From the NCBI RefSeq assembly GCF_002954355.1, contig NZ_MQVV01000012.1, positions 558,001 to 622,000 of the forward strand: a stretch of 64,000 nt of DNA, written 5' to 3'. The notes under the pieces were generated by a model. The model was not told the DNA's origin. It was given only the letters and a program-made list of their open reading frames with translations, and did no database searches. Position numbers and translations under genes: made by a program. Source of the DNA: Nonlabens tegetincola (lineage in GTDB: Bacteria > Bacteroidota > Bacteroidia > Flavobacteriales > Flavobacteriaceae). Of this stretch, positions 1-64,000 are shown one piece after another (position 1 is the stretch's first letter; the number at the start of each line of letters is the position of its first letter).

Positions 1-65
1 CGATTAAGTTAAACGTATACAAGGAAAACTTAATATTTTGTTTGAAACTTAAAAAGATGACTAAA

Positions 66-95
66 CAAAAAACCAGATCAATTAAGACCTGGTTT
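66..95 (-). terminator. Rho-independent terminator, minus strand
   Basis: Ten-base-pair inverted repeat (arms 70-79 and 86-95, one G-T wobble, six-base loop) followed on the minus strand by a T-rich stretch. It lies about 110 bases downstream of the DUF4197 lipoprotein gene and probably ends that transcript. The plus-strand side lacks a clean T run. Confidence 0.7.
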
Positions 96-203
96 CTTTC
101 CCCTTAAAAATGTTTTCCCTTAACATTGATACTGTAAAATTATATCCATTCTTAAAAAGTGATGTAAAATCAGTAACATGTTAGGGTTAAATTACTATTA
201 AGT

Positions 204-908
204 CTAGTCTTGCAAAGCAAATACTCGTTTTAAAAGGTCAGTACTACGTGAACTTACTTTATTTCTTATTTGTAGTTCTTCTTGTGCAATCATTTTGAAA
301 ACTCCTTCTAGAGCTTTTTCAGTTACATATTGAGTAAGATCTGGGTTAACATCATCAGTAAGTGGTAAAGAGTTGTATTTGGTAATCGCATTTGACCATA
401 AGTCTGTAGCTCCTACCTTGCCTAAATTATTTTGAATTACCGGACTAAACTTCGCTCTTAACTCTTCAGTTGTTTTAGCTTCTAGATAACTGGTAGCAGC
501 CCTATCATCACCTAATAGTATATTTTTAGCATCGTTAAAAGTAATTTCCTTTACCGCATTGGTAAAGATGGGTAAGGCTTCTTTAGTAGCATCTTCGGCA
601 GCACGATTTAATAACTTCAAACCTTCATCTGCTATGGAGCTTAAACCTATTTTACGCAAGCCTTTATCTACTTTTTGCAGTTCATCTGGTAATAAAATTT
701 TGACTGCTTCATTCCTGTAAAACCCATCCTTCTGCATGAGTTTAGTTACTTCTTTATCAATTCCTTGATCTAGTGCAGCTCTTAGTCCGTTTCCAATTTC
801 GGCTTGAGATAAAGCGCCTCCTTGTGGTAGGTTGTTGGCGATATCTTGAAGTGTTTTACAGCTACTAACTACTAGTAGTAAAGCAAAGATTAAAGAGAAT
901 CTTTTCAT
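204..908 (-). CDS. DUF4197 domain-containing lipoprotein
   Basis: A 234-residue predicted lipoprotein. The N-terminus is a type II signal peptide, with a hydrophobic core ending in VVSSC and the lipid-modified Cys near residue 17. The rest matches the DUF4197 family over its whole length: paired helices with DGFYRNEAVKI, LRKIG, LNRAAEDA, FNDAKNILLGDDRAATSYL, and a C-terminal IRNKVSSRSTDLLKRVFA block. The family has no assigned activity; members are exported and widespread in Proteobacteria and Bacteroidota. The gene stands alone, divergent from the next lipoprotein gene, with its own terminator downstream. The start is the only ATG in front of the signal peptide. Confidence 0.85.
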   Translation of the reverse strand: MKRFSLIFALLLVVSSCKTLQDIANNLPQGGALSQAEIGNGLRAALDQGIDKEVTKLMQKDGFYRNEAVKILLPDELQKVDKGLRKIGLSSIADEGLKLLNRAAEDATKEALPIFTNAVKEITFNDAKNILLGDDRAATSYLEAKTTEELRAKFSPVIQNNLGKVGATDLWSNAITKYNSLPLTDDVNPDLTQYVTEKALEGVFKMIAQEELQIRNKVSSRSTDLLKRVFALQD

Positions 909-987
909 GATAAATAATTTTTATAAAGATACAATTAGCCATGATTTTGGGCATCATCTTTGATACTTCTTTTAAAACCAAAATACC

Positions 988-1515
988 ATGATTAAAAAAA
1001 TTACTCTATTTGTGCTTATTGCCTTTATTTCATCATGTTATTCCACTCAGGAATTAAGTAAGCGTACATCAACTGATATCATGTATTTCAATAAAAATAC
1101 GTTTGAAGCAGAATATCAAAATAGGGTTCCAGGCGATACACAAAACAGCTTATGGAAAGATCTATGTTTTCATGACAATTCAAAAAATCAGATAGGCTCA
1201 ACTTTAAGTACGGTAGGACTTAAAATGGAAGGCGATAATAGGATTAAAGCTGTACTTTTTGAAAATAAAATCCCTCAAGATTCATTAATACTCAAAGGAA
1301 AATTAAAAGATAAGCTTTTTGTTATAAGAAAAGGTAGTTACGTGATACCCTTAATATTCGTAAATGGATCTAGGACAAAGAAAACAGCCTTAGGCAATGA
1401 TATCAACGGCGATTTAGTGTTACTTCAAAAGGATGCTGAATCATCTGCTATTCTAGGTGAAGAAGGACACTCTCAAGCAGATTTTGTCACCGCAACTTAC
1501 ATGCGTATTAATTAA
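988..1515 (+). CDS. Hypothetical lipoprotein
   Basis: A 175-residue protein with a lipoprotein signal peptide (MIKKITLFVLIAFISSC, Cys at residue 17), so probably anchored in the outer or inner membrane facing the periplasm. After the signal the protein is mixed alpha/beta with alternating polar and hydrophobic strands (SLILKGKLKDKLFVIRKG, SYVIPLIFVNG) and no catalytic motif I recognise. A single short C-terminal block ends in TATYMRIN. It is transcribed alone from the divergent 909-987 gap and ends at a strong bidirectional hairpin. No family could be assigned from sequence alone. Confidence 0.7.
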   Translation: MIKKITLFVLIAFISSCYSTQELSKRTSTDIMYFNKNTFEAEYQNRVPGDTQNSLWKDLCFHDNSKNQIGSTLSTVGLKMEGDNRIKAVLFENKIPQDSLILKGKLKDKLFVIRKGSYVIPLIFVNGSRTKKTALGNDINGDLVLLQKDAESSAILGEEGHSQADFVTATYMRIN

Positions 1516-1518
1516 ATA

Positions 1519-1550
1519 AAAAAAGCACCTTGCTTTAGGTGCTTTTTATC
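1519..1550. terminator. Bidirectional terminator between convergent genes
   Basis: Ten-base-pair stem (1521-1530 with 1537-1546) and a six-base loop, flanked by A tract and T tract, so it can act on both strands. It lies between the stop of the lipoprotein gene (1515) and the stop of the DUF6952 gene on the other strand (1549). Confidence 0.85.
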
Positions 1551-1797
1551 ATTGATCTATAGAACCCATAACTTTTTGGGCAAAGGCATTGGCAGCTTCA
1601 ACACCTGACATTCCTTGTTCTACATTTGCATGGACCTCAAGTGCTCCACATATATTAGTGATAAGTTCACCTACCACATCCATTTCCTCATCTGTTACTG
1701 ATCGATGTTCAGAAAAATGTTCTAATACTTCCAGTGTAGCTTCTAGCTGTTCTGGGGTAGTTCCTTTTTGTAAATGTCTAATTACTGGTAACTTCAT
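1549..1797 (-). CDS. DUF6952 family small protein
   Basis: An 82-residue acidic, helical protein beginning MKLPVIRHL and containing TLEVLEHF, DEEMDVVGELITN and a C-terminal AFAQKVMGSID. This arrangement matches the DUF6952 family, which I know only from Bacteroidota and which has no assigned function. The start overlaps the end of the upstream thioredoxin gene by 20 bases, so the two are translationally coupled. The order peroxiredoxin, thioredoxin, DUF6952 suggests a role in thiol redox defence, but that is inferred from neighbourhood only; the protein has just one cysteine and no redox motif. Confidence 0.75.
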   Translation of the reverse strand: MKLPVIRHLQKGTTPEQLEATLEVLEHFSEHRSVTDEEMDVVGELITNICGALEVHANVEQGMSGVEAANAFAQKVMGSIDQ

Positions 1798-2089
1798 TTA
1801 CTAGGTCTTTAAGGTTTTCAAATTTGTTAGTTTGTACTTGGTTTACAAAACTTCCACCTTTAAAAGTAGCAAAGGTAGGCAAGTTGTCCACGGTAGCTAA
1901 TTTTCTTGATTCAGGAAACTTTTCTGCATCAACTAGTATAAAAACAGTGTCTTCATTTTCGGCAGATAGTTTTTTAAATTTTGGTTTCATTAACCTGCAG
2001 TTTCCGCACCAGCTCGCCATGTACTGCACAACAACCTTGTCGTTGTTACCTACAATTTCTTGTAAATTATCTTGATCTAAAGTTTGCAT
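1778..2089 (-). CDS. Thioredoxin family protein
   Basis: A 103-residue cytoplasmic thioredoxin-fold protein. The active site is WCGNC (Cys28 and Cys31) rather than the classical WCGPC, a change expected to alter redox potential. The cis-Pro is present in DNLPTFATFKGG. No signal peptide. It follows the peroxiredoxin gene (61-base gap containing a strong hairpin) and overlaps the DUF6952 gene by 20 bases. The natural reading is that this thioredoxin is the reductant for the adjacent 2-Cys peroxiredoxin, itself recharged by the thioredoxin reductase encoded 4 kb away; this pairing is inference. Confidence 0.85.
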   Translation of the reverse strand: MQTLDQDNLQEIVGNNDKVVVQYMASWCGNCRLMKPKFKKLSAENEDTVFILVDAEKFPESRKLATVDNLPTFATFKGGSFVNQVQTNKFENLKDLVNEVTSN

Positions 2090-2098
2090 AACAATTTT

Positions 2099-2140
2099 TT
2101 AAAAGCGCTTGTAATCACTTTTGTAGTTACAAGCGCTTGT
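2099..2140 (-). terminator. Intercistronic hairpin between peroxiredoxin and thioredoxin genes
   Basis: A perfect 12-bp inverted repeat (2103-2114 with 2127-2138, 12-base loop), each arm containing the self-complementary octamer AAGCGCTT. On the minus strand it is followed by TTTT, so it may be a partial terminator or an mRNA 3'-end stabiliser that lets the abundant peroxiredoxin be made in excess over thioredoxin. Confidence 0.65.
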
Positions 2141-2149
2141 ATTTAATTT

Positions 2150-2785
2150 TTAGTTTTGAGAAAAGTATTCTGCAGTTCCTTTACGGTTTGCAGTCATCGC
2201 TGTTTTACCTTCTTCCCAGTTTGCAGGACATACTTCACCGTTTTTCTGTACGTGAGAGTATGCATCGATTAAACGTAAAAACTCATTTACATTACGACCT
2301 ACAGGCATGTGATTGATTCCTTCATGGAATACTGTTCCTTCTTCGTCGATAAGGTAAGTAGCTCTATATGTTACATTATCACCTACAAGTACGTGATCAT
2401 CTAGATCCTCATTATATTCTACTTCAACATCTAGAATGTCTAATGTACCAGAAAGATTACGATTTGAATCTGCAAGGATTGGGTATGTTACACCTTCAAT
2501 ACCACCATCATCTTTTGGAGTGTTTAACCAAGCAAAGTGTACCTCTGGAGTATCACATGAAGCACCAATAACTACAGTGTTTCTTTTTTCAAATTCTCCT
2601 AGAGCCTCTTGGAATGCATGTAATTCCGTTGGACAAACAAAAGTAAAGTCTTTTGGGTACCAAAATAAAAGGACTTTTTTTCCTTTATTCTTTGCCTCTT
2701 CAAGTACATTTAATTTAAAAGTGTCTCCCATTTCGTTCATCGCGTCAACGTCGATGTTTGGAAATTGTTTACCTACAAATGCCAT
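2150..2785 (-). CDS. 2-Cys peroxiredoxin (AhpC/Prx1 type)
   Basis: A 211-residue peroxiredoxin that reduces hydrogen peroxide and organic hydroperoxides. The peroxidatic cysteine is Cys51 in FTFVCPTELHAF, and the resolving cysteine is about Cys186 in GEVCPANW near the C-terminus, the arrangement of typical 2-Cys enzymes that form head-to-tail dimers. The catalytic Arg region is in SNRNLSGTLDIL. It has no signal peptide, so it is cytoplasmic. It is the first gene of a three-gene operon with thioredoxin and DUF6952, driven by a good TAAATTTG -7 box at 2822-2829. A copy of the 16-bp palindrome sits just upstream of that box. Confidence 0.93.
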   Translation of the reverse strand: MAFVGKQFPNIDVDAMNEMGDTFKLNVLEEAKNKGKKVLLFWYPKDFTFVCPTELHAFQEALGEFEKRNTVVIGASCDTPEVHFAWLNTPKDDGGIEGVTYPILADSNRNLSGTLDILDVEVEYNEDLDDHVLVGDNVTYRATYLIDEEGTVFHEGINHMPVGRNVNEFLRLIDAYSHVQKNGEVCPANWEEGKTAMTANRKGTAEYFSQN

Positions 2786-2821
2786 TTTTTATATTTAAAA
2801 ATTAATTGATTTTTGATAAGA

Positions 2822-2829
2822 CAAATTTA
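2822..2829 (-). promoter_or_regulatory. -7 promoter element of the peroxiredoxin operon
   Basis: On the minus strand this reads TAAATTTG, a perfect match to the Bacteroidota -7 consensus TANNTTTG, 36 bases upstream of the start codon. No convincing -33 TTG is seen; that position is occupied by the palindrome at 2835-2850. Confidence 0.6.
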
Positions 2830-2834
2830 AGTTA

Positions 2835-2850
2835 CGCTTTCGCGAAAGCG
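2835..2850. repeat. 16-bp palindromic repeat, copy 1 (intergenic)
   Basis: Perfect palindrome CGCTTTCGCGAAAGCG, extended by A/T on each side to 18 bp. It is one of 14 copies in the window. It ends 5 bases upstream of the -7 box of the peroxiredoxin operon, in the spacer/-33 region, so a protein bound here would be expected to affect that promoter. Confidence 0.95.
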
Positions 2851-2965
2851 TGATTTTTTTTATCTTATATCAATATATGATTATAGAGTTTCCTTATGGT
2901 GTCAAATCAAAATAATAATTGTAACTTATTTTCTTAAAGGTGAAATTCTAACAGTTATAATAGAC

Positions 2966-2973
2966 TACCTTTG
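2966..2973 (+). promoter_or_regulatory. -7 promoter element of the RhlE-like helicase gene
   Basis: TACCTTTG, a perfect TANNTTTG -7 element, 54 bases upstream of the helicase start codon. The same TACCTTTG form recurs in front of argS and the second helicase gene in this window. Confidence 0.65.
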
Positions 2974-3027
2974 CAGTTATTCTAAAGTTGATATTCATTT
3001 TAATGATATCAATGGTAATTACCCTAT

Positions 3028-4296
3028 ATGTTATTTAAAGATTTAGGCTTATCTGCTGCCTTGTTGAAAGCGATCGACAAAAAAGGATACTCACAGCCTT
3101 CTCCCATTCAGGAAAAAGCTATACCACAAGTATTACAAGGAAAGGATGTTCTAGCCAGTGCACAAACGGGTACCGGAAAAACAGCTGGATTTACACTTCC
3201 ATTGCTACATAGATTAGGAGAATCTAAATCAAAAAAGAGACCAGTGCGAGCTCTTATTTTAACTCCAACAAGAGAACTTGCTGCTCAAGTATATGATAAT
3301 GTAAAAGAGTACAGTGAGTTTTTAAACGTACGTAGTGCTGTTATTTTTGGCGGAGTTAATCAGAATCCTCAAGTTGATTTACTTAAAAAAGGTGTTGATG
3401 TTCTTGTTGCTACTCCAGGACGATTGATCGATCTTAATAATCAAGGTTTCTTAAAACTTAATCAAGTAGAAACCTTAGTTCTAGACGAGGCAGACCGTAT
3501 GTTGGATATGGGATTTCTAAGAGACATAAAACGTATACTAGCCTTGCTGCCAGTAAAAAGGCAAAACTTATTATTCTCAGCTACATTTTCAAAAGAAATA
3601 AAAAAACTAGCAGCTAGTTTCCTCAATAATCCAGTGTTAGTAGAAGCAACTCCTGAAAATACTACTGCCGAAAAAGTAGATCAACTCATGTATAGAGTTG
3701 ATACTAAACAGAAGCAAGACGTGTTAATCGATATGATAACCGAAGGAAATTGGTCACAGGTTCTGGTGTTTACTCGTACTAAACATAGAGCAAACAGACT
3801 TGCTGAAAAATTGAACAAATCCAAAGTAACTGCAGCTGCTATACATGGTAACAAAAGTCAAGGTGCTCGTACAAGAGCGCTAGCTGGATTTAAAGACTCT
3901 AGTGTTAGAGTTTTAGTGGCAACTGATATTGCTGCTCGTGGATTAGATATCCCATTATTACCTTATGTGATCAATTATGAGCTGCCTAATGTGCCCGAAG
4001 ATTATGTTCATAGGATAGGTCGTACAGGTAGAGCAGGCGCTAGTGGACAGGCAATTTCTCTAGTAGCTGGTGATGAGGTTTCTTACGTAAAGGGAATTGA
4101 AAAACTCCTAGATCAACGATTCGATTTTGAAATTATAGAAGGTTATGAACCAGATCCTAATGCGCCTACTGAAAAGCCTAAACCACAGCAGAGAGGTCGT
4201 AAGAACAACGGCAAGCGCAGTTCTTCAAATAGGAACAAGAATAATTCTTCACGTTCTAATCGCAATAAAAATCCTAAAGGTCCAAAACGTAATTAA
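3028..4296 (+). CDS. rhlE: DEAD-box RNA helicase, RhlE-like
   Basis: A 422-residue ATP-dependent RNA helicase. All core motifs are visible: Q motif (GYSQPSPIQ), motif I AQTGTGKT, Ia PTRELAAQ, Ib TPGR, motif II DEAD, motif III SAT, motif [13 protein letters not shown] and motif [13 protein letters not shown] lysine/arginine/asparagine-rich tail of about 50 residues follows the helicase core and probably binds RNA. Such proteins act in rRNA maturation, ribosome assembly or RNA decay, often in the cold. The order of motifs and basic tail are most like the RhlE subfamily; a plain DeaD-type label is the alternative. It has its own -7 box and a strong terminator. Confidence 0.9.
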
Positions 4297-4298
4297 AC

Positions 4299-4332
4299 AA
4301 AAAAAACCTACACAAATGTGTAGGTTTTTTTT
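4299..4332. terminator. Bidirectional terminator between helicase and nhaC genes
   Basis: Thirteen-base-pair stem (4301-4313 with 4318-4330) with a four-base loop, A tract on the left and T tract on the right. It follows the helicase stop by a few bases and abuts the nhaC stop codon on the other strand, so it serves both convergent genes. Confidence 0.9.
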
Positions 4333-6097
4333 AATCTTCACCAATGGTATCTAAGGTAGGTTGTTTGCCAGTTAATTGACGGATTTTAATTCTAAAAGCC
4401 GCAAATAGTAAGGTCATAAAAGGAGATAACCAGTTAAAAATGGCATATACAAAATAGTCTTTAACATCAACTCCTAAGGTTGAGCTTTGGTATGCACCGC
4501 AAGTGTTCCATGGTATAAGTACACTTGTAACAGTTCCAGAATCTTCAAGAGTACGTGATAGGTTTTCTGGCGCCAGTCCTTTGTCCTTATAGGCTTTGGC
4601 ATACATTTTTCCAGGTACGACAAGAGCTAGATATTGATCACTTGCAGTTACATTAATAGCAAGACAACTCACAACAGTACTAGCAAATAATCCGAATACA
4701 GAATCGAATAATTGAAGCAATGCGCGACTAATTCTAGCCAATGCTCCTATAGCGTCCATTACTCCACCAAATACCATTGCACAAACAATCAACCAAATGG
4801 TGCCTAGCATACTTTCCATACCTTTTCCTTCAAATAGTCCAGTCAACTTGTCCTTGATTTTAGTATTATTGGTAATTGGATCTACACTGGTAGAAACTGT
4901 AATTGCATCCATAATAGCAAAATAAGCTGTAGCAGCATATCCAGTAGGCACTGCAGATAGCTCTAGTGTACCTAGTTCAACGTCATCCTTTAGTATGGTT
5001 ACTGTTTTATTGGTAGTAAAGGAATCATTTTCACCGCCGCTGGGTAAATTAAACACAACAGGTTCACTTAATACCACATCGCTATCTTCAACAGGTTGAA
5101 GTGTATAAGTGCCTGGGTTTTGAAAGTTGTTGCTACTAGTGTTATCCCATTCCACATAGGATTTAAATTCGTCTTGAATTTCTGTAATTTGATATTTTAA
5201 ACCGTTTTCATAAACGATGTGGTTTTGAAAGATTAAAGCAAATACACCTGCGAGTAAAGTTCCTAGAAGTAAAGCAATAAGCGGTGATACCTTTTTAACA
5301 ATCATCGCAATAACAATAATCGGAACTAGAAATAACCACGCCGAAGTATTAAACGTAGCATCAATAGCTGCTTGATACTCGCTTACATCCACATCGCCAG
5401 CACTATCTATTGTAAATCCGATAAACATAAAGACGAACAAAGTGACTAATATGGTAGGAACAGTCGTATAAGTCATATACTTAATATGAGTAAATAAGTC
5501 GGTTCCTGCCATGGCTGGGGCAAGGTTAGTGGTGTCGCTTAATGGGCTTAACTTATCGCCAAAGTAAGCACCACTGAGAACAGCACCAGCTGTCATCCCA
5601 GCACTTATATCTAGAGCGCCTGCAATTCCTATTAAGGCGATACCAACTGTGGCACTCGTGGTCCAGCTACTACCAGTAGAAATGGAAATAACCGCACAAA
5701 TAATAACGCAAGCAGTTAAGAATATAGATGGATTAAGCAAGTCCAGTCCGTAATAAATCATAGTAGGGATAATACCACTCAATAGCCATGTACCGGCAAG
5801 AGCACCTACCATTAATAATATTAAAATGGCTCCAGTAGTAGATTTTATATTCTGTGCTACTTCTTCAACCATTTTCTTATAACTCACTCCATTAAAAGAG
5901 CCTACAATTCCTGCAACGGCAGCTCCTAGTAAAAGAACAAATTGATTACTACCACCTAGTGAATTATCACCGTACAAGTACACGTTTACAGCTAGCATGA
6001 GCACAAGCGCAATAACAGGAATAAGTGCCTCAAAAATGCTTAATTCTCTGTTTTCAATAATTTTTTCGTCTTCTTGATTGATGTTTTGGCTTTCCAT
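4331..6097 (-). CDS. nhaC: Na+/H+ antiporter, NhaC family
   Basis: A 588-residue polytopic inner-membrane protein of the NhaC/ion transporter superfamily, exchanging sodium for protons to keep pH and salt balance, as expected for a marine bacterium. Family landmarks are STGSSWTTSATVGIALIG and GAYFGDKLSPLSDTTNLAPA. About 12 hydrophobic segments are visible. Residues roughly 300-410 form a polar, beta-rich, Ser/Thr/Val-rich insertion between two membrane halves, which makes the protein longer than the usual 450-500 residues and probably forms an extracytoplasmic domain. It is monocistronic and divergent from trxB, with a palindrome copy in the shared upstream region. Confidence 0.88.
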   Translation of the reverse strand: MESQNINQEDEKIIENRELSIFEALIPVIALVLMLAVNVYLYGDNSLGGSNQFVLLLGAAVAGIVGSFNGVSYKKMVEEVAQNIKSTTGAILILLMVGALAGTWLLSGIIPTMIYYGLDLLNPSIFLTACVIICAVISISTGSSWTTSATVGIALIGIAGALDISAGMTAGAVLSGAYFGDKLSPLSDTTNLAPAMAGTDLFTHIKYMTYTTVPTILVTLFVFMFIGFTIDSAGDVDVSEYQAAIDATFNTSAWLFLVPIIVIAMIVKKVSPLIALLLGTLLAGVFALIFQNHIVYENGLKYQITEIQDEFKSYVEWDNTSSNNFQNPGTYTLQPVEDSDVVLSEPVVFNLPSGGENDSFTTNKTVTILKDDVELGTLELSAVPTGYAATAYFAIMDAITVSTSVDPITNNTKIKDKLTGLFEGKGMESMLGTIWLIVCAMVFGGVMDAIGALARISRALLQLFDSVFGLFASTVVSCLAINVTASDQYLALVVPGKMYAKAYKDKGLAPENLSRTLEDSGTVTSVLIPWNTCGAYQSSTLGVDVKDYFVYAIFNWLSPFMTLLFAAFRIKIRQLTGKQPTLDTIGED

Positions 6098-6161
6098 AAA
6101 CGTTATTCAGTTTTTAGGTAGTTACGTCGCAATATACTATTAAATGGGTAATTGTATATCA

Positions 6162-6177
6162 CGCTTTCGCGAAAGCG
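6162..6177. repeat. 16-bp palindromic repeat, copy 2 (intergenic)
   Basis: Perfect CGCTTTCGCGAAAGCG with A/T extension to 18 bp, in the divergent region between nhaC and trxB, 64 bases from the nhaC start and about 136 bases upstream of the trxB -7 box. Confidence 0.95.
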
Positions 6178-6313
6178 TAATATGTAACTTACCTTATCCA
6201 GTACATAGAGGCAACACCATTAGAAATTTGAATAATAATGTAGCTAAAGAGAACCTTAATAAATGGATAATAAATAACAATAAAGCAAGTTCTGATAAAC
6301 GCCTTTTTAAAGT

Positions 6314-6321
6314 TACATTTG
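6314..6321 (+). promoter_or_regulatory. -7 promoter element of trxB
   Basis: TACATTTG, perfect TANNTTTG element, with 18 bases between it and the trxB ATG. This gives a very short 5' leader of roughly 10-13 bases, common in this phylum. Confidence 0.65.
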
Positions 6322-6339
6322 TTATAAATAATATGAACT

Positions 6340-7326
6340 ATGTCTGAAACTGTTGAAAGAATAAAATGCCTAATTATAGGTTCTGGTCCTGCTGGATACA
6401 CAGCGGCAATATATGCAGCTCGTGCCGATATGAAACCGGTTGTTTATACAGGTATGGAACCAGGTGGACAACTTACCACAACAACCGAAGTAGATAACTT
6501 TCCTGGTTATCCTGAAGGAATTGATGGACCATCTATGATGGTAGATTTACAGAAACAAGCTGAACGTTTCGGTACCGAGGTTCGTTTAGGAATGGTTACT
6601 GAAGTTCATTTTGCTAGTGAAGAAGGTGGTATACATACTGCAATTATCGATGGTAAGACTAAAGTACAGGCAAATACTATTATTATATCAACTGGAGCAA
6701 GCGCCAAATATCTAGGGCTACCTAGTGAACAAAGATTGCGCGGTGGTGGAGTAAGCGCTTGTGCAGTTTGTGATGGATTTTTCTATCGCAATCAAGATGT
6801 TGCCATAGTAGGCGCAGGAGACACTGCTGCAGAAGAGGCTACCTACCTAGCTAATATTTGTAAGAGTGTGACAATGCTAGTACGTAAAGACTACATGCGC
6901 GCCTCAAAAGCGATGCAACATAGAGTAAATAGTAAAGAAAATATAACGGTGCTTTACAACAGTGAGGTAGATGAGGTACTGGGTGATCAAGTCGTAGAAG
7001 GTTTGCGCATTGTGAATAATCAGACTAATGAAAAGCATGAAATAGCTATTACAGGTTTGTTTATCGCAATAGGGCACAAGCCAAATACAGATATTTTTAA
7101 AGGCCAACTAGATATGGGTGAAGATGGTTATTTAATCACTGAACCTGGTACGACTAAAACCAATATTCCAGGAGTATTTGCTAGTGGTGATGTTCAAGAT
7201 AAGATTTATCGTCAAGCGATAACAGCAGCTGGTACTGGTTGTATGGCAGCTCTAGATGCAGAACGTTATCTTGCAGAGGTTGGTGTAGTGGAGGAAACTA
7301 TTGCTGGTGATTATCACGTAGAATAG
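6340..7326 (+). CDS. trxB: Thioredoxin-disulfide reductase
   Basis: A 328-residue NADPH-dependent flavoprotein reducing thioredoxin. It shows the FAD-binding GSGPAGY near residues 14-20, the redox-active pair in CAVCDG (Cys141 and Cys144), the NADPH-binding GAGDTAAEEA around residue 158, and the second FAD motif in IPGVFASGDVQD. Length and order match low-molecular-weight bacterial TrxR. It is transcribed alone from its own -7 box and closed by a strong hairpin. It is the likely electron source for the thioredoxin/peroxiredoxin pair encoded upstream, although the genes are not in one operon. Confidence 0.96.
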   Translation: MSETVERIKCLIIGSGPAGYTAAIYAARADMKPVVYTGMEPGGQLTTTTEVDNFPGYPEGIDGPSMMVDLQKQAERFGTEVRLGMVTEVHFASEEGGIHTAIIDGKTKVQANTIIISTGASAKYLGLPSEQRLRGGGVSACAVCDGFFYRNQDVAIVGAGDTAAEEATYLANICKSVTMLVRKDYMRASKAMQHRVNSKENITVLYNSEVDEVLGDQVVEGLRIVNNQTNEKHEIAITGLFIAIGHKPNTDIFKGQLDMGEDGYLITEPGTTKTNIPGVFASGDVQDKIYRQAITAAGTGCMAALDAERYLAEVGVVEETIAGDYHVE

Positions 7327-7348
7327 ATTCTCAACTTAGTGTATAATA

Positions 7349-7380
7349 AAAAATGCGTTTGATCTATCAAACGCATTTTT
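7349..7380. terminator. Bidirectional terminator between trxB and GIN-domain gene
   Basis: Fifteen-base-pair perfect stem (7349-7363 with 7366-7380) with a two-base loop, A tract before and T tract after. It lies between the stops of trxB and the convergent GIN-domain gene. Confidence 0.92.
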
Positions 7381-7401
7381 TATTTGTAGCAGTAATGCTA
7401 T

Positions 7402-8226
7402 CTATGATTTCTTAAGTATTGCTTTACCAGAGAATTCTTCAATCTTGATATCCGGCGAACCGTAAAGCGTGATTTCTGTACTGTTACTAGCGTTAATTAT
7501 GATGTCATCGGTAGCGTTAATTTCAACTCTTGAACTATTTGAACTACTTAGTTTAAGGTTGTTAACAACTAGGTTTTTACCTTCTAACTCTGCTCTTTCT
7601 TGAATAGTAAGTTCTCCATTTTTGATGTCACCTTCAATACGTGCATCAGCGCGATCTTTCATATTATATTCTAGAAAATTGTAATTGAATAGGGCTTTAA
7701 TGTTTGCGTTACCTTTAAAATTAATTTTAGCTTGATCTCCAGATAGGTTGAGTTCTAACTTTGTACTATCATCGGCATTGAGTTCTAGGTTTTTAACGTT
7801 TGCAGTCATATAAACCTCGGCATCGTTATCAACATTCAAAATTAAGTTTTCAAAGTTTAAAGCGGTTACACTTGTCAACTCGCCATCGTCTGTCACATGA
7901 ATCTTATTAAGTTCGGGCCCATAAATGATTCTAAATTTCATTTCTTTTTTTGAACGAATTCTTGCAGTTGTATTTATCATTAATTTACCGTTCTCTATAA
8001 CTGGTTGTAAATATTGGTGCAAGTTTGAATCTGTAGTGATTTCAATTTGTGTGGCAGCGCCTGGAACGATTTCTACCTCATAATCTGAATTTATTTCAAG
8101 AGATTCGAATATTTCAATCGGGCTAATTTCAGTTGTTACTTCACGATTACCTTTTACTTTTTCTAGATCTTGTCCTACACTTACTGTAGCCGTTATCATC
8201 ACTAGTATTAGGAGTATATTTTTCAT
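7402..8226 (-). CDS. GIN-domain (DUF2807) exported protein
   Basis: A 274-residue protein with a Sec signal peptide (MKNILLILVMITATVSVGQ) followed by a repetitive right-handed beta structure: regularly spaced ELNADDSTKLELNLSG, ARIEGDIKNGELTIQERAELEG and NSSRVEINATDDIIINASNSTEITLYG strands typical of the putative auto-transporter adhesin head GIN domain (DUF2807). It is expected in the periplasm or at the outer membrane. Families of this type are often encoded beside PspC/PadR genes, as here. I chose the ATG at 8226 because the longer open frame would begin inside the upstream terminator hairpin and upstream of a perfect -7 box; 8235 is an alternative. Confidence 0.85.
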   Translation of the reverse strand: MKNILLILVMITATVSVGQDLEKVKGNREVTTEISPIEIFESLEINSDYEVEIVPGAATQIEITTDSNLHQYLQPVIENGKLMINTTARIRSKKEMKFRIIYGPELNKIHVTDDGELTSVTALNFENLILNVDNDAEVYMTANVKNLELNADDSTKLELNLSGDQAKINFKGNANIKALFNYNFLEYNMKDRADARIEGDIKNGELTIQERAELEGKNLVVNNLKLSSSNSSRVEINATDDIIINASNSTEITLYGSPDIKIEEFSGKAILKKS

Positions 8227-8244
8227 ATAGTTCATATTATGATT

Positions 8245-8252
8245 CAAAAGTA
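8245..8252 (-). promoter_or_regulatory. -7 promoter element of the GIN-domain gene
   Basis: Minus-strand TACTTTTG, perfect TANNTTTG match, with 18 bases to the chosen ATG at 8226. It overlaps the tail of the preceding operon's terminator, so the GIN gene is transcribed separately from the PspC operon. Confidence 0.65.
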
Positions 8253-8254
8253 AA

Positions 8255-8284
8255 CAAAAACCGCTCCAATTAAATGAAGCGGTT
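8255..8284 (-). terminator. Terminator of the DUF4870-PadR-PspC operon
   Basis: Nine-base-pair stem with one G-T wobble (8276-8284 with 8259-8267) and an eight-base loop, followed on the minus strand by TTTGTTT. It lies 65 bases downstream of the PspC gene stop. Confidence 0.8.
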
Positions 8285-8348
8285 CTCAAATACTATGTTA
8301 CAATCACAAAACATAGTACAACAACGATTTTTCTTTTTCATTAAATCA

Positions 8349-10022
8349 TTAGTCTTGGTATTGCCATTCGTTAACTTCTGGATCGTTTAAAGTCTTTGAA
8401 GTAACGCTATCCTTGACTACTTCATTATTTTGAGTTGTCACTTTTTTTTCTTCATTGATCACAGGACAGTCTATACAAATAGCTTTACCATTTTTCACTT
8501 GATAAGTTTTTTCATTATCGTACAAATCAAAGGCATCGTTACTGATACCATTGCGATAGCGGTGAATAAAATCATCATCCCAATTGAATATTGTGCCTTC
8601 TGGTAAGGCGATAATTGCATCTACTCGTTGCTGGTTAAGCCTTTTATTTTCGCGTAAAGCGAAATAATTATCAAGAGTTAACGTGCTATCGGTAAGCTCA
8701 TATTTATAGATAATATTATTAGCATTTTCCTTGGCCTCGTCCATAGTTGATCCTGCCGCCTTGTAATTAAGGGTAATGCTCGCAACCGAGTCTGTTGTTG
8801 AGGTTACTGCTACACGTACATCACGCGATAGCACTTTTGGTCCTTCATCGTCATAAACAATTTTTACATTGTTTGCGTTGATGCGTACTTGATCGGTAAA
8901 GTCTGTTTCAATAACGTCAAGAAACAAGGTTTTTTGTGGTGCCACGGTAAACTTCTCTTGTTTAGCAATAGATGCTTTAATAGCTTGGCTACTAGCAATT
9001 TTAGTGGTTATGAACACCATTCCTATTACTGATGCTATCCAGATACCTGCAAGTGCAACCTTAGCGGTGGTACCTATACTGCGCAAGTTAGATACTAAAA
9101 GCTTAAGTCCTAAAATGGCTAATACTAATAGTGGGATTCCTACAAGAAAGAACACAGCAAGTGTTGCCCACCAAATATTAACATCGGCAGGAATACCTAT
9201 GTCCAAAATATCGGCTGCTTGCATACCGTCTATAGAAATACTTCCTGCGGTTACTAGTGATATCAATAAAGCAATTATACCTATTGATGCTGCTAGGAAA
9301 ATACATAGTCCAATCAATTTGACTATGGCCTTAAAGAATCCTTTAATAATTCTACCTAGGGCTCCAAAGAATTTTACGGTACCACGTTTACCTTTTTGAC
9401 CTACCACACGGTAGCCGGCGTCGGTCTTTTCATCGGCTACTGTACTAAAATTTTCAAATGAATTTTGCTCTTCAATATTAGAAATGTTCACTTCTTTACC
9501 TTGCATGGTAAGTCGCTGCGCCGTAGTCACTGCATCAGGTACAAAGATCCACATAATTACGTATACAAGAACAATCCATCCTGCACTGAAAAAGGCAAGT
9601 AGTACCCATAAAATACGTACCCATATCGCATCTATGTTGAAGTAATAGGATAACCCAGAACTTACACCACCTATATAACCATTTTGCGTGTCTCTAAAAA
9701 GCTGTTTACTAGGTCCAGCAGATCTGTGTTTGCGTTTTGGATCTTCAAAGATTTCTTCATCAACTTCATAATCTTCTGGTTGTCCCATGATTTCAATCAC
9801 GTCTTCTACATGATTGATAGAGATAACTTGTTGATCGTTGGCTCTTTTTTCCATGAAAAGTTCTGCAATTCTAGATTCGATATCACGCATTATTTCATCG
9901 GCGCCACTGGTGCCACTAAAAGATCTTCTTACCGCGCTCAAATAGCGTTGTAAACGGTTGTAGGCGTCCTCATCTATATGAAAAAACAGCCCAGCAAGAT
10001 TTATATTTATTGTTTTGTTCAT
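8349..10022 (-). CDS. PspC domain-containing membrane protein
   Basis: A 557-residue membrane protein. Residues 1-95 are a conserved cytoplasmic region (MRDIESRIAELF, VEDVIEIMGQPEDY). Residues about 105-165 are the PspC domain (NGYIGGVSSGLSYYFNID followed by a long hydrophobic hairpin ending in IMWIFVPDA). Further membrane segments lie near 225-255, 285-310 and 325-345, and a polar C-terminal half probably faces the periplasm. PspC proteins in enterobacteria sense envelope stress; here there is no PspA/PspB, so function is inferred only as envelope-related. The start overlaps the PadR gene stop by 4 bases (ATGA), showing coupling. Confidence 0.87.
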   Translation of the reverse strand: MNKTININLAGLFFHIDEDAYNRLQRYLSAVRRSFSGTSGADEIMRDIESRIAELFMEKRANDQQVISINHVEDVIEIMGQPEDYEVDEEIFEDPKRKHRSAGPSKQLFRDTQNGYIGGVSSGLSYYFNIDAIWVRILWVLLAFFSAGWIVLVYVIMWIFVPDAVTTAQRLTMQGKEVNISNIEEQNSFENFSTVADEKTDAGYRVVGQKGKRGTVKFFGALGRIIKGFFKAIVKLIGLCIFLAASIGIIALLISLVTAGSISIDGMQAADILDIGIPADVNIWWATLAVFFLVGIPLLVLAILGLKLLVSNLRSIGTTAKVALAGIWIASVIGMVFITTKIASSQAIKASIAKQEKFTVAPQKTLFLDVIETDFTDQVRINANNVKIVYDDEGPKVLSRDVRVAVTSTTDSVASITLNYKAAGSTMDEAKENANNIIYKYELTDSTLTLDNYFALRENKRLNQQRVDAIIALPEGTIFNWDDDFIHRYRNGISNDAFDLYDNEKTYQVKNGKAICIDCPVINEEKKVTTQNNEVVKDSVTSKTLNDPEVNEWQYQD

Positions 10023-10360
10023 GATTTCTTAGTTTTTGAGTTGGTAACCATATTTACAGCGTTTTTTAAGTCTTCCCAGGTACCGGTTAATTCTTCTAAA
10101 AATATTTTTCCTGTTTCAGTAAGTCCATAATACTTACGTGGTGGTCCACTTGTTGATTCTTCCCATCTATAAGATAGTAGACCAGCATTTTTAAGTCTGG
10201 TTAATAGTGGATAAATCGTTCCTTCAACTACCAGCATTTTTGCATCCTTAAGAGTTTCTAATATCTCTGCAACATAAGCATCGTCCTCTTTAAGGATAGA
10301 AAGAATGCAGTACTCAAGTACGCCCTTGCGCATTTGCGCTTTTGTGTTTTCTATCTTCAT
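10019..10360 (-). CDS. PadR family transcriptional regulator
   Basis: A 113-residue winged-helix protein. The PadR fold is recognisable from RKGVLEYCILSIL, EGTIYPLLTRLKNAGLLSYRWEESTSGPPRKYYGLTE and a C-terminal dimerisation helix. It binds DNA as a dimer and is normally a repressor. It sits between DUF4870 and PspC genes with a 6-base gap and a 4-base overlap, so it very likely autoregulates this operon through the promoter near 10881; no inverted repeat strong enough to name as its operator is obvious there. Similar PadR-PspC pairs are common in Bacteroidota. Confidence 0.92.
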   Translation of the reverse strand: MKIENTKAQMRKGVLEYCILSILKEDDAYVAEILETLKDAKMLVVEGTIYPLLTRLKNAGLLSYRWEESTSGPPRKYYGLTETGKIFLEELTGTWEDLKNAVNMVTNSKTKKS

Positions 10361-10366
10361 ATAATT

Positions 10367-10861
10367 TTATTTTTTAATCTCTTCCTGCTCAATTTGAGTA
10401 GAAAGAAAATTAATGGTTAAAGGATACTGGTACAGTTCACCTTCTTGAGATTTAACTGCTGCTTTTATACTGCAAACTAGATCCAATATGGCTAGAAATA
10501 GAATTCCTGTACCACATATAATACCGCTAGATACTATAAGGTTAAAAGTTCCCATATTATTAAAAAACGGGAAATCATTACCGTCCATCGCTTCCCATAA
10601 GCTAGGACCACCAGATACAATGGAACCTATTATAACGCTACCACCTAAAAATGCAAGAGCAAATGTGTATAACGTCATGCTTAATTGAAAATTAATGGCC
10701 TGCTTACCATTAAAGTCTATAAAAGGAGACTTCTTTGAGTTTATCATCCAAAGTAGCATGGGCAGGATGAAATTGCCCAATGGAAATAGCCATTTGCCAA
10801 AGGTGAGTAAATGAATACCCGTGGCTATGTTCCTGTGGTTTTTCTCGATTGATTTTTCCAT
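10367..10861 (-). CDS. DUF4870 (Tic20-like) membrane protein
   Basis: A 164-residue protein with about four hydrophobic segments. It carries the DUF4870 signature: an N-terminal amphipathic part, then GNFILPMLLWMINSKKSPFIDFNGKQAINFQLS, followed by a long membrane hairpin and a final segment GTGILFLAILDLVCSIKAA. It is the first gene of the DUF4870-PadR-PspC operon, directly behind a perfect -7 box. The family's biochemical role is unknown. Location in the inner membrane and the PspC neighbour point to envelope homeostasis, which is inference. Confidence 0.85.
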   Translation of the reverse strand: MEKSIEKNHRNIATGIHLLTFGKWLFPLGNFILPMLLWMINSKKSPFIDFNGKQAINFQLSMTLYTFALAFLGGSVIIGSIVSGGPSLWEAMDGNDFPFFNNMGTFNLIVSSGIICGTGILFLAILDLVCSIKAAVKSQEGELYQYPLTINFLSTQIEQEEIKK

Positions 10862-10880
10862 AGCATATTAATTTCTTATG

Positions 10881-10888
10881 CAAATATA
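10881..10888 (-). promoter_or_regulatory. -7 promoter element of the DUF4870-PadR-PspC operon
   Basis: Minus-strand TATATTTG, perfect TANNTTTG, with 19 bases to the DUF4870 start. PadR, encoded second in the operon, is the candidate regulator. Confidence 0.6.
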
Positions 10889-10959
10889 TATCTAAAAGAT
10901 AGTATTATGCAATACAAAGTACCATATATTTTTTAATTACACTGTGTTTTTTTAATGTA

Positions 10960-10975
10960 CGCTTTCGCGAAAGCG
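10960..10975. repeat. 16-bp palindromic repeat, copy 3 (intergenic)
   Basis: Perfect CGCTTTCGCGAAAGCG in the divergent region between the PadR operon and the DUF4442/men cluster. It lies 22 bases upstream of the TACATTTG -7 box at 10998, roughly where a -33 element would be. Confidence 0.95.
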
Positions 10976-10997
10976 CAATAAATACAAGCTCTTTCCT

Positions 10998-11005
10998 TAC
11001 ATTTG
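10998..11005 (+). promoter_or_regulatory. -7 promoter element of the DUF4442/men cluster
   Basis: TACATTTG, perfect TANNTTTG. It overlaps the GTG that would be the longest in-frame start of the DUF4442 gene, which argues that the real start is the ATG at 11023. Confidence 0.65.
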
Positions 11006-11022
11006 TGGGAAATGTTAAAATT

Positions 11023-11472
11023 ATGATTACTCCTTCAAAAATTAATACGTTCACCTTTTTCAAGCTACCTAGTTGTTGGTGGACAGGAGTTAGGGTTAAA
11101 GAAATCGACAAGCAAAGTTGTGTAGTAGGAGTGAAGCACAAATGGTTTAATCAAAACCCTTTTAAGTCTATGTATTTTGCTGTTCAAGCCATGGCGGCCG
11201 AGCTTTCTACCGGTGCACTTGTCATGTCTTATATTCAAGAAAGCAATGCCAAAGTAAGTATGCTTGTGGCTAACAATAACGCAACTTTCACAAAAAAAGC
11301 CACAGGAAAAATTACTTTTACTTGTAACGATGGTTTAAAAATTAAAGAAGCAATTGAAAAAACGGTAGAAACTGGAGAAGGTCAAACCGTATGGATGCAA
11401 GCTCAAGGATTAAATAAAGATGGTGTGCAGGTGAGCTTATTTAATTTTGAATGGACTGTCAAAAGAAAATAG
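11023..11472 (+). CDS. DUF4442 hotdog-fold protein, thioesterase-like
   Basis: A 149-residue protein of the DUF4442 family, which has the hotdog fold of PaaI-type acyl-CoA thioesterases. Visible blocks are KLPSCWWTGVRVKEID, KHKWFNQNPFKSMYFAVQAMAAELSTGAL and a final VSLFNFEWTVKRK strand. The central helix with MAAELSTG corresponds to the hotdog helix that usually carries the catalytic acid (Glu here). It is directly upstream of menC (39-base gap), so a link to menaquinone synthesis, such as 1,4-dihydroxy-2-naphthoyl-CoA hydrolysis, is possible but unproven. Start chosen at ATG 11023, 17 bases after the -7 box. Confidence 0.78.
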   Translation: MITPSKINTFTFFKLPSCWWTGVRVKEIDKQSCVVGVKHKWFNQNPFKSMYFAVQAMAAELSTGALVMSYIQESNAKVSMLVANNNATFTKKATGKITFTCNDGLKIKEAIEKTVETGEGQTVWMQAQGLNKDGVQVSLFNFEWTVKRK

Positions 11473-11511
11473 GTACTTTTCCTGGACTAATTTAAATCAG
11501 ATATTTAAAAA

Positions 11512-12555
11512 TTGAAAGCACGTATTCATAAACACACCCTAGAATTTAAAAGTCCTGCGGGAACTTCACGAGGTATTCTTAAAACCAAGGATACTTGGTT
11601 CTTAATTCTTGAAAATGAAGATAAAAAAGGAATAGGAGAGATTAATATGTTTCGTGGATTGTCCTATGATGATAAACTAGGTTTTGAACAAAAATTAGAA
11701 TGGTTGTGCGATCATATTCATTTAAAACCATCCATCATACTTGAGGAATTATTGGAATGGCCTGCTATTAGATTTGGTTATGAAACCGCATTAAAATCTT
11801 TTCAAAGTACAGACTGTTTTGAGTTGTTTCCTAGTGTTTTTACTCAAGGTGCAGATAGTATTTCTATTAATGGATTGATATGGATGGGTGACCAAGAGTT
11901 TATGCTAAACCAGTTAGAAGAAAAAATGCAAACTGGATTCTCTTGTATAAAGTTGAAAATAGGCGCCATAGATTTTGAAAAAGAGCTACACTTATTACAA
12001 GTGATTAGATCACAATTTTCTGCTAATGAGATGACAATCAGAGTAGATGCTAATGGAGCTTTTTCAATTGAAAACGCCATGGAAAAATTAAATCGTTTGT
12101 CCGTGTATGACGTACATAGTATTGAACAACCAATAAAGCCTGGTCAATATGAAGCAATGGCGCAACTTTGTCAAAACACGCCAGTTTCTATTGCCCTTGA
12201 CGAGGAATTAATTGGTTTGCATACAACGGAAGAAAAGCAAAAATGTTTGGATTTAATACGTCCTCAATTTATTATTTTAAAACCAGCTCTAGTTGGTGGA
12301 TTTCAAAGTTGTCGCGAGTGGATCAATATAGCTGAAGAGCGAAATATTGACTGGTGGATGACCAGCGCCCTAGAATCTAACGTAGGTTTGAACGCTATTG
12401 CGCAGTTTACATATACATTAGGTGTAACAATGCCTCAAGGTTTAGGTACTGGTGGACTTTTTACAAATAATATTGATGCACCTTTGGAAATTAAAAAAGG
12501 AGAATTATGGTGTAACAATACAACAAATTGGGACACCAACTATTTAAATTTATAA
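11512..12555 (+). CDS. menC: o-Succinylbenzoate synthase (TTG start)
   Basis: A 347-residue enolase-superfamily enzyme dehydrating SHCHC to o-succinylbenzoate in menaquinone synthesis. Metal and catalytic residues are visible in KLKIG (Lys base), RVDANGAF (Asp ligand), IEQPI (Glu ligand), ALDEELIG (ligand) and LKPALVGG (second Lys). The N-terminal capping domain starts KARIHKHTLEFKSPAGTSRG, and the C-terminus has GLGTGGLFTNNI. The start is TTG at 11512: an in-frame stop lies two codons before it, and no ATG precedes the conserved N-terminus. The CPBP gene follows after one base and menE overlaps that, forming an operon. Confidence 0.93.
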   Translation: MKARIHKHTLEFKSPAGTSRGILKTKDTWFLILENEDKKGIGEINMFRGLSYDDKLGFEQKLEWLCDHIHLKPSIILEELLEWPAIRFGYETALKSFQSTDCFELFPSVFTQGADSISINGLIWMGDQEFMLNQLEEKMQTGFSCIKLKIGAIDFEKELHLLQVIRSQFSANEMTIRVDANGAFSIENAMEKLNRLSVYDVHSIEQPIKPGQYEAMAQLCQNTPVSIALDEELIGLHTTEEKQKCLDLIRPQFIILKPALVGGFQSCREWINIAEERNIDWWMTSALESNVGLNAIAQFTYTLGVTMPQGLGTGGLFTNNIDAPLEIKKGELWCNNTTNWDTNYLNL

Positions 12556-12556
12556 A

Positions 12557-13519
12557 ATGTATATAGAACAAGGTTACAAAGGAAAGTTAGGCATTTGGAA
12601 TGCTTTTATTCTACCAGTAGGTTTTATTTTATTAATGACTTTCAACTATTTTGCTACCAAAGCATTTTTAGATGAATCTGGTGAGTCTACTAGCGAGATT
12701 ATGCAAACTATGATTGATCAAATGGGTACATTACCATTTTTGGCCATCAACTTAATGGTTTTTGTAATCGGATTGATTATTGTCTTTATTTGGGTAAAGT
12801 TCATCAATGGTCAATCTTTGACCAGTTTTACCACTTCTCGTTCAAAGATTGATTGGAAACGCATATTTACCATGTTCTTAATTTGGGCTGTTTTTCAAGG
12901 TGGTATGATTTTCATGACAGCTCTCAATGCTCCAGAAGATTATGTCTATAACCTTCAATGGGATAAGTTTATTCCTCTTGTGATTTTGTCGTTATTAATG
13001 TTTCCATTTCAAACTAGTTTTGAGGAATATTTATTTAGAGGTCAATTGTTACAAGGATTAGGTATAGCTACTAAGAGTCGTGCTATATCGTGGATTGTTA
13101 CCTCAGTATTATTCGGATTAATGCATGCCGCAAATCCTGAAGTAGAAACATTAGGACCAGTTGTTATGGTTTTTTATATAGGTACAGGTCTACTCTTAGG
13201 AGCGATGACTTTGCTCGATGAAGGGTTAGAGCTGGCACTAGGTTTTCACGCGGCCAATAATATCACAGCCGCATTGCTCATGACAAGTACATGGACAGCC
13301 ATACAAACCGATTCTGTTTTTATAGATATGTCCGAACCTACTTTTGCGTGGACAGATACCTTATCTATTTTTATTGGATACCCTATTTTATTAATTATAT
13401 TAGGTAAAATTTACAACTGGAAAAATTGGAAAGAAAAACTATTCGGTCGCGTGCTGGATAGAAAAGAATTTTTTGAAAAAGAAGGAACAAATGATCCCCA
13501 AAGTACACCCGAGTTTTAA
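12557..13519 (+). CDS. CPBP family intramembrane metalloprotease
   Basis: A 320-residue polytopic membrane protein of the CPBP (CAAX protease and bacteriocin-processing, Abi) family. The catalytic motifs are EEYLFRGQLLQGL (Glu-Glu plus Arg), FGLMHAANP (His) and GFHAANNITAALL (His/Asn). Some members cleave prenylated or peptide substrates within the membrane; many have no known substrate. It is embedded between menC (one-base gap) and menE (29-base overlap), an arrangement often seen in flavobacteria. A role connected with isoprenoid quinones is possible, but nothing in the sequence shows it. Confidence 0.9.
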   Translation: MYIEQGYKGKLGIWNAFILPVGFILLMTFNYFATKAFLDESGESTSEIMQTMIDQMGTLPFLAINLMVFVIGLIIVFIWVKFINGQSLTSFTTSRSKIDWKRIFTMFLIWAVFQGGMIFMTALNAPEDYVYNLQWDKFIPLVILSLLMFPFQTSFEEYLFRGQLLQGLGIATKSRAISWIVTSVLFGLMHAANPEVETLGPVVMVFYIGTGLLLGAMTLLDEGLELALGFHAANNITAALLMTSTWTAIQTDSVFIDMSEPTFAWTDTLSIFIGYPILLIILGKIYNWKNWKEKLFGRVLDRKEFFEKEGTNDPQSTPEF

Positions 13520-14543
13520 ATTAAATGGTCGCTCATTAGATCACGAAGGTCTAATGATAGTTGCCTATAGCTATGTGAAGGAAGGTGACGCCTGGGAAAA
13601 AGAGGTGGGAGACTTTTTACTTAATTGGCTAGATGATTTTGAAGTTCTCACGGTTAATACCAGTGGTTCTACTGGACAACCTAAATCTCTTAAAATTAAT
13701 AAACAATTCTTTTTAAACAGTGCAGCTATAACTGCTAATTATTTTGATCTTATACCAGGAAAACAAGTGTTGTGTTGCCTGCCATTACAATACATTGCTG
13801 GTAAAATGATGTTTATAAGAGCAATTCAACACGGTTGGCATTTAGATTGTGTTGAGCCTACAAGTCAGCCCTTAAAAAAGGCTGAGAAGCGCTATGATTT
13901 TACGGCAATGACTCCTTTTCAATTGTCACAGTCATTGGACAATATTCATAAAAGTCGTGTCACGTTATTAGGCGGTAGTCCGGTAACTGCAACCCTTGTG
14001 GGACAACTACAAGGCAAGCACAGTAGGGTATATCAATCTTACGGTATGACCGAAACATGCAGCCACGTCGCGATTAGACAGTTGTATCCACATTATGAAG
14101 CTTGCTATACAGCAGTAGGTAAAACAACCTTTTCATTAAGTAAGGATCAAACACTGGTAATAGATGCTCCACAAGTATCACCTGATTTACTTACTACCAA
14201 TGATCTTGTTTTATTGCATAATGAGCAGAAATTTGAATTGCTAGGTAGACTAGATGACGTTATTAATTCGGGTGGTGTAAAGTTACACCCATTAAAAATT
14301 GAGGATAAATTATCCAGTCAAATCTCAAACCGTTTTTTCATAGGTAGTTTACCCGATAATGACCTTGGTGAACAGGTAGTATTAATTGTAGAAAGCGAAT
14401 CTCCTTTTGATATTGATTTTAACGGTTTAGATAAGTTTGAAGTTCCTAGGGCTATTTACTTTTTGCCGACTTTAGTTGAAACTAATACCGGTAAAATCCA
14501 AAAAAAGAAATCAATAGAACAGGCACTTCTGCATGCATCCTAA
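13491..14543 (+). CDS. menE: o-Succinylbenzoate-CoA ligase
   Basis: A 350-residue AMP-forming acyl-CoA synthetase that activates o-succinylbenzoate with CoA. The P-loop is NTSGSTGQPKSLK (about residues 56-68), the A5 motif is YGMTETCSH, and the hinge is LGRLDDVINSGGVKLHP; a C-terminal lysine lies in TNTGKIQKKKS. It is shorter than the roughly 450-residue proteobacterial enzyme, as usual in Bacteroidota. ATG 13491 is chosen because it follows a GAAGGAA stretch and begins the conserved protein; it lies inside the end of the CPBP gene. The stop overlaps the rlmF start by 11 bases. Confidence 0.9.
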   Translation: MIPKVHPSFKLNGRSLDHEGLMIVAYSYVKEGDAWEKEVGDFLLNWLDDFEVLTVNTSGSTGQPKSLKINKQFFLNSAAITANYFDLIPGKQVLCCLPLQYIAGKMMFIRAIQHGWHLDCVEPTSQPLKKAEKRYDFTAMTPFQLSQSLDNIHKSRVTLLGGSPVTATLVGQLQGKHSRVYQSYGMTETCSHVAIRQLYPHYEACYTAVGKTTFSLSKDQTLVIDAPQVSPDLLTTNDLVLLHNEQKFELLGRLDDVINSGGVKLHPLKIEDKLSSQISNRFFIGSLPDNDLGEQVVLIVESESPFDIDFNGLDKFEVPRAIYFLPTLVETNTGKIQKKKSIEQALLHAS

Positions 14544-15354
14544 CAATATTCATCAAGAAGATTATCCCTTTAATGAACTAATTAAAGCTCATCCACCTTT
14601 ATCCAAGTTTACAGTCCAGTTTCAGGATAAACCATCTATAAATTTTAATGATCCTTTAGCTTTAAAGGCTCTAAACAATGCTTTATTAGTACACTATTAT
14701 GGTATAACACCTATCGAATATCCTCATGGATATTTGCTAGCACCAGTTCCTAGTCGTGTAGACTATATACATCACATCGCAGATGAGGTTAAACCTGGTG
14801 CAAAGGGACTTGATATAGGTTGTGGAGCTACAGCTATTTATAGTTTATTGGGAGTAAGTTGCTACAATTTTAATATGATTGGATCAGAGGTTAGTGAGAA
14901 AAGTTACGCTTTCGCGAAAGCGAATACCAAAACAGTCCCTTCAATAGATATAAGACTACAATCCGATCGAGGAAGTATCTTCAAAAATATTATTCATAAA
15001 GGAGAGTATTTAGATTTCACGATTTGTAATCCACCATTTTTCAGTAGTGAGCAGGAAGCCATGAAGGCCTTTCAAAGAAAAGCTAAAAATTTAGGTGGCG
15101 ATAAAAAACACAACTTCTCGGGAACTGCCGATGAGTTATGGTGTAATGGAGGAGAAGCACTCTTTATCAAAAGGATGATCAAGGAATCGATTGATTATAA
15201 AACTCAGGTAGGTTTGTTCTCAACCTTAGTATCTCAAAAAGGACATATAGCTAGGCTTGAAAAACTTTTGACAAAAAAACAAGCAAATCACTATGTGAAA
15301 AGTTCAAAAATAGGCTCCAAGGTTGTTCATTATTTGTTTTGGAAATTTCGTTGA
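14533..15354 (+). CDS. rlmF: 23S rRNA (adenine(1618)-N6)-methyltransferase
   Basis: A 273-residue SAM-dependent methyltransferase that modifies A1618 of 23S rRNA. Family features are the N-terminal HQEDYPFNELIKAHPPLSKF, the SAM-binding GLDIGCGATAIYSLLG, the N6-adenine methylase motif ICNPPFFSS, and ELWCNGGEALFIKRMI. It overlaps menE by 11 bases and closes the men operon. A palindrome copy at 14907-14922 is read in frame as A-F-A-K-A in the helix after the second SAM-binding strand; compared with the E. coli protein from memory there is no obvious insertion there. Confidence 0.92.
   Translation: MHPNNIHQEDYPFNELIKAHPPLSKFTVQFQDKPSINFNDPLALKALNNALLVHYYGITPIEYPHGYLLAPVPSRVDYIHHIADEVKPGAKGLDIGCGATAIYSLLGVSCYNFNMIGSEVSEKSYAFAKANTKTVPSIDIRLQSDRGSIFKNIIHKGEYLDFTICNPPFFSSEQEAMKAFQRKAKNLGGDKKHNFSGTADELWCNGGEALFIKRMIKESIDYKTQVGLFSTLVSQKGHIARLEKLLTKKQANHYVKSSKIGSKVVHYLFWKFR
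14907..14922. repeat. 16-bp palindromic repeat, copy 4 (inside rlmF)
   Basis: Perfect CGCTTTCGCGAAAGCG inside coding sequence, translated as A-F-A-K-A near residues 126-130 of RlmF. The reading frame is intact. Confidence 0.95.
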
Positions 15355-15430
15355 TTCTTTTAGGAACTTTTCTATATATACCTAGTCATTTAATTAACCA
15401 ATCAAATATTCATTGAATCTATAATCAAAC

Positions 15431-15438
15431 TAACTTTG
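15431..15438 (+). promoter_or_regulatory. -7 promoter element of the Lacal_2735 gene
   Basis: TAACTTTG, perfect TANNTTTG, with 18 bases to the ATG at 15457. It overlaps an upstream in-frame TTG, which is therefore unlikely to be the start. Confidence 0.65.
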
Positions 15439-15456
15439 TTGTATTACAATAAGATT

Positions 15457-15621
15457 ATGTTTGGTTTATTCAAAAAGAAGACAGAAAAGGAGAAGCTACA
15501 ACAGGAATATGCACGATTGATGAAAGAATACCATAAACTATCTACTACAAATCGTGCGGCTAGTGATGCCGCTTTCAAAAAGGCAGATGATATCGCTAGA
15601 AAGTTAGATGCATTGAAGTAA
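15457..15621 (+). CDS. Lacal_2735 family small protein
   Basis: A 54-residue, highly charged, helical protein starting MFGLFKKKTEKEKLQQEYARLMKEYHKLS and continuing TNRAASDAAFKKADDIARKLDAL. This matches the Lacal_2735 family known from Flavobacteriia; its function is unknown. The short hydrophobic N-terminus followed by a lysine-rich coiled coil suggests a soluble or peripherally membrane-bound protein. It has its own -7 promoter box and is followed after two bases by the fructosamine-kinase-like gene. The ATG at 15457 is preferred over an upstream TTG that lies in the promoter. Confidence 0.78.
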   Translation: MFGLFKKKTEKEKLQQEYARLMKEYHKLSTTNRAASDAAFKKADDIARKLDALK

Positions 15622-15623
15622 TC

Positions 15624-16484
15624 ATGGAAGCTGCATCTACCACTCTTGTTCCCTTAGAAATAAGAGCACTATTACCGTTTAGGATACACAAAGCTTCAAA
15701 ACTTTCTGGTGGAGATATAAATGAGGTCATGCTCATTGATCAAGGGGCTATTCAATATGTTTTAAAGTATAATGATAAGATTCAATTTCCTAAAATGCTC
15801 AAGCGGGAAAATGATGGTTTACAACTGCTTAGAAAGTCAGGTACAATAAGAGTTCCCTTAGTTATCGCTCAAGGCGAGAGTGCTACATATCAGTATCTAC
15901 TATTGGAATATATTGCTCCAGATGCTCTAAATACAAAGGATGAATCAAACCTTGCGATACAATTAGCTGCTTTGCACGATTGCACTGATGAGTTATTTGG
16001 ATTAGAAGAGGATAATTATATAGGAAGCCTGCCTCAATATAATTTACAAACTGAAAGCGGTACACAATTCTTTTTACACCAGCGATTGGTCCCGCAATTC
16101 GAACTAGCTGTGAGTAATGGTTTTGAATTAAAAGGGATAGAAGGATTGTTTAAAAAAATGGAACGTCTAATCCCATCGCAAAAACCTGCTCTTATTCACG
16201 GCGATTTATGGAACGGTAATGTGATTTTTACTTCAAATGGACAGCCGGTTTTAATTGATCCTGCTGCTCATTTTGGCCATGCAGAAATGGATATTGCCAT
16301 GATGAAACTATTTGGTGGATTTTCTAATAAGTTCTACTGGATGTATCATGAGGTACGTACGCCTTTACCAGATTGGGAGGAAAGAGTACCATTATATCAA
16401 TTGTATTATCTACTGGTTCATCTAAACTTATTTGGTGCTGGTTATTTAAACCAAGTACAACAGTGTATAAATAAGTATGTTTAA
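15624..16484 (+). CDS. Fructosamine-3-kinase family protein
   Basis: A 286-residue protein of the fructosamine/ketosamine-3-kinase family (aminoglycoside-phosphotransferase fold). The catalytic loop is ALIHGDLWNGNVIF, the metal-binding motif is LIDPAAHFGHAEMDIAM, and the C-terminus has YQLYYLLVHLNLFGAGY. Such enzymes phosphorylate sugars attached to protein or free lysines and so help remove glycation; bacterial substrates include ribulosamines. It follows the Lacal_2735 gene by two bases. A related small-molecule kinase activity cannot be excluded. Confidence 0.88.
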   Translation: MEAASTTLVPLEIRALLPFRIHKASKLSGGDINEVMLIDQGAIQYVLKYNDKIQFPKMLKRENDGLQLLRKSGTIRVPLVIAQGESATYQYLLLEYIAPDALNTKDESNLAIQLAALHDCTDELFGLEEDNYIGSLPQYNLQTESGTQFFLHQRLVPQFELAVSNGFELKGIEGLFKKMERLIPSQKPALIHGDLWNGNVIFTSNGQPVLIDPAAHFGHAEMDIAMMKLFGGFSNKFYWMYHEVRTPLPDWEERVPLYQLYYLLVHLNLFGAGYLNQVQQCINKYV

Positions 16485-16497
16485 ATAGGAGTTTAGA

Positions 16498-16962
16498 CTA
16501 GCCCTGCAGTTTCTTTGCTATTACATCGGTCGCTTGATCAAGCATTTTGTATACATTTTCAAAACCTTGTTGACCACCGTAATAAGGATCTGGTACGTCA
16601 AGTCCTTCTCCTGGAAAAAGCTCATCAAGGATTTTGACAACTTTATTGGCATGTTCTGGAGTAGGAGCAAGAGCGGTGACATCACGAAAGTTTGAATCAT
16701 CCATCACATAGATGTAATCAAAACTATCAAAATCGTCAACAGTAAGTTTTCTACATTTTTGATTAGTAATGTCTAGTCCGTTTTTTCTAGCTACCTCAAT
16801 TGATCTATTGTCAGGTTGTTCTCCCACATGACCGCCGTAGGTACCAGCGCTATCCACTTCAAATTTTGTAAAGTTTAATTTTGACCTCATGATTCCTTCT
16901 GCAAGAGGTGAGCGACAAATGTTGCCCAAACAAACCATTAATATGCGCTGTTTATCTGACAT
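16498..16962 (-). CDS. Low molecular weight protein-tyrosine phosphatase
   Basis: A 154-residue LMW-PTP. The P-loop is VCLGNICRSPLAEG with catalytic Cys11 and Arg17, and the general acid Asp is in VPDPYYGGQQGF. Cytoplasmic, no signal peptide. Such enzymes dephosphorylate tyrosine kinases and other proteins, often linked to capsule or exopolysaccharide control, but no polysaccharide genes are nearby. It begins one base after the dnaA stop, so it is co-transcribed with dnaA. The reason for this linkage is not known to me. Confidence 0.93.
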   Translation of the reverse strand: MSDKQRILMVCLGNICRSPLAEGIMRSKLNFTKFEVDSAGTYGGHVGEQPDNRSIEVARKNGLDITNQKCRKLTVDDFDSFDYIYVMDDSNFRDVTALAPTPEHANKVVKILDELFPGEGLDVPDPYYGGQQGFENVYKMLDQATDVIAKKLQG

Positions 16963-16963
16963 G

Positions 16964-18391
16964 TTAGTCTGCTAGCTTTTTTTGTAAGTCTTGCACATAT
17001 TTATTGAATTGCTTGTCAGTAGATGCTAAGTTCTCAACGGTTTTACAAGCATGTAATACTGTAGCATGATCTCTTTTCCCTATTTGAGAACCTATACTAG
17101 CTAGAGAAGCTTTGGTCATTTTTTTGGCAAAATACATAGCTAGTTGTCTTGCCTGAACAATGTGTCTCTTACGGGTTTTTGATTGAAGTGTATCTATATC
17201 CATCTGAAAGTAATCACTTACTACTTTTTGGATTTGATCAATTGATACTTCTCTCTTTGTATTCTTAACGTAATTCTCAACAATTTTACGAGCTAGGTCG
17301 ATGGTGATATCCTTACGGTTAAAAGAAGAATGTGCAATTAAAGAAATTATTGCTCCTTCTAATTCTCTAATATTAGTTTTTATATTTTCCGCTAGATAAT
17401 GAACGATATTATCATCCATTTCTACACCATCTCTGTATAATTTGTTTTGGATTATGGAAACTCTCGTTTCATAATCGGGATGATTAAGCTCTGCACTAAG
17501 TCCCCATTTAAAACGGGAAAGTAAACGTTGTTCAATATCCTGCATATCAACAGGCTTCTTATCACTTGTAAGAATTACTTGTTTACCGTTTTGATGTAAA
17601 TGATTGAAAATATGGAAGAAAACATCTTGAGTTCCAGCCTTTCCAGAGAAAAATTGGATATCGTCTACAATAAGAACATCTATAAGTTGATAGAAATGAA
17701 TAAAATCATTTCTTGTATTCTTACGTATAGATTCAGTGTACTGTTGTATGAATCTTTCTGCGCTTATATATAGTACGGTTTTATCTGGGTAGTTTTCCTT
17801 AATACCTACACCTATAGCATGTGCCAAGTGAGTTTTACCCAATCCTACTCCTCCAAAAATTAATAATGGATTAAAACTAGTTCCTCCAGGTTTGTTAGCT
17901 ACAGCCATACCTGCATTACGAGCCAGTCTATTTGATTCTCCTTCAAGAAAGCTATCAAAGTTATAAGAAGGGTTAAGTTGGGATTCAACTTGAACATTTC
18001 TTATTCCAGGAATAATAAATGGATTTTTAAGTTCTGGGCTTTTAGTTTTGACTGGAGCATCTACATTTTGAGACTCGGTAAAGTTGCGCTTACTACTAGG
18101 TATTTTTTCGGTAAAAGCTTCCATACCTTTTGCAGGGTTCTCCATGCGTATCGCATAGATTAATTTTGCATCAGACCCTAATTCTTTAGTAAGAGCAGTT
18201 TTAAGTAAGTCTATATAATGTTCTTCTAACCATTCATAGAAAAAACGACTAGGTACCTGAAGGTGTAAAGCATTATCAGTTAATTTTACAGGCTTAATGG
18301 GCTGAAACCACGTTTTATAAGCCTCGGGCGCAATATTGTCCTGAATAAAAAGTAGACAATTGTCCCAAACCGATTCTGCTGTCAGTGTCAT
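16964..18391 (-). CDS. dnaA: Chromosomal replication initiator protein DnaA
   Basis: A 475-residue AAA+ initiator. Domain I spans about residues 1-85, with a variable linker to 135. The ATPase has Walker A GGVGLGKT (180-187), Walker B VLIVDDIQFF and sensor region LSRFKWGL. The C-terminal DNA-binding domain carries the DnaA signature ending GKRDHATVLHACKTV. It binds DnaA boxes at oriC and at its own promoter. A DnaA-box-like TTATACACA lies upstream at 18478-18486. Only one good box is visible, so oriC itself is probably not in this gap; in many Bacteroidota dnaA is not adjacent to the origin. Confidence 0.98.
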   Translation of the reverse strand: MTLTAESVWDNCLLFIQDNIAPEAYKTWFQPIKPVKLTDNALHLQVPSRFFYEWLEEHYIDLLKTALTKELGSDAKLIYAIRMENPAKGMEAFTEKIPSSKRNFTESQNVDAPVKTKSPELKNPFIIPGIRNVQVESQLNPSYNFDSFLEGESNRLARNAGMAVANKPGGTSFNPLLIFGGVGLGKTHLAHAIGVGIKENYPDKTVLYISAERFIQQYTESIRKNTRNDFIHFYQLIDVLIVDDIQFFSGKAGTQDVFFHIFNHLHQNGKQVILTSDKKPVDMQDIEQRLLSRFKWGLSAELNHPDYETRVSIIQNKLYRDGVEMDDNIVHYLAENIKTNIRELEGAIISLIAHSSFNRKDITIDLARKIVENYVKNTKREVSIDQIQKVVSDYFQMDIDTLQSKTRKRHIVQARQLAMYFAKKMTKASLASIGSQIGKRDHATVLHACKTVENLASTDKQFNKYVQDLQKKLAD

Positions 18392-18471
18392 AAAAGTCGT
18401 ATTTTTATAGTTAAAATTGATGCGAACTTGGGATGAATAAAGGTTGGTATATTTCAGTCCCTAATCGAGTA

Positions 18472-18486
18472 CAAATATGTGTATAA
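18472..18486 (-). promoter_or_regulatory. Putative dnaA promoter overlapping a DnaA box
   Basis: On the minus strand TTATACACA (18478-18486) matches the DnaA-box pattern TTATNCACA. It runs directly into CATATTTG (18472-18479), a 7/8 match to the TANNTTTG -7 element. The overlap would let DnaA repress its own gene. Leader to the dnaA start is about 70 bases. Confidence 0.45.
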
Positions 18487-18556
18487 AAAACCTTAAAAAA
18501 AACTAAAAAACCATTTGATAAATTAAAAAAAAAGTAGCATGGGCTCACTGGTTTTT

Positions 18557-18564
18557 TAACTTTG
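18557..18564 (+). promoter_or_regulatory. -7 promoter element of the thioesterase gene
   Basis: TAACTTTG, perfect TANNTTTG, with 19 bases to the ATG at 18584. Confidence 0.6.
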
Positions 18565-18583
18565 GATAAGATATGAAAATTAT

Positions 18584-18988
18584 ATGAAAAGTACAATTAT
18601 TCCGATAACACCTCGATATGCCGAAACTGATCAAATGGGTGTGGTTCACCATGCTAATTATTTGATATATTTAGAGTTAGGTAGAATGTCCTGGTTGGAC
18701 ACTTTAGGTTTCTCTTATGATGAAATGGAAAAAAAAGGAGTACTACTACCAGTTTACAATATCGATATAACTTACAGAAAACCAATTAGATTAAACGATG
18801 AAATTTTCGTCAAAACCACTCTTAAGAATATTCCTACAACGCGTGTTGAATTTTACTACGAAATAATCGATCAAAATGATGTTTTACATGCGTCCGCAAA
18901 CTTAACTCTTGTTTTTACTGATGCAAACTCGTTTAGACCTAGAAAACCAATTCCGGAATTTCTAGAAGCTTGTAAGAAATTGTTTTAA
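18584..18988 (+). CDS. Acyl-CoA thioesterase, YbgC/4HBT type
   Basis: A 134-residue hotdog-fold thioesterase. The signature RYAETDQMGVVHHANYLIYLELGRMSWL contains the catalytic Asp and the conserved HxxxY, and ITYRKPIRLNDEIFVKT matches the second conserved strand. It hydrolyses small acyl-CoA esters. In the menaquinone pathway of cyanobacteria and others a 4HBT enzyme of this type hydrolyses DHNA-CoA, so this gene is one of two candidates in the window, the other being the DUF4442 gene beside menC. It is divergent from dnaA and followed by a flavin-binding oxidase family gene. Confidence 0.9.
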   Translation: MKSTIIPITPRYAETDQMGVVHHANYLIYLELGRMSWLDTLGFSYDEMEKKGVLLPVYNIDITYRKPIRLNDEIFVKTTLKNIPTTRVEFYYEIIDQNDVLHASANLTLVFTDANSFRPRKPIPEFLEACKKLF

Positions 18989-19010
18989 AATCTACTAACT
19001 TATCAAAAGT

Positions 19011-19559
19011 ATGCTTCCTGAATATTTTGAAAGTCTAATCGATGAATTGCAAGTAGCAACATCTAAATCCAAACACGATTTTAAATATCCCGTTTTAACA
19101 ACTGTAGACAACAATGGGGTACCTAGGTCTAGAACTGTTGTTTTAAGAGAGATTGATGTCGAAAAGAAGGAATTAATTGTTTTTACCGATTCAAGATCTA
19201 TTAAAGTAGAACATGTAAAATCAAATGATCAGGCTTGTTTTTTATTTTACAATTCTAAAAAACTTTTACAATTAAGGTGTAATGTTAGATTGATTATAAT
19301 TAACAGTCCCAAAGAAAATAAACGATTGTTTCAAAAGGTTACATCAAAAAGTATAAAGGATTATACCTCAATTCCATCACCAGGTACGCCTATTGATAAT
19401 CCTGATCATGTAGAATACGTGTCACGCGATAAAAGCTTTTTTTTACCGCTACGATTTGAAATTAGTGAAATAGAATATCTCAAACTTAAACGTCCTAATC
19501 ACTTAAGAGCTTTATATAAACGCGAAGATAATTGGGCTGGTCACTGGCTTGCTCCATAA
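19011..19559 (+). CDS. Pyridoxamine 5'-phosphate oxidase-like flavoprotein
   Basis: A 182-residue protein with the split-barrel FMN-binding fold. TVDNNGVPRSRTVVLREIDVEKKELIVFTDSRSIKVEHVKSNDQACFLFY is the family's N-terminal half, and the C-terminus NWAGHWLAP resembles Alr4036-type members. It lacks the full C-terminal signature of true PdxH as I remember it, so pyridoxal phosphate synthesis is not certain; a flavin reductase or stress function is equally possible. It follows the thioesterase by 22 bases on the same strand and converges on the IMPACT gene. Confidence 0.8.
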   Translation: MLPEYFESLIDELQVATSKSKHDFKYPVLTTVDNNGVPRSRTVVLREIDVEKKELIVFTDSRSIKVEHVKSNDQACFLFYNSKKLLQLRCNVRLIIINSPKENKRLFQKVTSKSIKDYTSIPSPGTPIDNPDHVEYVSRDKSFFLPLRFEISEIEYLKLKRPNHLRALYKREDNWAGHWLAP

Positions 19560-19562
19560 TGT

Positions 19563-20171
19563 CTAGTCTTCTAGAGCTTTTGCCTTAATTGGGTACATTT
19601 GATTAATATCTTTGACTACTTTTTCAACATTGTTGAGAGGAACATCTATAGTTATAGAACAGCTGGCGGTAAAATCCTGCAAGGCCATAGTGAGTCCTTG
19701 CTCTTCAATATACCTCATAACTTGACTCATTTGAGCGTATTCAAAGTCGATTTTCACTTGAGAAGTGATGGTTCTTGTTATAATTGTAGCCTGCTCAATG
19801 GCCAAAGCACTAGACTCTTTATAAGCATTTATTAATCCGCTCACACCTAATTTTGTTCCTCCGAATATCCTAGTAACTACTACTAGAACGTCGCTTAATT
19901 CATTTGAATTAATTTGACCTAGAATGGGATCACCTGCACTATGATTGGGTTCTCCATCGTCATTTGCCCTATAATTGTTTTCTCCAGGACCGATCTTCCA
20001 GGCATAACAATGATGATTTGCCTTCGGATATTTTTTCTTCAGAGCATCAATGATAGGTGAAACTTCATCTGGATTCTGGATTGGAAATGCACGAGCGTAG
20101 AATTTACTACCCTTGTCCTTGAATAAGATTTCAGTTGTTTCTTTTGCTATCGTTTTATAAGTGTCTCTCAT
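19563..20171 (-). CDS. YigZ/IMPACT family protein
   Basis: A 202-residue protein of the UPF0029/IMPACT family. The N-terminal domain has KKYPKANHHCYAWKIG, NDDGEPNHSAGDPILGQI and VVVTRIFGGTKLGVSGLINAYKESSALAI, and a smaller C-terminal ferredoxin-like domain follows. Its eukaryotic relative inhibits the Gcn2 kinase; the bacterial role is unsettled, probably in translation. I place the start at ATG 20171 (MRDTYKT): a longer frame would begin inside the EamA gene and run through the palindrome. The gap to the EamA stop is 4 bases, so it is the third gene of a ribD-EamA-IMPACT operon. Confidence 0.9.
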   Translation of the reverse strand: MRDTYKTIAKETTEILFKDKGSKFYARAFPIQNPDEVSPIIDALKKKYPKANHHCYAWKIGPGENNYRANDDGEPNHSAGDPILGQINSNELSDVLVVVTRIFGGTKLGVSGLINAYKESSALAIEQATIITRTITSQVKIDFEYAQMSQVMRYIEEQGLTMALQDFTASCSITIDVPLNNVEKVVKDINQMYPIKAKALED

Positions 20172-20175
20172 GAAT

Positions 20176-21054
20176 TTACGCTTTCGCGAAAGCGATGAAA
20201 ACAATCGCAATTATAGCAAGTATAATACCTAGAACGTTTCTAGATTTAAGTTTTTCTTTGAATAGAAATAAACCAAACATGGTTGATAATACTACGGTTC
20301 CTACATGGTTAATAGGGTAAACAAATGTACTCTCTAAACCAGGTGAATTGAGGGCTTTTAAAATCACCACAATTGAGAAAAAGTTAGGAATTCCTAGAAC
20401 AATTCCTCCGATAAGACTTTTCCATTCTAATTTCTCATTTTTATTAATTAACCGATATATCACAGCCGCAGATCCTGCTATAAATGCAAAAGAAAAAATT
20501 GTGGCACTTATAACATCTTCATTACTATTTGACATATGGTTGTTTTGTAGAATTTTGAGAACTGTATCAATTATACCGCTTCCTACAAATAGCGCTAGTG
20601 GTAAGAGTAGTTTTTTTGGAGTCCAATCTATATTTGACTGCGATTTCTTATTAACTGTGGTAAAATAAACTGCTGCTAGAGCGATTATTATACCTATGGC
20701 TTTTAATATATTCCACTCTTCATTAAATATTGTGAAACCTGCGATCACAGGTATAACTAATGACATTTTACTGGCAACACTGGCAACAGACAGGCCATTG
20801 CGCTGTGCCGTTAACGCCATGACATTGAAAATAGTTATGAAAAGAATTCCCATGAACATCGCTAGAAACAACCAGTCTGACTTTAAAACAGATGTTATAT
20901 CGTAAGTCCCATTGCTTGAAATAATACCTGTTATAAAAGCTACAAGATAATTTACCACTATAGCTTGTAGGGTGTTTATTTTATAAACATCAAACAATTT
21001 AAAAATTACATATAGTAAACTAGATAGTAATATGCTTAATCCTAGATAGATCAT
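20176..21054 (-). CDS. EamA family transporter (DMT superfamily)
   Basis: A 292-residue inner-membrane protein with ten hydrophobic segments in two EamA repeats, of the drug/metabolite transporter superfamily. A substrate cannot be named. Its start overlaps the ribD stop by 4 bases, so it might move riboflavin precursors or flavins, but this rests only on position. The C-terminus is unusual: the last codons before the stop, A-F-A-K-A, are encoded by a copy of the 16-bp palindrome. Confidence 0.87.
   Translation of the reverse strand: MIYLGLSILLSSLLYVIFKLFDVYKINTLQAIVVNYLVAFITGIISSNGTYDITSVLKSDWLFLAMFMGILFITIFNVMALTAQRNGLSVASVASKMSLVIPVIAGFTIFNEEWNILKAIGIIIALAAVYFTTVNKKSQSNIDWTPKKLLLPLALFVGSGIIDTVLKILQNNHMSNSNEDVISATIFSFAFIAGSAAVIYRLINKNEKLEWKSLIGGIVLGIPNFFSIVVILKALNSPGLESTFVYPINHVGTVVLSTMFGLFLFKEKLKSRNVLGIILAIIAIVFIAFAKA
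20179..20194. repeat. 16-bp palindromic repeat, copy 5 (3' end of EamA gene)
   Basis: Perfect CGCTTTCGCGAAAGCG forming the last sense codons of the EamA transporter (A-F-A-K-A, then stop). It also lies immediately upstream of the IMPACT start codon. Confidence 0.95.
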
Positions 21055-22067
21055 AAACGATGGTAAATTCTTAAAGTATCACCTTTTATATTAAAATGAT
21101 TTTTTAATTGTTGATTGTCGAGTTCTGGTGCTTTTACTCCAGAATGAAATAGCGTATTTTCACTCGTGTAAATATGTGCTTCGTCCCATAGCCCTGCATC
21201 TATAAATGCTTGGAGAGTCCTAGATCCACCTTCTATAATTACCGATTGGATATCTTTTTTATATAACTCTTGCAATACTGTCTTAATGTCGGATAGAGGA
21301 ATGTCTAAAATTTGAGCAGGATCAGGTGATTGAAAAACGTTAAGATTTTTTGGCAGCTCCTTTTTATTAGCAAGAACAAATCTAAAGGGATGTGTACCTT
21401 TCCAATTTCTGGTTGTAAGACTTGGATTGTCTGCAAGCGCTGTTCCAGCACCTATTAAAATAGCGTTTTCTGTAGATCGTTGTTGATGTACCCTTTGTAA
21501 GCTGTATGAATTTGTAATCCAAACAGGTTGCTTCTTAGTCTTAAATTCTGGAGCGATATAGCCATCGTTAGTTTGTGCCCATTTAAGCAGAACAAATGGT
21601 TTTTTATACTTGTGAAATGAGAAAAAACGCTTGTTAACTTCGTTACATTTATCTACAAGTATTCCTGTTTTACATGAAATACCAGCTTCTTCAAGAATCT
21701 TTATTCCTCTTCCTGCTACCTTATCATGTGGGTCTAGTGTTCCTACTATAACTTCTTTAAAATTATACCTTACTAGTAGCAAAGCGCATGGTGGCGTTTT
21801 ACCAGTATGTGAGCAAGGTTCAAGATTTACATAAATACTACACTTAGGAGCTATTTTTTCAAACTTTTCCTCACCTAATTTTTTAATTGCATTATTAATG
21901 GCGTTAACCTCGGCATGAGGTTTTCCTGCTTTTTGGTGCCAGCCTTCACTAATGATTTTATTCTCATATACAATGACACTTCCTACTAATGGATTAGGAT
22001 AAGTAGTACCCAGTCCATTTTGAGCTAACTGCAAACAACGTTGCATATAAAATTCGTCCTTGTTCAT
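21051..22067 (-). CDS. ribD: Bifunctional riboflavin deaminase/reductase RibD
   Basis: A 338-residue two-domain enzyme of riboflavin synthesis. The N-terminal deaminase shows the zinc site HAEVNAI (His, catalytic Glu) and EPCSHTGKTPPC, and the C-terminal part is a dihydrofolate-reductase-like reductase with ILIGAGTALADNPSLTTR and VIIEGGSRTLQAFI. I place the start at ATG 22067 (MNKDEFYMQRCLQLAQNG), the conserved N-terminus; the open frame upstream is not coding. A perfect -7 box ends only 8 bases before this ATG, so the mRNA is nearly leaderless. The EamA gene follows with a 4-base overlap. Confidence 0.95.
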   Translation of the reverse strand: MNKDEFYMQRCLQLAQNGLGTTYPNPLVGSVIVYENKIISEGWHQKAGKPHAEVNAINNAIKKLGEEKFEKIAPKCSIYVNLEPCSHTGKTPPCALLLVRYNFKEVIVGTLDPHDKVAGRGIKILEEAGISCKTGILVDKCNEVNKRFFSFHKYKKPFVLLKWAQTNDGYIAPEFKTKKQPVWITNSYSLQRVHQQRSTENAILIGAGTALADNPSLTTRNWKGTHPFRFVLANKKELPKNLNVFQSPDPAQILDIPLSDIKTVLQELYKKDIQSVIIEGGSRTLQAFIDAGLWDEAHIYTSENTLFHSGVKAPELDNQQLKNHFNIKGDTLRIYHRL

Positions 22068-22075
22068 GATTCCAG

Positions 22076-22083
22076 CAAAAGTA
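22076..22083 (-). promoter_or_regulatory. -7 promoter element of ribD
   Basis: Minus-strand TACTTTTG, perfect TANNTTTG. Only 8 bases separate it from the ribD ATG, predicting an mRNA with almost no 5' leader. No FMN riboswitch fits between promoter and gene. Confidence 0.6.
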
Positions 22084-22148
22084 AGATTTAAATCACAAGG
22101 CTGGGTTAAATTTAGACTCAATAGCAAACTTATAATAGTTACTAGATG

Positions 22149-22156
22149 TACTTTTG
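22149..22156 (+). promoter_or_regulatory. -7 promoter element of the GNAT gene
   Basis: TACTTTTG, identical to the ribD box on the other strand, with only 5 bases before the ATG at 22162, so the transcript probably starts at or within a base or two of the start codon. Confidence 0.6.
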
Positions 22157-22161
22157 AAATT

Positions 22162-22638
22162 ATGATAATTAGACCTATTCTACCGGCGGATAATACAGTT
22201 GTTAAGAATATTATCCAACAAACTATACTTGAATATGGAGCTCCTAAAGAGGGAACTGCATATAGTGATAAAGCAACCCAATCCATGTATAAGCACTTTC
22301 AGTTACCTAGACGCGTTTATTACGTTATAGAATTGGATGATGAAATTGTAGGTTGCGGTGGTGTAGGACCGCTAGACAATCAAGAGCAGAATATCTGTGA
22401 ACTTCAAAAAATGTATTTTTTGCCAGAAGCACGTGGTAAGGGATATGGCAAGGAGCTTATACAATTATGTATTAAAACTGCTAAGGAATTAGCTTATTCA
22501 AAAATGTATCTTGAAACCATGGATAATATGTTTGAAGCTCAAGGGCTTTACAAGCATATGGGTTTTAAATTACTCAATGAGCCCATAGGTAATACTGGAC
22601 ATTACTCTTGTCCCGTTCAAATGATACTGGATTTATAA
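22162..22638 (+). CDS. GNAT family N-acetyltransferase
   Basis: A 158-residue acetyltransferase. The acetyl-CoA-binding motif is MYFLPEARGKGYGKELIQLCIKTAKEL (Q/RxxGxG/A form RGKGYG), preceded by the strand VGCGGVGPL and followed by YLETMDNMFEAQGLYKHMGF. The substrate is unknown; it could be an amino group on a protein, amino acid or antibiotic. ATG 22162 begins the conserved MIIRPILPAD. The stop codon overlaps the start of the Nudix gene (TAATG), a coupled pair. Confidence 0.9.
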   Translation: MIIRPILPADNTVVKNIIQQTILEYGAPKEGTAYSDKATQSMYKHFQLPRRVYYVIELDDEIVGCGGVGPLDNQEQNICELQKMYFLPEARGKGYGKELIQLCIKTAKELAYSKMYLETMDNMFEAQGLYKHMGFKLLNEPIGNTGHYSCPVQMILDL

Positions 22639-23234
22639 TGAAAGACGATACTGCAAATAACTTTGAGATAATCAAGGAAGAAACTGTTTACGATGGTTTT
22701 CTAAAAGTTATAAAAGCCCAGGTAAAACATGATACTTGGCACGGTAATGAGCAACTGGAAGTTACAAGGGAATCCCTAGAACGAGGAGATAGTGTAGCAA
22801 TATTACTTTATGAACAAGACACAAAATCGTTTTTATTTACTAAACAATTTAGGTATCCCAGTGCAAGAAGAGGTAAAGCGTTTATGATGGAATTAGTAGC
22901 TGGTAGCTTAGGGTTTAATGAAGATCCCGTTGAAGGAATAAAAAGGGAAGTAGAAGAAGAAATAGGCTATTCATTAAAAAATATTGAAAAAATTTGTTCT
23001 TATTTTCCATCACCAGGTGGTTGTTCAGAACAAATACATTTATATTTTTCTCAAGTTTCTTCTCATGATAAGATTTTTCAAGGTGGTGGTGAAGCATCAG
23101 AAAAGGAAGATATTTTGTTAACCAAAATACCTTTGTCTGAAATTAAACAACTATTACGAGACGGAGCTATAAACAACTCGATATCGATTATAGGATTACA
23201 ATGGTTTTTACTGAATAAAGAAAGCCTTACTTAA
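22638..23234 (+). CDS. Nudix hydrolase, GDP-mannose/ADP-ribose pyrophosphatase type
   Basis: A 198-residue Nudix enzyme. The Nudix box is GSLGFNEDPVEGIKREVEEEIGY, with Glu residues for Mg2+ binding, and the upstream LEVTRESLERGDSVAILLY and FRYPSARRGKAFMMELVAG are typical of the NudK/ADP-ribose pyrophosphatase branch. It would cleave nucleoside-diphosphate sugars. The start ATG overlaps the GNAT stop. The end of the gene forms one arm of the terminator hairpin. Confidence 0.88.
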   Translation: MKDDTANNFEIIKEETVYDGFLKVIKAQVKHDTWHGNEQLEVTRESLERGDSVAILLYEQDTKSFLFTKQFRYPSARRGKAFMMELVAGSLGFNEDPVEGIKREVEEEIGYSLKNIEKICSYFPSPGGCSEQIHLYFSQVSSHDKIFQGGGEASEKEDILLTKIPLSEIKQLLRDGAINNSISIIGLQWFLLNKESLT

Positions 23235-23262
23235 ATATTTTAAAGTAAGGCTTTTCTATTTT
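23221..23262 (+). terminator. Terminator of the GNAT-Nudix operon
   Basis: Twelve-base-pair stem (23221-23232 with 23243-23254) and T-rich tail. The left arm is within the last codons of the Nudix gene. The convergent M1-peptidase gene ends at 23283. Confidence 0.8.
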
Positions 23263-23282
23263 TTAATTCGCGAAGAAAAAAT

Positions 23283-26200
23283 CTATTCCTTTTCTTTAAC
23301 CGCTGTTCTATTGTCGTTAGAGTTACGGTCTATCAATATGTTGAACGGATCAATTCCAACCTCTACAGGTTTTTCATCTACGATGATTGAGAATTTATTT
23401 TCAATAGCTACAATTTTATGTTTTTTGAGATAAAGAACCTTGTTAATTCCTGTTTCATCATCCTTTTCTCCAAAAACACCAACATCTATATAATCAGCTA
23501 GAGGTAATGATTTTAAGGCTTTTTTCTTTCCTTCAGGAGTGTATGAAAGGCTATCACCTACCGTGTTTTTATAAACACTTTTTCCTTTTTTGTCTGATCT
23601 ATACTTAGTTATGTATCCAGTAAATTCCACTTGATAACGACCATCATCAAGTTTTGTATACGTAGCTTTTTTTACATCATTATCATACAAAGTTATCGTT
23701 TCAAACATATCCTTAATAAGATATTGTAACGAGTCAGGAGTTGCGGCTCTTATATCGTCTACAAATTCGATAGCTGTTGGGTATGGTGGACCTTGGAACT
23801 GATATTTTTCTGCAAATTGTTTAATCACGTTATTAAATTGTTTCTCGCCTAAATAATCGCTCATTGCATAAAGGACTAAAGATCCTTTTTGATAATGAAT
23901 ATACTGTTGGTTTTCATTATACATCAATGGGTTTTCTCCAATGGACTCTACCGTTCTTCCTAAAAGGTATTTATCCATAGCGTCTTTAAGAAAAGACCTC
24001 ATTTGTTCTTTTCCTCTAGATTTCTCTAGAACTTTTAATGAACTGTATTCTGATAAACTTTCTGAAAGTAATGTAGCACCTTTCGCATAGGCTCCAATTA
24101 CCTGGTGTGCCCACCATTGATGGGCAAGTTCGTGTGCGGTAACACTAAAAGGGTAATCTACTGCATCCTTGTCACTTCCATCAACATCGGCAATGAAACC
24201 TATTCCTTCACTAAAAGGTATCGTGTTTGCAAACGCCTGTGCAAACGTTCCAAAATTTCTTGGGAATTCAATGATGCGTACTTGCCTGTGTTGATAAGGT
24301 GTAAAATTGTCATTATAATAATCTAGTCCGGCTTTAAGGCCAGCCATCATGCGGTCGATATTGTAATCATGATCTTTATGGTAATAGATTTCTAGTTTAA
24401 TGCCGTCGTGCTCGTCGCGCATGACTTCATATCTACCACTCATAAAATTGTAAAAATTCACCATTTTACTATCCATTTTATAATAGTAGTACTTACGGTT
24501 ATTTTCTTCCCACTCTTTAGTTAGATAACCTGGTGATATGGCAATTTGATCTGGACTTGTACTTAATGTAGCTTCAAAGTTTATCCAATCGCTGTTTCCG
24601 CCTATGTAATTATTGTCTCGCACACCTGGTTTAGTTGCGTCAGGCCAGCGATCTTTTGGAGGTAATTCATACTTTTTGCGAATTTGAGTATTTCGGATCT
24701 CTCCTTGATCATTGTATCCAATGGATGGAAAAACGAAATTATTCATGAAAGTTCCATTCTCAACAACAGGTGAGTTTTTTTCAAAGAAGGTGTTTTCTTT
24801 GTTGTAAGTTGCTACATTAAACTCTAGCGTATCTCCAGGTTGCAAGGGTGGCGTTATCCTATACATGCGATAACCATAGTCCTCGTTGTCGTAAACCACT
24901 TCAATTTTACGATCTGTTTCAATTGTGGTAAGTGTGTCGTTTATATTAACGTGCAGTGTATCAATTACGGCGCTGGACTTGTTGACCATAAGCATTTCTG
25001 CTCTAGCTTTAAAGTCTCTAGTTTCTGGATAAATATCAACAAACGCCTTAACATCAGTAATTCTAGGTTGGGGAACGTTTAAATATTTACTTAATTCCTT
25101 TTCTTTATTTACTGCCAGTAGTTCACGTTCTTTTCCTGTAGTTCTTTCATTATCAATGTTGTTAACTTTCCAAATGTAGCTTCCTATTCCTACAAATATT
25201 ATTAATCCTACACTAAGTAGTGTGGTGATAGGTGTTTTTAATCTCGCTTTCGCGAAAGCGATCCTCTCACTTGCACCTATGCTCATTCCACGTCTAAAGA
25301 ATAATAAACTAACACCAAATAGCGCTATACCTAATGCAATCCAGTAACCTCTAAATGTGAAGTAGCGCCAGATACTATCTCCATAACCATTCATATCTGA
25401 AGGACTAGGAGCGCCGGTTCCTTGGTTAAAAATAAATTGAGCTTGTTCAACTCCTATAGCCTCCATGGCAAATGGTAATCCTAAGGCAATTACAAGCAAG
25501 GTCATAAGTCCTAACCATTTATTTTTAATCAAAGTGTGAATTAAAATTGACATCAATATCCATGGTAAAAATTCCCAAAATTTGATCATGAACAAATCAA
25601 ACAAATAAAGGTCAATTTGATAATCATTAAAACCATTTACGGTTTGTATGATGATACCACTTAACATCACTATAACAAATAGAGAAAACACCATTATACT
25701 CATAGAGAATACTCGTGATAATTGGAAAACCCAGTTTTTAGTAGGAGTGGTGTCTACTAGCTGTAACATGTGAGCCGTTTTGGAACGGTCCATTATGAAG
25801 CCAGTGTACAGGTATATTAATAGATAGGTAAATGTGCTAAATATTCCTGCAGGGATTTGTAACATCAACCAGGTTTTTGGCAAGATGTCTGTACCATACA
25901 CTTGACCGCTTACCAACATAGTAAGAAGTGAAAAGGCAAAAGCAATTACCGCTATAATAATAAATGGCCATCCTGTTACAATGTATTTAATGTCTGATTT
26001 TGATATTGTCCAAGCTGTTTTCAATTGATTAAAAAAGCTGAAGTTTTGACTTACCTTAGGTAAGGTAATATCCTGAACAGTTCCAAAATTACGTTTGATT
26101 ACTCGTGATGATTTCTTCTTTCTCCCTACCGAAATAGCATGTTGAGAAAATCTAAAACCAACGATTACAGAAAGGAATAGAATAACGGAAAACCCTAACC

Positions 26201-26948
26201 ACAATAATCTATTATACAATACAGTACCATCGGTAGGTAATAATTTACTGCCTTGCTCATCTGGTGTCCAGTATTTAATTCTTTGTCCAATAGCACTTTC
26301 TCCAGTAGGTTCTAGAAGTTCTATCCAAAATGTATCATCTACAGAATCTAATGAACTAGCAGCAGCAAATTGACAGATAATCAAGATGAGCACACTCATG
26401 AAACCTAAATTGATGTTTCTGAAGTAGGTCGTTATAGCAAAAACGATGGCTCCATAGAAAAATACATTAGGTATTACCATTACTAAAAATGGTTGAATGT
26501 AATTCATGAGTGAGAAAGGTCCTATCAAATCTTCATTAGCTCCAGGTAAGTAAAAGCCAATTGTAACGGCCAGCATACTTGCAAGAATAATTAATAGTGT
26601 AAGTAGCATCCCAGCACTGAATTTTGCTAATAAGTAACTTACTTTATTTAAGGGATAGGAATAAAGTACGTGGTGCATGTTACTGCTAAAGTCACGTTGG
26701 ATAGTTCCTCCTATAATACTAGGTATAAGTAAATAAGTGATTAATATACCACCACTTATTAAACTATAAACTCCTACTGCACTGTTTAGATAAAAAGGAG
26801 AAGTAACGGTTACAGAGTCACTATCAAATACTCCAACGGAAAGTGCGGTAATTAATAAGCTTAATAGAAAGATAACTCCAGTATAAATATAGAACAGTGG
26901 TTTCTTAAACCAGGTTCTAAGCTCGTGTAAAAAAATAGTACTAAACAT
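23283..26948 (-). CDS. ABC transporter permease fused to M1 family metallopeptidase
   Basis: A 1221-residue fusion. Residues about 1-600 contain two sets of ABC-2-type membrane segments (MFSTIFLHELRTWFKKPLF at the start is typical of ABC-2 permeases). Residues about 620-1221 are an M1 aminopeptidase-like domain with zinc motif HELAHQWW (about 936-943) and the third ligand Glu in SESLSEY, 18 residues further. The gluzincin domain probably faces the periplasm. The ATPase gene precedes it by two bases, so together they form an exporter with an attached peptidase. This architecture is known in Bacteroidota but its substrate is not. A palindrome copy encodes residues near 563-568, between membrane and peptidase parts. 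Confidence 0.9.
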   Translation of the reverse strand: MFSTIFLHELRTWFKKPLFYIYTGVIFLLSLLITALSVGVFDSDSVTVTSPFYLNSAVGVYSLISGGILITYLLIPSIIGGTIQRDFSSNMHHVLYSYPLNKVSYLLAKFSAGMLLTLLIILASMLAVTIGFYLPGANEDLIGPFSLMNYIQPFLVMVIPNVFFYGAIVFAITTYFRNINLGFMSVLILIICQFAAASSLDSVDDTFWIELLEPTGESAIGQRIKYWTPDEQGSKLLPTDGTVLYNRLLWLGFSVILFLSVIVGFRFSQHAISVGRKKKSSRVIKRNFGTVQDITLPKVSQNFSFFNQLKTAWTISKSDIKYIVTGWPFIIIAVIAFAFSLLTMLVSGQVYGTDILPKTWLMLQIPAGIFSTFTYLLIYLYTGFIMDRSKTAHMLQLVDTTPTKNWVFQLSRVFSMSIMVFSLFVIVMLSGIIIQTVNGFNDYQIDLYLFDLFMIKFWEFLPWILMSILIHTLIKNKWLGLMTLLVIALGLPFAMEAIGVEQAQFIFNQGTGAPSPSDMNGYGDSIWRYFTFRGYWIALGIALFGVSLLFFRRGMSIGASERIAFAKARLKTPITTLLSVGLIIFVGIGSYIWKVNNIDNERTTGKERELLAVNKEKELSKYLNVPQPRITDVKAFVDIYPETRDFKARAEMLMVNKSSAVIDTLHVNINDTLTTIETDRKIEVVYDNEDYGYRMYRITPPLQPGDTLEFNVATYNKENTFFEKNSPVVENGTFMNNFVFPSIGYNDQGEIRNTQIRKKYELPPKDRWPDATKPGVRDNNYIGGNSDWINFEATLSTSPDQIAISPGYLTKEWEENNRKYYYYKMDSKMVNFYNFMSGRYEVMRDEHDGIKLEIYYHKDHDYNIDRMMAGLKAGLDYYNDNFTPYQHRQVRIIEFPRNFGTFAQAFANTIPFSEGIGFIADVDGSDKDAVDYPFSVTAHELAHQWWAHQVIGAYAKGATLLSESLSEYSSLKVLEKSRGKEQMRSFLKDAMDKYLLGRTVESIGENPLMYNENQQYIHYQKGSLVLYAMSDYLGEKQFNNVIKQFAEKYQFQGPPYPTAIEFVDDIRAATPDSLQYLIKDMFETITLYDNDVKKATYTKLDDGRYQVEFTGYITKYRSDKKGKSVYKNTVGDSLSYTPEGKKKALKSLPLADYIDVGVFGEKDDETGINKVLYLKKHKIVAIENKFSIIVDEKPVEVGIDPFNILIDRNSNDNRTAVKEKE
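25245..25260. repeat. 16-bp palindromic repeat, copy 6 (inside permease-M1 gene)
   Basis: Perfect CGCTTTCGCGAAAGCG read on the minus strand as I-A-F-A-K-A-R in a polar loop of the fusion protein. Reading frame intact. Confidence 0.95.
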
Positions 26949-26950
26949 GA

Positions 26951-27844
26951 TTATGAGTTTAATTCTATTTGTTGTTCCTGTTTTAATGTTGTGAAATACA
27001 CATCTTCCAAAGACGCATCAGTAGCGATAAATTCTGGAGCTGGTTGTGTATCGTTCATTACTCTAATTACCAGATTGCTATCTTCATCAAAACTGGATGA
27101 AATTATATTATAAGACGCTTCATAAGTAGGTAATTGATCCTTGGTTACCGTGGTTTTCCATATGGTTCCCGATAATGCCTTAACCAGGTTTTTCGGTGTG
27201 TTTTGTGCCAGAATTTTACCACCATTTAAAATGGCCATATCAGTACACAATTCTTTCACATCATCAACAATGTGTGTAGAAAAAATTACAATATGATTTG
27301 TTCCTATCTCTCTTAAGACATTTAAGAATCTATGACGTTCTGCAGGATCTAGACCAGCTGTAGGTTCATCAACTATTATTAATTTAGGATCGTTGAGTAA
27401 AAGTTGAGCAATTCCAAATCTTTGTTTCATTCCTCCAGAATACCCAGCTACATGTTTATGTCTTACATCACTTAAATTGGTAACTTCAAGAGCTTTGTCT
27501 ACAATTGCATTTCTTTCTGAACTGTTTGAAATTCCTTTAAGTTGGGCAAAATAATGTAATAGATCGTGAGCGCTCATTTTAGGATATACCCCAAATTCTT
27601 GAGGTAGATATCCCAGAGTTTTTCTAAATTCAATTTTGTTATTAAGAATATCTAAATCATCTAGATGAATAGATCCTCCATCTGGTGCTTGTAAGGTAGC
27701 GATAGTACGCATTAATGAAGATTTTCCAGCTCCATTAGGACCTAGTAATCCAAACATTCCAGCGTGAATATCAATACTTACATTGTCCAGTGCTTTTACA
27801 CCGTTTTTATAAGTTTTAGAAACATTTTTAAGGCTTAATAACAT
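26951..27844 (-). CDS. ABC transporter ATP-binding protein
   Basis: A 297-residue ABC ATPase. Walker A is GPNGAGKSS, the Q-loop lies in LGYLPQEFGVYPKM, the signature is YSGGMKQR, Walker B is LIIVDEPTAGLDP and the switch His is in IFSTHIVDD. It is of the drug/lipid-exporter type with an extra C-terminal domain. It pairs with the permease-M1 peptidase fusion two bases downstream. The cargo is unknown. Confidence 0.94.
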   Translation of the reverse strand: MLLSLKNVSKTYKNGVKALDNVSIDIHAGMFGLLGPNGAGKSSLMRTIATLQAPDGGSIHLDDLDILNNKIEFRKTLGYLPQEFGVYPKMSAHDLLHYFAQLKGISNSSERNAIVDKALEVTNLSDVRHKHVAGYSGGMKQRFGIAQLLLNDPKLIIVDEPTAGLDPAERHRFLNVLREIGTNHIVIFSTHIVDDVKELCTDMAILNGGKILAQNTPKNLVKALSGTIWKTTVTKDQLPTYEASYNIISSSFDEDSNLVIRVMNDTQPAPEFIATDASLEDVYFTTLKQEQQIELNS

Positions 27845-27910
27845 AATTGATGTTCTTTTGATTTGAATGGTTAGTGCAAGAACGTCACAATATGTTACAT
27901 ATCAAAACGA

Positions 27911-29035
27911 TTATTCAATCGCGTATATTTCAATGGCAGGTGTCACTCGGTTTTCAAAATTAAATAAGGCTAGATTTTCCCAACTGCTTCCCTGTGTGTA
28001 AGTAGAAATACCAGGTGCTACTGCAACCCAGTCAGGTGCCCAGTAACAAAAACCTATTCCTTTATTTTTAGGAAGGTTTTTAATTGTATTATGAATGCGC
28101 AATAAATAATTACGCTGTCCTGATGGTGTGGCGCCGTATTCTGGGATAAGTTGATTTTGAAGTCCTACTATATTATTCTTATTATCATTCCAGTTTAAGG
28201 TAAAAGGATAGGCAGTTTCTACTAGTAATATTTCTTGATTAAAACTTTGTGCTAATTGCTCTAATTTTTGTTCAATGTCATCGAGATTAGTAGTTTGCCA
28301 CCACGGATAATAACTCAATCCTATAACATCAAATTCAACGTTTCTATCTATAAGCTGTTGAAAAAAGTACTCGCTAGTTGCAATATCTGCCTTGTGAATA
28401 ATAATTTTTGAAGTAGGAGATACTCTTTTAACACCATTAATTGCGGCTTTAGTTAGATCAATGTAATTATTCCAATTCTCATTACCACTGTCGTATATCT
28501 TTCCAATAGGCCATAAAAAGCCATTATCAGTCTCATTTCCTATTTGAACAAATTTTGGTAACGTACCTTGGTCGTTTAATTCTTGTAAAACATTTTTACT
28601 ATAGTTTTCTATTGCGACTGTTAATTCTTGATGGCTATAATTACTCCAATTACTGGGTATGCGCTGTGAACCTGGATCGGCCCATGTGCTGGAATAGTGA
28701 AAGTCCAGTAAAAATTCCATGCCGTTTTCTTGGGCACGTAATGCTTGTCTTTTTACATGGTCTAGGTCGTATAATCCGTTTGGATTATTTAACCACAATC
28801 TAATTCTTACGAGATTAACACCTTTGCTAGATATGTATGCATAATTGTTTGTTATGACATTATTATTCTCGTCCTTAAATTGCAATCCTGATTGTTCTAG
28901 TTCTTCTAGAAAGGATAAATCCATACCTTTATAAAAGATTGTGGATTCATTATAGTTGTCCTGACCATCATTCTCATTACAAGAATAAAACGAGAAACAC
29001 GCAATCATTAAACAGTATAAATAAATACGTTTCAT
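27911..29035 (-). CDS. GH53 arabinogalactan endo-beta-1,4-galactanase, lipoprotein
   Basis: A 374-residue secreted glycoside hydrolase. It starts with a lipoprotein signal ending FYSCNEN. The family 53 TIM barrel is evident from FYKGMDLSFLEELE, VNLVRIRLWLNNP, LLDFHYSSTWADPG, the acid/base Glu in IGNETDNG, GLSYYPWW and the nucleophile Glu in LLVETAYP. It cuts beta-1,4-galactan side chains of pectin or algal polysaccharides. It stands alone: no SusC/SusD pair or other glycoside hydrolase is nearby, so it is not part of a classical polysaccharide utilisation locus here. Confidence 0.93.
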   Translation of the reverse strand: MKRIYLYCLMIACFSFYSCNENDGQDNYNESTIFYKGMDLSFLEELEQSGLQFKDENNNVITNNYAYISSKGVNLVRIRLWLNNPNGLYDLDHVKRQALRAQENGMEFLLDFHYSSTWADPGSQRIPSNWSNYSHQELTVAIENYSKNVLQELNDQGTLPKFVQIGNETDNGFLWPIGKIYDSGNENWNNYIDLTKAAINGVKRVSPTSKIIIHKADIATSEYFFQQLIDRNVEFDVIGLSYYPWWQTTNLDDIEQKLEQLAQSFNQEILLVETAYPFTLNWNDNKNNIVGLQNQLIPEYGATPSGQRNYLLRIHNTIKNLPKNKGIGFCYWAPDWVAVAPGISTYTQGSSWENLALFNFENRVTPAIEIYAIE

Positions 29036-29050
29036 GATTCAAATATAGTA

Positions 29051-29476
29051 CTACAAATCGTCAATAAAAGTGTAGCCTTGCTCTTCCTTGCGCAGCAATA
29101 CTTTTTGAAAAAATTTGTGAACGCTCTTATGATTAGCCTTTACTTTAATGAAATAATTATCTCTATAAATCGAATAGACATCGGCCTCACCTTTATAGAT
29201 ACTTAGTTTGTAAAAAGGAATGGGTAAGGCAAAAGTCTCCAAAAGCGATCTAAATCTAACAATAATTCCTTTTTCGAGTATCTCTACATTACAAATATTG
29301 GCATTATTGTCAAGCACGAGTAGATTGTGAATATGAATGCTACAACTTGTGATGTTCAGTTTAGGTGATCCAGAACCTCTTAATTTCCAGCGCTCTTTTA
29401 AGGAAAGCGGTACACCAACTTCCTGGCGTAGTTTACGTTGAATTTCAGGCTTGTTATAGGAAACGTTGTACAGCAT
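29051..29476 (-). CDS. Conserved hypothetical protein
   Basis: A 141-residue basic, soluble protein with no signal peptide. It has a strand-rich core (LNITSCSIHIHNLLVLDNNANICNVEIL, GIIVRFRSLLETFALPIPFYKLSIYKG) and a positively charged C-terminal helix (HKSVHKFFQKVLLRK). I believe it is conserved in Flavobacteriia but cannot name a family. I start it at ATG 29476; an upstream in-frame TTG at 29518 would add 14 residues. It lies 15 bases upstream of the GH53 gene on the same strand and could be co-transcribed with it. Confidence 0.65.
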   Translation of the reverse strand: MLYNVSYNKPEIQRKLRQEVGVPLSLKERWKLRGSGSPKLNITSCSIHIHNLLVLDNNANICNVEILEKGIIVRFRSLLETFALPIPFYKLSIYKGEADVYSIYRDNYFIKVKANHKSVHKFFQKVLLRKEEQGYTFIDDL

Positions 29477-29586
29477 ATTGTTTTTAATTGAGTCTGTTTT
29501 ATTGATTAATCCTTTCAATAGATATCATTAAAAGACATTTAGGTAGCTGTGTTTTTTTAAGAATGAAATAATGTTTGGAGGTTTTA

Positions 29587-29602
29587 TGCTTTCGCGAAAG
29601 CG
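29587..29602. repeat. 16-bp palindromic repeat, copy 7 (intergenic)
   Basis: Exact 14-bp core GCTTTCGCGAAAGC at 29588-29601; the outer pair is T/G instead of C/G. It lies in the divergent region between the hypothetical gene and argS, about 98 bases upstream of the argS -7 box. Confidence 0.93.
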
Positions 29603-29699
29603 TAACAATTAAATAGAAATATTTAATTACCCTAGTATCTTGTCTATAATACCCTAGTTCACAAGTCTTTTTTCTATTCCATTATCTGTTTAGAAATAC

Positions 29700-29707
29700 T
29701 ACCTTTG
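29700..29707 (+). promoter_or_regulatory. -7 promoter element of argS
   Basis: TACCTTTG, perfect TANNTTTG, 20 bases before the argS ATG. Same form as in front of both helicase genes. Confidence 0.65.
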
Positions 29708-29727
29708 CAGGCCTAAATTACTATACT

Positions 29728-31512
29728 ATGTCTGTGATCCATCAGTTGGAAAATGTTACTAAAACAGCAGTTAAAGAGTTGTTTCAAGTTGATCTAGAAA
29801 AAGTTGAGGTAACTCTAACTCGCAAAGATCAAAATGGCCATTTTACCATTATGGTTTTTCCAATGTTGCGTCAAATTAAAGGTAATCCAGCAGTCATAGG
29901 TGAACAAATAGGAGCGTACTTACAAGAAAATACCGAACTCATTGGTAGTTACGAGGTAATCAAAGGATTTTTGAATGTAACCTTGACAAACGCTGTCTTT
30001 ATTATCGCTTTCAATGAAATGCTAAGTAATTCTAAGTACGGTTTTACTCCAGTTGATGATTCCTCACCAGGTATTATGGTTGAATATAGTTCACCTAATA
30101 CGAATAAACCACTACACCTAGGTCATATAAGAAATAACTTATTAGGTTATAGTGTTGCGCAAATTCTAGAAGCATCGGGTAGACGTGTGAATAAAACACA
30201 AATAATAAACGATAGAGGTATCCATATATGTAAATCCATGCTTGCCTGGCAAGAACAGGGAAATGGAGAAACTCCAGAAAGTACGGGATTAAAAGGTGAT
30301 AAACTAGTTGGGAATTATTATGTAAAGTTTGATAAACAATACAAGGAAGAAATAGCTCAACTCATTAATGAAGGTATAGATCCTAAAGAGGCAGAAAAAC
30401 AGGCTCCATCATTACTTAAAGCGCAAGAAATGCTTAGGAAATGGGAAGCTGGTGATTCAGAAACAGTTGCTCTTTGGGAAAAAATGAATGGCTGGGTTTA
30501 TGATGGGTTTGAGGTGACTTATAATAATCTAGGAGTAAGCTTTGATAGTCTTTACTATGAGAGTAATACCTATTTACTAGGTAAAGACATCATTGAAGAA
30601 GGTTTGCAAAAAGGCGTTTTCTTTAAGAAAGATGATGGTTCAGTTTGGATTGATTTATCAGATGAAGGATTGGATGAAAAGCTAGTTCTACGTAGTGATG
30701 GTACTGCCGTTTATATGACTCAGGATATAGGTACTGCTATTCAGCGTGTTAAGGATCACCCTATAAATGCGATGGTTTACACGGTAGGAAATGAGCAAGA
30801 TTATCATTTCAAAGTCTTGTTTTTAATCTTAAAGAAACTGGGTTATGATTGGGCCGAAAACCTGCATCACCTTAGTTATGGAATGGTTGAATTACCATCA
30901 GGTAAAATGAAATCACGTGAAGGAACCGTTGTAGATGCCGATGATTTAATGGAAGAGATGACAGCTACTGCACGTAAAATAGCTCTAGAACAAGGTAAAC
31001 TTGATGGACTTTCTTCACAGGAACAAGAAGACCTTTTCAAAATTATAGGACTAGGCGCTCTCAAGTACTTCATGCTTAAAATTGACCCAGTTAAGAACAT
31101 GATGTTTAACCCTGAAGAGTCTGTTGATTTTCAAGGAAACACAGGTCCTTTTATTCAATATGCACATGCTAGGATTAAATCTATTTTAAAGAAGGCTCAA
31201 TTTAATTCTACTAAATTAAATGCTAATAGTGATCTAGATATAACCGACAAGGATATTGCAATCATTAAAACAATTGAGCAATTCCCTGATGTGATCCACA
31301 ATGCTGCTATAAAATTAAATCCTGCTAGTATTGCCAATTATACGTATGAGCTAGTACGAGAATTTAATTCTTTCTATCAAAATGTCCCTAAGATCGTTGA
31401 AGAGGAAAATGCCGATTTAAAACAGTTTAGACTGTTGTTGTGTTACAAAACAGCTTTAGTAATCAAGGACGCTTGTTCACTGCTAGGAATCGATGTTCCT
31501 GAACAAATGTAG
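29728..31512 (+). CDS. argS: Arginyl-tRNA synthetase
   Basis: A 594-residue class I aminoacyl-tRNA synthetase that charges tRNA-Arg. The HIGH motif is HLGH in SPNTNKPLHLGHIRNN, and the KMSKS loop is represented by KMKSREGT. The N-terminal additional domain (residues 1-110) that recognises the tRNA D-loop and the C-terminal helical anticodon-binding DALR domain (from about 470, with NFTGPFIQYAHAR-like QGNTGPFIQYAHAR) are present. It is monocistronic with its own -7 box. Confidence 0.97.
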   Translation: MSVIHQLENVTKTAVKELFQVDLEKVEVTLTRKDQNGHFTIMVFPMLRQIKGNPAVIGEQIGAYLQENTELIGSYEVIKGFLNVTLTNAVFIIAFNEMLSNSKYGFTPVDDSSPGIMVEYSSPNTNKPLHLGHIRNNLLGYSVAQILEASGRRVNKTQIINDRGIHICKSMLAWQEQGNGETPESTGLKGDKLVGNYYVKFDKQYKEEIAQLINEGIDPKEAEKQAPSLLKAQEMLRKWEAGDSETVALWEKMNGWVYDGFEVTYNNLGVSFDSLYYESNTYLLGKDIIEEGLQKGVFFKKDDGSVWIDLSDEGLDEKLVLRSDGTAVYMTQDIGTAIQRVKDHPINAMVYTVGNEQDYHFKVLFLILKKLGYDWAENLHHLSYGMVELPSGKMKSREGTVVDADDLMEEMTATARKIALEQGKLDGLSSQEQEDLFKIIGLGALKYFMLKIDPVKNMMFNPEESVDFQGNTGPFIQYAHARIKSILKKAQFNSTKLNANSDLDITDKDIAIIKTIEQFPDVIHNAAIKLNPASIANYTYELVREFNSFYQNVPKIVEEENADLKQFRLLLCYKTALVIKDACSLLGIDVPEQM

Positions 31513-31626
31513 ATACTCATATGAAACCCAACTATTAATTAATTTAAAAGTTGATTAATAGGAATTATAAATTACGATTAACTATTTGACTGCATGACTA
31601 AATAATAGTGGTCAAATAGATTAATT

Positions 31627-31634
31627 TACCTTTG
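31627..31634 (+). promoter_or_regulatory. -7 promoter element of the DEVD helicase gene
   Basis: TACCTTTG, perfect TANNTTTG, 21 bases before the ATG at 31656. Confidence 0.65.
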
Positions 31635-31655
31635 CAACCTAGAAAGCAATAAACC

Positions 31656-33008
31656 ATGAATACCTTTACTGAATTAGAACTTAGAACACCGCTGCGTAAA
31701 AGTATAGAAGACCTAGGTTTTCAAACCATGACTCCTATACAGGAAAAGTCCTATTCAGTGGTAGCATCAGGACGTGATGTTATAGGTATTGCCCAAACGG
31801 GTACAGGGAAAACTCTTGCTTACATGCTTCCCTTGCTTAATTCTTTACCCTTTGCACAAATCGATGATCCTAGAATCTTGGTGCTGGTGCCTACCCGAGA
31901 ATTAGTAGTTCAAGTAGTGGATAATATTAAATCCTATTCAGCTCAAATGGAGCTAAGGGTTCAAGGAGTTTATGGAGGCACTAATATTAACACGCAAAAG
32001 AAAGCTCTGGCAAACGGTGTTGATATTGTGGTAGCAACTCCAGGAAGGTTGTATGATCTTATAGTACATCAATCTATAAGTTTTAAACATTGCAAAAAGG
32101 TGGTTATCGATGAGGTAGATGTGATGTTGGATTTAGGATTTAGATTTCAACTTACCAATATCTTTGATCATTTACCCAATAAAAGACAGAATATCATGTA
32201 TTCTGCAACAATGACTGATCAAATAGAAGCCTTTATCAAGGACTATTTTTACAACCCTACCAAGGTGTCTGTAGCAGTTTCTGGAACGAGGCTGGATAAC
32301 ATAAATCAACAAAGTATAGCAGTACCTAACTTTTATACTAAGGTAAATTTACTCATGCACCTTATAAGTGATCACGAGGTTTATAGTAAAGTACTGGTTT
32401 TTGTAGATAATAAACGTAGTGCTGACAGGTTGCATGAGGTCATCCAACCTCATTACGGTAATGAAGTAGCAGTTATTCATTCCAACAAAACACAAAATTA
32501 TCGTTTACGATCCATTGAGGCATTTACAAACGGTGATTGTCGTATCCTTGTAGCTACAGATGTAATGGCACGTGGACTGGATATTGAGGGAATTTCACAC
32601 GTTATTAATATCGATGTACCCGCATTTCCTGAAAACTACATGCATCGTATAGGACGTACTGGAAGGGCTCAAAATGCTGGTAATTCTATTTTATTTTACA
32701 CTGAAAAGGAGATAGAATCAAAACAAGCTATTGAACAACTTATGGATTATTCTATTCCAGAAGTTGCCTTTCCTGATGAAGTAGAAGTGTCAAAACAAAA
32801 AACTCCTGAAGAACAACCCAAGGTCAGAGAAATTTTTAATCCTAATAAAGTAGAAGAAGACGAGCGTGGTGCCGCTTTCCATGAAAAAAAGGATAAAAAC
32901 AAAAAAACAAATCAAGGTGGTAGTTACCGTCGCAAAATGGCGGCTAAGTATAAAAAGCCCAAAACTCGTGGCGATAAGAATGCCAATCGTCGTCGCAAGA
33001 AAAGGTAA
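31656..33008 (+). CDS. DEAD-box-family RNA helicase with DEVD motif II
   Basis: A 450-residue RNA helicase. Motifs: Q motif GFQTMTPIQ, motif I AQTGTGKT, Ia PTRELVVQ, Ib TPGR, motif II DEVD (DNA confirms GAT GAG GTA GAT at the place of DEAD), motif III SAT, motif V ATDVMARGLDIEG and motif [13 protein letters not shown] long Lys/Arg-rich tail follows. The Ala-to-Val change in motif II keeps both acids needed for Mg-ATP hydrolysis, so the protein should be active. It is the second RNA helicase in the window and is monocistronic. Confidence 0.9.
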   Translation: MNTFTELELRTPLRKSIEDLGFQTMTPIQEKSYSVVASGRDVIGIAQTGTGKTLAYMLPLLNSLPFAQIDDPRILVLVPTRELVVQVVDNIKSYSAQMELRVQGVYGGTNINTQKKALANGVDIVVATPGRLYDLIVHQSISFKHCKKVVIDEVDVMLDLGFRFQLTNIFDHLPNKRQNIMYSATMTDQIEAFIKDYFYNPTKVSVAVSGTRLDNINQQSIAVPNFYTKVNLLMHLISDHEVYSKVLVFVDNKRSADRLHEVIQPHYGNEVAVIHSNKTQNYRLRSIEAFTNGDCRILVATDVMARGLDIEGISHVINIDVPAFPENYMHRIGRTGRAQNAGNSILFYTEKEIESKQAIEQLMDYSIPEVAFPDEVEVSKQKTPEEQPKVREIFNPNKVEEDERGAAFHEKKDKNKKTNQGGSYRRKMAAKYKKPKTRGDKNANRRRKKR

Positions 33009-33074
33009 CGACATCTTTTGAGCCGTTTTCCATTATAGTAGTAGGTTAATTAATGTTAAGTAGAGTACTTGTTA

Positions 33075-33090
33075 CGCTTTCGCGAAAGCG
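33075..33090. repeat. 16-bp palindromic repeat, copy 8 (intergenic)
   Basis: Perfect CGCTTTCGCGAAAGCG; the symmetry extends over TTAC...GTAA to 22 bp, the longest perfect arm in the set. It lies 66 bases after the helicase gene and 114 bases before the OmpH-like gene. Confidence 0.95.
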
Positions 33091-33204
33091 TAATAACCAC
33101 TTTTTCAACAGGTTATATTTACGGCATTATAATTGAAATGTCTGAGTGAAATAATATGCAAGGTGTGACATGTTGTTTATCTTGCAAACCTTAAATAACT
33201 ACAA

Positions 33205-33699
33205 ATGAAAAAAGTATTTTTATTATTCTTTTTAATAGGTTCAATGGCAATGGCACAGACTGCCTATGTGAATTCTGATTATCTACTAGCTTCAATGACA
33301 GAGATGCAAGCGGCAAATGCAGAAATTCAAAAATTGAATAAAAGTTTAGGCAGCGACTTGCAAAAAGCAGAGGCAAATGCGAAACAAAAATTAGCCGATT
33401 TACAATATAAAGCAAGTGCTCCTGGAGTTACAGAAGAACAAATGAAGCAGTATGCCTCACAAGCAGATGCATTACAAAAGGAATTAGAAAGTAGTGCTCA
33501 AAGTGCAGAAAGAACACTAGGTCTTAAACGTCAAGAATTGTTAGACCCAATTCTAGAAAGGGTAAATGATGCAATAGAGACCGTTGCCAAAGAAAAAGGT
33601 TTTAAACTTGTCGTAAATGCAAGTGCAGTGTTGTTTGCAGATGAGTCTGTTAATCTTACACCAGCAGTAGCAGCAAAATTAGGTGTTACTTTGAAGTAA
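33205..33699 (+). CDS. OmpH/Skp family periplasmic chaperone
   Basis: A 164-residue exported protein: signal peptide MKKVFLLFFLIGSMAMA with cleavage before QTAYVNSDYLL, then a long coiled-coil body (residues about 40-120, rich in Gln, Lys, Ala, Glu) and a C-terminal KGFKLVVNASAVLFADESVNLTPAVAAKLG, as in Skp/OmpH/HlpA. Such proteins hold outer-membrane proteins in the periplasm on the way to BamA. Unlike many Bacteroidota it is not next to bamA here. Terminator follows directly. Confidence 0.9.
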   Translation: MKKVFLLFFLIGSMAMAQTAYVNSDYLLASMTEMQAANAEIQKLNKSLGSDLQKAEANAKQKLADLQYKASAPGVTEEQMKQYASQADALQKELESSAQSAERTLGLKRQELLDPILERVNDAIETVAKEKGFKLVVNASAVLFADESVNLTPAVAAKLGVTLK

Positions 33700-33721
33700 G
33701 TAATCTGATTAATAAATAGCT

Positions 33722-33747
33722 AAGCCACCTTTAAAGTGGCTTTTTTT
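33722..33747 (+). terminator. Terminator of the OmpH-like gene
   Basis: Seven-base-pair stem (33722-33728 with 33736-33742) and seven-base loop followed by seven T, 23 bases after the stop codon. Confidence 0.85.
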
Positions 33748-33812
33748 ATGCCCTAAATTGTTCTATTAAATATATTTATAGTAGTTATAAAAATAGTTTA
33801 TATTTACCCCAT

Positions 33813-34127
33813 ATGCAGTTAGGAAGACTATATATGATAGGTGCGGTGATCTTAGCTTTAGCTTTGATCTCATTACCTGTTATTCCTACTTTAATGGATC
33901 AAGTAAGTAAATCAGAACTAGTTTATGATATTGATATCGAATTAGATTCTGAACAAATTTCTCTTAACGAGATAGAGAAAGAAAACCAACTACCAGTTTT
34001 ATTTTATTCGATCTTATCCATTTCGATACCATCTTATAAGGTGAAAAGCTCGATTAGTCATCATAATGCATTTAATTGGGATTCTCCCATCAGGCAAATC
34101 CAATTGCCGCCGCCAGTCATAGCGTAA
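33813..34127 (+). CDS. Small membrane-anchored hypothetical protein
   Basis: A 104-residue protein with one clear N-terminal hydrophobic segment (MIGAVILALALISLPVIPTLM), then an acidic stretch (DIDIELDSEQISLNEIEKEN) and a weakly hydrophobic C-terminal part ending in QLPPPVIA. I do not recognise a family. It lies between the OmpH terminator and the SulP transporter, 56 bases before the latter on the same strand, so it may be co-transcribed with the transporter and carbonic anhydrase genes. Real coding status is supported by codon usage and clear boundaries but not by homology. Confidence 0.5.
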   Translation: MQLGRLYMIGAVILALALISLPVIPTLMDQVSKSELVYDIDIELDSEQISLNEIEKENQLPVLFYSILSISIPSYKVKSSISHHNAFNWDSPIRQIQLPPPVIA

Positions 34128-34183
34128 TATTTCTACCCTTTATTTAGTATTACCCATGCACATGCATGTAAAAAAAACGTATT

Positions 34184-35779
34184 ATGTCTACAACCAAGTA
34201 TTTACAAAATTTAAAATCAGATTTACCAGCAAGTATCGTAGTGTTTTTTGTTGCACTACCACTTTGTTTAGGAATAGCGCTAGCCAGCGGTGCACCGCCT
34301 TTTGCGGGAATAATAGCTGGTATTATAGGAGGAATAGTAGTAGGAGCTCTTAGTGGTTCTCAAATTGGAGTAAGCGGTCCAGCAGCTGGGCTTGCTGCGA
34401 TTGTACTCGCATCTATTAGTGAATTAGGATATGAAACCTTTCTAGCCGCAGCAGTGATAGCTGGTGTTATCCAAATAGTTTTTGGAGTTGTACGTCTAGG
34501 TGTTATAGGATACTACTTTCCTAGTAGTGTGATTAAAGGGATGCTAGTAGGTATTGGTATTATTATTTTCACTAAACAAATTCCACATTTTTTCGGGTTA
34601 GATAAAGATCCTCAAGGAGATTGGATGTTTTTTCAATTAGACGGAGAAACTACTTTTTCTGAAATAGGAAAGATTGGTGAATTTATCAGTCCTGGTGCAA
34701 CTATAATAGCTGTAATTTCATTGGCAATTTTGTTGTTATGGAGTAACGTATTAGTTAAAAAGTCTAAAGTGTTCCACTTAATTCAAGGGCCTTTGGTAGC
34801 TGTGGTAGTAGGAATATTATACTATTATTTTACTCAAGATAATACCGTATATGGTATTGCCAATGAACACCTAGTAAATGTTCCTGTGCCATCCAGTATG
34901 GATGACTTTTTTGGTCAATTTACTTTTCCTGATTTTAGTGATTTAGGTAATTTTTCAGTTTGGATAACTGCCTTTACGATTGCACTAGTAGCTAGTCTTG
35001 AAACTTTATTGTGTGTGGAAGCTACTGATAAACTAGATCCTCAAAAACGAGTAACACCAACTAACAGAGAATTACTGGCTCAAGGAACTGGTAACGTACT
35101 TTCTTCTTTAATAGGAGGATTACCTATTACTCAAGTTATTGTGCGCAGTAGTGCCAATGTTCAAAGTGGTGGACGTACTAAAATGAGTGCAATAATTCAT
35201 GGTTTCTTCCTTTTGATATCAGTTATATCAATCCCTACCATACTTAACATGATCCCTAATTCGGTTCTTGCAGCTATATTATTAATAGTAGGATATAAAC
35301 TTGCTAATCCAAAAACTTTTGCAGCAATGTGGAAAGCAGGATGGAGACAGTTTATACCCTTTATCGCAACTGTGATAGTTTTATATTTTAACTTCCTTGC
35401 AGGAGTAGGAGTAGGGCTGGCCATAGGAATAGTATTTACTTTATATCAAAGTTTTAAGAACAGTCATTTTCTACATAAAAAAGAAGCTGAGGTGGACAAC
35501 CAGCATAAGATAAACATGACTTTTGCTGAAGAAGTGACTTTCTTCAATAAAGCAACTATTTTAAAAGAATTAGATAGCATACCAGAAGATACCTTCCTAG
35601 AGATAGACGTGCGTAATACAGTTTATCTAGATCACGATGTTATCGAAATTTTAGAGGACTTTGGGACAAAAGCTAAAAATAGAAACATCTACATAAAACT
35701 ATACTCACAAAGAGGTACGGTGGAAAATCCCGATAGTTTTATCGAGTTTTTTAAACGAAAAAAATTACAATCAGCTTAA
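34184..35779 (+). CDS. SulP family anion transporter, probable bicarbonate carrier
   Basis: A 531-residue SLC26/SulP protein with about 12-14 membrane segments and a C-terminal STAS domain from about residue 440 (EVTFFNKATILKELDSIPEDTFLEIDVRNTVYLDHDVIEILEDF). Landmarks are DLPASIVVFFVALPLCLGIALASGAPP and GLPITQVIVRSSANVQSGGRTKMSAIIHG. Family members carry sulfate, bicarbonate or other anions. The carbonic anhydrase gene follows after six bases, which points to bicarbonate uptake as in BicA-like systems, and heterotrophic flavobacteria use bicarbonate for anaplerotic carboxylation. Sulfate transport is the alternative. Confidence 0.9.
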   Translation: MSTTKYLQNLKSDLPASIVVFFVALPLCLGIALASGAPPFAGIIAGIIGGIVVGALSGSQIGVSGPAAGLAAIVLASISELGYETFLAAAVIAGVIQIVFGVVRLGVIGYYFPSSVIKGMLVGIGIIIFTKQIPHFFGLDKDPQGDWMFFQLDGETTFSEIGKIGEFISPGATIIAVISLAILLLWSNVLVKKSKVFHLIQGPLVAVVVGILYYYFTQDNTVYGIANEHLVNVPVPSSMDDFFGQFTFPDFSDLGNFSVWITAFTIALVASLETLLCVEATDKLDPQKRVTPTNRELLAQGTGNVLSSLIGGLPITQVIVRSSANVQSGGRTKMSAIIHGFFLLISVISIPTILNMIPNSVLAAILLIVGYKLANPKTFAAMWKAGWRQFIPFIATVIVLYFNFLAGVGVGLAIGIVFTLYQSFKNSHFLHKKEAEVDNQHKINMTFAEEVTFFNKATILKELDSIPEDTFLEIDVRNTVYLDHDVIEILEDFGTKAKNRNIYIKLYSQRGTVENPDSFIEFFKRKKLQSA

Positions 35780-35785
35780 TTATTA

Positions 35786-36415
35786 ATGATGATTACACAA
35801 AATAAAGAAACACAAGCGGCGATGACTCCGCAAGCCGCTTTAAAAGAATTAAAAGAAGGAAATCAAAGATTTGTTGGGCAACAACAAATTTCACGAAATT
35901 TCAACGAACAAATACAATCAACTAGCACTGGACAATTCCCATTTGCTACCGTACTTCATTGTATAGACAGTAGGGTAAGCGCCGAGCATATTTTTGATCA
36001 AGGGATTGGAGATTTATTTAGTGTAAGAATTGCAGGAAACTTCGTTAATGAAGATATTTTGGGAAGTATGGAGTTTGCTACTAAACTTGCTGGGACCAAA
36101 GTTATTTTAGTATTAGGTCATACTGCGTGTGGTGCCATTAAAGGTGCCTGTGATCATGCACGTATGGGTAATCTTACCACATTGATTAATAAATTAGAAC
36201 CAGCCGTTGAAGCTGTAAAGGAGCCAAAGGAAGAAGACCAACGTACATCTAAAAATATTGACTTTGTAAATGCTGTCGCTAAACAAAACGTATTGATGAC
36301 GATTGAAAACATCCTTAAAAAAAGTGAGGTAATCAGAGAACTTGTAGAGGATGAAGATGTTTTATTAGTTGGTGGTATGTATGACATTTCAACAGGCTCA
36401 GTAGACTTTTATTAA
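35786..36415 (+). CDS. Beta-class carbonic anhydrase
   Basis: A 209-residue zinc enzyme interconverting CO2 and bicarbonate. Zinc ligands are visible as Cys59 (HCIDSR), His112 and Cys115 (GHTACGA), and the catalytic Asp61-Arg63 dyad is in CIDSRV. No signal peptide, so it is cytoplasmic. It starts six bases after the SulP gene and is closed by a strong terminator, forming a transporter-anhydrase unit. Start at 35786; a second Met follows immediately at 35789. Confidence 0.94.
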   Translation: MMITQNKETQAAMTPQAALKELKEGNQRFVGQQQISRNFNEQIQSTSTGQFPFATVLHCIDSRVSAEHIFDQGIGDLFSVRIAGNFVNEDILGSMEFATKLAGTKVILVLGHTACGAIKGACDHARMGNLTTLINKLEPAVEAVKEPKEEDQRTSKNIDFVNAVAKQNVLMTIENILKKSEVIRELVEDEDVLLVGGMYDISTGSVDFY

Positions 36416-36453
36416 TACAGTCAGTGTTTGAAAAAACATTTAAATATTCAAGA

Positions 36454-36499
36454 CCTAGTTTTACAATACACAGTATTGGTAGAACTAGGTTTTGTTTTT
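36454..36499 (+). terminator. Terminator of the SulP-carbonic anhydrase unit
   Basis: A long hairpin (arms 36454-36469 and 36473-36489, 16 pairs with one G-T and one bulge, three-base loop) followed by TTTTGTTTTT, 38 bases after the carbonic anhydrase stop. Confidence 0.9.
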
Positions 36500-36521
36500 C
36501 AATATTGGTAGGATTTGTTGT

Positions 36522-37005
36522 ATGACTGATTCTATTTTATGGCTTTTACTTATTTTTTTATATCGATTCTTTTTTAAGTTTCAATAATGATTACCGTTTA
36601 TACGATGGCTTTATCATAGATAGGCATAAAGATAGTTCAACACTATATGCTTTATCTGGATTAAGTTTTTGTCTAGGTTATCTTATTACCGTCTATCTAT
36701 GGCTTACTTCCCATATTAATCATATCGATAGAAGAATTTCAGGATTTGCGAGGTATGGAGCAACACAAGTATTTTTCTATTTTTTTATGATATTGTATTT
36801 TGTTTTTAAAATGCAATCAGTCACTATGGAATATGCCCAGATAATAGTTCAAGAATACCAATATAGCTTTTGGTTGTTACCAGTTTTTCTCTTTCTTTTT
36901 GCAAATCAGCACCTATCTAGAATTTACAAAAATTGGGTGCAACTTATATTTTCATCAATAAGCATTACTGCTGCCTGCTTGTTGTTGATACTAATTGTCG
37001 GTTAG
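36522..37005 (+). pseudogene. Small membrane protein gene with a homopolymer frameshift
   Basis: An open frame runs without a stop from 36526 to 37005 (159 codons) and encodes a plausible four-segment membrane protein (NDYRLYDGFIIDRHKDSS, ALSGLSFCLGYLITVYLW, FWLLPVFLFLFANQHLS), but it has no ATG, GTG or TTG before codon 88. The ATG at 36522 opens another frame (MTDSILWLLLIF) that hits a stop at 36585. Removing one base from the run of seven T at 36553-36559 joins the two into one protein of about 160 residues. It is therefore a frameshift mutation, a phase-variable tract or a sequence error. Its stop overlaps the meaB stop on the other strand. Family not recognised. Confidence 0.7.
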
Positions 37006-38012
37006 AGAGAAAGTAATCTGTCGGCTGCATCAAATGCCGATATTTTACGCTCAACAACAGAAGTTTCTATCTCTTTAATTTGATTTATTATTTCGGATCT
37101 TGAATAAAATGCTTCTTTTAATCGGTCTTCTATAGTTTGATGTAACCAGTATAATTCCTGTGAATTACGACGTTCCAGTAAACTACCGTTTTGATTACTA
37201 TGTTGTCTAAATGATGCAATCTCTTGAGCAATTTCTTCAATGCCTTCATTGTGCAATCCACTACATAAATGCACCTTAACTGGATATTGATGGGATTTAG
37301 GATTTAAAAGATGCAACGCATTTTGAAACTCTCTTCTGGCATGTAAAGCCGCTTTTTTATTATCACCATCAGCTTTATTAATGATGACAGCATCGGCCAT
37401 TTCCATTATTCCTCGTTTAATCCCTTGTAAATCGTCACCAGCGCCTGCTAGTTTAAGGAGAAGGAAAAAGTCAGTCATGCTGTGAACCGCAGTTTCGCTT
37501 TGACCGACTCCAACAGTTTCCACCATAATAAAGTCAAATCCTGCCGCCTCACACAGCAAGATGGCTTCTCTGGTTTTTCTTGCCACGCCACCTAGAGTTT
37601 CGCCTGCCGGACTAGGTCTTATATAAGCAAATTCACTTTTAACCAATTGTTCCATTCTAGTTTTGTCTCCTAGTATGCTTCCCTTGGAAACGCTACTACT
37701 GGGATCAATAGCTAGTACAGCTACCTTAAAACCTAATTTGATTAAATGAATTCCTAGAGACTCTATAAATGTTGATTTGCCTACTCCTGGAACGCCAGTT
37801 ATTCCTAATCTAAAGGAGTTTCCTGAATAGGGTAGTGCTTGTTGTAGTAACGCTTTCGCGAAAGCATAATCCTCACTAGCTTTACTTTCAACACCAGTTA
37901 TTGCTCTACTTAAAGCACTTATATCTCCTTTTCTTAATTTCTCAAAAACTTCCTGTGAGGAAGGTTTTTTCCTGCGTTGCCAGGATTTAGGATTAAGGTG
38001 CTCTAAACTCAT
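37002..38012 (-). CDS. meaB: Methylmalonyl-CoA mutase-associated GTPase MeaB
   Basis: A 336-residue G3E-type GTPase (ArgK/MeaB) that guards and loads adenosylcobalamin-dependent methylmalonyl-CoA mutase. Walker A is GVPGVGKST (73-81); other G motifs are AIDPSSSVSKGSILGDKTRM, MVETVGVGQSE and NKADGDN. The mutase genes are not in the window, but a PduO-type cobalamin adenosyltransferase is encoded 5 kb away. A palindrome copy encodes Ala50-Ala54 (A-F-A-K-A) in the helix before the P-loop, where homologues recalled from other Bacteroidota have a similar-length segment. The next gene upstream ends 5 bases before its start. Confidence 0.95.
   Translation of the reverse strand: MSLEHLNPKSWQRRKKPSSQEVFEKLRKGDISALSRAITGVESKASEDYAFAKALLQQALPYSGNSFRLGITGVPGVGKSTFIESLGIHLIKLGFKVAVLAIDPSSSVSKGSILGDKTRMEQLVKSEFAYIRPSPAGETLGGVARKTREAILLCEAAGFDFIMVETVGVGQSETAVHSMTDFFLLLKLAGAGDDLQGIKRGIMEMADAVIINKADGDNKKAALHARREFQNALHLLNPKSHQYPVKVHLCSGLHNEGIEEIAQEIASFRQHSNQNGSLLERRNSQELYWLHQTIEDRLKEAFYSRSEIINQIKEIETSVVERKISAFDAADRLLSL
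37851..37866. repeat. 16-bp palindromic repeat, copy 9 (inside meaB)
   Basis: Exact 14-bp core GCTTTCGCGAAAGC at 37852-37865; the last outer base is A. Read on the minus strand as Y-A-F-A-K-A-L in MeaB. Frame intact. Confidence 0.93.
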
Positions 38013-38017
38013 AAAAG

Positions 38018-38419
38018 TTATTTGGATGCAAATTTATAGCCTAGATAAGCCATAGGTATATAGGCAATTGTTAAATCTAGTATCATAAACCAGGTAGGTC
38101 CTCCAAACATTGAAATAGCGGTAATACCACCAACTAGGAAAAACCCACCAATTAATAAAGACCAAAGTAGTTGGTATGATACAGCAACTTTTGAAGCAAT
38201 GTATGCCCCAAATAAGGTTCCTAAAGCATGTGCCAAAAATGGGAAGATGAAGTATTCCATCGATAGGGTAGGAATCACTTGTGCATAGGCCTCATAATCA
38301 TTAGGATCGATTCCTGTGGGAAAAACTGCGTTACCTATAAAGACGATACTGCTGTTGAGTAATCCACCAGCGATTATTCCCGCTGGTAATGCTATAATAT
38401 TTCGTAATAGAGGTTTCAT
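38018..38419 (-). CDS. Four-segment membrane protein of unknown function
   Basis: A 133-residue protein with four hydrophobic segments (IIALPAGIIAGGLLNSSIVFIG, FIFPFLAHALGTLFGAYIAS, LLWSLLIGGFFLVGGITAISMF, FMILDLTIAYIPMAYLGYKF) and almost no soluble domain. I recall similar short membrane proteins in Bacteroidota but no functional label. It lies 5 bases upstream of meaB on the same strand and may be co-transcribed with it, which is not evidence for a shared function. Confidence 0.75.
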   Translation of the reverse strand: MKPLLRNIIALPAGIIAGGLLNSSIVFIGNAVFPTGIDPNDYEAYAQVIPTLSMEYFIFPFLAHALGTLFGAYIASKVAVSYQLLWSLLIGGFFLVGGITAISMFGGPTWFMILDLTIAYIPMAYLGYKFASK

Positions 38420-38465
38420 AATGGTAGATTTTCAACCACTAAAATACTACTATTACTGAACAATC

Positions 38466-38810
38466 TTAACAATTCATTTCTTTACAAGGGTCGTGTCCCC
38501 AATTTTTAAGGCTGTATCTCCAATCGCTTTCTTTTATATCGCTGTCTGGTTTTTGAGCTGTGTGCCTGTGAATATATCCTATCACTTTATTCATGTGCTC
38601 GTAATCATTTTGATTGAGATCGTCCTTCTTCTTGTTTTTGATGGTTATAATCTTACGTCCAGACTTATGACCTTTTGATTCTCCATCACCACTATCTTGA
38701 CCTACACTTTTTGATTTGTCGGTATCTAACCATTGTTCTAGTTCACTCGGAGTCATGTTTACAGCATCATAGAACTCGTCATAAATTTCTTCATTACTCT
38801 TATCACTCAT
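38466..38810 (-). CDS. DUF3140 family protein
   Basis: A 114-residue hydrophilic protein that matches DUF3140 along its length: DEFYDAVNMTPSELEQWLDTDKSKSVG, GHKSGRKIITI, DYEHMNKVIGYIHRHTAQKP and the end DWRYSLKNWGHDPCK. The family, found in bacteria and fungi, has no known activity; the conserved HKSGR and Trp-Gly-His-Asp-Pro residues suggest nucleic-acid or ligand contact, which is a guess. The gene is 46 bases upstream of the membrane protein gene on the same strand. Confidence 0.88.
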   Translation of the reverse strand: MSDKSNEEIYDEFYDAVNMTPSELEQWLDTDKSKSVGQDSGDGESKGHKSGRKIITIKNKKKDDLNQNDYEHMNKVIGYIHRHTAQKPDSDIKESDWRYSLKNWGHDPCKEMNC

Positions 38811-38893
38811 TTTTTAATTAAAACTATAAAATGAATATACCTTTTGTAGTTAGTAAGTTGTTAACTAAGAATATTTTAACTGGGTTTACTGAA

Positions 38894-38928
38894 TAAAAAA
38901 AATCCCCAACAAAAAATGTTGAGGATTT
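38894..38928 (-). terminator. Terminator of secA
   Basis: Eleven-base-pair stem (38918-38928 with 38900-38910, one G-T wobble) and seven-base loop, followed by six T on the minus strand, 21 bases after the secA stop. Confidence 0.85.
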
Positions 38929-38949
38929 ATCTTATGGTGATAGTTACAA

Positions 38950-41900
38950 TTATGCTTTACCTTGAACCACCCATTCACCTTTGTTGATTAAAGGGATTGC
39001 TTGTTTAAATTTAACTTCTTTAGTCTCACCTGTCATCACGTTCTTAATCACTACCTTTTCATTACGACCGATTTTAGGTTGTTCACGGGTTATGGTCTCA
39101 GTAACTTGTGGACGTTGTTGACTAGCGCCTGCTCCAACTGATCTAGCTTGTGCTGCTCGCTCATCGCTGTTTAAAACTTCTTCTTTTTGAGTAGTAGTTT
39201 TTTCAGTCTTTCTTTCTCTTGCTTCACTTATGTTTGAAGTGTCTCTAGTAGGTAGGTCACCTTTGAACATAAATCCTATTACTTCTTTATTTACTTTATC
39301 GACCATTTGTTTGAAAAGTTCAAAGGCTTCAAATTTGTAAATAAGTAGAGGATCTTTTTGTTCATGCACAGCTAGTCTCACACTTTGGCGTAATTCGTCC
39401 ATTTGACGTAGGTGATTTTTCCAAGAGTCATCGATTATGGCTAGCGTAATGTTTTTTTCAAAATCTGTAACTAGAGTTCTCCCTTCGCTCTCGTAGGCAT
39501 CATTAAGGTTAGTCGCTACATTAAGTGTTTTTATACCATCAGTAAAAGGAACTGCAATACGTTCATAATTACGTTCATCATTTTCTACGATATTTTTAAT
39601 TACCGGAAACACTTCTTGCGCAGTGCGCTCCATTTTATCCTTATAATGGTTGTATGCTGCTTTATAAACGATACCTGTGATTTCTTGATCAGATTTTGAC
39701 TTGAATTCTGATTCATTGATAGGACTGCTCATTGAGAAAAATCTTATCAATTCAAATTCAAAATTCTTGTAGTCTTGAGCAAGTTTATTACTTGTAGTTA
39801 CATCTTCGGCGATATCATAGATCATGTTTGCAATATCTACAGCAAGACGTTCTCCAAATAAGGCATTATAACGGCGTTTATAAATTACCTCACGTTGCGT
39901 GTTCATTACATCATCATAATCAAGAAGATTTTTACGCACACCAAATGCGTTTTCTTCTACTTTTTTCTGTGCTCGTTCAATGGATTTAGAAATCATAGAA
40001 TGTTGAATAACTTCACCTTCTTTCATTCCTAATCGGTCCATAGTTTTCGCCATACGCTCTGATCCGAATAATCTCATTAAATTATCCTCAAGAGAGACAT
40101 AGAACTGTGAACTACCTGGATCACCTTGACGACCAGCACGACCTCTTAACTGGCGATCTACACGTCTAGAATCATGACGTTCTGTACCAATTATGGCAAG
40201 ACCACCTGCATTCTTAACTTCGTCTGATAGTTTAATATCTGTACCACGACCAGCCATGTTTGTAGCTATGGTTATTTGTCCTGGGTTACCAGCTTGAGCG
40301 ACAATATCAGCTTCCTTTTTATGCTGTTTTGCATTAAGAACATTGTGTTCTATTCCTGCACGTTGTAATGTACGACTTAATAATTCTGAAATCTCAACAG
40401 AGGTTGTTCCTATAAGAACAGGTCTTCCTTGTTCTCTTAAAGATAAAACTTCATCAATTACTGCCTTATATTTTTCACGTTTAGTCTTATAAACCAAGTC
40501 TTGTCTATCGTCACGAGCAATTGGTCTGTTAGTTGGAATTTCAACAACATCTAACTTATAGATTTCCCAGAATTCACCAGCTTCAGTAATTGCTGTACCT
40601 GTCATTCCCGATAGTTTTTTATACATACGGAAATAGTTTTGCAAGGTAATGGTAGCAAAGGTTTGTGTGGCGTCTTGAATTTTTACATTTTCTTTTGCCT
40701 CAATTGCTTGGTGTAAACCATCGCTGTAACGTCGTCCTTCCATTACACGACCTGTTTGTTCATCAACGATTTTTACAGACATTTCACGTGTAATCCCTTT
40801 AGCAGTTTCTTTTTCTTCTTCTGCAACTATATATTCTACATCTTTTTCAAAAAGAGTGTAAGCTTTAAGAAGTTGATTTAGAGTATGAATACGTTCTGAT
40901 TTAATCGAGTATTCACGAAATAGATCTTCCTTCTTTTCAGCTTGCTCTTCGGCACAAATATCTTCTTTTTCAATTTTGGCAATCTCGATACCTAGCTCAG
41001 GAAGTACAAAGAATTCTGGATCTTCGGCACCTGATAAATGCTCAATACCTTTATCGGTCAATTCAACCTGATTGTTCTTTTCATCGATCACGAAATAAAG
41101 AGATTTGTCAATCTCTGGCATTTCACGATTGTTATCTTGCATGTAAAAATTCTCAGTTTTCTGAAGTAAAGTTTTATTTCCTTCTTCACTTAGGAATTTT
41201 ATTAATGCTTTATTCTTAGGTAATCCTCTATAAACGGTGTAAAGTAATTTACCACCTTCTTTAGTGTCACCGTCATTAATCAATTTCTTGGCTTGTGCAA
41301 GTGTTTGCGTTAATTCTCTACGTTGAATGGTTACCACATTCTCGACAGGAGCCTTCAACATGTCAAATTCTTGACGATCACCACCTTTTGGAATAGGACC
41401 AGAGATGATTAAAGGCGTACGCGCATCATCAATTAAAACAGAATCGGTCTCATCAATGATTGCATAGTTGTGTTTACGTTGAACAAGATCCTTTGGCGAG
41501 TGAGCCATGTTGTCTCTCAAATAATCAAAACCAAACTCGTTATTGGTACCGTAGGTAATATCTGCTAGATAAGCTTTTCTACGTTCTTCTGAATTAGGTT
41601 TGTGATAATCGATACAATCGATAGTAAGTCCATGGAATTCAAAAATAGGTCCTATCCAGGCGCTATCTCGTTTTGCTAGATAATCGTTAACGGTAACTAC
41701 ATGAACACCATTACCAGTTAAGGCATTAAGATAAACAGGAAGAGTAGCTACAAGTGTTTTACCTTCACCAGTTTGCATTTCGGCAATTTTTCCTTGATGA
41801 AGTACCGTACCACCAATAAGCTGTACATCATAATGAATCATATCCCAAGTAACTGCTTTACCAGCTGCATCCCAAGAATTGGCCCAAATAGCATTGTCAC

Positions 41901-42351
41901 CGTCTAATCGAACATAATCTTTTACAGCAGAAAGTTCACGGTCTCTAGGTGAGGCCTGTACTATTAATTCTTCATTTTGAACAAAACGTCTTGCAGTTTC
42001 TTTAACAACAGCAAAAGCTTCGGCCATTATTTCTTCTAGAACAGCTTCTGTTTGATCATAAGCAACATCATTTAATTGGTCGATCTCATTATATAAATCT
42101 TCCTTTTTATCGATGTCTTGTTCTTGTTCTACTTGAAGTTTAAGATTTTCAATTTGCTCTAAAGTATCCTTTTTAGCAGCTTGAATTTTATCTTTAAATT
42201 CTTGAGTTTTTGCTCTTAATTCATCTATGGAAAGAGAACTTAATTCCTTCTCAAAGGAAAGAATTTGATTCACGTAAGGCTGTAAATCTTTAATATCTTT
42301 CTTTGCTTTATCTCCAACAAAGATTTTTAAAACGGAATCTAATAGTCCCAT
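38950..42351 (-). CDS. secA: Preprotein translocase ATPase SecA
   Basis: A 1133-residue motor driving Sec-dependent export. Walker A is MQTGEGKT (192-199), motif II is DETDSVLIDDARTPLIISG, and the second nucleotide-binding fold has ATNMAGRGTDIKL and RQLRGRAGRQGDPG. The protein is about 230 residues longer than E. coli SecA because of N-terminal and central helical insertions, as is usual in Bacteroidota. The C-terminal tail ends in GETKEVKFKQAIPLINKGEWVVQG and lacks the Cys-rich zinc motif that binds SecB in proteobacteria. Monocistronic, with a terminator on each side. Confidence 0.98.
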   Translation of the reverse strand: MGLLDSVLKIFVGDKAKKDIKDLQPYVNQILSFEKELSSLSIDELRAKTQEFKDKIQAAKKDTLEQIENLKLQVEQEQDIDKKEDLYNEIDQLNDVAYDQTEAVLEEIMAEAFAVVKETARRFVQNEELIVQASPRDRELSAVKDYVRLDGDNAIWANSWDAAGKAVTWDMIHYDVQLIGGTVLHQGKIAEMQTGEGKTLVATLPVYLNALTGNGVHVVTVNDYLAKRDSAWIGPIFEFHGLTIDCIDYHKPNSEERRKAYLADITYGTNNEFGFDYLRDNMAHSPKDLVQRKHNYAIIDETDSVLIDDARTPLIISGPIPKGGDRQEFDMLKAPVENVVTIQRRELTQTLAQAKKLINDGDTKEGGKLLYTVYRGLPKNKALIKFLSEEGNKTLLQKTENFYMQDNNREMPEIDKSLYFVIDEKNNQVELTDKGIEHLSGAEDPEFFVLPELGIEIAKIEKEDICAEEQAEKKEDLFREYSIKSERIHTLNQLLKAYTLFEKDVEYIVAEEEKETAKGITREMSVKIVDEQTGRVMEGRRYSDGLHQAIEAKENVKIQDATQTFATITLQNYFRMYKKLSGMTGTAITEAGEFWEIYKLDVVEIPTNRPIARDDRQDLVYKTKREKYKAVIDEVLSLREQGRPVLIGTTSVEISELLSRTLQRAGIEHNVLNAKQHKKEADIVAQAGNPGQITIATNMAGRGTDIKLSDEVKNAGGLAIIGTERHDSRRVDRQLRGRAGRQGDPGSSQFYVSLEDNLMRLFGSERMAKTMDRLGMKEGEVIQHSMISKSIERAQKKVEENAFGVRKNLLDYDDVMNTQREVIYKRRYNALFGERLAVDIANMIYDIAEDVTTSNKLAQDYKNFEFELIRFFSMSSPINESEFKSKSDQEITGIVYKAAYNHYKDKMERTAQEVFPVIKNIVENDERNYERIAVPFTDGIKTLNVATNLNDAYESEGRTLVTDFEKNITLAIIDDSWKNHLRQMDELRQSVRLAVHEQKDPLLIYKFEAFELFKQMVDKVNKEVIGFMFKGDLPTRDTSNISEARERKTEKTTTQKEEVLNSDERAAQARSVGAGASQQRPQVTETITREQPKIGRNEKVVIKNVMTGETKEVKFKQAIPLINKGEWVVQGKA

Positions 42352-42395
42352 ATATTGTTACTTAATTGATTAATAGTAGTTTAAAAAATGAATAC

Positions 42396-42403
42396 TACCT
42401 TTG
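42396..42403 (+). promoter_or_regulatory. Candidate plus-strand -7 element facing a terminator
   Basis: TACCTTTG, identical to the -7 boxes of argS and both helicases, but here on the plus strand between secA and the DUF2795 gene, both of which are on the minus strand. About 27 bases downstream is a hairpin with a T run on both strands, so any transcript would be only about 45 bases. No plus-strand coding sequence is present. Confidence 0.35.
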
Positions 42404-42424
42404 CTAATATCCTAAATTCAAGCA

Positions 42425-42453
42425 AAAAAAAAGTCTCTTTGCGAGACTTTTTT
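42425..42453. terminator. Bidirectional terminator downstream of the DUF2795 gene
   Basis: Eight-base-pair stem (42430-42437 with 42443-42450), five-base loop, A tract on the left and T tract on the right. It ends the minus-strand DUF2795 transcript before secA. Confidence 0.85.
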
Positions 42454-42469
42454 ATGATGTAATTGTTTT

Positions 42470-42691
42470 TTAATATTCATCCTCGTTCCAGAGGTAATCC
42501 TCATCGGTAGGATAATCGGGCCATATTTCTTCAATAGACTCATATATTTCACCTTCATCTTCAATTGCTTGAAGATTTTCAACCACTTCTAAAGGTGCCC
42601 CAGTACGTATGGCATAGTCAATAAGCTCATCTTTCATAGCTGGCCATGGAGCGTCACTTAAATATGATGCTAGTTCAAGCGTCCAATACAT
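42470..42691 (-). CDS. DUF2795 family small acidic protein
   Basis: A 73-residue protein, MYWTLELASYLSDAPWPAMKDELIDYAIRTGAP followed by an acidic tail ending YPTDEDYLWNEDEY. The N-terminal 45 residues match DUF2795, a small family of unknown function that in Bacteroidota carries just such an acidic tail. I place the start at ATG 42691 because a perfect -7 box lies 21 bases upstream; a longer in-frame version would start upstream of this promoter. Own terminator downstream, so it is monocistronic. Confidence 0.88.
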   Translation of the reverse strand: MYWTLELASYLSDAPWPAMKDELIDYAIRTGAPLEVVENLQAIEDEGEIYESIEEIWPDYPTDEDYLWNEDEY

Positions 42692-42712
42692 AATTTTACT
42701 CGTTAATTTTTG

Positions 42713-42720
42713 CAAAAATA
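42713..42720 (-). promoter_or_regulatory. -7 promoter element of the DUF2795 gene
   Basis: Minus-strand TATTTTTG, perfect TANNTTTG, with 21 bases to the ATG at 42691. Confidence 0.6.
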
Positions 42721-42870
42721 AACTTATCGTCGATTTATGCAAGTTATTATTTATTAATGATTCAAGATTTGCAAAGAGCGTACAAGCTTTTGAAAATCAA
42801 AATGTTTTGTGCCCAGTGTTATAGACTCAGTTACCCCACTTGTGAATGCTGATTTAAAATCAACTGATTC

Positions 42871-43443
42871 TTAATACTTTTTTGGGACCCATTTTATTTC
42901 TTCGGCTTGCAAATCAAATGACAATTTACGTGCCAAGACAAATAAGTAGTCAGACAGTCTGTTTAAATACCTTAAAACCTGTTCGTCAATAGGAGTATTT
43001 TCGTTTAATTCACTAGCTAAACGCTCTGCTCTTCGACATACTGTTCTAGTAATGTGACAAAATGACACCGATTGATGTCCGCCAGGAAGAATAAAGTGAG
43101 TCATAGGCGGAAGATCCTCATTCATTCTATCCATTTCTTGTTCTAACATCAATATATCCTCATCGGCTATTTTGGAAATATTAAGGCGATCCTTACCATT
43201 TTTCAATTTTTCTTTTTCTGGTGGCGTTGCTAGTATAGCACCTACTGTAAATAAATGATCTTGAATATCGATAAGAATTTTTTTAGTAGACGCTGTAACT
43301 GGTTGGTCTCTCAATAAACCTATCCATGAGTTGAGCTCGTCAACCGTACCATAACTATCAATTCTTAAATTATGTTTAGGTACTCTTGTGCCTCCAAATA
43401 AAGCAGTGGTTCCTTTATCACCTGTTTTAGTATAGATTTTCAT
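42871..43443 (-). CDS. Cob(I)alamin adenosyltransferase, PduO type
   Basis: A 190-residue ATP:corrinoid adenosyltransferase making adenosylcobalamin. The ATP-binding N-terminus is YTKTGDKGTTALFGGTRVPKHNLRI with DSYGTVDELNSWIG, and the helix RTVCRRAERL contains the conserved Arg-Arg-Glu active-site residues. Cytoplasmic trimer in known relatives. Its product is the cofactor of methylmalonyl-CoA mutase, for which the chaperone MeaB is encoded 5 kb away, so both serve the same pathway, although the mutase lies outside the window. Confidence 0.94.
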   Translation of the reverse strand: MKIYTKTGDKGTTALFGGTRVPKHNLRIDSYGTVDELNSWIGLLRDQPVTASTKKILIDIQDHLFTVGAILATPPEKEKLKNGKDRLNISKIADEDILMLEQEMDRMNEDLPPMTHFILPGGHQSVSFCHITRTVCRRAERLASELNENTPIDEQVLRYLNRLSDYLFVLARKLSFDLQAEEIKWVPKKY

Positions 43444-43535
43444 AAAAATAAGATTCCTACAAATGTACTAGTATGACGCAAGAGATTACTAAAAAGTATC
43501 ATAATCTATACACACCTTATTGTAGTATAAAATTA

Positions 43536-43566
43536 AAATCCCACGAATAGCATTCGTGGGATTTAA
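43536..43566 (-). terminator. Terminator of the yceI gene
   Basis: Thirteen-base-pair perfect stem (43536-43548 with 43552-43564) and three-base loop, followed on the minus strand by TTTTAATTTTA, 33 bases after the yceI stop. Confidence 0.85.
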
Positions 43567-43596
43567 TTGATTGTAATAATTCAATGTGAAAATTTG

Positions 43597-44160
43597 CTAA
43601 TAAATCAAGGATACTTCAACCTCAAAATTATCGTAGATAAAATTGTCGCCTAATCCCTTAAAAAAACTTTTAGACCCATATTTTACGTTGTACTTGCTTC
43701 TGTCTATAACAAGGGTAGTGGTAGCTTCATTATTGTTATAAGTAAGATCAAAAGTTATTGGATGAGTAATACCTTTAATTGACAAATCTGCAGTGATAGT
43801 CGCATATCCTTCCTCGTTATCAATACTCGTAAAATCTAGAGTGGCTTGTGGATAATTTGCCGTTGAGAAAAAATCATCACTTTTTAAGTGACCTTCTAAT
43901 TTACCTTTCATTTCTCCTTCTAGATCTGTAACTACCAGACTAGACATGTCAATTACAAAACTTCCACCTTTAATCTTATCATTTTCAAACTCTAAAGTTC
44001 CTGATGTTAGATTAATAGTTCCTGTGTGCTGTCCACCAAATTTCTTACCGGTCCATACAGCGGTGCTTTTTTCAGTATTTATTTTTTTCATGTTAACATT
44101 GTTTGTGAATGTTGCGGCTACTATTGCTAGAACAACAGTCGATTTAAAAATTAGATTCAT
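43597..44160 (-). CDS. YceI family periplasmic lipid-binding-like protein (first copy)
   Basis: A 187-residue exported protein with an N-terminal signal region (VVLAIVAATFTNNVNM) and the YceI beta-barrel: STAVWTGKKFGGQHTGTINLTSGTLEF, GGSFVIDMSSLVVTDLEGEMKGKLEGHLKSDDFFSTANYPQATLDF, and YATITADLSIKGITHPITFDLTY. YceI proteins bind isoprenoid-type lipids in a lipocalin-like pocket. The gene lies 49 bases downstream of a marR gene on the same strand, and the operator-like element TTAATTGTANNTACA sits 17 bases before its start. A second yceI gene is at 49850. Confidence 0.92.
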   Translation of the reverse strand: MNLIFKSTVVLAIVAATFTNNVNMKKINTEKSTAVWTGKKFGGQHTGTINLTSGTLEFENDKIKGGSFVIDMSSLVVTDLEGEMKGKLEGHLKSDDFFSTANYPQATLDFTSIDNEEGYATITADLSIKGITHPITFDLTYNNNEATTTLVIDRSKYNVKYGSKSFFKGLGDNFIYDNFEVEVSLIY

Positions 44161-44176
44161 TTTAATTGTTTTTACA

Positions 44177-44191
44177 TTAATTGTATATACA
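44177..44191. promoter_or_regulatory. Putative MarR operator upstream of first yceI
   Basis: TTAATTGTATATACA, matching the consensus TTAATTGTA-NN-TACA seen also in front of marR (44656) and the second yceI (50534). The core TGTA-NN-TACA is palindromic, as expected for a dimeric MarR protein. Confidence 0.55.
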
Positions 44192-44209
44192 TATATTTAT
44201 TAAAATTTT

Positions 44210-44641
44210 TTAAAGCTTCATAAGAAGGGCAATTAATCGTTTTTTCTCCTCGTCGTTAAGGTTTTGAGTGATTTCACTTTCTTTTTCGTCCACTTGATGG
44301 TCGAGGATAGTTAGTAGATTTAATCCTTCTTGAGTTATGGTAATTTCAATTTGTCTGCGATCTGACGGACATTGTACTCGTTTTACCAATTTTTTTGTAA
44401 CTAATTTATCGATTACTCTAGTGGTGTTAGAATTGGCGTGAATCATGTCCTTGCTTACATCCTGTAAACTGGCTGGTTTACCATTTCTACCTCTTAAAAT
44501 ACGCAATGCATTAAATTGTTGAAGGGTTATTCCTTGCTCTTTTATAGCGCTACTTACTTCATCAGTAAAGTCGGTACCCTTCTTGATGATTGTAGTGGTT
44601 AGCTTTCGCGAAAGCGGAATATGCATTTTGTTTTCTTTCAT
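44210..44641 (-). CDS. MarR family transcriptional regulator
   Basis: A 143-residue winged-helix repressor: dimerisation helices at both ends, and a central wHTH with LQQFNALRILRGRNGKPASLQDVSKDMIHANSNTTRVIDKLVTKKLVKRV followed by the wing CPSDRRQIEITITQEG. It likely senses a small ligand and controls itself and the yceI gene 49 bases downstream, judged from a shared upstream element at 44656-44670 and 44177-44191, and probably also the second yceI 6 kb away. The N-terminal residues L-S-R-K are encoded by a palindrome copy. Confidence 0.93.
   Translation of the reverse strand: MKENKMHIPLSRKLTTTIIKKGTDFTDEVSSAIKEQGITLQQFNALRILRGRNGKPASLQDVSKDMIHANSNTTRVIDKLVTKKLVKRVQCPSDRRQIEITITQEGLNLLTILDHQVDEKESEITQNLNDEEKKRLIALLMKL
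44601..44616. repeat. 16-bp palindromic repeat, copy 10 (inside marR)
   Basis: Exact 14-bp core GCTTTCGCGAAAGC at 44602-44615. Read on the minus strand in the alternative frame as P-L-S-R-K-L near the MarR N-terminus, not as A-F-A-K-A. Confidence 0.93.
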
Positions 44642-44655
44642 TAATTACAATTGAA

Positions 44656-44676
44656 TTAATTGTAGGTACAAATATA
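44656..44676 (-). promoter_or_regulatory. marR promoter with overlapping operator
   Basis: The operator-like 15-mer TTAATTGTAGGTACA (44656-44670, plus strand) overlaps by two bases the minus-strand -7 box TATATTTG (44669-44676), a perfect TANNTTTG. Repressor binding here would block transcription of marR itself. A further inverted repeat, TACAATT-N5-AATTGTA, spans 44646-44664. Confidence 0.6.
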
Positions 44677-44762
44677 TTATTTTACTCTTACGATTAGATT
44701 TATTTCATGTTAAAAATAAATTAAGCTTTTTAAGGTCAAAGAAATGCAAAGAGAATAAATAG

Positions 44763-44770
44763 TAAGTTTG
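44763..44770 (+). promoter_or_regulatory. -7 promoter element of the outer-membrane barrel gene
   Basis: TAAGTTTG, perfect TANNTTTG, 24 bases before the ATG at 44795. An upstream in-frame TTG overlaps this box and is therefore rejected as the start. Confidence 0.65.
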
Positions 44771-44794
44771 AACGTTAACAAAAGAAAAATTGCT

Positions 44795-45370
44795 ATGAGA
44801 AAATTGATTTGTTTTATTGCCTTGATGTCTGTTTATTTTGCTCAAGCTCAAACTGATGGAGGAGTAGGACTAAAGGCAGGAGTTAATTATGGGTCTACAG
44901 GAGATTTATCTCAAGACGGTCAAACTATTATTGATAATCCTGATGAGAAAATAGGATTTCACGTTGGTGTTTTTGGGAAAATTGATTTAGGAGCTATTTA
45001 TATAAGACCAGAATTAATGTATACTCAATTGAATAGTGAGTATAATGGGCTAGGATTTGAAGTTAATAAATTGGATGCTCCTGTTTTAGTAGGTGTCAAT
45101 ATTATAGGACCTCTCCATATTTTTGCAGGGCCTAGTTTTCAATATATTCTAGATACTGACCTTGAGGATGTTGATATTGATGACGTAGAAGAGGATTTTA
45201 CCATAGGAGCACAATTCGGAGTAGGCGTTAATTTAGGTAATCTGGGTATTGATGTGCGTTATGAACGTGGTTTTACAGAAAACGAAGCCGAGTTCACCAA
45301 TGTAGGATCTCTAGGTACACTTGATACTAGACCTAGTCAAATCATATTAGGACTTAGTCTTACTCTATAA
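44795..45370 (+). CDS. Outer-membrane beta-barrel protein, PorT-like
   Basis: A 191-residue exported protein: signal peptide MRKLICFIALMSVYFAQA cleaved before QTDGGVG, then eight or so amphipathic strands with alternating residues (VGLKAGVNYGSTGDL, GFHVGVFGKIDLGAIYIRPELMYTQL, FTIGAQFGVGVNLGNLGIDVRYERGF) and a terminal strand QIILGLSLTL. This is the outer-membrane protein beta-barrel family often labelled PorT. Function unknown. Its 3' end overlaps the convergent CIA30 gene by 11 bases, and its terminator lies inside that gene. Confidence 0.85.
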   Translation: MRKLICFIALMSVYFAQAQTDGGVGLKAGVNYGSTGDLSQDGQTIIDNPDEKIGFHVGVFGKIDLGAIYIRPELMYTQLNSEYNGLGFEVNKLDAPVLVGVNIIGPLHIFAGPSFQYILDTDLEDVDIDDVEEDFTIGAQFGVGVNLGNLGIDVRYERGFTENEAEFTNVGSLGTLDTRPSQIILGLSLTL

Positions 45371-45881
45371 TTTCTAAGTTATGAAACAAGATTTCAAAAT
45401 CTTGTTCCTTTTTATTACCAATAAGCAGCCCAATTTCAATGGGCTGTTTTCCATTATAAACTTCTTTATTTAATTTTCTACCGCGGTATTGAGGTTTTAA
45501 ATCTTTTACGGTAAAATTAATGGTTTGCTTTTCACCAGTTGTTTGAAATTTATAGACGTAAGATATCCAGGAATCTTGCGCAGCTCTCAACCTAAATTCA
45601 TAATCGCTACCATCTCCTGTAATCGTAAGCTTGAAGGATTTAACCTTGTTAATATTTAAAGGTTTTACATTATATCGCAACGAGGCAAAACCACCGTTGT
45701 TTCTTGTCGATACATGACCGTAATATCGTAGTTGTTTACCTGTGATCTCAAAATTAGATTGTGACAATCCACCCATCACCCCATCATTAATTACATACCA
45801 ATTTTCAGCATCATTTTTATCTGGTGTTATAGTATGATTAGTGGTTAGCATAAGACATAAAATAAAGAACAGAAAACGCAT
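45360..45881 (-). CDS. CIA30 family protein
   Basis: A 173-residue protein with a short signal peptide (MRFLFFILCLMLTTN) and a CIA30/NDUFAF1-like jelly-roll domain: YVINDGVMGGLSQSNFEITG, GHVSTRNNGGFASLRYNVKP, GDGSDYEFRLRAAQDSW and the final strand DFEILFHNLEI. The mitochondrial homologue assembles complex I; bacterial members have no proven role and are probably carbohydrate-binding-like. Export here argues against a complex I function. Its gene ends within the convergent barrel gene. Confidence 0.88.
   Translation of the reverse strand: MRFLFFILCLMLTTNHTITPDKNDAENWYVINDGVMGGLSQSNFEITGKQLRYYGHVSTRNNGGFASLRYNVKPLNINKVKSFKLTITGDGSDYEFRLRAAQDSWISYVYKFQTTGEKQTINFTVKDLKPQYRGRKLNKEVYNGKQPIEIGLLIGNKKEQDFEILFHNLEIIE
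45385..45411 (+). terminator. Terminator of the barrel gene inside the CIA30 gene
   Basis: Ten-base-pair perfect stem (45385-45394 with 45397-45406, two-base loop) followed by CCTTTTT on the plus strand. A second short hairpin (45426-45432 with 45440-45446 plus TTTT) follows. Both lie in the last codons of the minus-strand CIA30 gene. Confidence 0.65.
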
Positions 45882-45905
45882 TTTTTATATAAGTCGCGTA
45901 AATTA

Positions 45906-47489
45906 TCACTTACTTAATTTTTTTACTGATGTAAGATCAAGAATATTGGTCGGATCTGCTTTTAGGTTTATTATATTTTTTGGGTAAAATCTGGTACTTT
46001 CATCATAGTATAGAGGTATTACAGGAGCTTCTTCATTAATAATACTGTCCATTTTTTTATACAGTATCACTCGTTCGTCTACACTAGCTGTGACAATACT
46101 TTTTTTGTATAAAGCATCGTAGTGATCATCATGAAAAAAACTATAATTAGAACCTGATGGTGTATGATTTTTAGAATAAAATAAGCTTAGGTAATTTTGA
46201 GCGTCTGGATAGTCGGCAATCCAGCTACTACGAAACATTTCTAATTGTCCTTTACTACGCAATTGTCTTAAAGTTCCTGGCGGCATTACCTCAATTTGTA
46301 TAGTAATACCAATTTTTTCTAATTCTTTTTGGATAAACTCACAAAGGTCTAAATAATTTGCGCTGGTAGCTAGATTGATAATTACCGAATTGGCACCTGA
46401 TTCTTGTTTATAAGCATTTACCAATTCACGAGCTTTTTTCCTATTATAAATGAGCTCTGGTGCTTGTTGAGAACCTGGTAAACCAGCAGGAATAAAACCA
46501 CGTGTTGCTGGTATTCCTATGTTGTTTCTTAAATAGGTAATCATTTTGCCACGATCAAACCCTATATTTATGGCAGTTCTTATTTTTTTTGACTGCAATG
46601 CAGGATTTTTAGACTTTAAATTAATTCCTAGATATTCTGTATTTAAGAATGGTGCTTTGGCAAGGGTTATTTCTTGTTGATGTTTCTCTTTGAGATCACC
46701 AGTGCTGGTTAACAATTCATCTTTATAACTAGCATCAATAGCGTTAATAAAGTCAAGATTTCCTTGAGCAAACTCAAGATACTCACTTTGTTTATCTGGC
46801 TTAAAAGTAATCGCTACTGATTCAAGATAAGGAAGCCTATTTCCCTGTGAATCAGTTTCCCAATAAGATTGATTTTTACGCAATACCATTTTTACGTTTT
46901 CTTCCCATCTTTTTAAATAGAAAGGACCAGTACCTACTGGCTGACTTCTAGGATTTAACTCGAGAACTTCGATTGCATTTTCAGATAATATAGATGCATA
47001 CTGCATGCTCATCAAGCCTAAAAAAGCAGGAAACGCTTGCTTCAGTTTAATGTTTAACACACTATCATTGGTCACCTCGATAGTCTCAATATTACTTACT
47101 ATAGTAGAACCTGGACTGGCTAGTGCTTCATTTTTTAATCTATTTAAACTATAGGCGACATCACTGGCTTTAACACGTTCCTTTTTATCTTGATTAGGAT
47201 AATAGAAATAGCTGTTGTTCCTTAAAATAAAAGTGTATTTTGTGGCTGTGCTGTCAATCTTCCAACTTTCTGCAAGATCAGGAATCACATTTAAATCCTT
47301 ATCCAATTTGACGAGTGTGTTATACAATTGATTACAAACCCACATATTGCGTTGGTCTTTGGCAAATGCAGGATCTAAACTTGTGACACCAGCATGCTCG
47401 TTATACTTAAAAACAGGACCGTAATTATTATGATCAGATTTATTACAGCTATAAATCAATACAAGTAACAGGAGTATAAATAGTCTCAT
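45906..47489 (-). CDS. ABC transporter substrate-binding lipoprotein (peptide/nickel family 5)
   Basis: A 527-residue solute-binding protein of family 5 (OppA/DppA-like). The lipoprotein signal is MRLFILLLLVLIYSC. Landmarks are HAGVTSLDPAFAKDQRN, LYNTLVKLDKDLNVIPDLAESWKI, VKASDVAYSLNRLKN, QPVGTGPFYLKRW and IRTAINIGFDRGKMI. It binds oligopeptides or similar ligands in the periplasm. No permease or ATPase of this transporter lies nearby. I prefer ATG 47489 because it starts the signal peptide; two upstream in-frame Met codons would add a non-signal extension. Confidence 0.9.
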   Translation of the reverse strand: MRLFILLLLVLIYSCNKSDHNNYGPVFKYNEHAGVTSLDPAFAKDQRNMWVCNQLYNTLVKLDKDLNVIPDLAESWKIDSTATKYTFILRNNSYFYYPNQDKKERVKASDVAYSLNRLKNEALASPGSTIVSNIETIEVTNDSVLNIKLKQAFPAFLGLMSMQYASILSENAIEVLELNPRSQPVGTGPFYLKRWEENVKMVLRKNQSYWETDSQGNRLPYLESVAITFKPDKQSEYLEFAQGNLDFINAIDASYKDELLTSTGDLKEKHQQEITLAKAPFLNTEYLGINLKSKNPALQSKKIRTAINIGFDRGKMITYLRNNIGIPATRGFIPAGLPGSQQAPELIYNRKKARELVNAYKQESGANSVIINLATSANYLDLCEFIQKELEKIGITIQIEVMPPGTLRQLRSKGQLEMFRSSWIADYPDAQNYLSLFYSKNHTPSGSNYSFFHDDHYDALYKKSIVTASVDERVILYKKMDSIINEEAPVIPLYYDESTRFYPKNIINLKADPTNILDLTSVKKLSK

Positions 47490-47587
47490 TGTCGTAAATA
47501 TACAATGCATTCTCAATGTGTTAATGGTAGTTATAGGGATAGATGACAATTGAGCACTTATATTTTACAATTGAGTAAGTTGAATTA

Positions 47588-47603
47588 CGCTTTCGCGGAA
47601 GCA
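47588..47603. repeat. 16-bp palindromic repeat, copy 11 (intergenic, degenerate)
   Basis: CGCTTTCGCGGAAGCA: the 14-bp core has one mismatch and the outer base differs. It ends 6 bases upstream of the -7-like box at 47610, the same placement as at the peroxiredoxin promoter. Confidence 0.85.
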
Positions 47604-47609
47604 TGATCA

Positions 47610-47617
47610 CATATTTG
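47610..47617 (+). promoter_or_regulatory. -7-like element of the DUF2141 gene
   Basis: CATATTTG, 7 of 8 matches to TANNTTTG, 28 bases before the ATG at 47646. Confidence 0.45.
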
Positions 47618-47645
47618 CATTGTCAAACATATTAAACACACAATT

Positions 47646-48059
47646 ATGAAAACGATTATCACTTCAATTTTACTAGCATTAGTTTCTTTAACAATAAATG
47701 CACAAGAGGAAAAAACTTTTACATTGACGGTAACTGTGAACAACGCATCTACCGATGATGGAAAAATGGTTTATGCCTTAAACACGGCAGAAACATGGAA
47801 TAAGAAACCTTATCAATCTACAAGTATAGAGATTAAAGACGGTAAAGCGATTGCGACTTTTGAAAACATTCCGCAAGGTGAGTATGCCGTGACCGTACTG
47901 CACGATAAAAATAATAATCAAAGAATGGATTTTACCGATAATGGTATGCCTACTGAGGCATATGGATTGAGTAATAATCCCATGAGCTATGGTCCACCAC
48001 AATGGGGCGAGGCCAAATTTGAGATTAGTGAAAACAAAGAGATTGTTGTAAGGTTGTAA
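47646..48059 (+). CDS. DUF2141 family exported protein
   Basis: A 137-residue protein with a signal peptide (MKTIITSILLALVSLTINA, cleaved before QEEK) and the DUF2141 fold, recognised from GKMVYALN, YAVTVLHDKNNNQRMDFTDNGMPTEAYGLSNN and the final EIVVRL strand. The conserved HDxNxNxxxD loop looks like a calcium- or metal-binding site. The family is common in Bacteroidota and alphaproteobacteria and is presumed periplasmic or outer-membrane associated; no function is known. Terminator follows. Confidence 0.9.
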   Translation: MKTIITSILLALVSLTINAQEEKTFTLTVTVNNASTDDGKMVYALNTAETWNKKPYQSTSIEIKDGKAIATFENIPQGEYAVTVLHDKNNNQRMDFTDNGMPTEAYGLSNNPMSYGPPQWGEAKFEISENKEIVVRL

Positions 48060-48084
48060 TAACGTTAATCTCTTGATAATAAGT

Positions 48085-48115
48085 AATAGGATGTCTTTAA
48101 GTCATCCTATTTTTA
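48085..48115 (+). terminator. Terminator of the DUF2141 gene
   Basis: Nine-base-pair stem (48085-48093 with 48103-48111), nine-base loop and T run. The next start codon (48120) follows within ten bases, so the epimerase gene depends on read-through or on a start site inside this hairpin. Confidence 0.75.
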
Positions 48116-48119
48116 CTTT

Positions 48120-49031
48120 ATGAAGGTACTTATAACAGGAGCAACAGGACTTGTAGGTAAACAAATCGTTGATGATTTACATGAAAAGGGACATGTGGTC
48201 CATTACTTGACCACGAGACAAGAGGCAATTAAAGATGAGCCTAACTATAAAGGTTTTTTGTGGAATGTAAAAGAAGGTAGTATAGATGTAAAATGTCTAG
48301 AAGGCGTTACTAATATCATTCATCTAGCAGGTGAAACTGTTTTTCAAAGATGGACCGATGATGCTAAGAAACGTATTATGGATAGTAGGGTGTTTTCAAC
48401 CCAGTTATTAATCGATACGCTTAAAAACAACAAGCATCAAGTTGAACACGTAACTACTGCAAGCGCGATAGGGATCTATCCGGATCAACAAGATGGTCGA
48501 GCATTAAAGGAAAATGAAATTCCACCTACTGCTTCCAATTTTTTAGCAGATGTTTGTATTGCTTGGGAAAAAATAGGAGCTCTTTTTACCCAGCTTGGAT
48601 TGAAACACAGTATAGTGCGCATAGGTATCGTACTTTCAGACAATGGTGGTGCTCTTGACCAAATGAGCAAACCGGTAAAGTACTATGCTGGCGCAGGTTT
48701 TGGAAACGGGAAAATGTGGCAAAGCTGGATTGCTATTGACGATCTTTCAGGTATTTTTATACATATAGCTCAGGAACAGTTGGAAGGTATTTATAATGGA
48801 GTTGCGCCTAATCCAGTGCGCAACAGGAATATGATGGAAACTATAGGGAAGGTTATAGGAAAACCTGTTTTTCTACCAAATGTTCCAAAATTTGTAATGA
48901 AAATGATGCTAGGTGAAATGTCTGCTATTGTTTTGTCTAGCCAACATGTAAGTAGTGAAAAAATTGAAAAAACAGGATATACTTTTGAATATAGAGAATT
49001 AGAAAATGCTCTTCAAAACTATTTATCCTAA
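48120..49031 (+). CDS. TIGR01777 family NAD-dependent epimerase/oxidoreductase
   Basis: A 303-residue short-chain dehydrogenase-type protein (SDR39U1, related to YfcH and SulA-like proteins). The Rossmann motif is ITGATGLVGKQIV; other landmarks are IIHLAGETVFQRWTDDAKKRIMDSRV, TTASAIGIYPDQQ, the substrate loop WQSWIAIDDLSGIF, and a C-terminal DUF1731 region with LPNVPKFVMKMMLGEMSAIVLSSQHVSSEKI. Its substrate is unknown. Monocistronic; starts directly after the terminator of the DUF2141 gene. Confidence 0.93.
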   Translation: MKVLITGATGLVGKQIVDDLHEKGHVVHYLTTRQEAIKDEPNYKGFLWNVKEGSIDVKCLEGVTNIIHLAGETVFQRWTDDAKKRIMDSRVFSTQLLIDTLKNNKHQVEHVTTASAIGIYPDQQDGRALKENEIPPTASNFLADVCIAWEKIGALFTQLGLKHSIVRIGIVLSDNGGALDQMSKPVKYYAGAGFGNGKMWQSWIAIDDLSGIFIHIAQEQLEGIYNGVAPNPVRNRNMMETIGKVIGKPVFLPNVPKFVMKMMLGEMSAIVLSSQHVSSEKIEKTGYTFEYRELENALQNYLS

Positions 49032-49051
49032 AGAAAATAATCATTGACAGG

Positions 49052-49774
49052 CTAGTTATTGTTTCTTTTTCTGAGCACTACTATTAAAAGAATAACTAGT
49101 ACAACCGTTATTACAATACCAGTACCTAAATAAAATAGATTCATTAAACCATTAATAGTTTTTTTATTTAATGGTTTTTCGAATTTGAATAAATGATCCG
49201 TTTTGACTTGGTTATGATGACAAGCAGCATATTGATTGATGCCAGTGTATTTTGAATTGAATTGTATGCTATCAAAAAAATCTTGATTGGAATACACACT
49301 ATGTTTATTTTTAGGTTGAATTATACTTACTTGATATAAATAGTTTTTTATTACCAATAATCTAGTATCATAATGCAAGGGTTCCAATTTATGATTCCGA
49401 TAATATTCAAATACTGCTTGGTAAACCCCATTTTGACTGAATCTAGAATTATAAGCGACTTGTATAGATTGTGAATTATTATCGATGAAATCTTCAATAG
49501 TAGATTTATAAAACGATTTCAATTCTTCCCGGTCACAAAAATGAATCCTATCGCTTAAACTCTTTTTCCTAATTATATAATAAGTGTGATACTGTTTAAA
49601 AACGACTACTTCATTCGTTTGATGTCTATTGGAATATTTGTGACTAAGATCTATTCCTTCAGCCAAATTAATGGTAACTAAAGAATCGATTTTAAAAGGT
49701 TGATTTTGGGCAACACACTTATTGCTTAAACAGCATAGCAGTAAAAAAATAAAAAGAGGTTGGGTAAGTTTCAT
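49052..49774 (-). CDS. Hypothetical exported protein with C-terminal membrane anchor
   Basis: A 240-residue protein with a signal peptide (PLFIFLLLCCLSNKCVAQ) and a C-terminal membrane helix followed by a positive tail (TGIVITVVLVILLIVVLRKRNNN). The region between is polar, rich in Tyr, Asn, His and Lys, and would face the periplasm. I do not recognise a family or a catalytic motif. It converges on the epimerase gene and lies between two terminated genes, so its own promoter should be just upstream of 49774. Confidence 0.7.
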   Translation of the reverse strand: MKLTQPLFIFLLLCCLSNKCVAQNQPFKIDSLVTINLAEGIDLSHKYSNRHQTNEVVVFKQYHTYYIIRKKSLSDRIHFCDREELKSFYKSTIEDFIDNNSQSIQVAYNSRFSQNGVYQAVFEYYRNHKLEPLHYDTRLLVIKNYLYQVSIIQPKNKHSVYSNQDFFDSIQFNSKYTGINQYAACHHNQVKTDHLFKFEKPLNKKTINGLMNLFYLGTGIVITVVLVILLIVVLRKRNNN

Positions 49775-49785
49775 ACTGTAAGCAA

Positions 49786-49825
49786 AAATAAAAAAGACCT
49801 ATGAGGTTTGAACTCATAGGTCTTT
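49786..49825 (-). terminator. Terminator of the second yceI gene
   Basis: Thirteen-base-pair perfect stem (49793-49805 with 49813-49825), seven-base loop, T run on the minus strand, 24 bases after the stop. Confidence 0.9.
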
Positions 49826-49849
49826 GATCAATTATCAAAAAACTTTTGC

Positions 49850-50503
49850 TTATTTAGTTCCTACTAAATTTACAGTTAATTTAATGTCATCACTAATTGC
49901 TTTATTAGCAGCTATGTCAAAAAATGTCCCAGATCCGTATTTAATTCCCCAATCTGTTCTGTTAATAGTAAACTCTTCAGAGTCTAACATCATTTTATCA
50001 CCTTCATATTTTACAGTAACAGGGAATGATACATTTTTAGTAACATCTTTTAGAGTAAGGTTTCCAGATAAAGTAGAACCTTCAATTCCAGTTACAACAA
50101 ATTTTGCCGTAGGATATTCTGGTGTATTAAAAAAGTCAGTCTGTTGGTCTTCTACAGTTCCTTCTAGGTGAGCTTTTAGACTTGCAGCTTTGTCACCTTC
50201 AAGATCTGTTACCTCGATAGAGGTCATGTCGATTACAAACTCACCGCTTTCTAAAGTTTCACCGTTTACTTTAACCATTCCACTTTTAAGTGAGATGTTT
50301 CCTGTGTGATCTTCGGTTGGTTTTGAACCTACCCATGCAATGTTTGATGCTTCTGTATCAATCGTGTATGTTACAGCTTCTACAGTTGCTTCAGCAACTT
50401 CTTTTTCTTCAGTAGCATCTACCTCGTTTTTGTTTTCTTTGCAAGCTACTGCACCTACTAATAAAAGTGCTAGACTAGCGAATTTTATAAATGACGTTTT
50501 CAT
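49850..50503 (-). CDS. YceI family lipoprotein (second copy)
   Basis: A 217-residue YceI-domain lipoprotein: signal LALLLVGAVACKEN, an acidic linker (VDATEEKEVAEATVEAV), then the barrel with SNIAWVGSKPTEDHTGNISLKSG, FVIDMTSIEVTDLEGDKAASLKAHLEGTVEDQQTDFFNTPEYPTAKFVV and LTLKDVTKNVSFPVTV. Clearly a paralogue of the protein at 43597 but lipid-anchored. A 15-base element identical to that upstream of marR lies 30 bases before its start, so it is probably in the same regulon. Confidence 0.92.
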   Translation of the reverse strand: MKTSFIKFASLALLLVGAVACKENKNEVDATEEKEVAEATVEAVTYTIDTEASNIAWVGSKPTEDHTGNISLKSGMVKVNGETLESGEFVIDMTSIEVTDLEGDKAASLKAHLEGTVEDQQTDFFNTPEYPTAKFVVTGIEGSTLSGNLTLKDVTKNVSFPVTVKYEGDKMMLDSEEFTINRTDWGIKYGSGTFFDIAANKAISDDIKLTVNLVGTK

Positions 50504-50533
50504 AATTTGAATTTAAGTTGTTGTAAAATTACA

Positions 50534-50548
50534 TGTACCTACAATTAA
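50534..50548. promoter_or_regulatory. Putative MarR operator upstream of second yceI
   Basis: On the minus strand TTAATTGTAGGTACA, identical over all 15 bases to 44656-44670 upstream of marR. It lies directly upstream of a -7-like TAATTTTA (minus strand, 50524-50531), a position suitable for repression. Confidence 0.6.
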
Positions 50549-50661
50549 ACAGGTTAAAGGTTTATTAAAAAATCCTGTGACATTTTGACATCGTTCCACT
50601 AGATGGCAGTAATTTTGCTCCTTCACGCGCGATGATGTTTGTGCATTGTTGTTGATAATTA

Positions 50662-50677
50662 CGCTTTCGCGAAAGCG
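50662..50677. repeat. 16-bp palindromic repeat, copy 12 (intergenic)
   Basis: Perfect CGCTTTCGCGAAAGCG with TTA/GTA extension, 83 bases upstream of the grpE start, in the divergent region with the second yceI. Confidence 0.95.
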
Positions 50678-50760
50678 TACAAATTCAAACTATCAATTCT
50701 CATACATCGACATATTAGAAAAAATTGAAGTTTTACAAGAAAATAAAAGACCAGTTTAAC

Positions 50761-51312
50761 ATGGCAAAAGATAAACAACAACAAGAAGAAGTAGAGCAAG
50801 AGGTGTTGCATAATACTGAAGAACAAGATGTTGCTCAAGAGCAAGATCATAGTGAGGAAAAAACTGAACTGGAAAAAGTTCAAGAGGAATTACAAGCAGA
50901 AAAAGACCGCTACTTAAGGTTGTTTGCAGAATTTGAAAACTATAAACGTCGCACAGCCAAAGAACGTGTAGAGTTATTTAAAACAGCCGGTGAAGGCATT
51001 TTAAAGGATATGTTACCGGTATTAGATGATTTTGATAGAGCACTTGTAGAAATCAATAAGTCTGATGATGAACAACTTACCGCAGGTGTTACACTTATAA
51101 GCAACAAGCTGCGCAATACATTAAAATCAAAAAACCTAGAAGAGGTTGAGGTTGAGGCTGGAGATACTTTTAATGCAGACGATCACGAGGCTGTTACACA
51201 AATTCCAGCTCCTAATGATGATATGAAAGGTAAAATCATCGACGTAATAGAAAAAGGATATAAACTAGGTGACAAAGTGATACGTTACCCAAAAGTGGTT
51301 ATAGGAAAATAA
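50761..51312 (+). CDS. grpE: Nucleotide exchange factor GrpE
   Basis: A 183-residue co-chaperone that releases ADP from DnaK. An acidic coiled-coil N-terminal part ([40 protein letters not shown]) leads to the C-terminal beta domain with [45 protein letters not shown] 50761 is the start; an upstream TTG frame is rejected. The dnaJ gene follows after one base, the usual grpE-dnaJ pair; dnaK is elsewhere. Confidence 0.96.
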
Positions 51313-51313
51313 T

Positions 51314-52447
51314 ATGGCAGATTTTTATGAAGTATTAGGTATAGATCGCAATGCGAGTGCTGCAGAGATTAAGAAAGCATATCGTAAAAAAGCGGTTAAA
51401 TACCATCCAGATAAGAATCCTGGTGATGCAGAGGCAGAAGAAATGTTTAAAAAAGCAGCCGAGGCTTATGAAACCTTGAGCGATCCTCAGAAAAAAGCTA
51501 GATATGATCAACTAGGTCATCAGGCATATACGAGTGGCGCTGGCGGTTTTGGAGGTGGCTCTGGTGGTTTTGGCGGCATGGATATGGATGATATCTTTAG
51601 TCAGTTTGGCGATATATTCGGCGGTGCTGGTGGTGGCTTTTCTGGGTTTGGAGGATTCGGTGGCGGCGGCGGACGCCGCAGAGTTAAAGGTAAAGACCTG
51701 CGAATAAGAGTATCCCTTACCCTGGAAGAAGCTGCAAATGGAGTAGATAAAAAGGTTAAGGTTAAACGTAAAAAACAAGCGGCAGGAGTTTCTTATAAAA
51801 CTTGTGGCACTTGTAACGGTAGCGGACAAGTTACTCGTATTCAAAACACGATTCTTGGAAGAATGCAAACTAGCGCTCCTTGTAGCACCTGTGGTGGATC
51901 AGGTCAAATCTTGGACAAAAAACCTAATGGTGCAGACTCTCAAGGTCTCATAGTAGATGAGGAGTTAGTGACTATTCAAATTCCTGCTGGTGTTGAAAGT
52001 GACATGCGATTAAAGGTAGGTGGTAAAGGGAACGATGCACCAGGAAATGGTGTGAGTGGAGACCTACTAGTTGATATTGAAGTTAAACCTCATGAATCAC
52101 TACAACGAGAAGGAAATAATTTACACTATGACCTATATATAAGTGTTCCAGAAGCTGTATTAGGAACCTCTAAAGAAATTCAAACGGTTACAGGAAAAGT
52201 CAGAATTCCGATAGAATCTGGAATTCAAAGTGGAAAAATTTTAAGATTACGTGGAAAAGGGATGCCTAGCTTAAATGGTTATGGAACTGGCGATTTACTT
52301 GTTCATGTAAACGTCTGGACACCACGTAACTTAACTCGTGAGCAGAAAGAGTTTTTTGAAAATATGATGGCCGATTCAAACTTTGAACCAGCTCCTGAGA
52401 AGTCGGATAAATCATTTTTTGAAAAGGTAAAAGACATGTTTTCTTAA
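51314..52447 (+). CDS. dnaJ: Chaperone protein DnaJ with two-repeat zinc region
   Basis: A 377-residue Hsp40. J domain residues 1-70 with HPD at 31-33, a Gly/Phe-rich region about 75-125, and C-terminal client-binding beta domains. The cysteine-rich region contains only two CxxCxGxG repeats (CGTCNGSG and CSTCGGSG) instead of four, so only one zinc site is possible; I recall this short form in other Flavobacteriia. It follows grpE by one base and is ended by tandem terminators. Confidence 0.96.
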
Positions 52448-52475
52448 AAAAACTTAATGAATTAGAAAAAAGTTC

Positions 52476-52483
52476 TATATTTG
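52476..52483 (+). promoter_or_regulatory. Candidate -7 element between dnaJ and its terminators
   Basis: TATATTTG, a perfect TANNTTTG box 29 bases after the dnaJ stop. The next coding start is 190 bases away and two terminators intervene, so if active it would drive a short RNA of about 80 bases or less. Confidence 0.35.
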
Positions 52484-52484
52484 A

Positions 52485-52521
52485 AATAACAATTGGTTTC
52501 AACACCAGTTGTTATTTTTCT
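52485..52521 (+). terminator. First terminator after dnaJ
   Basis: Twelve-base-pair stem with one G-T wobble (52485-52496 with 52505-52516), eight-base loop, followed by TTTCTTTTT. Confidence 0.8.
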
Positions 52522-52538
52522 TTTTCATAGCAATTTTT

Positions 52539-52572
52539 CCCACCTCTTTGTCAAAAGAGGTGGGTTTTTTTT
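52539..52572 (+). terminator. Second terminator after dnaJ
   Basis: Eleven-base-pair perfect stem (52539-52549 with 52554-52564), four-base loop and eight T: a canonical strong terminator, 100 bases before the next gene. Confidence 0.92.
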
Positions 52573-52672
52573 ATGGCTTAACCTACCTTTAAATAAATCA
52601 TTCCTATTAAATATATCTAAAATACTTTATACCACGGCCTATATTGTTAACTTGCGTGTTTCATTATTGAAT

Positions 52673-53599
52673 ATGGGATACGCATTACAAGCAGAAAACA
52701 TAACAAAACAATATGGCGATTATACTGCATTGAATAATTTGACCATAAAAGTTCCAGAAGGATCTATATATGGATTATTAGGTCCAAACGGTGCAGGTAA
52801 AACTTCTCTTATTAGAATTATCAATCAAATTACAATGCCTGATAAAGGTAGTGTGTTATTGAATGGTGAACCACTAGCACCAAATCATATTGCACAAATT
52901 GGATACATGCCTGAAGAGCGTGGTTTGTATAAAAGCATGAAAGTAGGCGAGCAATGCTTGTACCTAGCCCAATTAAAAGGTCTGTCTAAAAAAGAGGCTA
53001 AGCAACGACTGGAGTTTTGGTTTGAAAGATTAGGTATGCAAGGATGGTGGAATAAAAAACTGCAAGAACTTTCAAAGGGTATGGCCCAAAAAGTTCAATT
53101 TATTGTGACTGTTTTACACCAACCTAAGCTATTAATCTTTGATGAACCGTTTTCAGGATTTGACCCAGTAAACGCCAACCTAATAAAGGATGAAATCCTA
53201 TATCTAAGAGATCAAGGTGCTACTATTATTTTTTCTACTCATAGAATGGAAAGTGTGGAAGAAATGTGTGATCATATTGCTTTAATTAACAAATCAAATT
53301 TGGTTTTGGAAGGCCCAATTAACCGTGTAAAACAAGAGTATCGTAACAACGATTATCAAATAAGTATTTTAAGTGAAACAGATTCATGGTTAAAAGAACT
53401 TCCAGTTGAGTGGCAAGCACAATCAACCGATATCAAAGGACTAGATAATACAGTTGATTTTAAAATTCATTTACAAAAAGAAGTTTCTATAAATGAGGTT
53501 TTCAATAGATTAACCCAATTGGGTGAAGTAACTCATTTCAGTGAAATTATACCTAGCATAAACGATATATTTATTAAAAACGTAGGTTGCAATGAGTAA
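52673..53599 (+). CDS. ABC transporter ATP-binding protein (ABC-2 exporter)
   Basis: A 308-residue ABC ATPase: Walker A GPNGAGKTS, Q-loop GYMPEERGLYKSM, signature LSKGMAQKVQ, Walker B LLIFDEPFSGFDP and switch His in FSTHRMESV. The signature LSKGMAQK and C-terminal DUF4162-like part (YQISILSETDSWLKELPVEWQAQ) resemble NatA-type sodium exporters. ATG 52673 (MGYALQAENITKQYG) is the conserved start; the long frame upstream crosses the terminator and is rejected. The permease gene overlaps its end by 8 bases. First gene of a six-gene operon. Confidence 0.92.
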   Translation: MGYALQAENITKQYGDYTALNNLTIKVPEGSIYGLLGPNGAGKTSLIRIINQITMPDKGSVLLNGEPLAPNHIAQIGYMPEERGLYKSMKVGEQCLYLAQLKGLSKKEAKQRLEFWFERLGMQGWWNKKLQELSKGMAQKVQFIVTVLHQPKLLIFDEPFSGFDPVNANLIKDEILYLRDQGATIIFSTHRMESVEEMCDHIALINKSNLVLEGPINRVKQEYRNNDYQISILSETDSWLKELPVEWQAQSTDIKGLDNTVDFKIHLQKEVSINEVFNRLTQLGEVTHFSEIIPSINDIFIKNVGCNE

Positions 53600-54884
53600 A
53601 CTAGGTTTAATAATTAAAAGAGAATACTTGACAAAGGTTCGTAATAGGACCTTTATAATAATGACCTTTGTAAGTCCTATGATATTCATCGGTGTAGCTG
53701 TGCTTATAGGTTGGCTCACAAATTTGAATAGAGAAGATTCTAGGACTGTAGCAATACTTGATGAGACTGGTGCGTCCTATGTAGATTTGTTTGAAGATTA
53801 TAGCAACTTCAAATTTGTTCGAGTTGATAATCAGATCGATCAAGCCATAACTGCTACTAAAGAGGCAGGCTATTATGGATTGATACACATATATGGTGTT
53901 GACAATGAAGTCGAAAATTTGACTTTTTATTCAAAGGACAATCCATCTTCAGGTTTTATAGAAAGAATAGAGAATGCCATAAACAAAAAAGCCACTGAGT
54001 ATAAATTATTAGAAAACAATATTCAACCTAGCATTTTACAAGCAGCAACTGTAAAAAAGCAGTTGCAGTTACAAACATTTGATGGCGATACGACCAGTAA
54101 GGAAGCAGGATGGATTAAAATTGCTGCAGGTGGAGCAGCAGGATATTTATTAATGATGTTCATCATAATATATGGTAACATGCTCATGCGGTCTGTAATT
54201 GAGGAAAAAACAAATCGTATTGTAGAAATTATAGTGAGCAGTGTTAAACCTATATATCTTATGTTGGGTAAGATAACAGGAACGTCACTGGCGGGAATTA
54301 CTCAATTTCTTATTTGGGTGGTTTTAGGTGGAACGCTGGCAATTGTTTTGTCAGTCGTTTTGGGACCAGATGCTCTTCAAAACCCAGCTAACGAGCAACT
54401 CGTTAATCAAGTTCAAACAGCTAGTGAAGCCCAAGCTTTTGTCAATGACATTTTAAAATTACCAATAGGACAATTGATTTTCCTCTTTTTCGTCTATTTC
54501 ATAGGAGGATATTTTTTATACGCTAGTATATATACTGCTATAGGTGCAGCTGTAGATAGTGAGACAGATACACAGCAATTTATGCTTCCTATCATTTTAC
54601 CATTAATGCTATCCATATATGTAGGTTTTTTCTCGGTTATAGATAATCCACACGGTACGGTTGCCGTTACATTTAGTTATATACCTTTAACCAGTCCCAT
54701 CGTTATGTTAATGAGGATTCCTTTTGGAGAGATAACTTGGTGGGAAATTCTTATAAGTGTAAGCTTGCTATATGCAAGTATAATAGGAGTTACCTATATA
54801 GCTGCCAAAATATACCGTGTAGGTATTTTAATGTATGGCAAAAAGACGAGTTGGAAACAATTATATAAGTGGTTAAAGTACTAA
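53592..54884 (+). CDS. ABC-2 type transporter permease (NatB-like)
   Basis: A 430-residue permease: an N-terminal membrane segment after LIIKREYLTKVRNRTFIIMTFVSPMIFIGVAV, an extracytoplasmic domain (about residues 45-175), then five membrane segments. Landmarks are MRSVIEEKTNRIVEIIVSSVKPIYLMLGKITGTSLAG and YFLYASIYTAIGAAVDSETDTQQFMLPI. It forms an exporter with the upstream ATPase, overlapping by 8 bases. The cargo could be sodium, a drug or a lipid; the sequence alone does not say. Confidence 0.92.
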   Translation: MSKLGLIIKREYLTKVRNRTFIIMTFVSPMIFIGVAVLIGWLTNLNREDSRTVAILDETGASYVDLFEDYSNFKFVRVDNQIDQAITATKEAGYYGLIHIYGVDNEVENLTFYSKDNPSSGFIERIENAINKKATEYKLLENNIQPSILQAATVKKQLQLQTFDGDTTSKEAGWIKIAAGGAAGYLLMMFIIIYGNMLMRSVIEEKTNRIVEIIVSSVKPIYLMLGKITGTSLAGITQFLIWVVLGGTLAIVLSVVLGPDALQNPANEQLVNQVQTASEAQAFVNDILKLPIGQLIFLFFVYFIGGYFLYASIYTAIGAAVDSETDTQQFMLPIILPLMLSIYVGFFSVIDNPHGTVAVTFSYIPLTSPIVMLMRIPFGEITWWEILISVSLLYASIIGVTYIAAKIYRVGILMYGKKTSWKQLYKWLKY

Positions 54885-54888
54885 CAAG

Positions 54889-55770
54889 ATGAAATTAGAC
54901 TGGCAATCCATTAAAGATTTTTTGACCTATCAAATAATTGAAGCAAAGGAAAAGGGCGATTTTCATTTAGACACATGGATGGTGATTCTTGCCATTGTTG
55001 CTTTACTTGCAACCAAGGTCCTCTTAAGAGTATTGAAAAAAATTCTTACTCGTAAAATGGATCACAGTGACAAACTAAAATTTGATAGTATTTTCAGGTT
55101 TTTTAACTATCTGGTTTACATCATTGTTATCTTGGTTATACTGAATAGTTCTGGAGCAGATATTACGGCATTACTTACAGCCAGTGCCGCGTTATTCGTC
55201 GGGATTGGATTTGCTTTACAGGACTTCTTCAAGGATATCATAGCAGGTATAACAATTATCGTGGATAAATCGGTTCTGGTTAATGACATCATAGAAGTAG
55301 ATGATAAGGTAGGTCGTGTTTTTGAAATCAAATTAAGAAGTACGAGAGCCATCACAAGAGACGATAAAGTATTGATTATACCTAATCACTTATTTCTCTC
55401 GGACATTGTTTTTAATTACACACAAAATCATGCAAAAACAAGAGAAAAGGTAGGAGTAGGAGTAGCCTATGGAAGTGATACACGACTAGTAGAAAAAATA
55501 CTACTCGAGGTTGCGAATAATCAAAAAGGAGTGCTTAAAAGTCCAGAACCCATGGTTCTATTTCAAAATTTTGGAGATAGTTCTTTAGATTTTGAACTGT
55601 TTTTTTACGTACGCGATGCTTTTACCGATCCTAAAATTAAGAGTAGTCTGCGTTTTGAAATTGACAAAGCTTTTAGAGAAAACAAGATATCAATACCGTT
55701 CCCTCAACGAGATTTACACCTAGTATCTTCTAATATCACATGGAAAAAAGATGATGAAAAAACTGATTAA
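54889..55770 (+). CDS. Mechanosensitive ion channel, MscS family
   Basis: A 293-residue small-conductance mechanosensitive channel that releases solutes on osmotic downshock. Three N-terminal membrane helices end in the pore helix SSGADITALLTASAALFVGIGFALQDFFKDIIAGI, followed by the beta domain (VNDIIEVDDKVGRVFEIKLRSTRAITRDDKVLIIPNHLFLSDIVFNYT) and the alpha/beta domain ending EIDKAFRENKISIPFPQRDLHL, a strong family signature. It is 4 bases after the permease gene and overlaps the next gene by 20 bases. Confidence 0.95.
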   Translation: MKLDWQSIKDFLTYQIIEAKEKGDFHLDTWMVILAIVALLATKVLLRVLKKILTRKMDHSDKLKFDSIFRFFNYLVYIIVILVILNSSGADITALLTASAALFVGIGFALQDFFKDIIAGITIIVDKSVLVNDIIEVDDKVGRVFEIKLRSTRAITRDDKVLIIPNHLFLSDIVFNYTQNHAKTREKVGVGVAYGSDTRLVEKILLEVANNQKGVLKSPEPMVLFQNFGDSSLDFELFFYVRDAFTDPKIKSSLRFEIDKAFRENKISIPFPQRDLHLVSSNITWKKDDEKTD

Positions 55771-56638
55771 AATATTAATACTGATAATTGTTGTTCTCGC
55801 TTTCGCGAAAGCGAACTCACAAGCAACTGATCTATTTAGAACAGAATTTACGTATTTCCCACAAAGTGATAGTGATAATAGCTTTAGGAGATTTAGAACC
55901 TTTGTCAATGTTCCATTGAAAGTAAAAGAGCAATCTTATCTAGTTCCTTTCATAGAATATAGGAACGTTCACTTACTAATAAGAGATGATGAACGATTTA
56001 GACAACTTAAGACTGATAGGTATGAAAGTATTGAAGTTGCCCTAGGATACACATTTCCTATGGAGAATAATTGGAGATTTGGTGCAAGGGTAGGTTTATT
56101 AGCAGCATCAAATTTTGATGAGGCAAAGCCAATAAGTGAAGATTTGTTTTTTACAGGAAGTGCTTACTTCATCAAGGACATGAAAAAAAGAACAGATGGT
56201 GGAAAACCATGGCGACTTGTATTAGGTGTGCAGTACTCAACAACGGTTGGTCGACCATTCCCATTACCTTACGTAAATTATTACAGAGAGTTTGCAACAG
56301 ATTGGAGCTATAGTATAGGAGCTCCCAAAATGAATTTAAGATATAGATTTAATGATCAACATAGTGTACAATTATATGCAAGATTAGATGGTTTTTATGC
56401 TAATATTCAAAACGACGTAAACACAATTAATGGAGTTGCTGATAATATAAGTATGACAACTGCCATGATGGGACCAGGTTATACATATAACTTAACAAAG
56501 CATATTTCATTTTATGTATATGCAGGATACACTATCTTTAACGATATAAGATTAAGAGATGCAGATGGAGAAGATGTGCGCACTATTAATAGCAGCAATA
56601 CATTTTATTCTAGAGCAGGTATAAAATTTCAAATTTAA
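55751..56638 (+). CDS. DUF6268 family outer-membrane beta-barrel protein
   Basis: A 295-residue exported protein with a signal peptide ending AFAKANSQ and many amphipathic strands (SIEVALGYTFPMENNWRFGARVGLLAA, WRLVLGVQYSTTVGRPFPLPYVNYYREFATDWSYSIGAPKMNLRYRF, FYSRAGIKFQI), matching DUF6268. The function is unknown. It overlaps the MscS gene by 20 bases and the response-regulator gene by one base. Part of its signal peptide (A-F-A-K-A) is encoded by a palindrome copy. Start at 55751; 55754 is also an ATG. Confidence 0.85.
   Translation: MMKKLIKILILIIVVLAFAKANSQATDLFRTEFTYFPQSDSDNSFRRFRTFVNVPLKVKEQSYLVPFIEYRNVHLLIRDDERFRQLKTDRYESIEVALGYTFPMENNWRFGARVGLLAASNFDEAKPISEDLFFTGSAYFIKDMKKRTDGGKPWRLVLGVQYSTTVGRPFPLPYVNYYREFATDWSYSIGAPKMNLRYRFNDQHSVQLYARLDGFYANIQNDVNTINGVADNISMTTAMMGPGYTYNLTKHISFYVYAGYTIFNDIRLRDADGEDVRTINSSNTFYSRAGIKFQI
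55798..55813. repeat. 16-bp palindromic repeat, copy 13 (inside DUF6268 gene)
   Basis: Perfect CGCTTTCGCGAAAGCG, read as L-A-F-A-K-A-N at the end of the signal peptide. The sequence is tolerated at the cleavage region of the signal. Confidence 0.95.
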
Positions 56639-57801
56639 TGGCACAAATACTTATTATAGAAGATGAAAGCGCAATTAGAAGAGTGCTGGGTAAAATATTA
56701 AGTGAAGAGGATAAGAATTACAAAATCACTGAAGCCGAGGATGGTCTTGCAGGTATGGACCTTATAAAGGACAACGATTATGATCTGGTACTTTGTGATA
56801 TAAAAATGCCCAAAATGGATGGAGTAGAGGTTTTGGAAGCTGTTCAAAAAATAAAGCCCGAAACTCCTGTAGTAATGATTTCTGGACATGGCGATTTAGA
56901 TACTGCTGTTCAAACTATGAGATTAGGAGCTTTTGATTACATTTCAAAACCACCAGATTTAAATAGGCTGTTGAATACTGTGCGCAACGCCTTAGATCGT
57001 AAAACTCTAGTCGTAGAAAATAAGCGACTAAAGAAAAAGGTAAGTAAGAATTACGAGATGATTGGTGAGAGTGAATTAATTTCAATAATCAAAAATATTA
57101 TTGAGAAAGTAGCTCCTACAGATGCCCGGGTCTTAATAACCGGTGGGAATGGTACAGGTAAAGAACTTGTGGCTCACTGGTTACATGAAAAAAGTGATCG
57201 TTCAAAAAAGCCATTCATTGAAGTTAATTGTGCCGCTATTCCTAGTGAACTCATAGAAAGTGAGCTCTTTGGTCATGTTAAAGGTAGCTTTACTGGAGCA
57301 AATAAAGATCGTGCAGGAAAATTTGAAGCCGCAAATGGCGGAACCATTTTTCTCGATGAAATAGGTGATATGTCATTGCCTGCTCAAGCCAAAGTTTTAC
57401 GAGCGTTACAAGAAAATAGAATTCAACGAGTAGGTAGTGATAAGGATATACAGGTAAATGTGAGAATTCTTGCAGCTACAAATAAGGATCTAAAAAAAGA
57501 AATTGAAGAAAAAAGATTTAGAGAAGATCTATATCATAGACTCGCTGTGATTTTAATAAACGTTCCATCACTGAATGAACGACGTGATGATATACCCTTA
57601 TTGGTAGAGCACTTTGCACAAAAAATAGCTCAGGAACAAGGTGGTTCAAGAAAAGAGTTTCATGCTAATGCAATTAAATTATTGCAAGAATATGATTGGA
57701 CGGGAAATATTAGAGAATTACGTAATGTAGTGGAACGACTAATCATATTAGGAGGAGAAGAGATTAGTGAAAATGATGTCAAACTATTTGCAAGTAAATA
57801 A
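56638..57801 (+). CDS. Sigma-54-dependent response regulator lacking the DNA-binding domain
   Basis: A 387-residue NtrC-type protein. The receiver domain (1-120) has phospho-acceptor Asp54 in LVLCDIKMPKMDG; the AAA+ domain (about 140-370) has Walker A GGNGTGKE, the sigma-54 contact loop GSFTGA, Walker B GGTIFLDEIGDM and the arginine finger region. It ends at WTGNIRELRNVVERLIILGGEEISENDVKLFASK with no Fis-type helix-turn-helix, so it may activate sigma-54 RNA polymerase from solution or through a partner. No histidine kinase gene is adjacent. One-base overlaps (TAATG and equivalent) link it to both neighbours. Confidence 0.9.
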   Translation: MAQILIIEDESAIRRVLGKILSEEDKNYKITEAEDGLAGMDLIKDNDYDLVLCDIKMPKMDGVEVLEAVQKIKPETPVVMISGHGDLDTAVQTMRLGAFDYISKPPDLNRLLNTVRNALDRKTLVVENKRLKKKVSKNYEMIGESELISIIKNIIEKVAPTDARVLITGGNGTGKELVAHWLHEKSDRSKKPFIEVNCAAIPSELIESELFGHVKGSFTGANKDRAGKFEAANGGTIFLDEIGDMSLPAQAKVLRALQENRIQRVGSDKDIQVNVRILAATNKDLKKEIEEKRFREDLYHRLAVILINVPSLNERRDDIPLLVEHFAQKIAQEQGGSRKEFHANAIKLLQEYDWTGNIRELRNVVERLIILGGEEISENDVKLFASK

Positions 57802-58685
57802 TGGAATTCAACGTAACGCCATCAGATTTTAAAGTTGACTCTACTTTTAACCTGTCATCTCATCCTACCTTACCTTTAGATATTTTAGAAAAAAAAGAGG
57901 CAAAAAAAAGGCTAGCTAAGGTTAGAAGAGAATTAGCACATTTCCAGGCTAGAATGTATGCCCATGACAAACACGCTGTACTGGTCTGTTTTCAAGGTAT
58001 GGATACGGCAGGAAAGGATAGCTTAGTAAGAGAAGTTTTTAAAGACTTTAATGTGAGAGGTGTTGAACATTATAGTTTTAAAGTACCTACCGATTTAGAA
58101 CGTTCACATGGATACTTATGGCGTCACTATATAGCTTTACCTTCAAAAGGTCATTTTGGAATTTTTAATAGAACACATTATGAAAATGTGTTAGTGACTA
58201 GAGTACATCCAGAATACCTGATGGAAGAAAATCTCCCTGATTTTAATGATCCTAGCGATGCTAATTCTGATTTTTGGAGTATGCGATTTGAACAAATCAA
58301 CAATTTCGAAAAAGAACTTACGCAAAATGGCACCTTTATATTTAAGTTCTTTTTGAATATCAGCAAGCAAGAACAAAAAAATCGCTTATTAAGGAGATTG
58401 CACATACCAGAAAAAAACTGGAAGTTTTCCGATGGAGATCTAGCAGAGAGGAAACTTTGGGGTAAATATATGGATTGTTATCAAGACGCTATAAAAAATA
58501 CTTCGACAACATACGCACCGTGGTATGTAGTGCCGTCAGACAATAAACCAATGGCAAGATTAATAGTTGCTGAGGTTTTGAATCAAACACTGCAACAATT
58601 TAGTGAGATACAACCACCTAAATTAGACTTGGATAAAGCAGCTAATATTCAGAGTTATATCAGCCAATTAGAAAACGAGGAATAA
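57801..58685 (+). CDS. Polyphosphate kinase 2 family protein
   Basis: A 294-residue PPK2 enzyme that transfers phosphate between polyphosphate and nucleoside mono- or diphosphates. Walker A is FQGMDTAGKDSLVREVF, Walker B/lid residues are FGIFNRTHYENVLVTRVHPEYL, and the lid region has RRLHIPEKNWKFSDGDLAERKLWGKYMDCYQDAIKNTSTTYAPWYVVPSDNK. The class (ADP-, AMP- or both) cannot be decided with certainty. Its start overlaps the response-regulator stop by one base; it is the last gene of the six-gene operon. Confidence 0.93.
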   Translation: MEFNVTPSDFKVDSTFNLSSHPTLPLDILEKKEAKKRLAKVRRELAHFQARMYAHDKHAVLVCFQGMDTAGKDSLVREVFKDFNVRGVEHYSFKVPTDLERSHGYLWRHYIALPSKGHFGIFNRTHYENVLVTRVHPEYLMEENLPDFNDPSDANSDFWSMRFEQINNFEKELTQNGTFIFKFFLNISKQEQKNRLLRRLHIPEKNWKFSDGDLAERKLWGKYMDCYQDAIKNTSTTYAPWYVVPSDNKPMARLIVAEVLNQTLQQFSEIQPPKLDLDKAANIQSYISQLENEE

Positions 58686-58772
58686 ATTCTAGTTACATTC
58701 TAACCTTGAATTTTTTAATTCTATTGATGTGACAAAAGTACCCCAATATGTTATCGTGAGCATTTGATTGTT

Positions 58773-58780
58773 TAGTTTTG
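58773..58780 (+). promoter_or_regulatory. -7 promoter element of the MATE gene
   Basis: TAGTTTTG, perfect TANNTTTG, 25 bases before the GTG start at 58806. Confidence 0.6.
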
Positions 58781-58805
58781 GCGCCTTAATCACAAAAAAT
58801 CTGGC

Positions 58806-60140
58806 GTGAACCTAGTATCATATAAACAAGAATTTTTTACTAATTACAAAATTGCCTATCCTATAGTTTTAGGACAGGTAGCTCATTTATTAGTAGCGTT
58901 GGCTGATAATGTTATGGTAGGTAAACTGGGAGATGCTCCTCTTGCAGCAGTATCCTTGGGAAACACCCTTATCTATATTGCATTAAGTATTGGTATTGGG
59001 TTCTCCTTCGCTATAACGCCATTAGTATCTACAGCACAAGGTCAGGAAAATTGGACCAAGGTTAAAAGGATTCTAGACAACGGAGTGTTCCTATCCTTTA
59101 TTATGGGAATATTACTCACTACATTACTTATAGTGGCAGAACCTCTATTATTTTACATGGATCAACCAGCAGAAGTTGTTGAACTCGCGATTCCGTACAT
59201 GCATATTGTCTCTATATCCATGGTGCCATTAATGTTATTTCAGGCCTTCAAGCAATTTTCTGATGGGTTGAGTCTTACTAAACATGCAATGAACGCTGCA
59301 ATTATTGCAAACGTGATAAACGTAATGTTGAACTATCTATTAATTTATGGAGAGTTTGGTTTTCCAAAATTAGGATTAGTAGGTGCAGCATGGGGTACTT
59401 TAGTATCTAGAATAATCATGGTGATAATAATTTATATTTCGCTTTCGCGAAAACCGAGTCTACACCAACAATTCAAGGGTCCAATATTTATATCTAAGAC
59501 CAATATCACTAAAATCTTATCGTTAGGATTCCCCACTGCATTGCAAATGTTGTTTGAAGTGTCTCTTTTTACAGGAGCAATATTTTTATCTGGTATGTTG
59601 GGAACAAAACATCAGGCTGCAAATCAAATTGCATTGAATTTATCTGCATTAACATTTATGTTCGGTATAGGATTAGGAGTTACAGCTACTATTCGAGTAG
59701 GAAACCAACTAGGGAAAAGAAATTTCGCTTACATGAAGCAAATTGTAAAAAGCTTATTTTTTATGGTTCTAGTAATTGAGATCCTATTCATGTGTTTATT
59801 CTTCATCGGAAGAAATTACCTGCCTTGGATTTATATAAACGATACAGAGGTTATACAGATAGCCTCACATTTATTGCTAATAGCAGCAATTTTTCAGGTT
59901 AGTGACGGAATACAAGTTTTCCTTTTAGGATTATTGCGTGGATTGCATGATGTTTGGTATCCTAGTTTATTTTGCCTTATAAGTTATTGGTGCATTGGAT
60001 TTCCTTTGGCGTATTACTTGGGGCTACACACTTATTTATCTTCAATGGGTATATGGGTAGCCTTATTAATTGCGTTAACATCATCGGCAACTATGATGTT
60101 TTTCAGATATAAGTATTTAGTGAGAAGGATTGCAATGTAG
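58806..60140 (+). CDS. MATE family efflux transporter (GTG start)
   Basis: A 444-residue inner-membrane pump with 12 hydrophobic segments in two MatE repeats (PIVLGQVAHLLVALADNVMVGKLGDAPLAAVSLGN and its second-half counterpart LSLGFPTALQMLFEVSLFTGAIFLSGMLGTKHQAANQIALNLSAL). It exports cationic drugs or metabolites in exchange for H+ or Na+. The start is GTG at 58806; no ATG precedes the conserved N-terminus, and the -7 box supports this position. A degenerate palindrome copy encodes L-S-R-K in a loop near residue 214. Confidence 0.93.
   Translation: MNLVSYKQEFFTNYKIAYPIVLGQVAHLLVALADNVMVGKLGDAPLAAVSLGNTLIYIALSIGIGFSFAITPLVSTAQGQENWTKVKRILDNGVFLSFIMGILLTTLLIVAEPLLFYMDQPAEVVELAIPYMHIVSISMVPLMLFQAFKQFSDGLSLTKHAMNAAIIANVINVMLNYLLIYGEFGFPKLGLVGAAWGTLVSRIIMVIIIYISLSRKPSLHQQFKGPIFISKTNITKILSLGFPTALQMLFEVSLFTGAIFLSGMLGTKHQAANQIALNLSALTFMFGIGLGVTATIRVGNQLGKRNFAYMKQIVKSLFFMVLVIEILFMCLFFIGRNYLPWIYINDTEVIQIASHLLLIAAIFQVSDGIQVFLLGLLRGLHDVWYPSLFCLISYWCIGFPLAYYLGLHTYLSSMGIWVALLIALTSSATMMFFRYKYLVRRIAM
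59440..59455. repeat. 16-bp palindromic repeat, copy 14 (inside MATE gene, degenerate)
   Basis: CGCTTTCGCGAAAACC: one mismatch within the 14-bp core. It is read as S-L-S-R-K-P in the MATE transporter, the alternative frame also used in marR. Confidence 0.85.
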
Positions 60141-60305
60141 TTTTAAGTTTCTTAAAAGTACAAGTATTATGTCTATTTACGAATAGATAAGGGATTATAT
60201 ATTGTGATTAAAAAAGTTTTGATTTTTTCATTTTGTAAGTAAGTGATTTGAAGGTGTTTAAGGATGGGTTGTAATTTTTTTCATTTTTTTTGTCGCAAAA
60301 GTTTG

Positions 60306-60334
60306 TTTGGTAAGAAAAAGTGTGTGTATATTTG
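60306..60334 (+). promoter_or_regulatory. rRNA operon promoter (-33 and -7 elements)
   Basis: TTTG (60306-60309), 17 bases, then TATATTTG (60327-60334): the full Bacteroidota -33/-7 pattern, the best promoter in the window. The DNA just upstream is rich in T tracts. Expected start of transcription is about 60340. Confidence 0.8.
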
Positions 60335-60454
60335 CACCCGCTTTGGGAAACAATGATGTTTACATAAAGCGATAGTTCTTCAAAAAGGTTGGAAATATTT
60401 GTAGCGGATTGTGAGGATTTCGCATCAAATTTTCGGTCTAGATATTTTGAAGTA

Positions 60455-60465
60455 GTTCATTGAAA
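60455..60465 (+). promoter_or_regulatory. boxA-like antitermination element in the rRNA leader
   Basis: GTTCATTGAAA resembles the boxA GCTCTTTAACA bound by NusB/NusE. A near-identical GTTCATTGACA lies before 23S at 62572. The pairing of the two positions with rRNA genes supports the assignment. Confidence 0.5.
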
Positions 60466-60617
60466 ATAATGATTGACAGCACAGCGATACTGTTTTTGTA
60501 TTGATTAATACAAAGGCAAGTATTGGTAAGAAAATAAAAATAGACACATGTACGCTAATTGAGGGTTCTTAAAAGAGGTTTTTGGAGTTATTCTAATAAA
60601 TGATCTTTAAAAGATTC

Positions 60618-62144
<1,527 letters not shown>

Positions 62145-62260
62145 CTGGAGTTCCTGAAATAATGGAACGAAACAAGGGATAGTTTCAAGACCTTTAACAC
62201 TCAATTAGTGTGTGTTTATTTTAAAAAGCAAGTCAATCAAGAAATAGTCGCAAGACACTC

Positions 62261-62334
62261 AGTCTCATAGCTCAGCTGGTTAGAGCGCTACACTGATAAT
62301 GTAGAGGTCGGCAGTTCGAGTCTGCCTGAGACTA
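62261..62334 (+). tRNA. tRNA-Ile (GAT anticodon)
   Basis: A 74-base tRNA in the 16S-23S spacer. Acceptor stem AGTCTCA pairs with TGAGACT, the anticodon GAT lies at 62295-62297, and the T-loop is GTTCGAG. CCA is not encoded. Confidence 0.97.
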
Positions 62335-62467
62335 CGATGTCTTAGGTAGTTATTGAGTAGATAATTATAGCTAAGAGATAAAGTTCATTTATAGAATTTT
62401 AATGGAAATTCTAGAGGTTGAGGATTCTAAATTCGATATTCTAAATTCAGTATTTAGGATTCGTCAT

Positions 62468-62541
62468 GGGGAATTAGCTCAGCTGGCTAGAGCGCCTGCC
62501 TTGCACGCAGGAGGTCATCGGTTCGACTCCGATATTCTCCA
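62468..62541 (+). tRNA. tRNA-Ala (TGC anticodon)
   Basis: A 74-base tRNA in the 16S-23S spacer. Acceptor stem GGGGAAT pairs with ATTCTCC (one G-T pair), the anticodon TGC lies at 62502-62504, and the T-loop is GTTCGAC. CCA is not encoded. Confidence 0.97.
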
Positions 62542-62571
62542 CGAATGATTAGTAGAGATTAATCATTAAAC

Positions 62572-62582
62572 GTTCATTGACA
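62572..62582 (+). promoter_or_regulatory. boxA-like element before 23S rRNA
   Basis: GTTCATTGACA, sharing its first nine bases with the leader element at 60455 and resembling bacterial boxA. Suggests antitermination is renewed before the 23S gene. Confidence 0.5.
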
Positions 62583-62651
62583 TTTTGAAAAGATCAAAAC
62601 GAGCATTAGTTCTAATATTAATTAGGATTAATACAAGATAGAAAAAATAAT

Positions 62652-62677
62652 ATTACTATATATCGTTGTATAGTAAT
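62652..62677 (+). other. Hairpin just upstream of 23S rRNA
   Basis: Perfect nine-base-pair inverted repeat (62652-62660 with 62669-62677) around an eight-base loop, ending a few bases before the expected 23S 5' end. It may guide rRNA processing. Confidence 0.5.
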
Positions 62678-62682
62678 AGGTA

Positions 62683-64000
<1,318 letters not shown>

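What the first reader, a model, noticed from the sequence alone, without database searches (positions are those of the whole stretch)
2835..59455. Quasi-regularly spaced 16-bp palindrome CGCTTTCGCGAAAGCG, 14 copies in 57 kb
Seen directly: the 14-bp core GCTTTCGCGAAAGC occurs exactly at 2836, 6163, 10961, 14908, 20180, 25246, 29588, 33076, 37852, 44602, 50663 and 55799, plus one-mismatch copies at 47589 and 59441. By hand the 13 intervals run from 2987 to 6750 bases, mean about 4350, standard deviation about 1040. Random sites would show a standard deviation close to the mean and some close pairs; there are none. A rough estimate assuming about 35% GC gives far less than one chance occurrence in the window. 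Known analogues are highly iterated palindromes (HIP1 in cyanobacteria), DNA uptake signals (evenly spaced in Haemophilus) and nucleoid/segregation sites. The symmetric GC-rich motif in AT-rich DNA looks like a dimeric protein site or a modification target.
Basis: partly seen in the sequence, partly recalled or inferred. Interest (0 to 1): 0.92.

Follow-up and report, generated by a model that had tools for sequence, protein, structure and literature searches.

The report
Evenly spaced genome-wide DNA palindrome
A marine bacterium carries the same 14-letter DNA palindrome hundreds of times, evenly spaced along its chromosome and edged by one-sided tracts, in a pattern like the tags other bacteria use to recognise their own DNA.

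Summary
GCTTTCGCGAAAGC occurs 12 times exactly and twice with one mismatch (shuffles 0.07), 577 times in the genome, and its 10-bp core 319-893 times in all 23 genomes of the genus, Nonlabens. Of 231 Flavobacteriaceae genera sampled, three are rich: Nonlabens, one grouping with Dokdonia, one unnamed. Spacing is over-regular: no interval under 1,400 bp, 22 expected.

The element is longer than the palindrome: for about 16 nt on each side, the strand running 5' into it avoids C and is rich in T and G (C 0.05 against 0.18). Copies are nearly all-or-none, lie in genes and between them, and stay at orthologous positions in 56 of 107 Nonlabens comparisons (36 of 77 without one much-sampled gene) against 2.4% of control 14-mers.

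These are published hallmarks of DNA uptake signals, here palindromic and mostly without a secretin. Best explanation: a self-DNA uptake/exchange signal (0.5). A Chi-like site and a chromosome-organiser site remain open. The reading protein is unidentified.

The parts
2836..2849 (.). exact 14-mer core, divergent intergenic region
6163..6176 (.). exact core, divergent intergenic region
10961..10974 (.). exact core, divergent intergenic region
14908..14921 (.). exact core inside an RNA methyltransferase gene (PF05971, 14533-15354 +)
20180..20193 (.). exact core in the overlap of two minus-strand ORFs (19563-20210, UPF0029, and 20176-21054)
25246..25259 (.). exact core inside the 1221-aa gene with a peptidase M1 domain (23283-26948 -); exact at the same codons in 15 of 20 full-length Nonlabens orthologs, own included
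29588..29601 (.). exact core, divergent intergenic region
33076..33089 (.). exact core, intergenic, starting 68 bp after the end of the DEAD-box helicase gene
37852..37865 (.). exact core inside the meaB GTPase gene (37002-38012 -)
44602..44615 (.). exact core near the predicted start of a MarR-family regulator ORF (44210-44641 -)
47589..47602 (.). one-mismatch core, divergent intergenic region
50663..50676 (.). exact core, divergent intergenic region
55799..55812 (.). exact core near the predicted start of an ORF (DUF6268, 55751-56638 +)
59441..59454 (.). one-mismatch core inside a MatE transporter gene (58806-60140 +)
25227..25278 (.). example of the whole element: about 19 nt with little C on the + strand, the palindrome, then about 19 nt with little G; the same layout is a statistical property of the genome-wide set, not of every single site
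   Evidence: flank profile over 88 sites of this genome; left and right sides apart in G000, G154 and G499, weaker in G579; off-motif hexamer control

Best explanation
The palindrome with its two flanking tracts is probably a DNA uptake signal, that is, a self-DNA tag kept in the genome by motif-biased exchange between cells. Inferred working: Nonlabens, Dokdonia-like bacteria and one further genus import DNA with the Flavobacteriaceae transformation machinery (ComEC plus surface proteins such as the DUF5689 lipoprotein, mostly no secretin). A surface or periplasmic reader prefers duplex DNA with ATTWC-GCTTTCGCGAAAGC-GWAAT and strand-polar flanks that may help the DNA bend or melt. Imported motif-bearing fragments recombine into the chromosome, so sites are restored, copied and spread by substitution; a new site gains little when another lies within 1-2 kb, which gives the even spacing. 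Shown: the motif, its copy number, flank polarity, spacing, taxonomic limits within the sample, positional conservation, absence of a fixed-size insertion, absence from two phages and from the long gaps, presence of ComEC and DUF5689.
For: 577 copies in the genome, reversed control 0; the 10-bp core in 23 of 23 genus genomes; rich in 3 of 231 family genera sampled. Nearly all-or-none consensus: 88 exact, 6 one-mismatch, 0 two-mismatch copies in 426,900 b. Spacing exclusion: 0 intervals under 1,400 bp against 22.1 expected in G000; 8 against 30.4 in G154; 10 against 32.8 in G499. Sites in ORFs and 3- to 4-fold enriched between them (61 of 94, 60 of 105 and 61 of 103 in ORFs covering 88% of the DNA), with no consistent preference for one gene orientation. 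Exact site shared in 56 of 107 directed Nonlabens comparisons (36 of 77 without the 1221-aa gene; 38 of 46 distinct sites have at least one exact partner) against 170 of 7149 control 14-mers, and in 0 of 48 comparisons with motif-poor relatives. Nonlabens sites against motif-poor relatives: gaps at 4 of 36, control 52 of 628. No copy within 2 mismatches in two Nonlabens phages (70,700 b) or in the ribosomal-protein operon; of the other four of the five longest gaps, three look like islands. [quoted passage not shown] PMC2397512 (abstract and passages) ties DUS spacing to conversion-fragment size; PMC1626085 (passages) calls the very strong consensus anomalous for ordinary binding sites. Competence exists in the family (PMC7965970, passages) with a distinct machinery (PMC8459023, abstract and sections 19-20). 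ComEC and DUF5689 are present in 9 of 9 motif-rich genomes tested.
Against: No uptake assay for these genera was found: none of the 10 papers listed (of 2,339) in the one search for it names Dokdonia. The secretin of known uptake systems (PF00263) is in 1 of 9 motif-rich genomes. ComEC and DUF5689 are equally present in motif-poor genera (20 of 21 each), so they do not explain the lineage limit, and the DUF5689 tree does not group all rich genomes. Known uptake signals are not palindromic (recalled) and are denser (about 1 per kb in H. influenzae, PMC7811141); most neisserial DUS are intergenic (PMC2397512, passage), whereas most sites here are in ORFs. Prophage-like contigs (L168, L151) and metal-resistance islands in other genera carry the element. 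Gaps at sites are more frequent than at random positions in G499 against poor relatives (6 of 11, control 10 of 204), in G499 against other rich genera (3 of 8, control 12 of 174) and in Nonlabens against other rich genera (4 of 16, control 23 of 330); they vary in length. One of the five longest gaps (L332) holds ordinary genes.
Confidence: 0.5

Rival explanations
1. A palindromic, two-way Chi-like site. The AddAB helicase-nuclease meets the site from either side, stops degrading, and RecA is loaded on the GT-rich 3' single strand just 5' of the site; the tract of about 16 nt would be a RecA nucleation stretch.
For: Flank polarity is that expected if both 3' tails are GT-rich. A PDDEXK_1 protein of AddB size in 30 of 30 genomes. 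Density of 1 per 4-7 kb is close to that of E. coli Chi (recalled). Two phages lack it; some prophage-like contigs have it.
Against: The tree of partial AddB proteins needs 3 changes and does not group the motif-rich genera, though its starred branches do not rule out one origin. No RecC-type protein (0 of 30). Known Chi sites are 5-8 nt and non-palindromic (recalled). Strict exclusion of close pairs has no clear reason if recognition is partial.
Confidence: 0.18
2. A binding site for a lineage-specific chromosome-organising protein (Noc/ParB-like clamp loader or nucleoid bridge) that needs one site every few kb.
For: Long dyad-symmetric core; over-regular spacing; 2-10 sites in each of 20 stretches spread over the G154 chromosome; no consistent gene-orientation bias.
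Against: Gaps of 11-16 kb occur in islands and in the ribosomal-protein operon. The strand-polar flanks are not expected for a plain double-strand dimer site. No reader was found; ParB paralogues were not searched.
Confidence: 0.17
3. A HIP1-like palindrome created by a DNA methyltransferase and mismatch repair.
For: Palindromic, iterated, CG-centred; HIPs are linked to methyltransferases (PMC4390886, abstract and outline).
Against: HIP1 is an 8-mer; here the element spans about 50 bp, one- and two-mismatch copies are rare in Nonlabens G000, and spacing is strongly regular. No methylation data.
Confidence: 0.05
4. A global transcription factor site or terminator.
For: Seven of the window's 14 sites are intergenic, six of them divergent.
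Against: Genome sample: 59 of 88 exact sites inside ORFs; intergenic sites fall roughly in proportion to divergent, tandem and convergent DNA, with no bias consistent between three genomes.
Confidence: 0.04
5. A copy-inserting element such as REP/RAYT palindromes.
For: High copy number and identical cores; in G499 5 of 9 distinct genic sites compared with motif-poor relatives lie at gaps.
Against: Nonlabens sites align without gaps to motif-poor relatives (32 of 36 inside the alignment) and synonymous precursors occupy the same codons; gaps in G499 vary in length; regular spacing.
Confidence: 0.02

Closest known systems
DNA uptake signal sequences (USS of Pasteurellaceae, DUS of Neisseriaceae)
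   Same: Lineage-limited, hundreds of copies, very strong consensus, even spacing, substitution origin, enriched between genes, rare in newly acquired and strongly constrained DNA, flanking tracts beside a core (USS).
   Different: Palindromic; longer; strand-polar keto tracts on both sides; about 1 per 4-7 kb; secretin absent in 8 of 9 genomes; a different phylum; most sites in ORFs; uptake specificity not tested.
Chi sites of RecBCD/AddAB
   Same: Density, GT-rich strand polarity, AddB-type protein present.
   Different: 14 bp or longer and palindromic; strictly spaced; limited to three sampled genera while the AddB-type protein is in all 30 genomes tested.
HIP1 (GCGATCGC) of cyanobacteria
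   Same: Iterated CG-rich palindrome.
   Different: Much longer element, very few near-miss copies in Nonlabens, regular spacing; methyltransferase link not tested.
parS / Noc-binding sites
   Same: Dyad-symmetric core of 14-16 bp (recalled).
   Different: Hundreds of copies spread evenly instead of a cluster or some tens; strand-polar flanks.

Membership tests
DNA uptake signals (USS/DUS) | Causes preferential uptake of DNA that carries it | not testable with these tools
   needs an uptake assay
DNA uptake signals (USS/DUS) | Strong over-representation in the genome | tested here: met
   577 against 0 for the reversed pattern
DNA uptake signals (USS/DUS) | Even spacing along the chromosome | tested here: met
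   three genomes
DNA uptake signals (USS/DUS) | Arises by point substitution, not insertion | tested here: inconclusive
   met for Nonlabens against motif-poor relatives (gaps 4 of 36, control 52 of 628) and for G579 (0 of 6, control 7 of 116); gap excess in G499 (6 of 11, control 10 of 204) and in Nonlabens against other rich genera (4 of 16, control 23 of 330), gaps of variable length
[quoted passage not shown]
   of the five longest gaps (12 of 9 kb or more) one is the ribosomal-protein operon, three look like islands, one holds ordinary genes; two phages have no copy; the last 7.4 kb of the contig, with tRNA-Ile/Ala and a probable rRNA operon, have none, a stretch not much longer than the longest interval; against: prophage-like contigs carry sites
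DNA uptake signals (USS/DUS) | Transformation machinery present | tested here: met
   ComEC and DUF5689 in 9 of 9 motif-rich genomes
DNA uptake signals (USS/DUS) | Type IV pilus/secretin route, as in the known cases | tested here: not met
   secretin in 1 of 9 motif-rich genomes; Riemerella has a machinery with no homology to the known one in four of its parts
Chi | Attenuates a RecBCD/AddAB nuclease | not testable with these tools
   needs biochemistry
Chi | Cognate nuclease present | tested here: met
   PF12705 in 30 of 30; RecC family in 0 of 30
Chi | Cognate subunit co-varies with the motif | tested here: inconclusive
   tree of partial AddB proteins needs 3 changes; its starred branches force only 1
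HIP1 | A methyltransferase specific for the sequence | not tested
   no methylation data; no methyltransferase survey was made
HIP1 | Abundant one-nucleotide variants | tested here: not met
   6 one-mismatch and 0 two-mismatch copies against 88 exact in G000; more in G499 and G579
parS / Noc sites | Few sites, clustered at the origin or missing at the terminus | tested here: not met
   577 copies; sites in all 20 stretches of G154 and all 18 full 20-kb stretches of G000 sampled
REP/BIME | Inserted extragenic copies | tested here: not met
   59 of 88 inside ORFs; mostly no gaps in Nonlabens

The most novel reading that the evidence does not exclude
A phylogenetically independent, palindromic self-DNA recognition code in Bacteroidota, read in part on single strands (GT-rich 3' side of each half), used by a secretin-independent import machinery and possibly also by recombination, and shared by three genera that could exchange DNA through it.
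Probability: 0.4. Interest if true: 0.93.

Novelty: new variant of a known kind. Interest (0 to 1): 0.86.

Why it matters
Sequence-specific DNA uptake signals are known (recalled) from two proteobacterial families. A further case in another phylum, with a different motif architecture and mostly no secretin, would allow a test of whether uptake signals evolve repeatedly by molecular drive, and would point to the unknown DNA receptor of Flavobacteriaceae. Whatever the function, the flank signature separates real copies from chance ones: copies in metal-resistance islands of other genera keep it (C 0.091 against base 0.192), stretches of viral contigs listed more than once keep it (0.085 against 0.190), and 69 single hits in viral contigs do not (0.270 against 0.268).

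Tried and rejected
The conserved 933-bp pair and clusters in other genera first suggested a centromere; annotation showed RND efflux, outer-membrane efflux, P-type ATPase, integrase and ParB genes. Promoter and terminator roles were disfavoured by placement. A mobile palindrome was disfavoured for Nonlabens by the gap test. A half-site test on mismatch copies (does the tract decay only beside the mutated half?) was weak: C 0.131 beside the mutated half and 0.081 beside the intact half in G499, with no consistent difference in the other three genomes. AddB as a transferred reader: not supported. DUF5689 as a transferred reader: not supported; the tree needs 3 changes, has a long-branch warning, and puts G499 with G579 but G010 apart from the other Nonlabens. 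A profile search of DUF5689 proteins against the PDB found nothing up to E = 1. A search for other iterated palindromes in the sampled rich and poor genomes found none of comparable enrichment. The apparent 14-kb gap at G000:C10:55588-69895 held two one-mismatch sites. Rows dropped before counts: the helicase tree kept 104 of 110 loci (G579 and G051 gave only distant paralogues and are not in it); 20 of 24 loci were used; sites outside the local alignment were set aside. Literature: the 14-mer and 12-mer gave 0 papers; the 10-mer gave 10 papers, none of which is about these bacteria by title and abstract start (listing only); three keyword searches showed no report of this motif in their listings. 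The claim that it is unreported rests on these searches of open-licence papers only.
Full report
WHAT WAS CHECKED. The 14 positions are right: 12 exact copies of GCTTTCGCGAAAGC and two one-mismatch copies (47589, 59441), against 0.07 expected from shuffles. The 16-mer of the title is complete at 9 of them. Intervals have mean 4354 and SD 1083. The window lies in a 3,028,293-b genome in 21 contigs; its closest named relatives at the DEAD-box helicase gene are Nonlabens (71-75% identity).

GENOME AND LINEAGE. The own genome has 577 exact copies and 0 of the reversed pattern. All 23 genomes of the genus that were held have 319-893 copies of the 10-bp core; reversed control 4-16. Among 397 Flavobacteriaceae genomes of 231 genera (a few genomes per genus at most, drawn from a larger group), the 12-mer is frequent only in Nonlabens (4 of 4 genomes, 580-685), G499 (917) and G579 (445); every other genome has at most 21, and 106 of 397 have any. 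Of 395 genomes of the order 60 have any, and again only the two Nonlabens genomes and G499 are rich. In the helicase tree G499 groups with a Dokdonia MAG (support 100, 79% identity), apart from Nonlabens; this is one gene, quickly built. Of 80 named loci fetched, 6 Nonlabens and 1 Dokdonia locus carry exact copies and 73 do not.

ANATOMY. In 426,900 b of this genome there are 88 exact, 6 one-mismatch, 0 two-mismatch and 10 three-mismatch copies; five mononucleotide shuffles give means of 0, 0, 1.2 and 9.2. In G154 the counts are 94, 11, 5, 16; in G499 88, 15, 22, 25; in G579 36, 21, 14, 43. So the site is almost all-or-none in Nonlabens and looser in the other two. Next to the core the consensus is ATTWC on the left and its complement on the right. 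From about -19 to -4 the strand running into the palindrome is poor in C: 0.053 against 0.178 beside off-motif half-site hexamers in G000, 0.079 against 0.188 in G154, 0.058 against 0.200 in G163, 0.068 against 0.178 in G499, and weaker in G579 (0.167 against 0.224); G is not depleted. Left and right sides show it separately in G499, G000 and G154, and it is present in ORF sites as well as intergenic ones. The element is thus about 50 bp with a strand polarity that turns over at the centre.

SPACING AND PLACEMENT. With a null that keeps the number of sites per stretch and the gene/intergenic preference, G000 has interval CV 0.37 against 0.91 and 0 intervals under 1,400 bp against 22.1; G154 CV 0.50 and 8 against 30.4; G499 CV 0.54 and 10 against 32.8; 0 of 2000 simulations were as regular in each case. 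Sites in ORFs: 61 of 94, 60 of 105 and 61 of 103, while ORFs cover 88% of the DNA; gene orientation around intergenic sites shows no consistent bias (convergent regions hold 1 site in G000 and 9 in G154). ORFs were called mechanically (ATG starts, 80 aa or more). Twelve gaps of 9 kb or more without a site within two mismatches were seen in the sampled DNA, cut off by stretch ends where they reach them. The five longest were annotated in part (4 to 6 proteins each): the ribosomal-protein operon (L114), a mobile/defence-like island (L316: AAA_24, DUF3871, ORC-CDC6-like), a polysaccharide-like locus (L319: glycosyltransferase, asparagine synthase), an integrase island (L329), and ordinary genes (L332); the island labels are my inference. 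The other seven were not annotated. Two Nonlabens phages, with no integrase among their annotated genes, have no site within 2 mismatches in 70,700 b. In that scan 7 stretches from three contigs listed more than once have the flank signature (C 0.085 against base 0.190) and 69 stretches with a single hit do not (0.270 against 0.268).

EVOLUTION. In the 1221-aa gene of the window, 15 of 20 full-length orthologs (own included) have the exact site at the same codons and one more has it with one mismatch; three others keep Ala-Phe-Ala-Lys-Ala or Ala-Ile-Ala-Lys-Ala with other codons, one differs wholly, and several species have threonine-rich peptides where the right flank lacks G. Across sampled ORFs, 56 of 107 directed Nonlabens comparisons keep the exact site (mean protein identity 67%) against 170 of 7149 control 14-mers; 0 of 48 comparisons with motif-poor relatives have it, 2 come within two mismatches. 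These comparisons are not independent; without the 1221-aa gene they are 36 of 77, and 38 of 46 distinct sites (33 of 41 without that gene) have at least one exact partner. Four gene pairs share an exact site across rich genera (G154-G579 twice, Nonlabens antarcticus L022 with G499 once, G499-G579 once), which could be common ancestry, exchange or convergence. Gap test, gaps at sites against random positions in the same pairs: Nonlabens with motif-poor relatives 4 of 36 against 52 of 628; Nonlabens with each other 3 of 99 against 39 of 1915; G579 with poor relatives 0 of 6 against 7 of 116; but G499 with poor relatives 6 of 11 against 10 of 204, G499 with other rich genera 3 of 8 against 12 of 174, Nonlabens with other rich genera 4 of 16 against 23 of 330, G579 with other rich genera 2 of 12 against 21 of 236. 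The gaps printed have different lengths, so no inserted unit of fixed size is seen; sites may favour variable parts of proteins.

MECHANISM. [quoted passage not shown] The family is naturally competent in Riemerella, where R. columbina is reported to prefer its own DNA while a k-mer count there named no proven signal (PMC7965970, passages), with a machinery that includes ComEC, DprA, ComF, RecA and four proteins unknown elsewhere in transformation, one with a DUF5689 domain (PMC8459023, abstract and sections 19-20). ComEC and DUF5689 are present in 9 of 9 motif-rich genomes and 20 of 21 poor ones; the one that lacks them lacks both. Secretin is absent in 8 of 9 rich genomes, so a pilus-secretin route is unlikely. 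The strand polarity also fits a two-way Chi-like site with GT-rich 3' tails; an AddB-type protein is in all 30 genomes tested but the tree of partial AddB proteins does not group the rich genera. A chromosome-organising protein is not excluded; ParB paralogues were not searched.

TRANSFER. In other genera the few copies I looked at (16 stretches, 31 exact sites) lie largely in islands with RND efflux, outer-membrane efflux, P-type ATPase, integrase and ParB genes (ten proteins checked by Pfam, other labels by eye) and keep the flank signature (C 0.091 against base 0.192). This suggests DNA that once lived in a motif-rich host. Most of these stretches were chosen because they held clustered copies.

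Noticed in passing
L001-L016 (motif-poor Flavobacteriaceae genomes): Metal-resistance islands (RND efflux, P-type ATPase, integrase, ParB) carry the motif with its flank signature, including a recurrent 933-bp pair at the two ends of an outer-membrane efflux gene; probable transfer from motif-rich hosts.
   Followed up: partly
G030: The one genome of 30 without a DUF5689 match is also the one without ComEC, consistent with a functional link of the two.
   Followed up: no
L396-L424: In most loci a long ORF on the same strand ends just before the DUF5689 lipoprotein gene and its product ends like an outer-membrane barrel, an arrangement resembling SusC/SusD (resemblance by eye; Pfam found nothing in two partial pieces).
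   Followed up: no
G000:C10:164170 and C10:521166: The two PDDEXK_1 matches (AddB-like and AddA-like) lie about 357 kb apart in this genome, while in most other genomes with two such matches they lie about 5 kb apart.
   Followed up: no
73 named non-rich loci: TTTTCATGAAAA is over-represented (16 copies against 0.5 expected) in these loci, which all surround the DEAD-box helicase gene.
   Followed up: no
G579: The third motif-rich genus has 46% GC and a looser site with short flank bias; its identity is unknown.
   Followed up: partly
viral contigs 3300039191_000362, 3300038696_000259, 3300040801_003070: Each was listed more than once and its sites keep the flank signature; possible phages or proviruses of motif-rich hosts, gene content not examined.
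   Followed up: no
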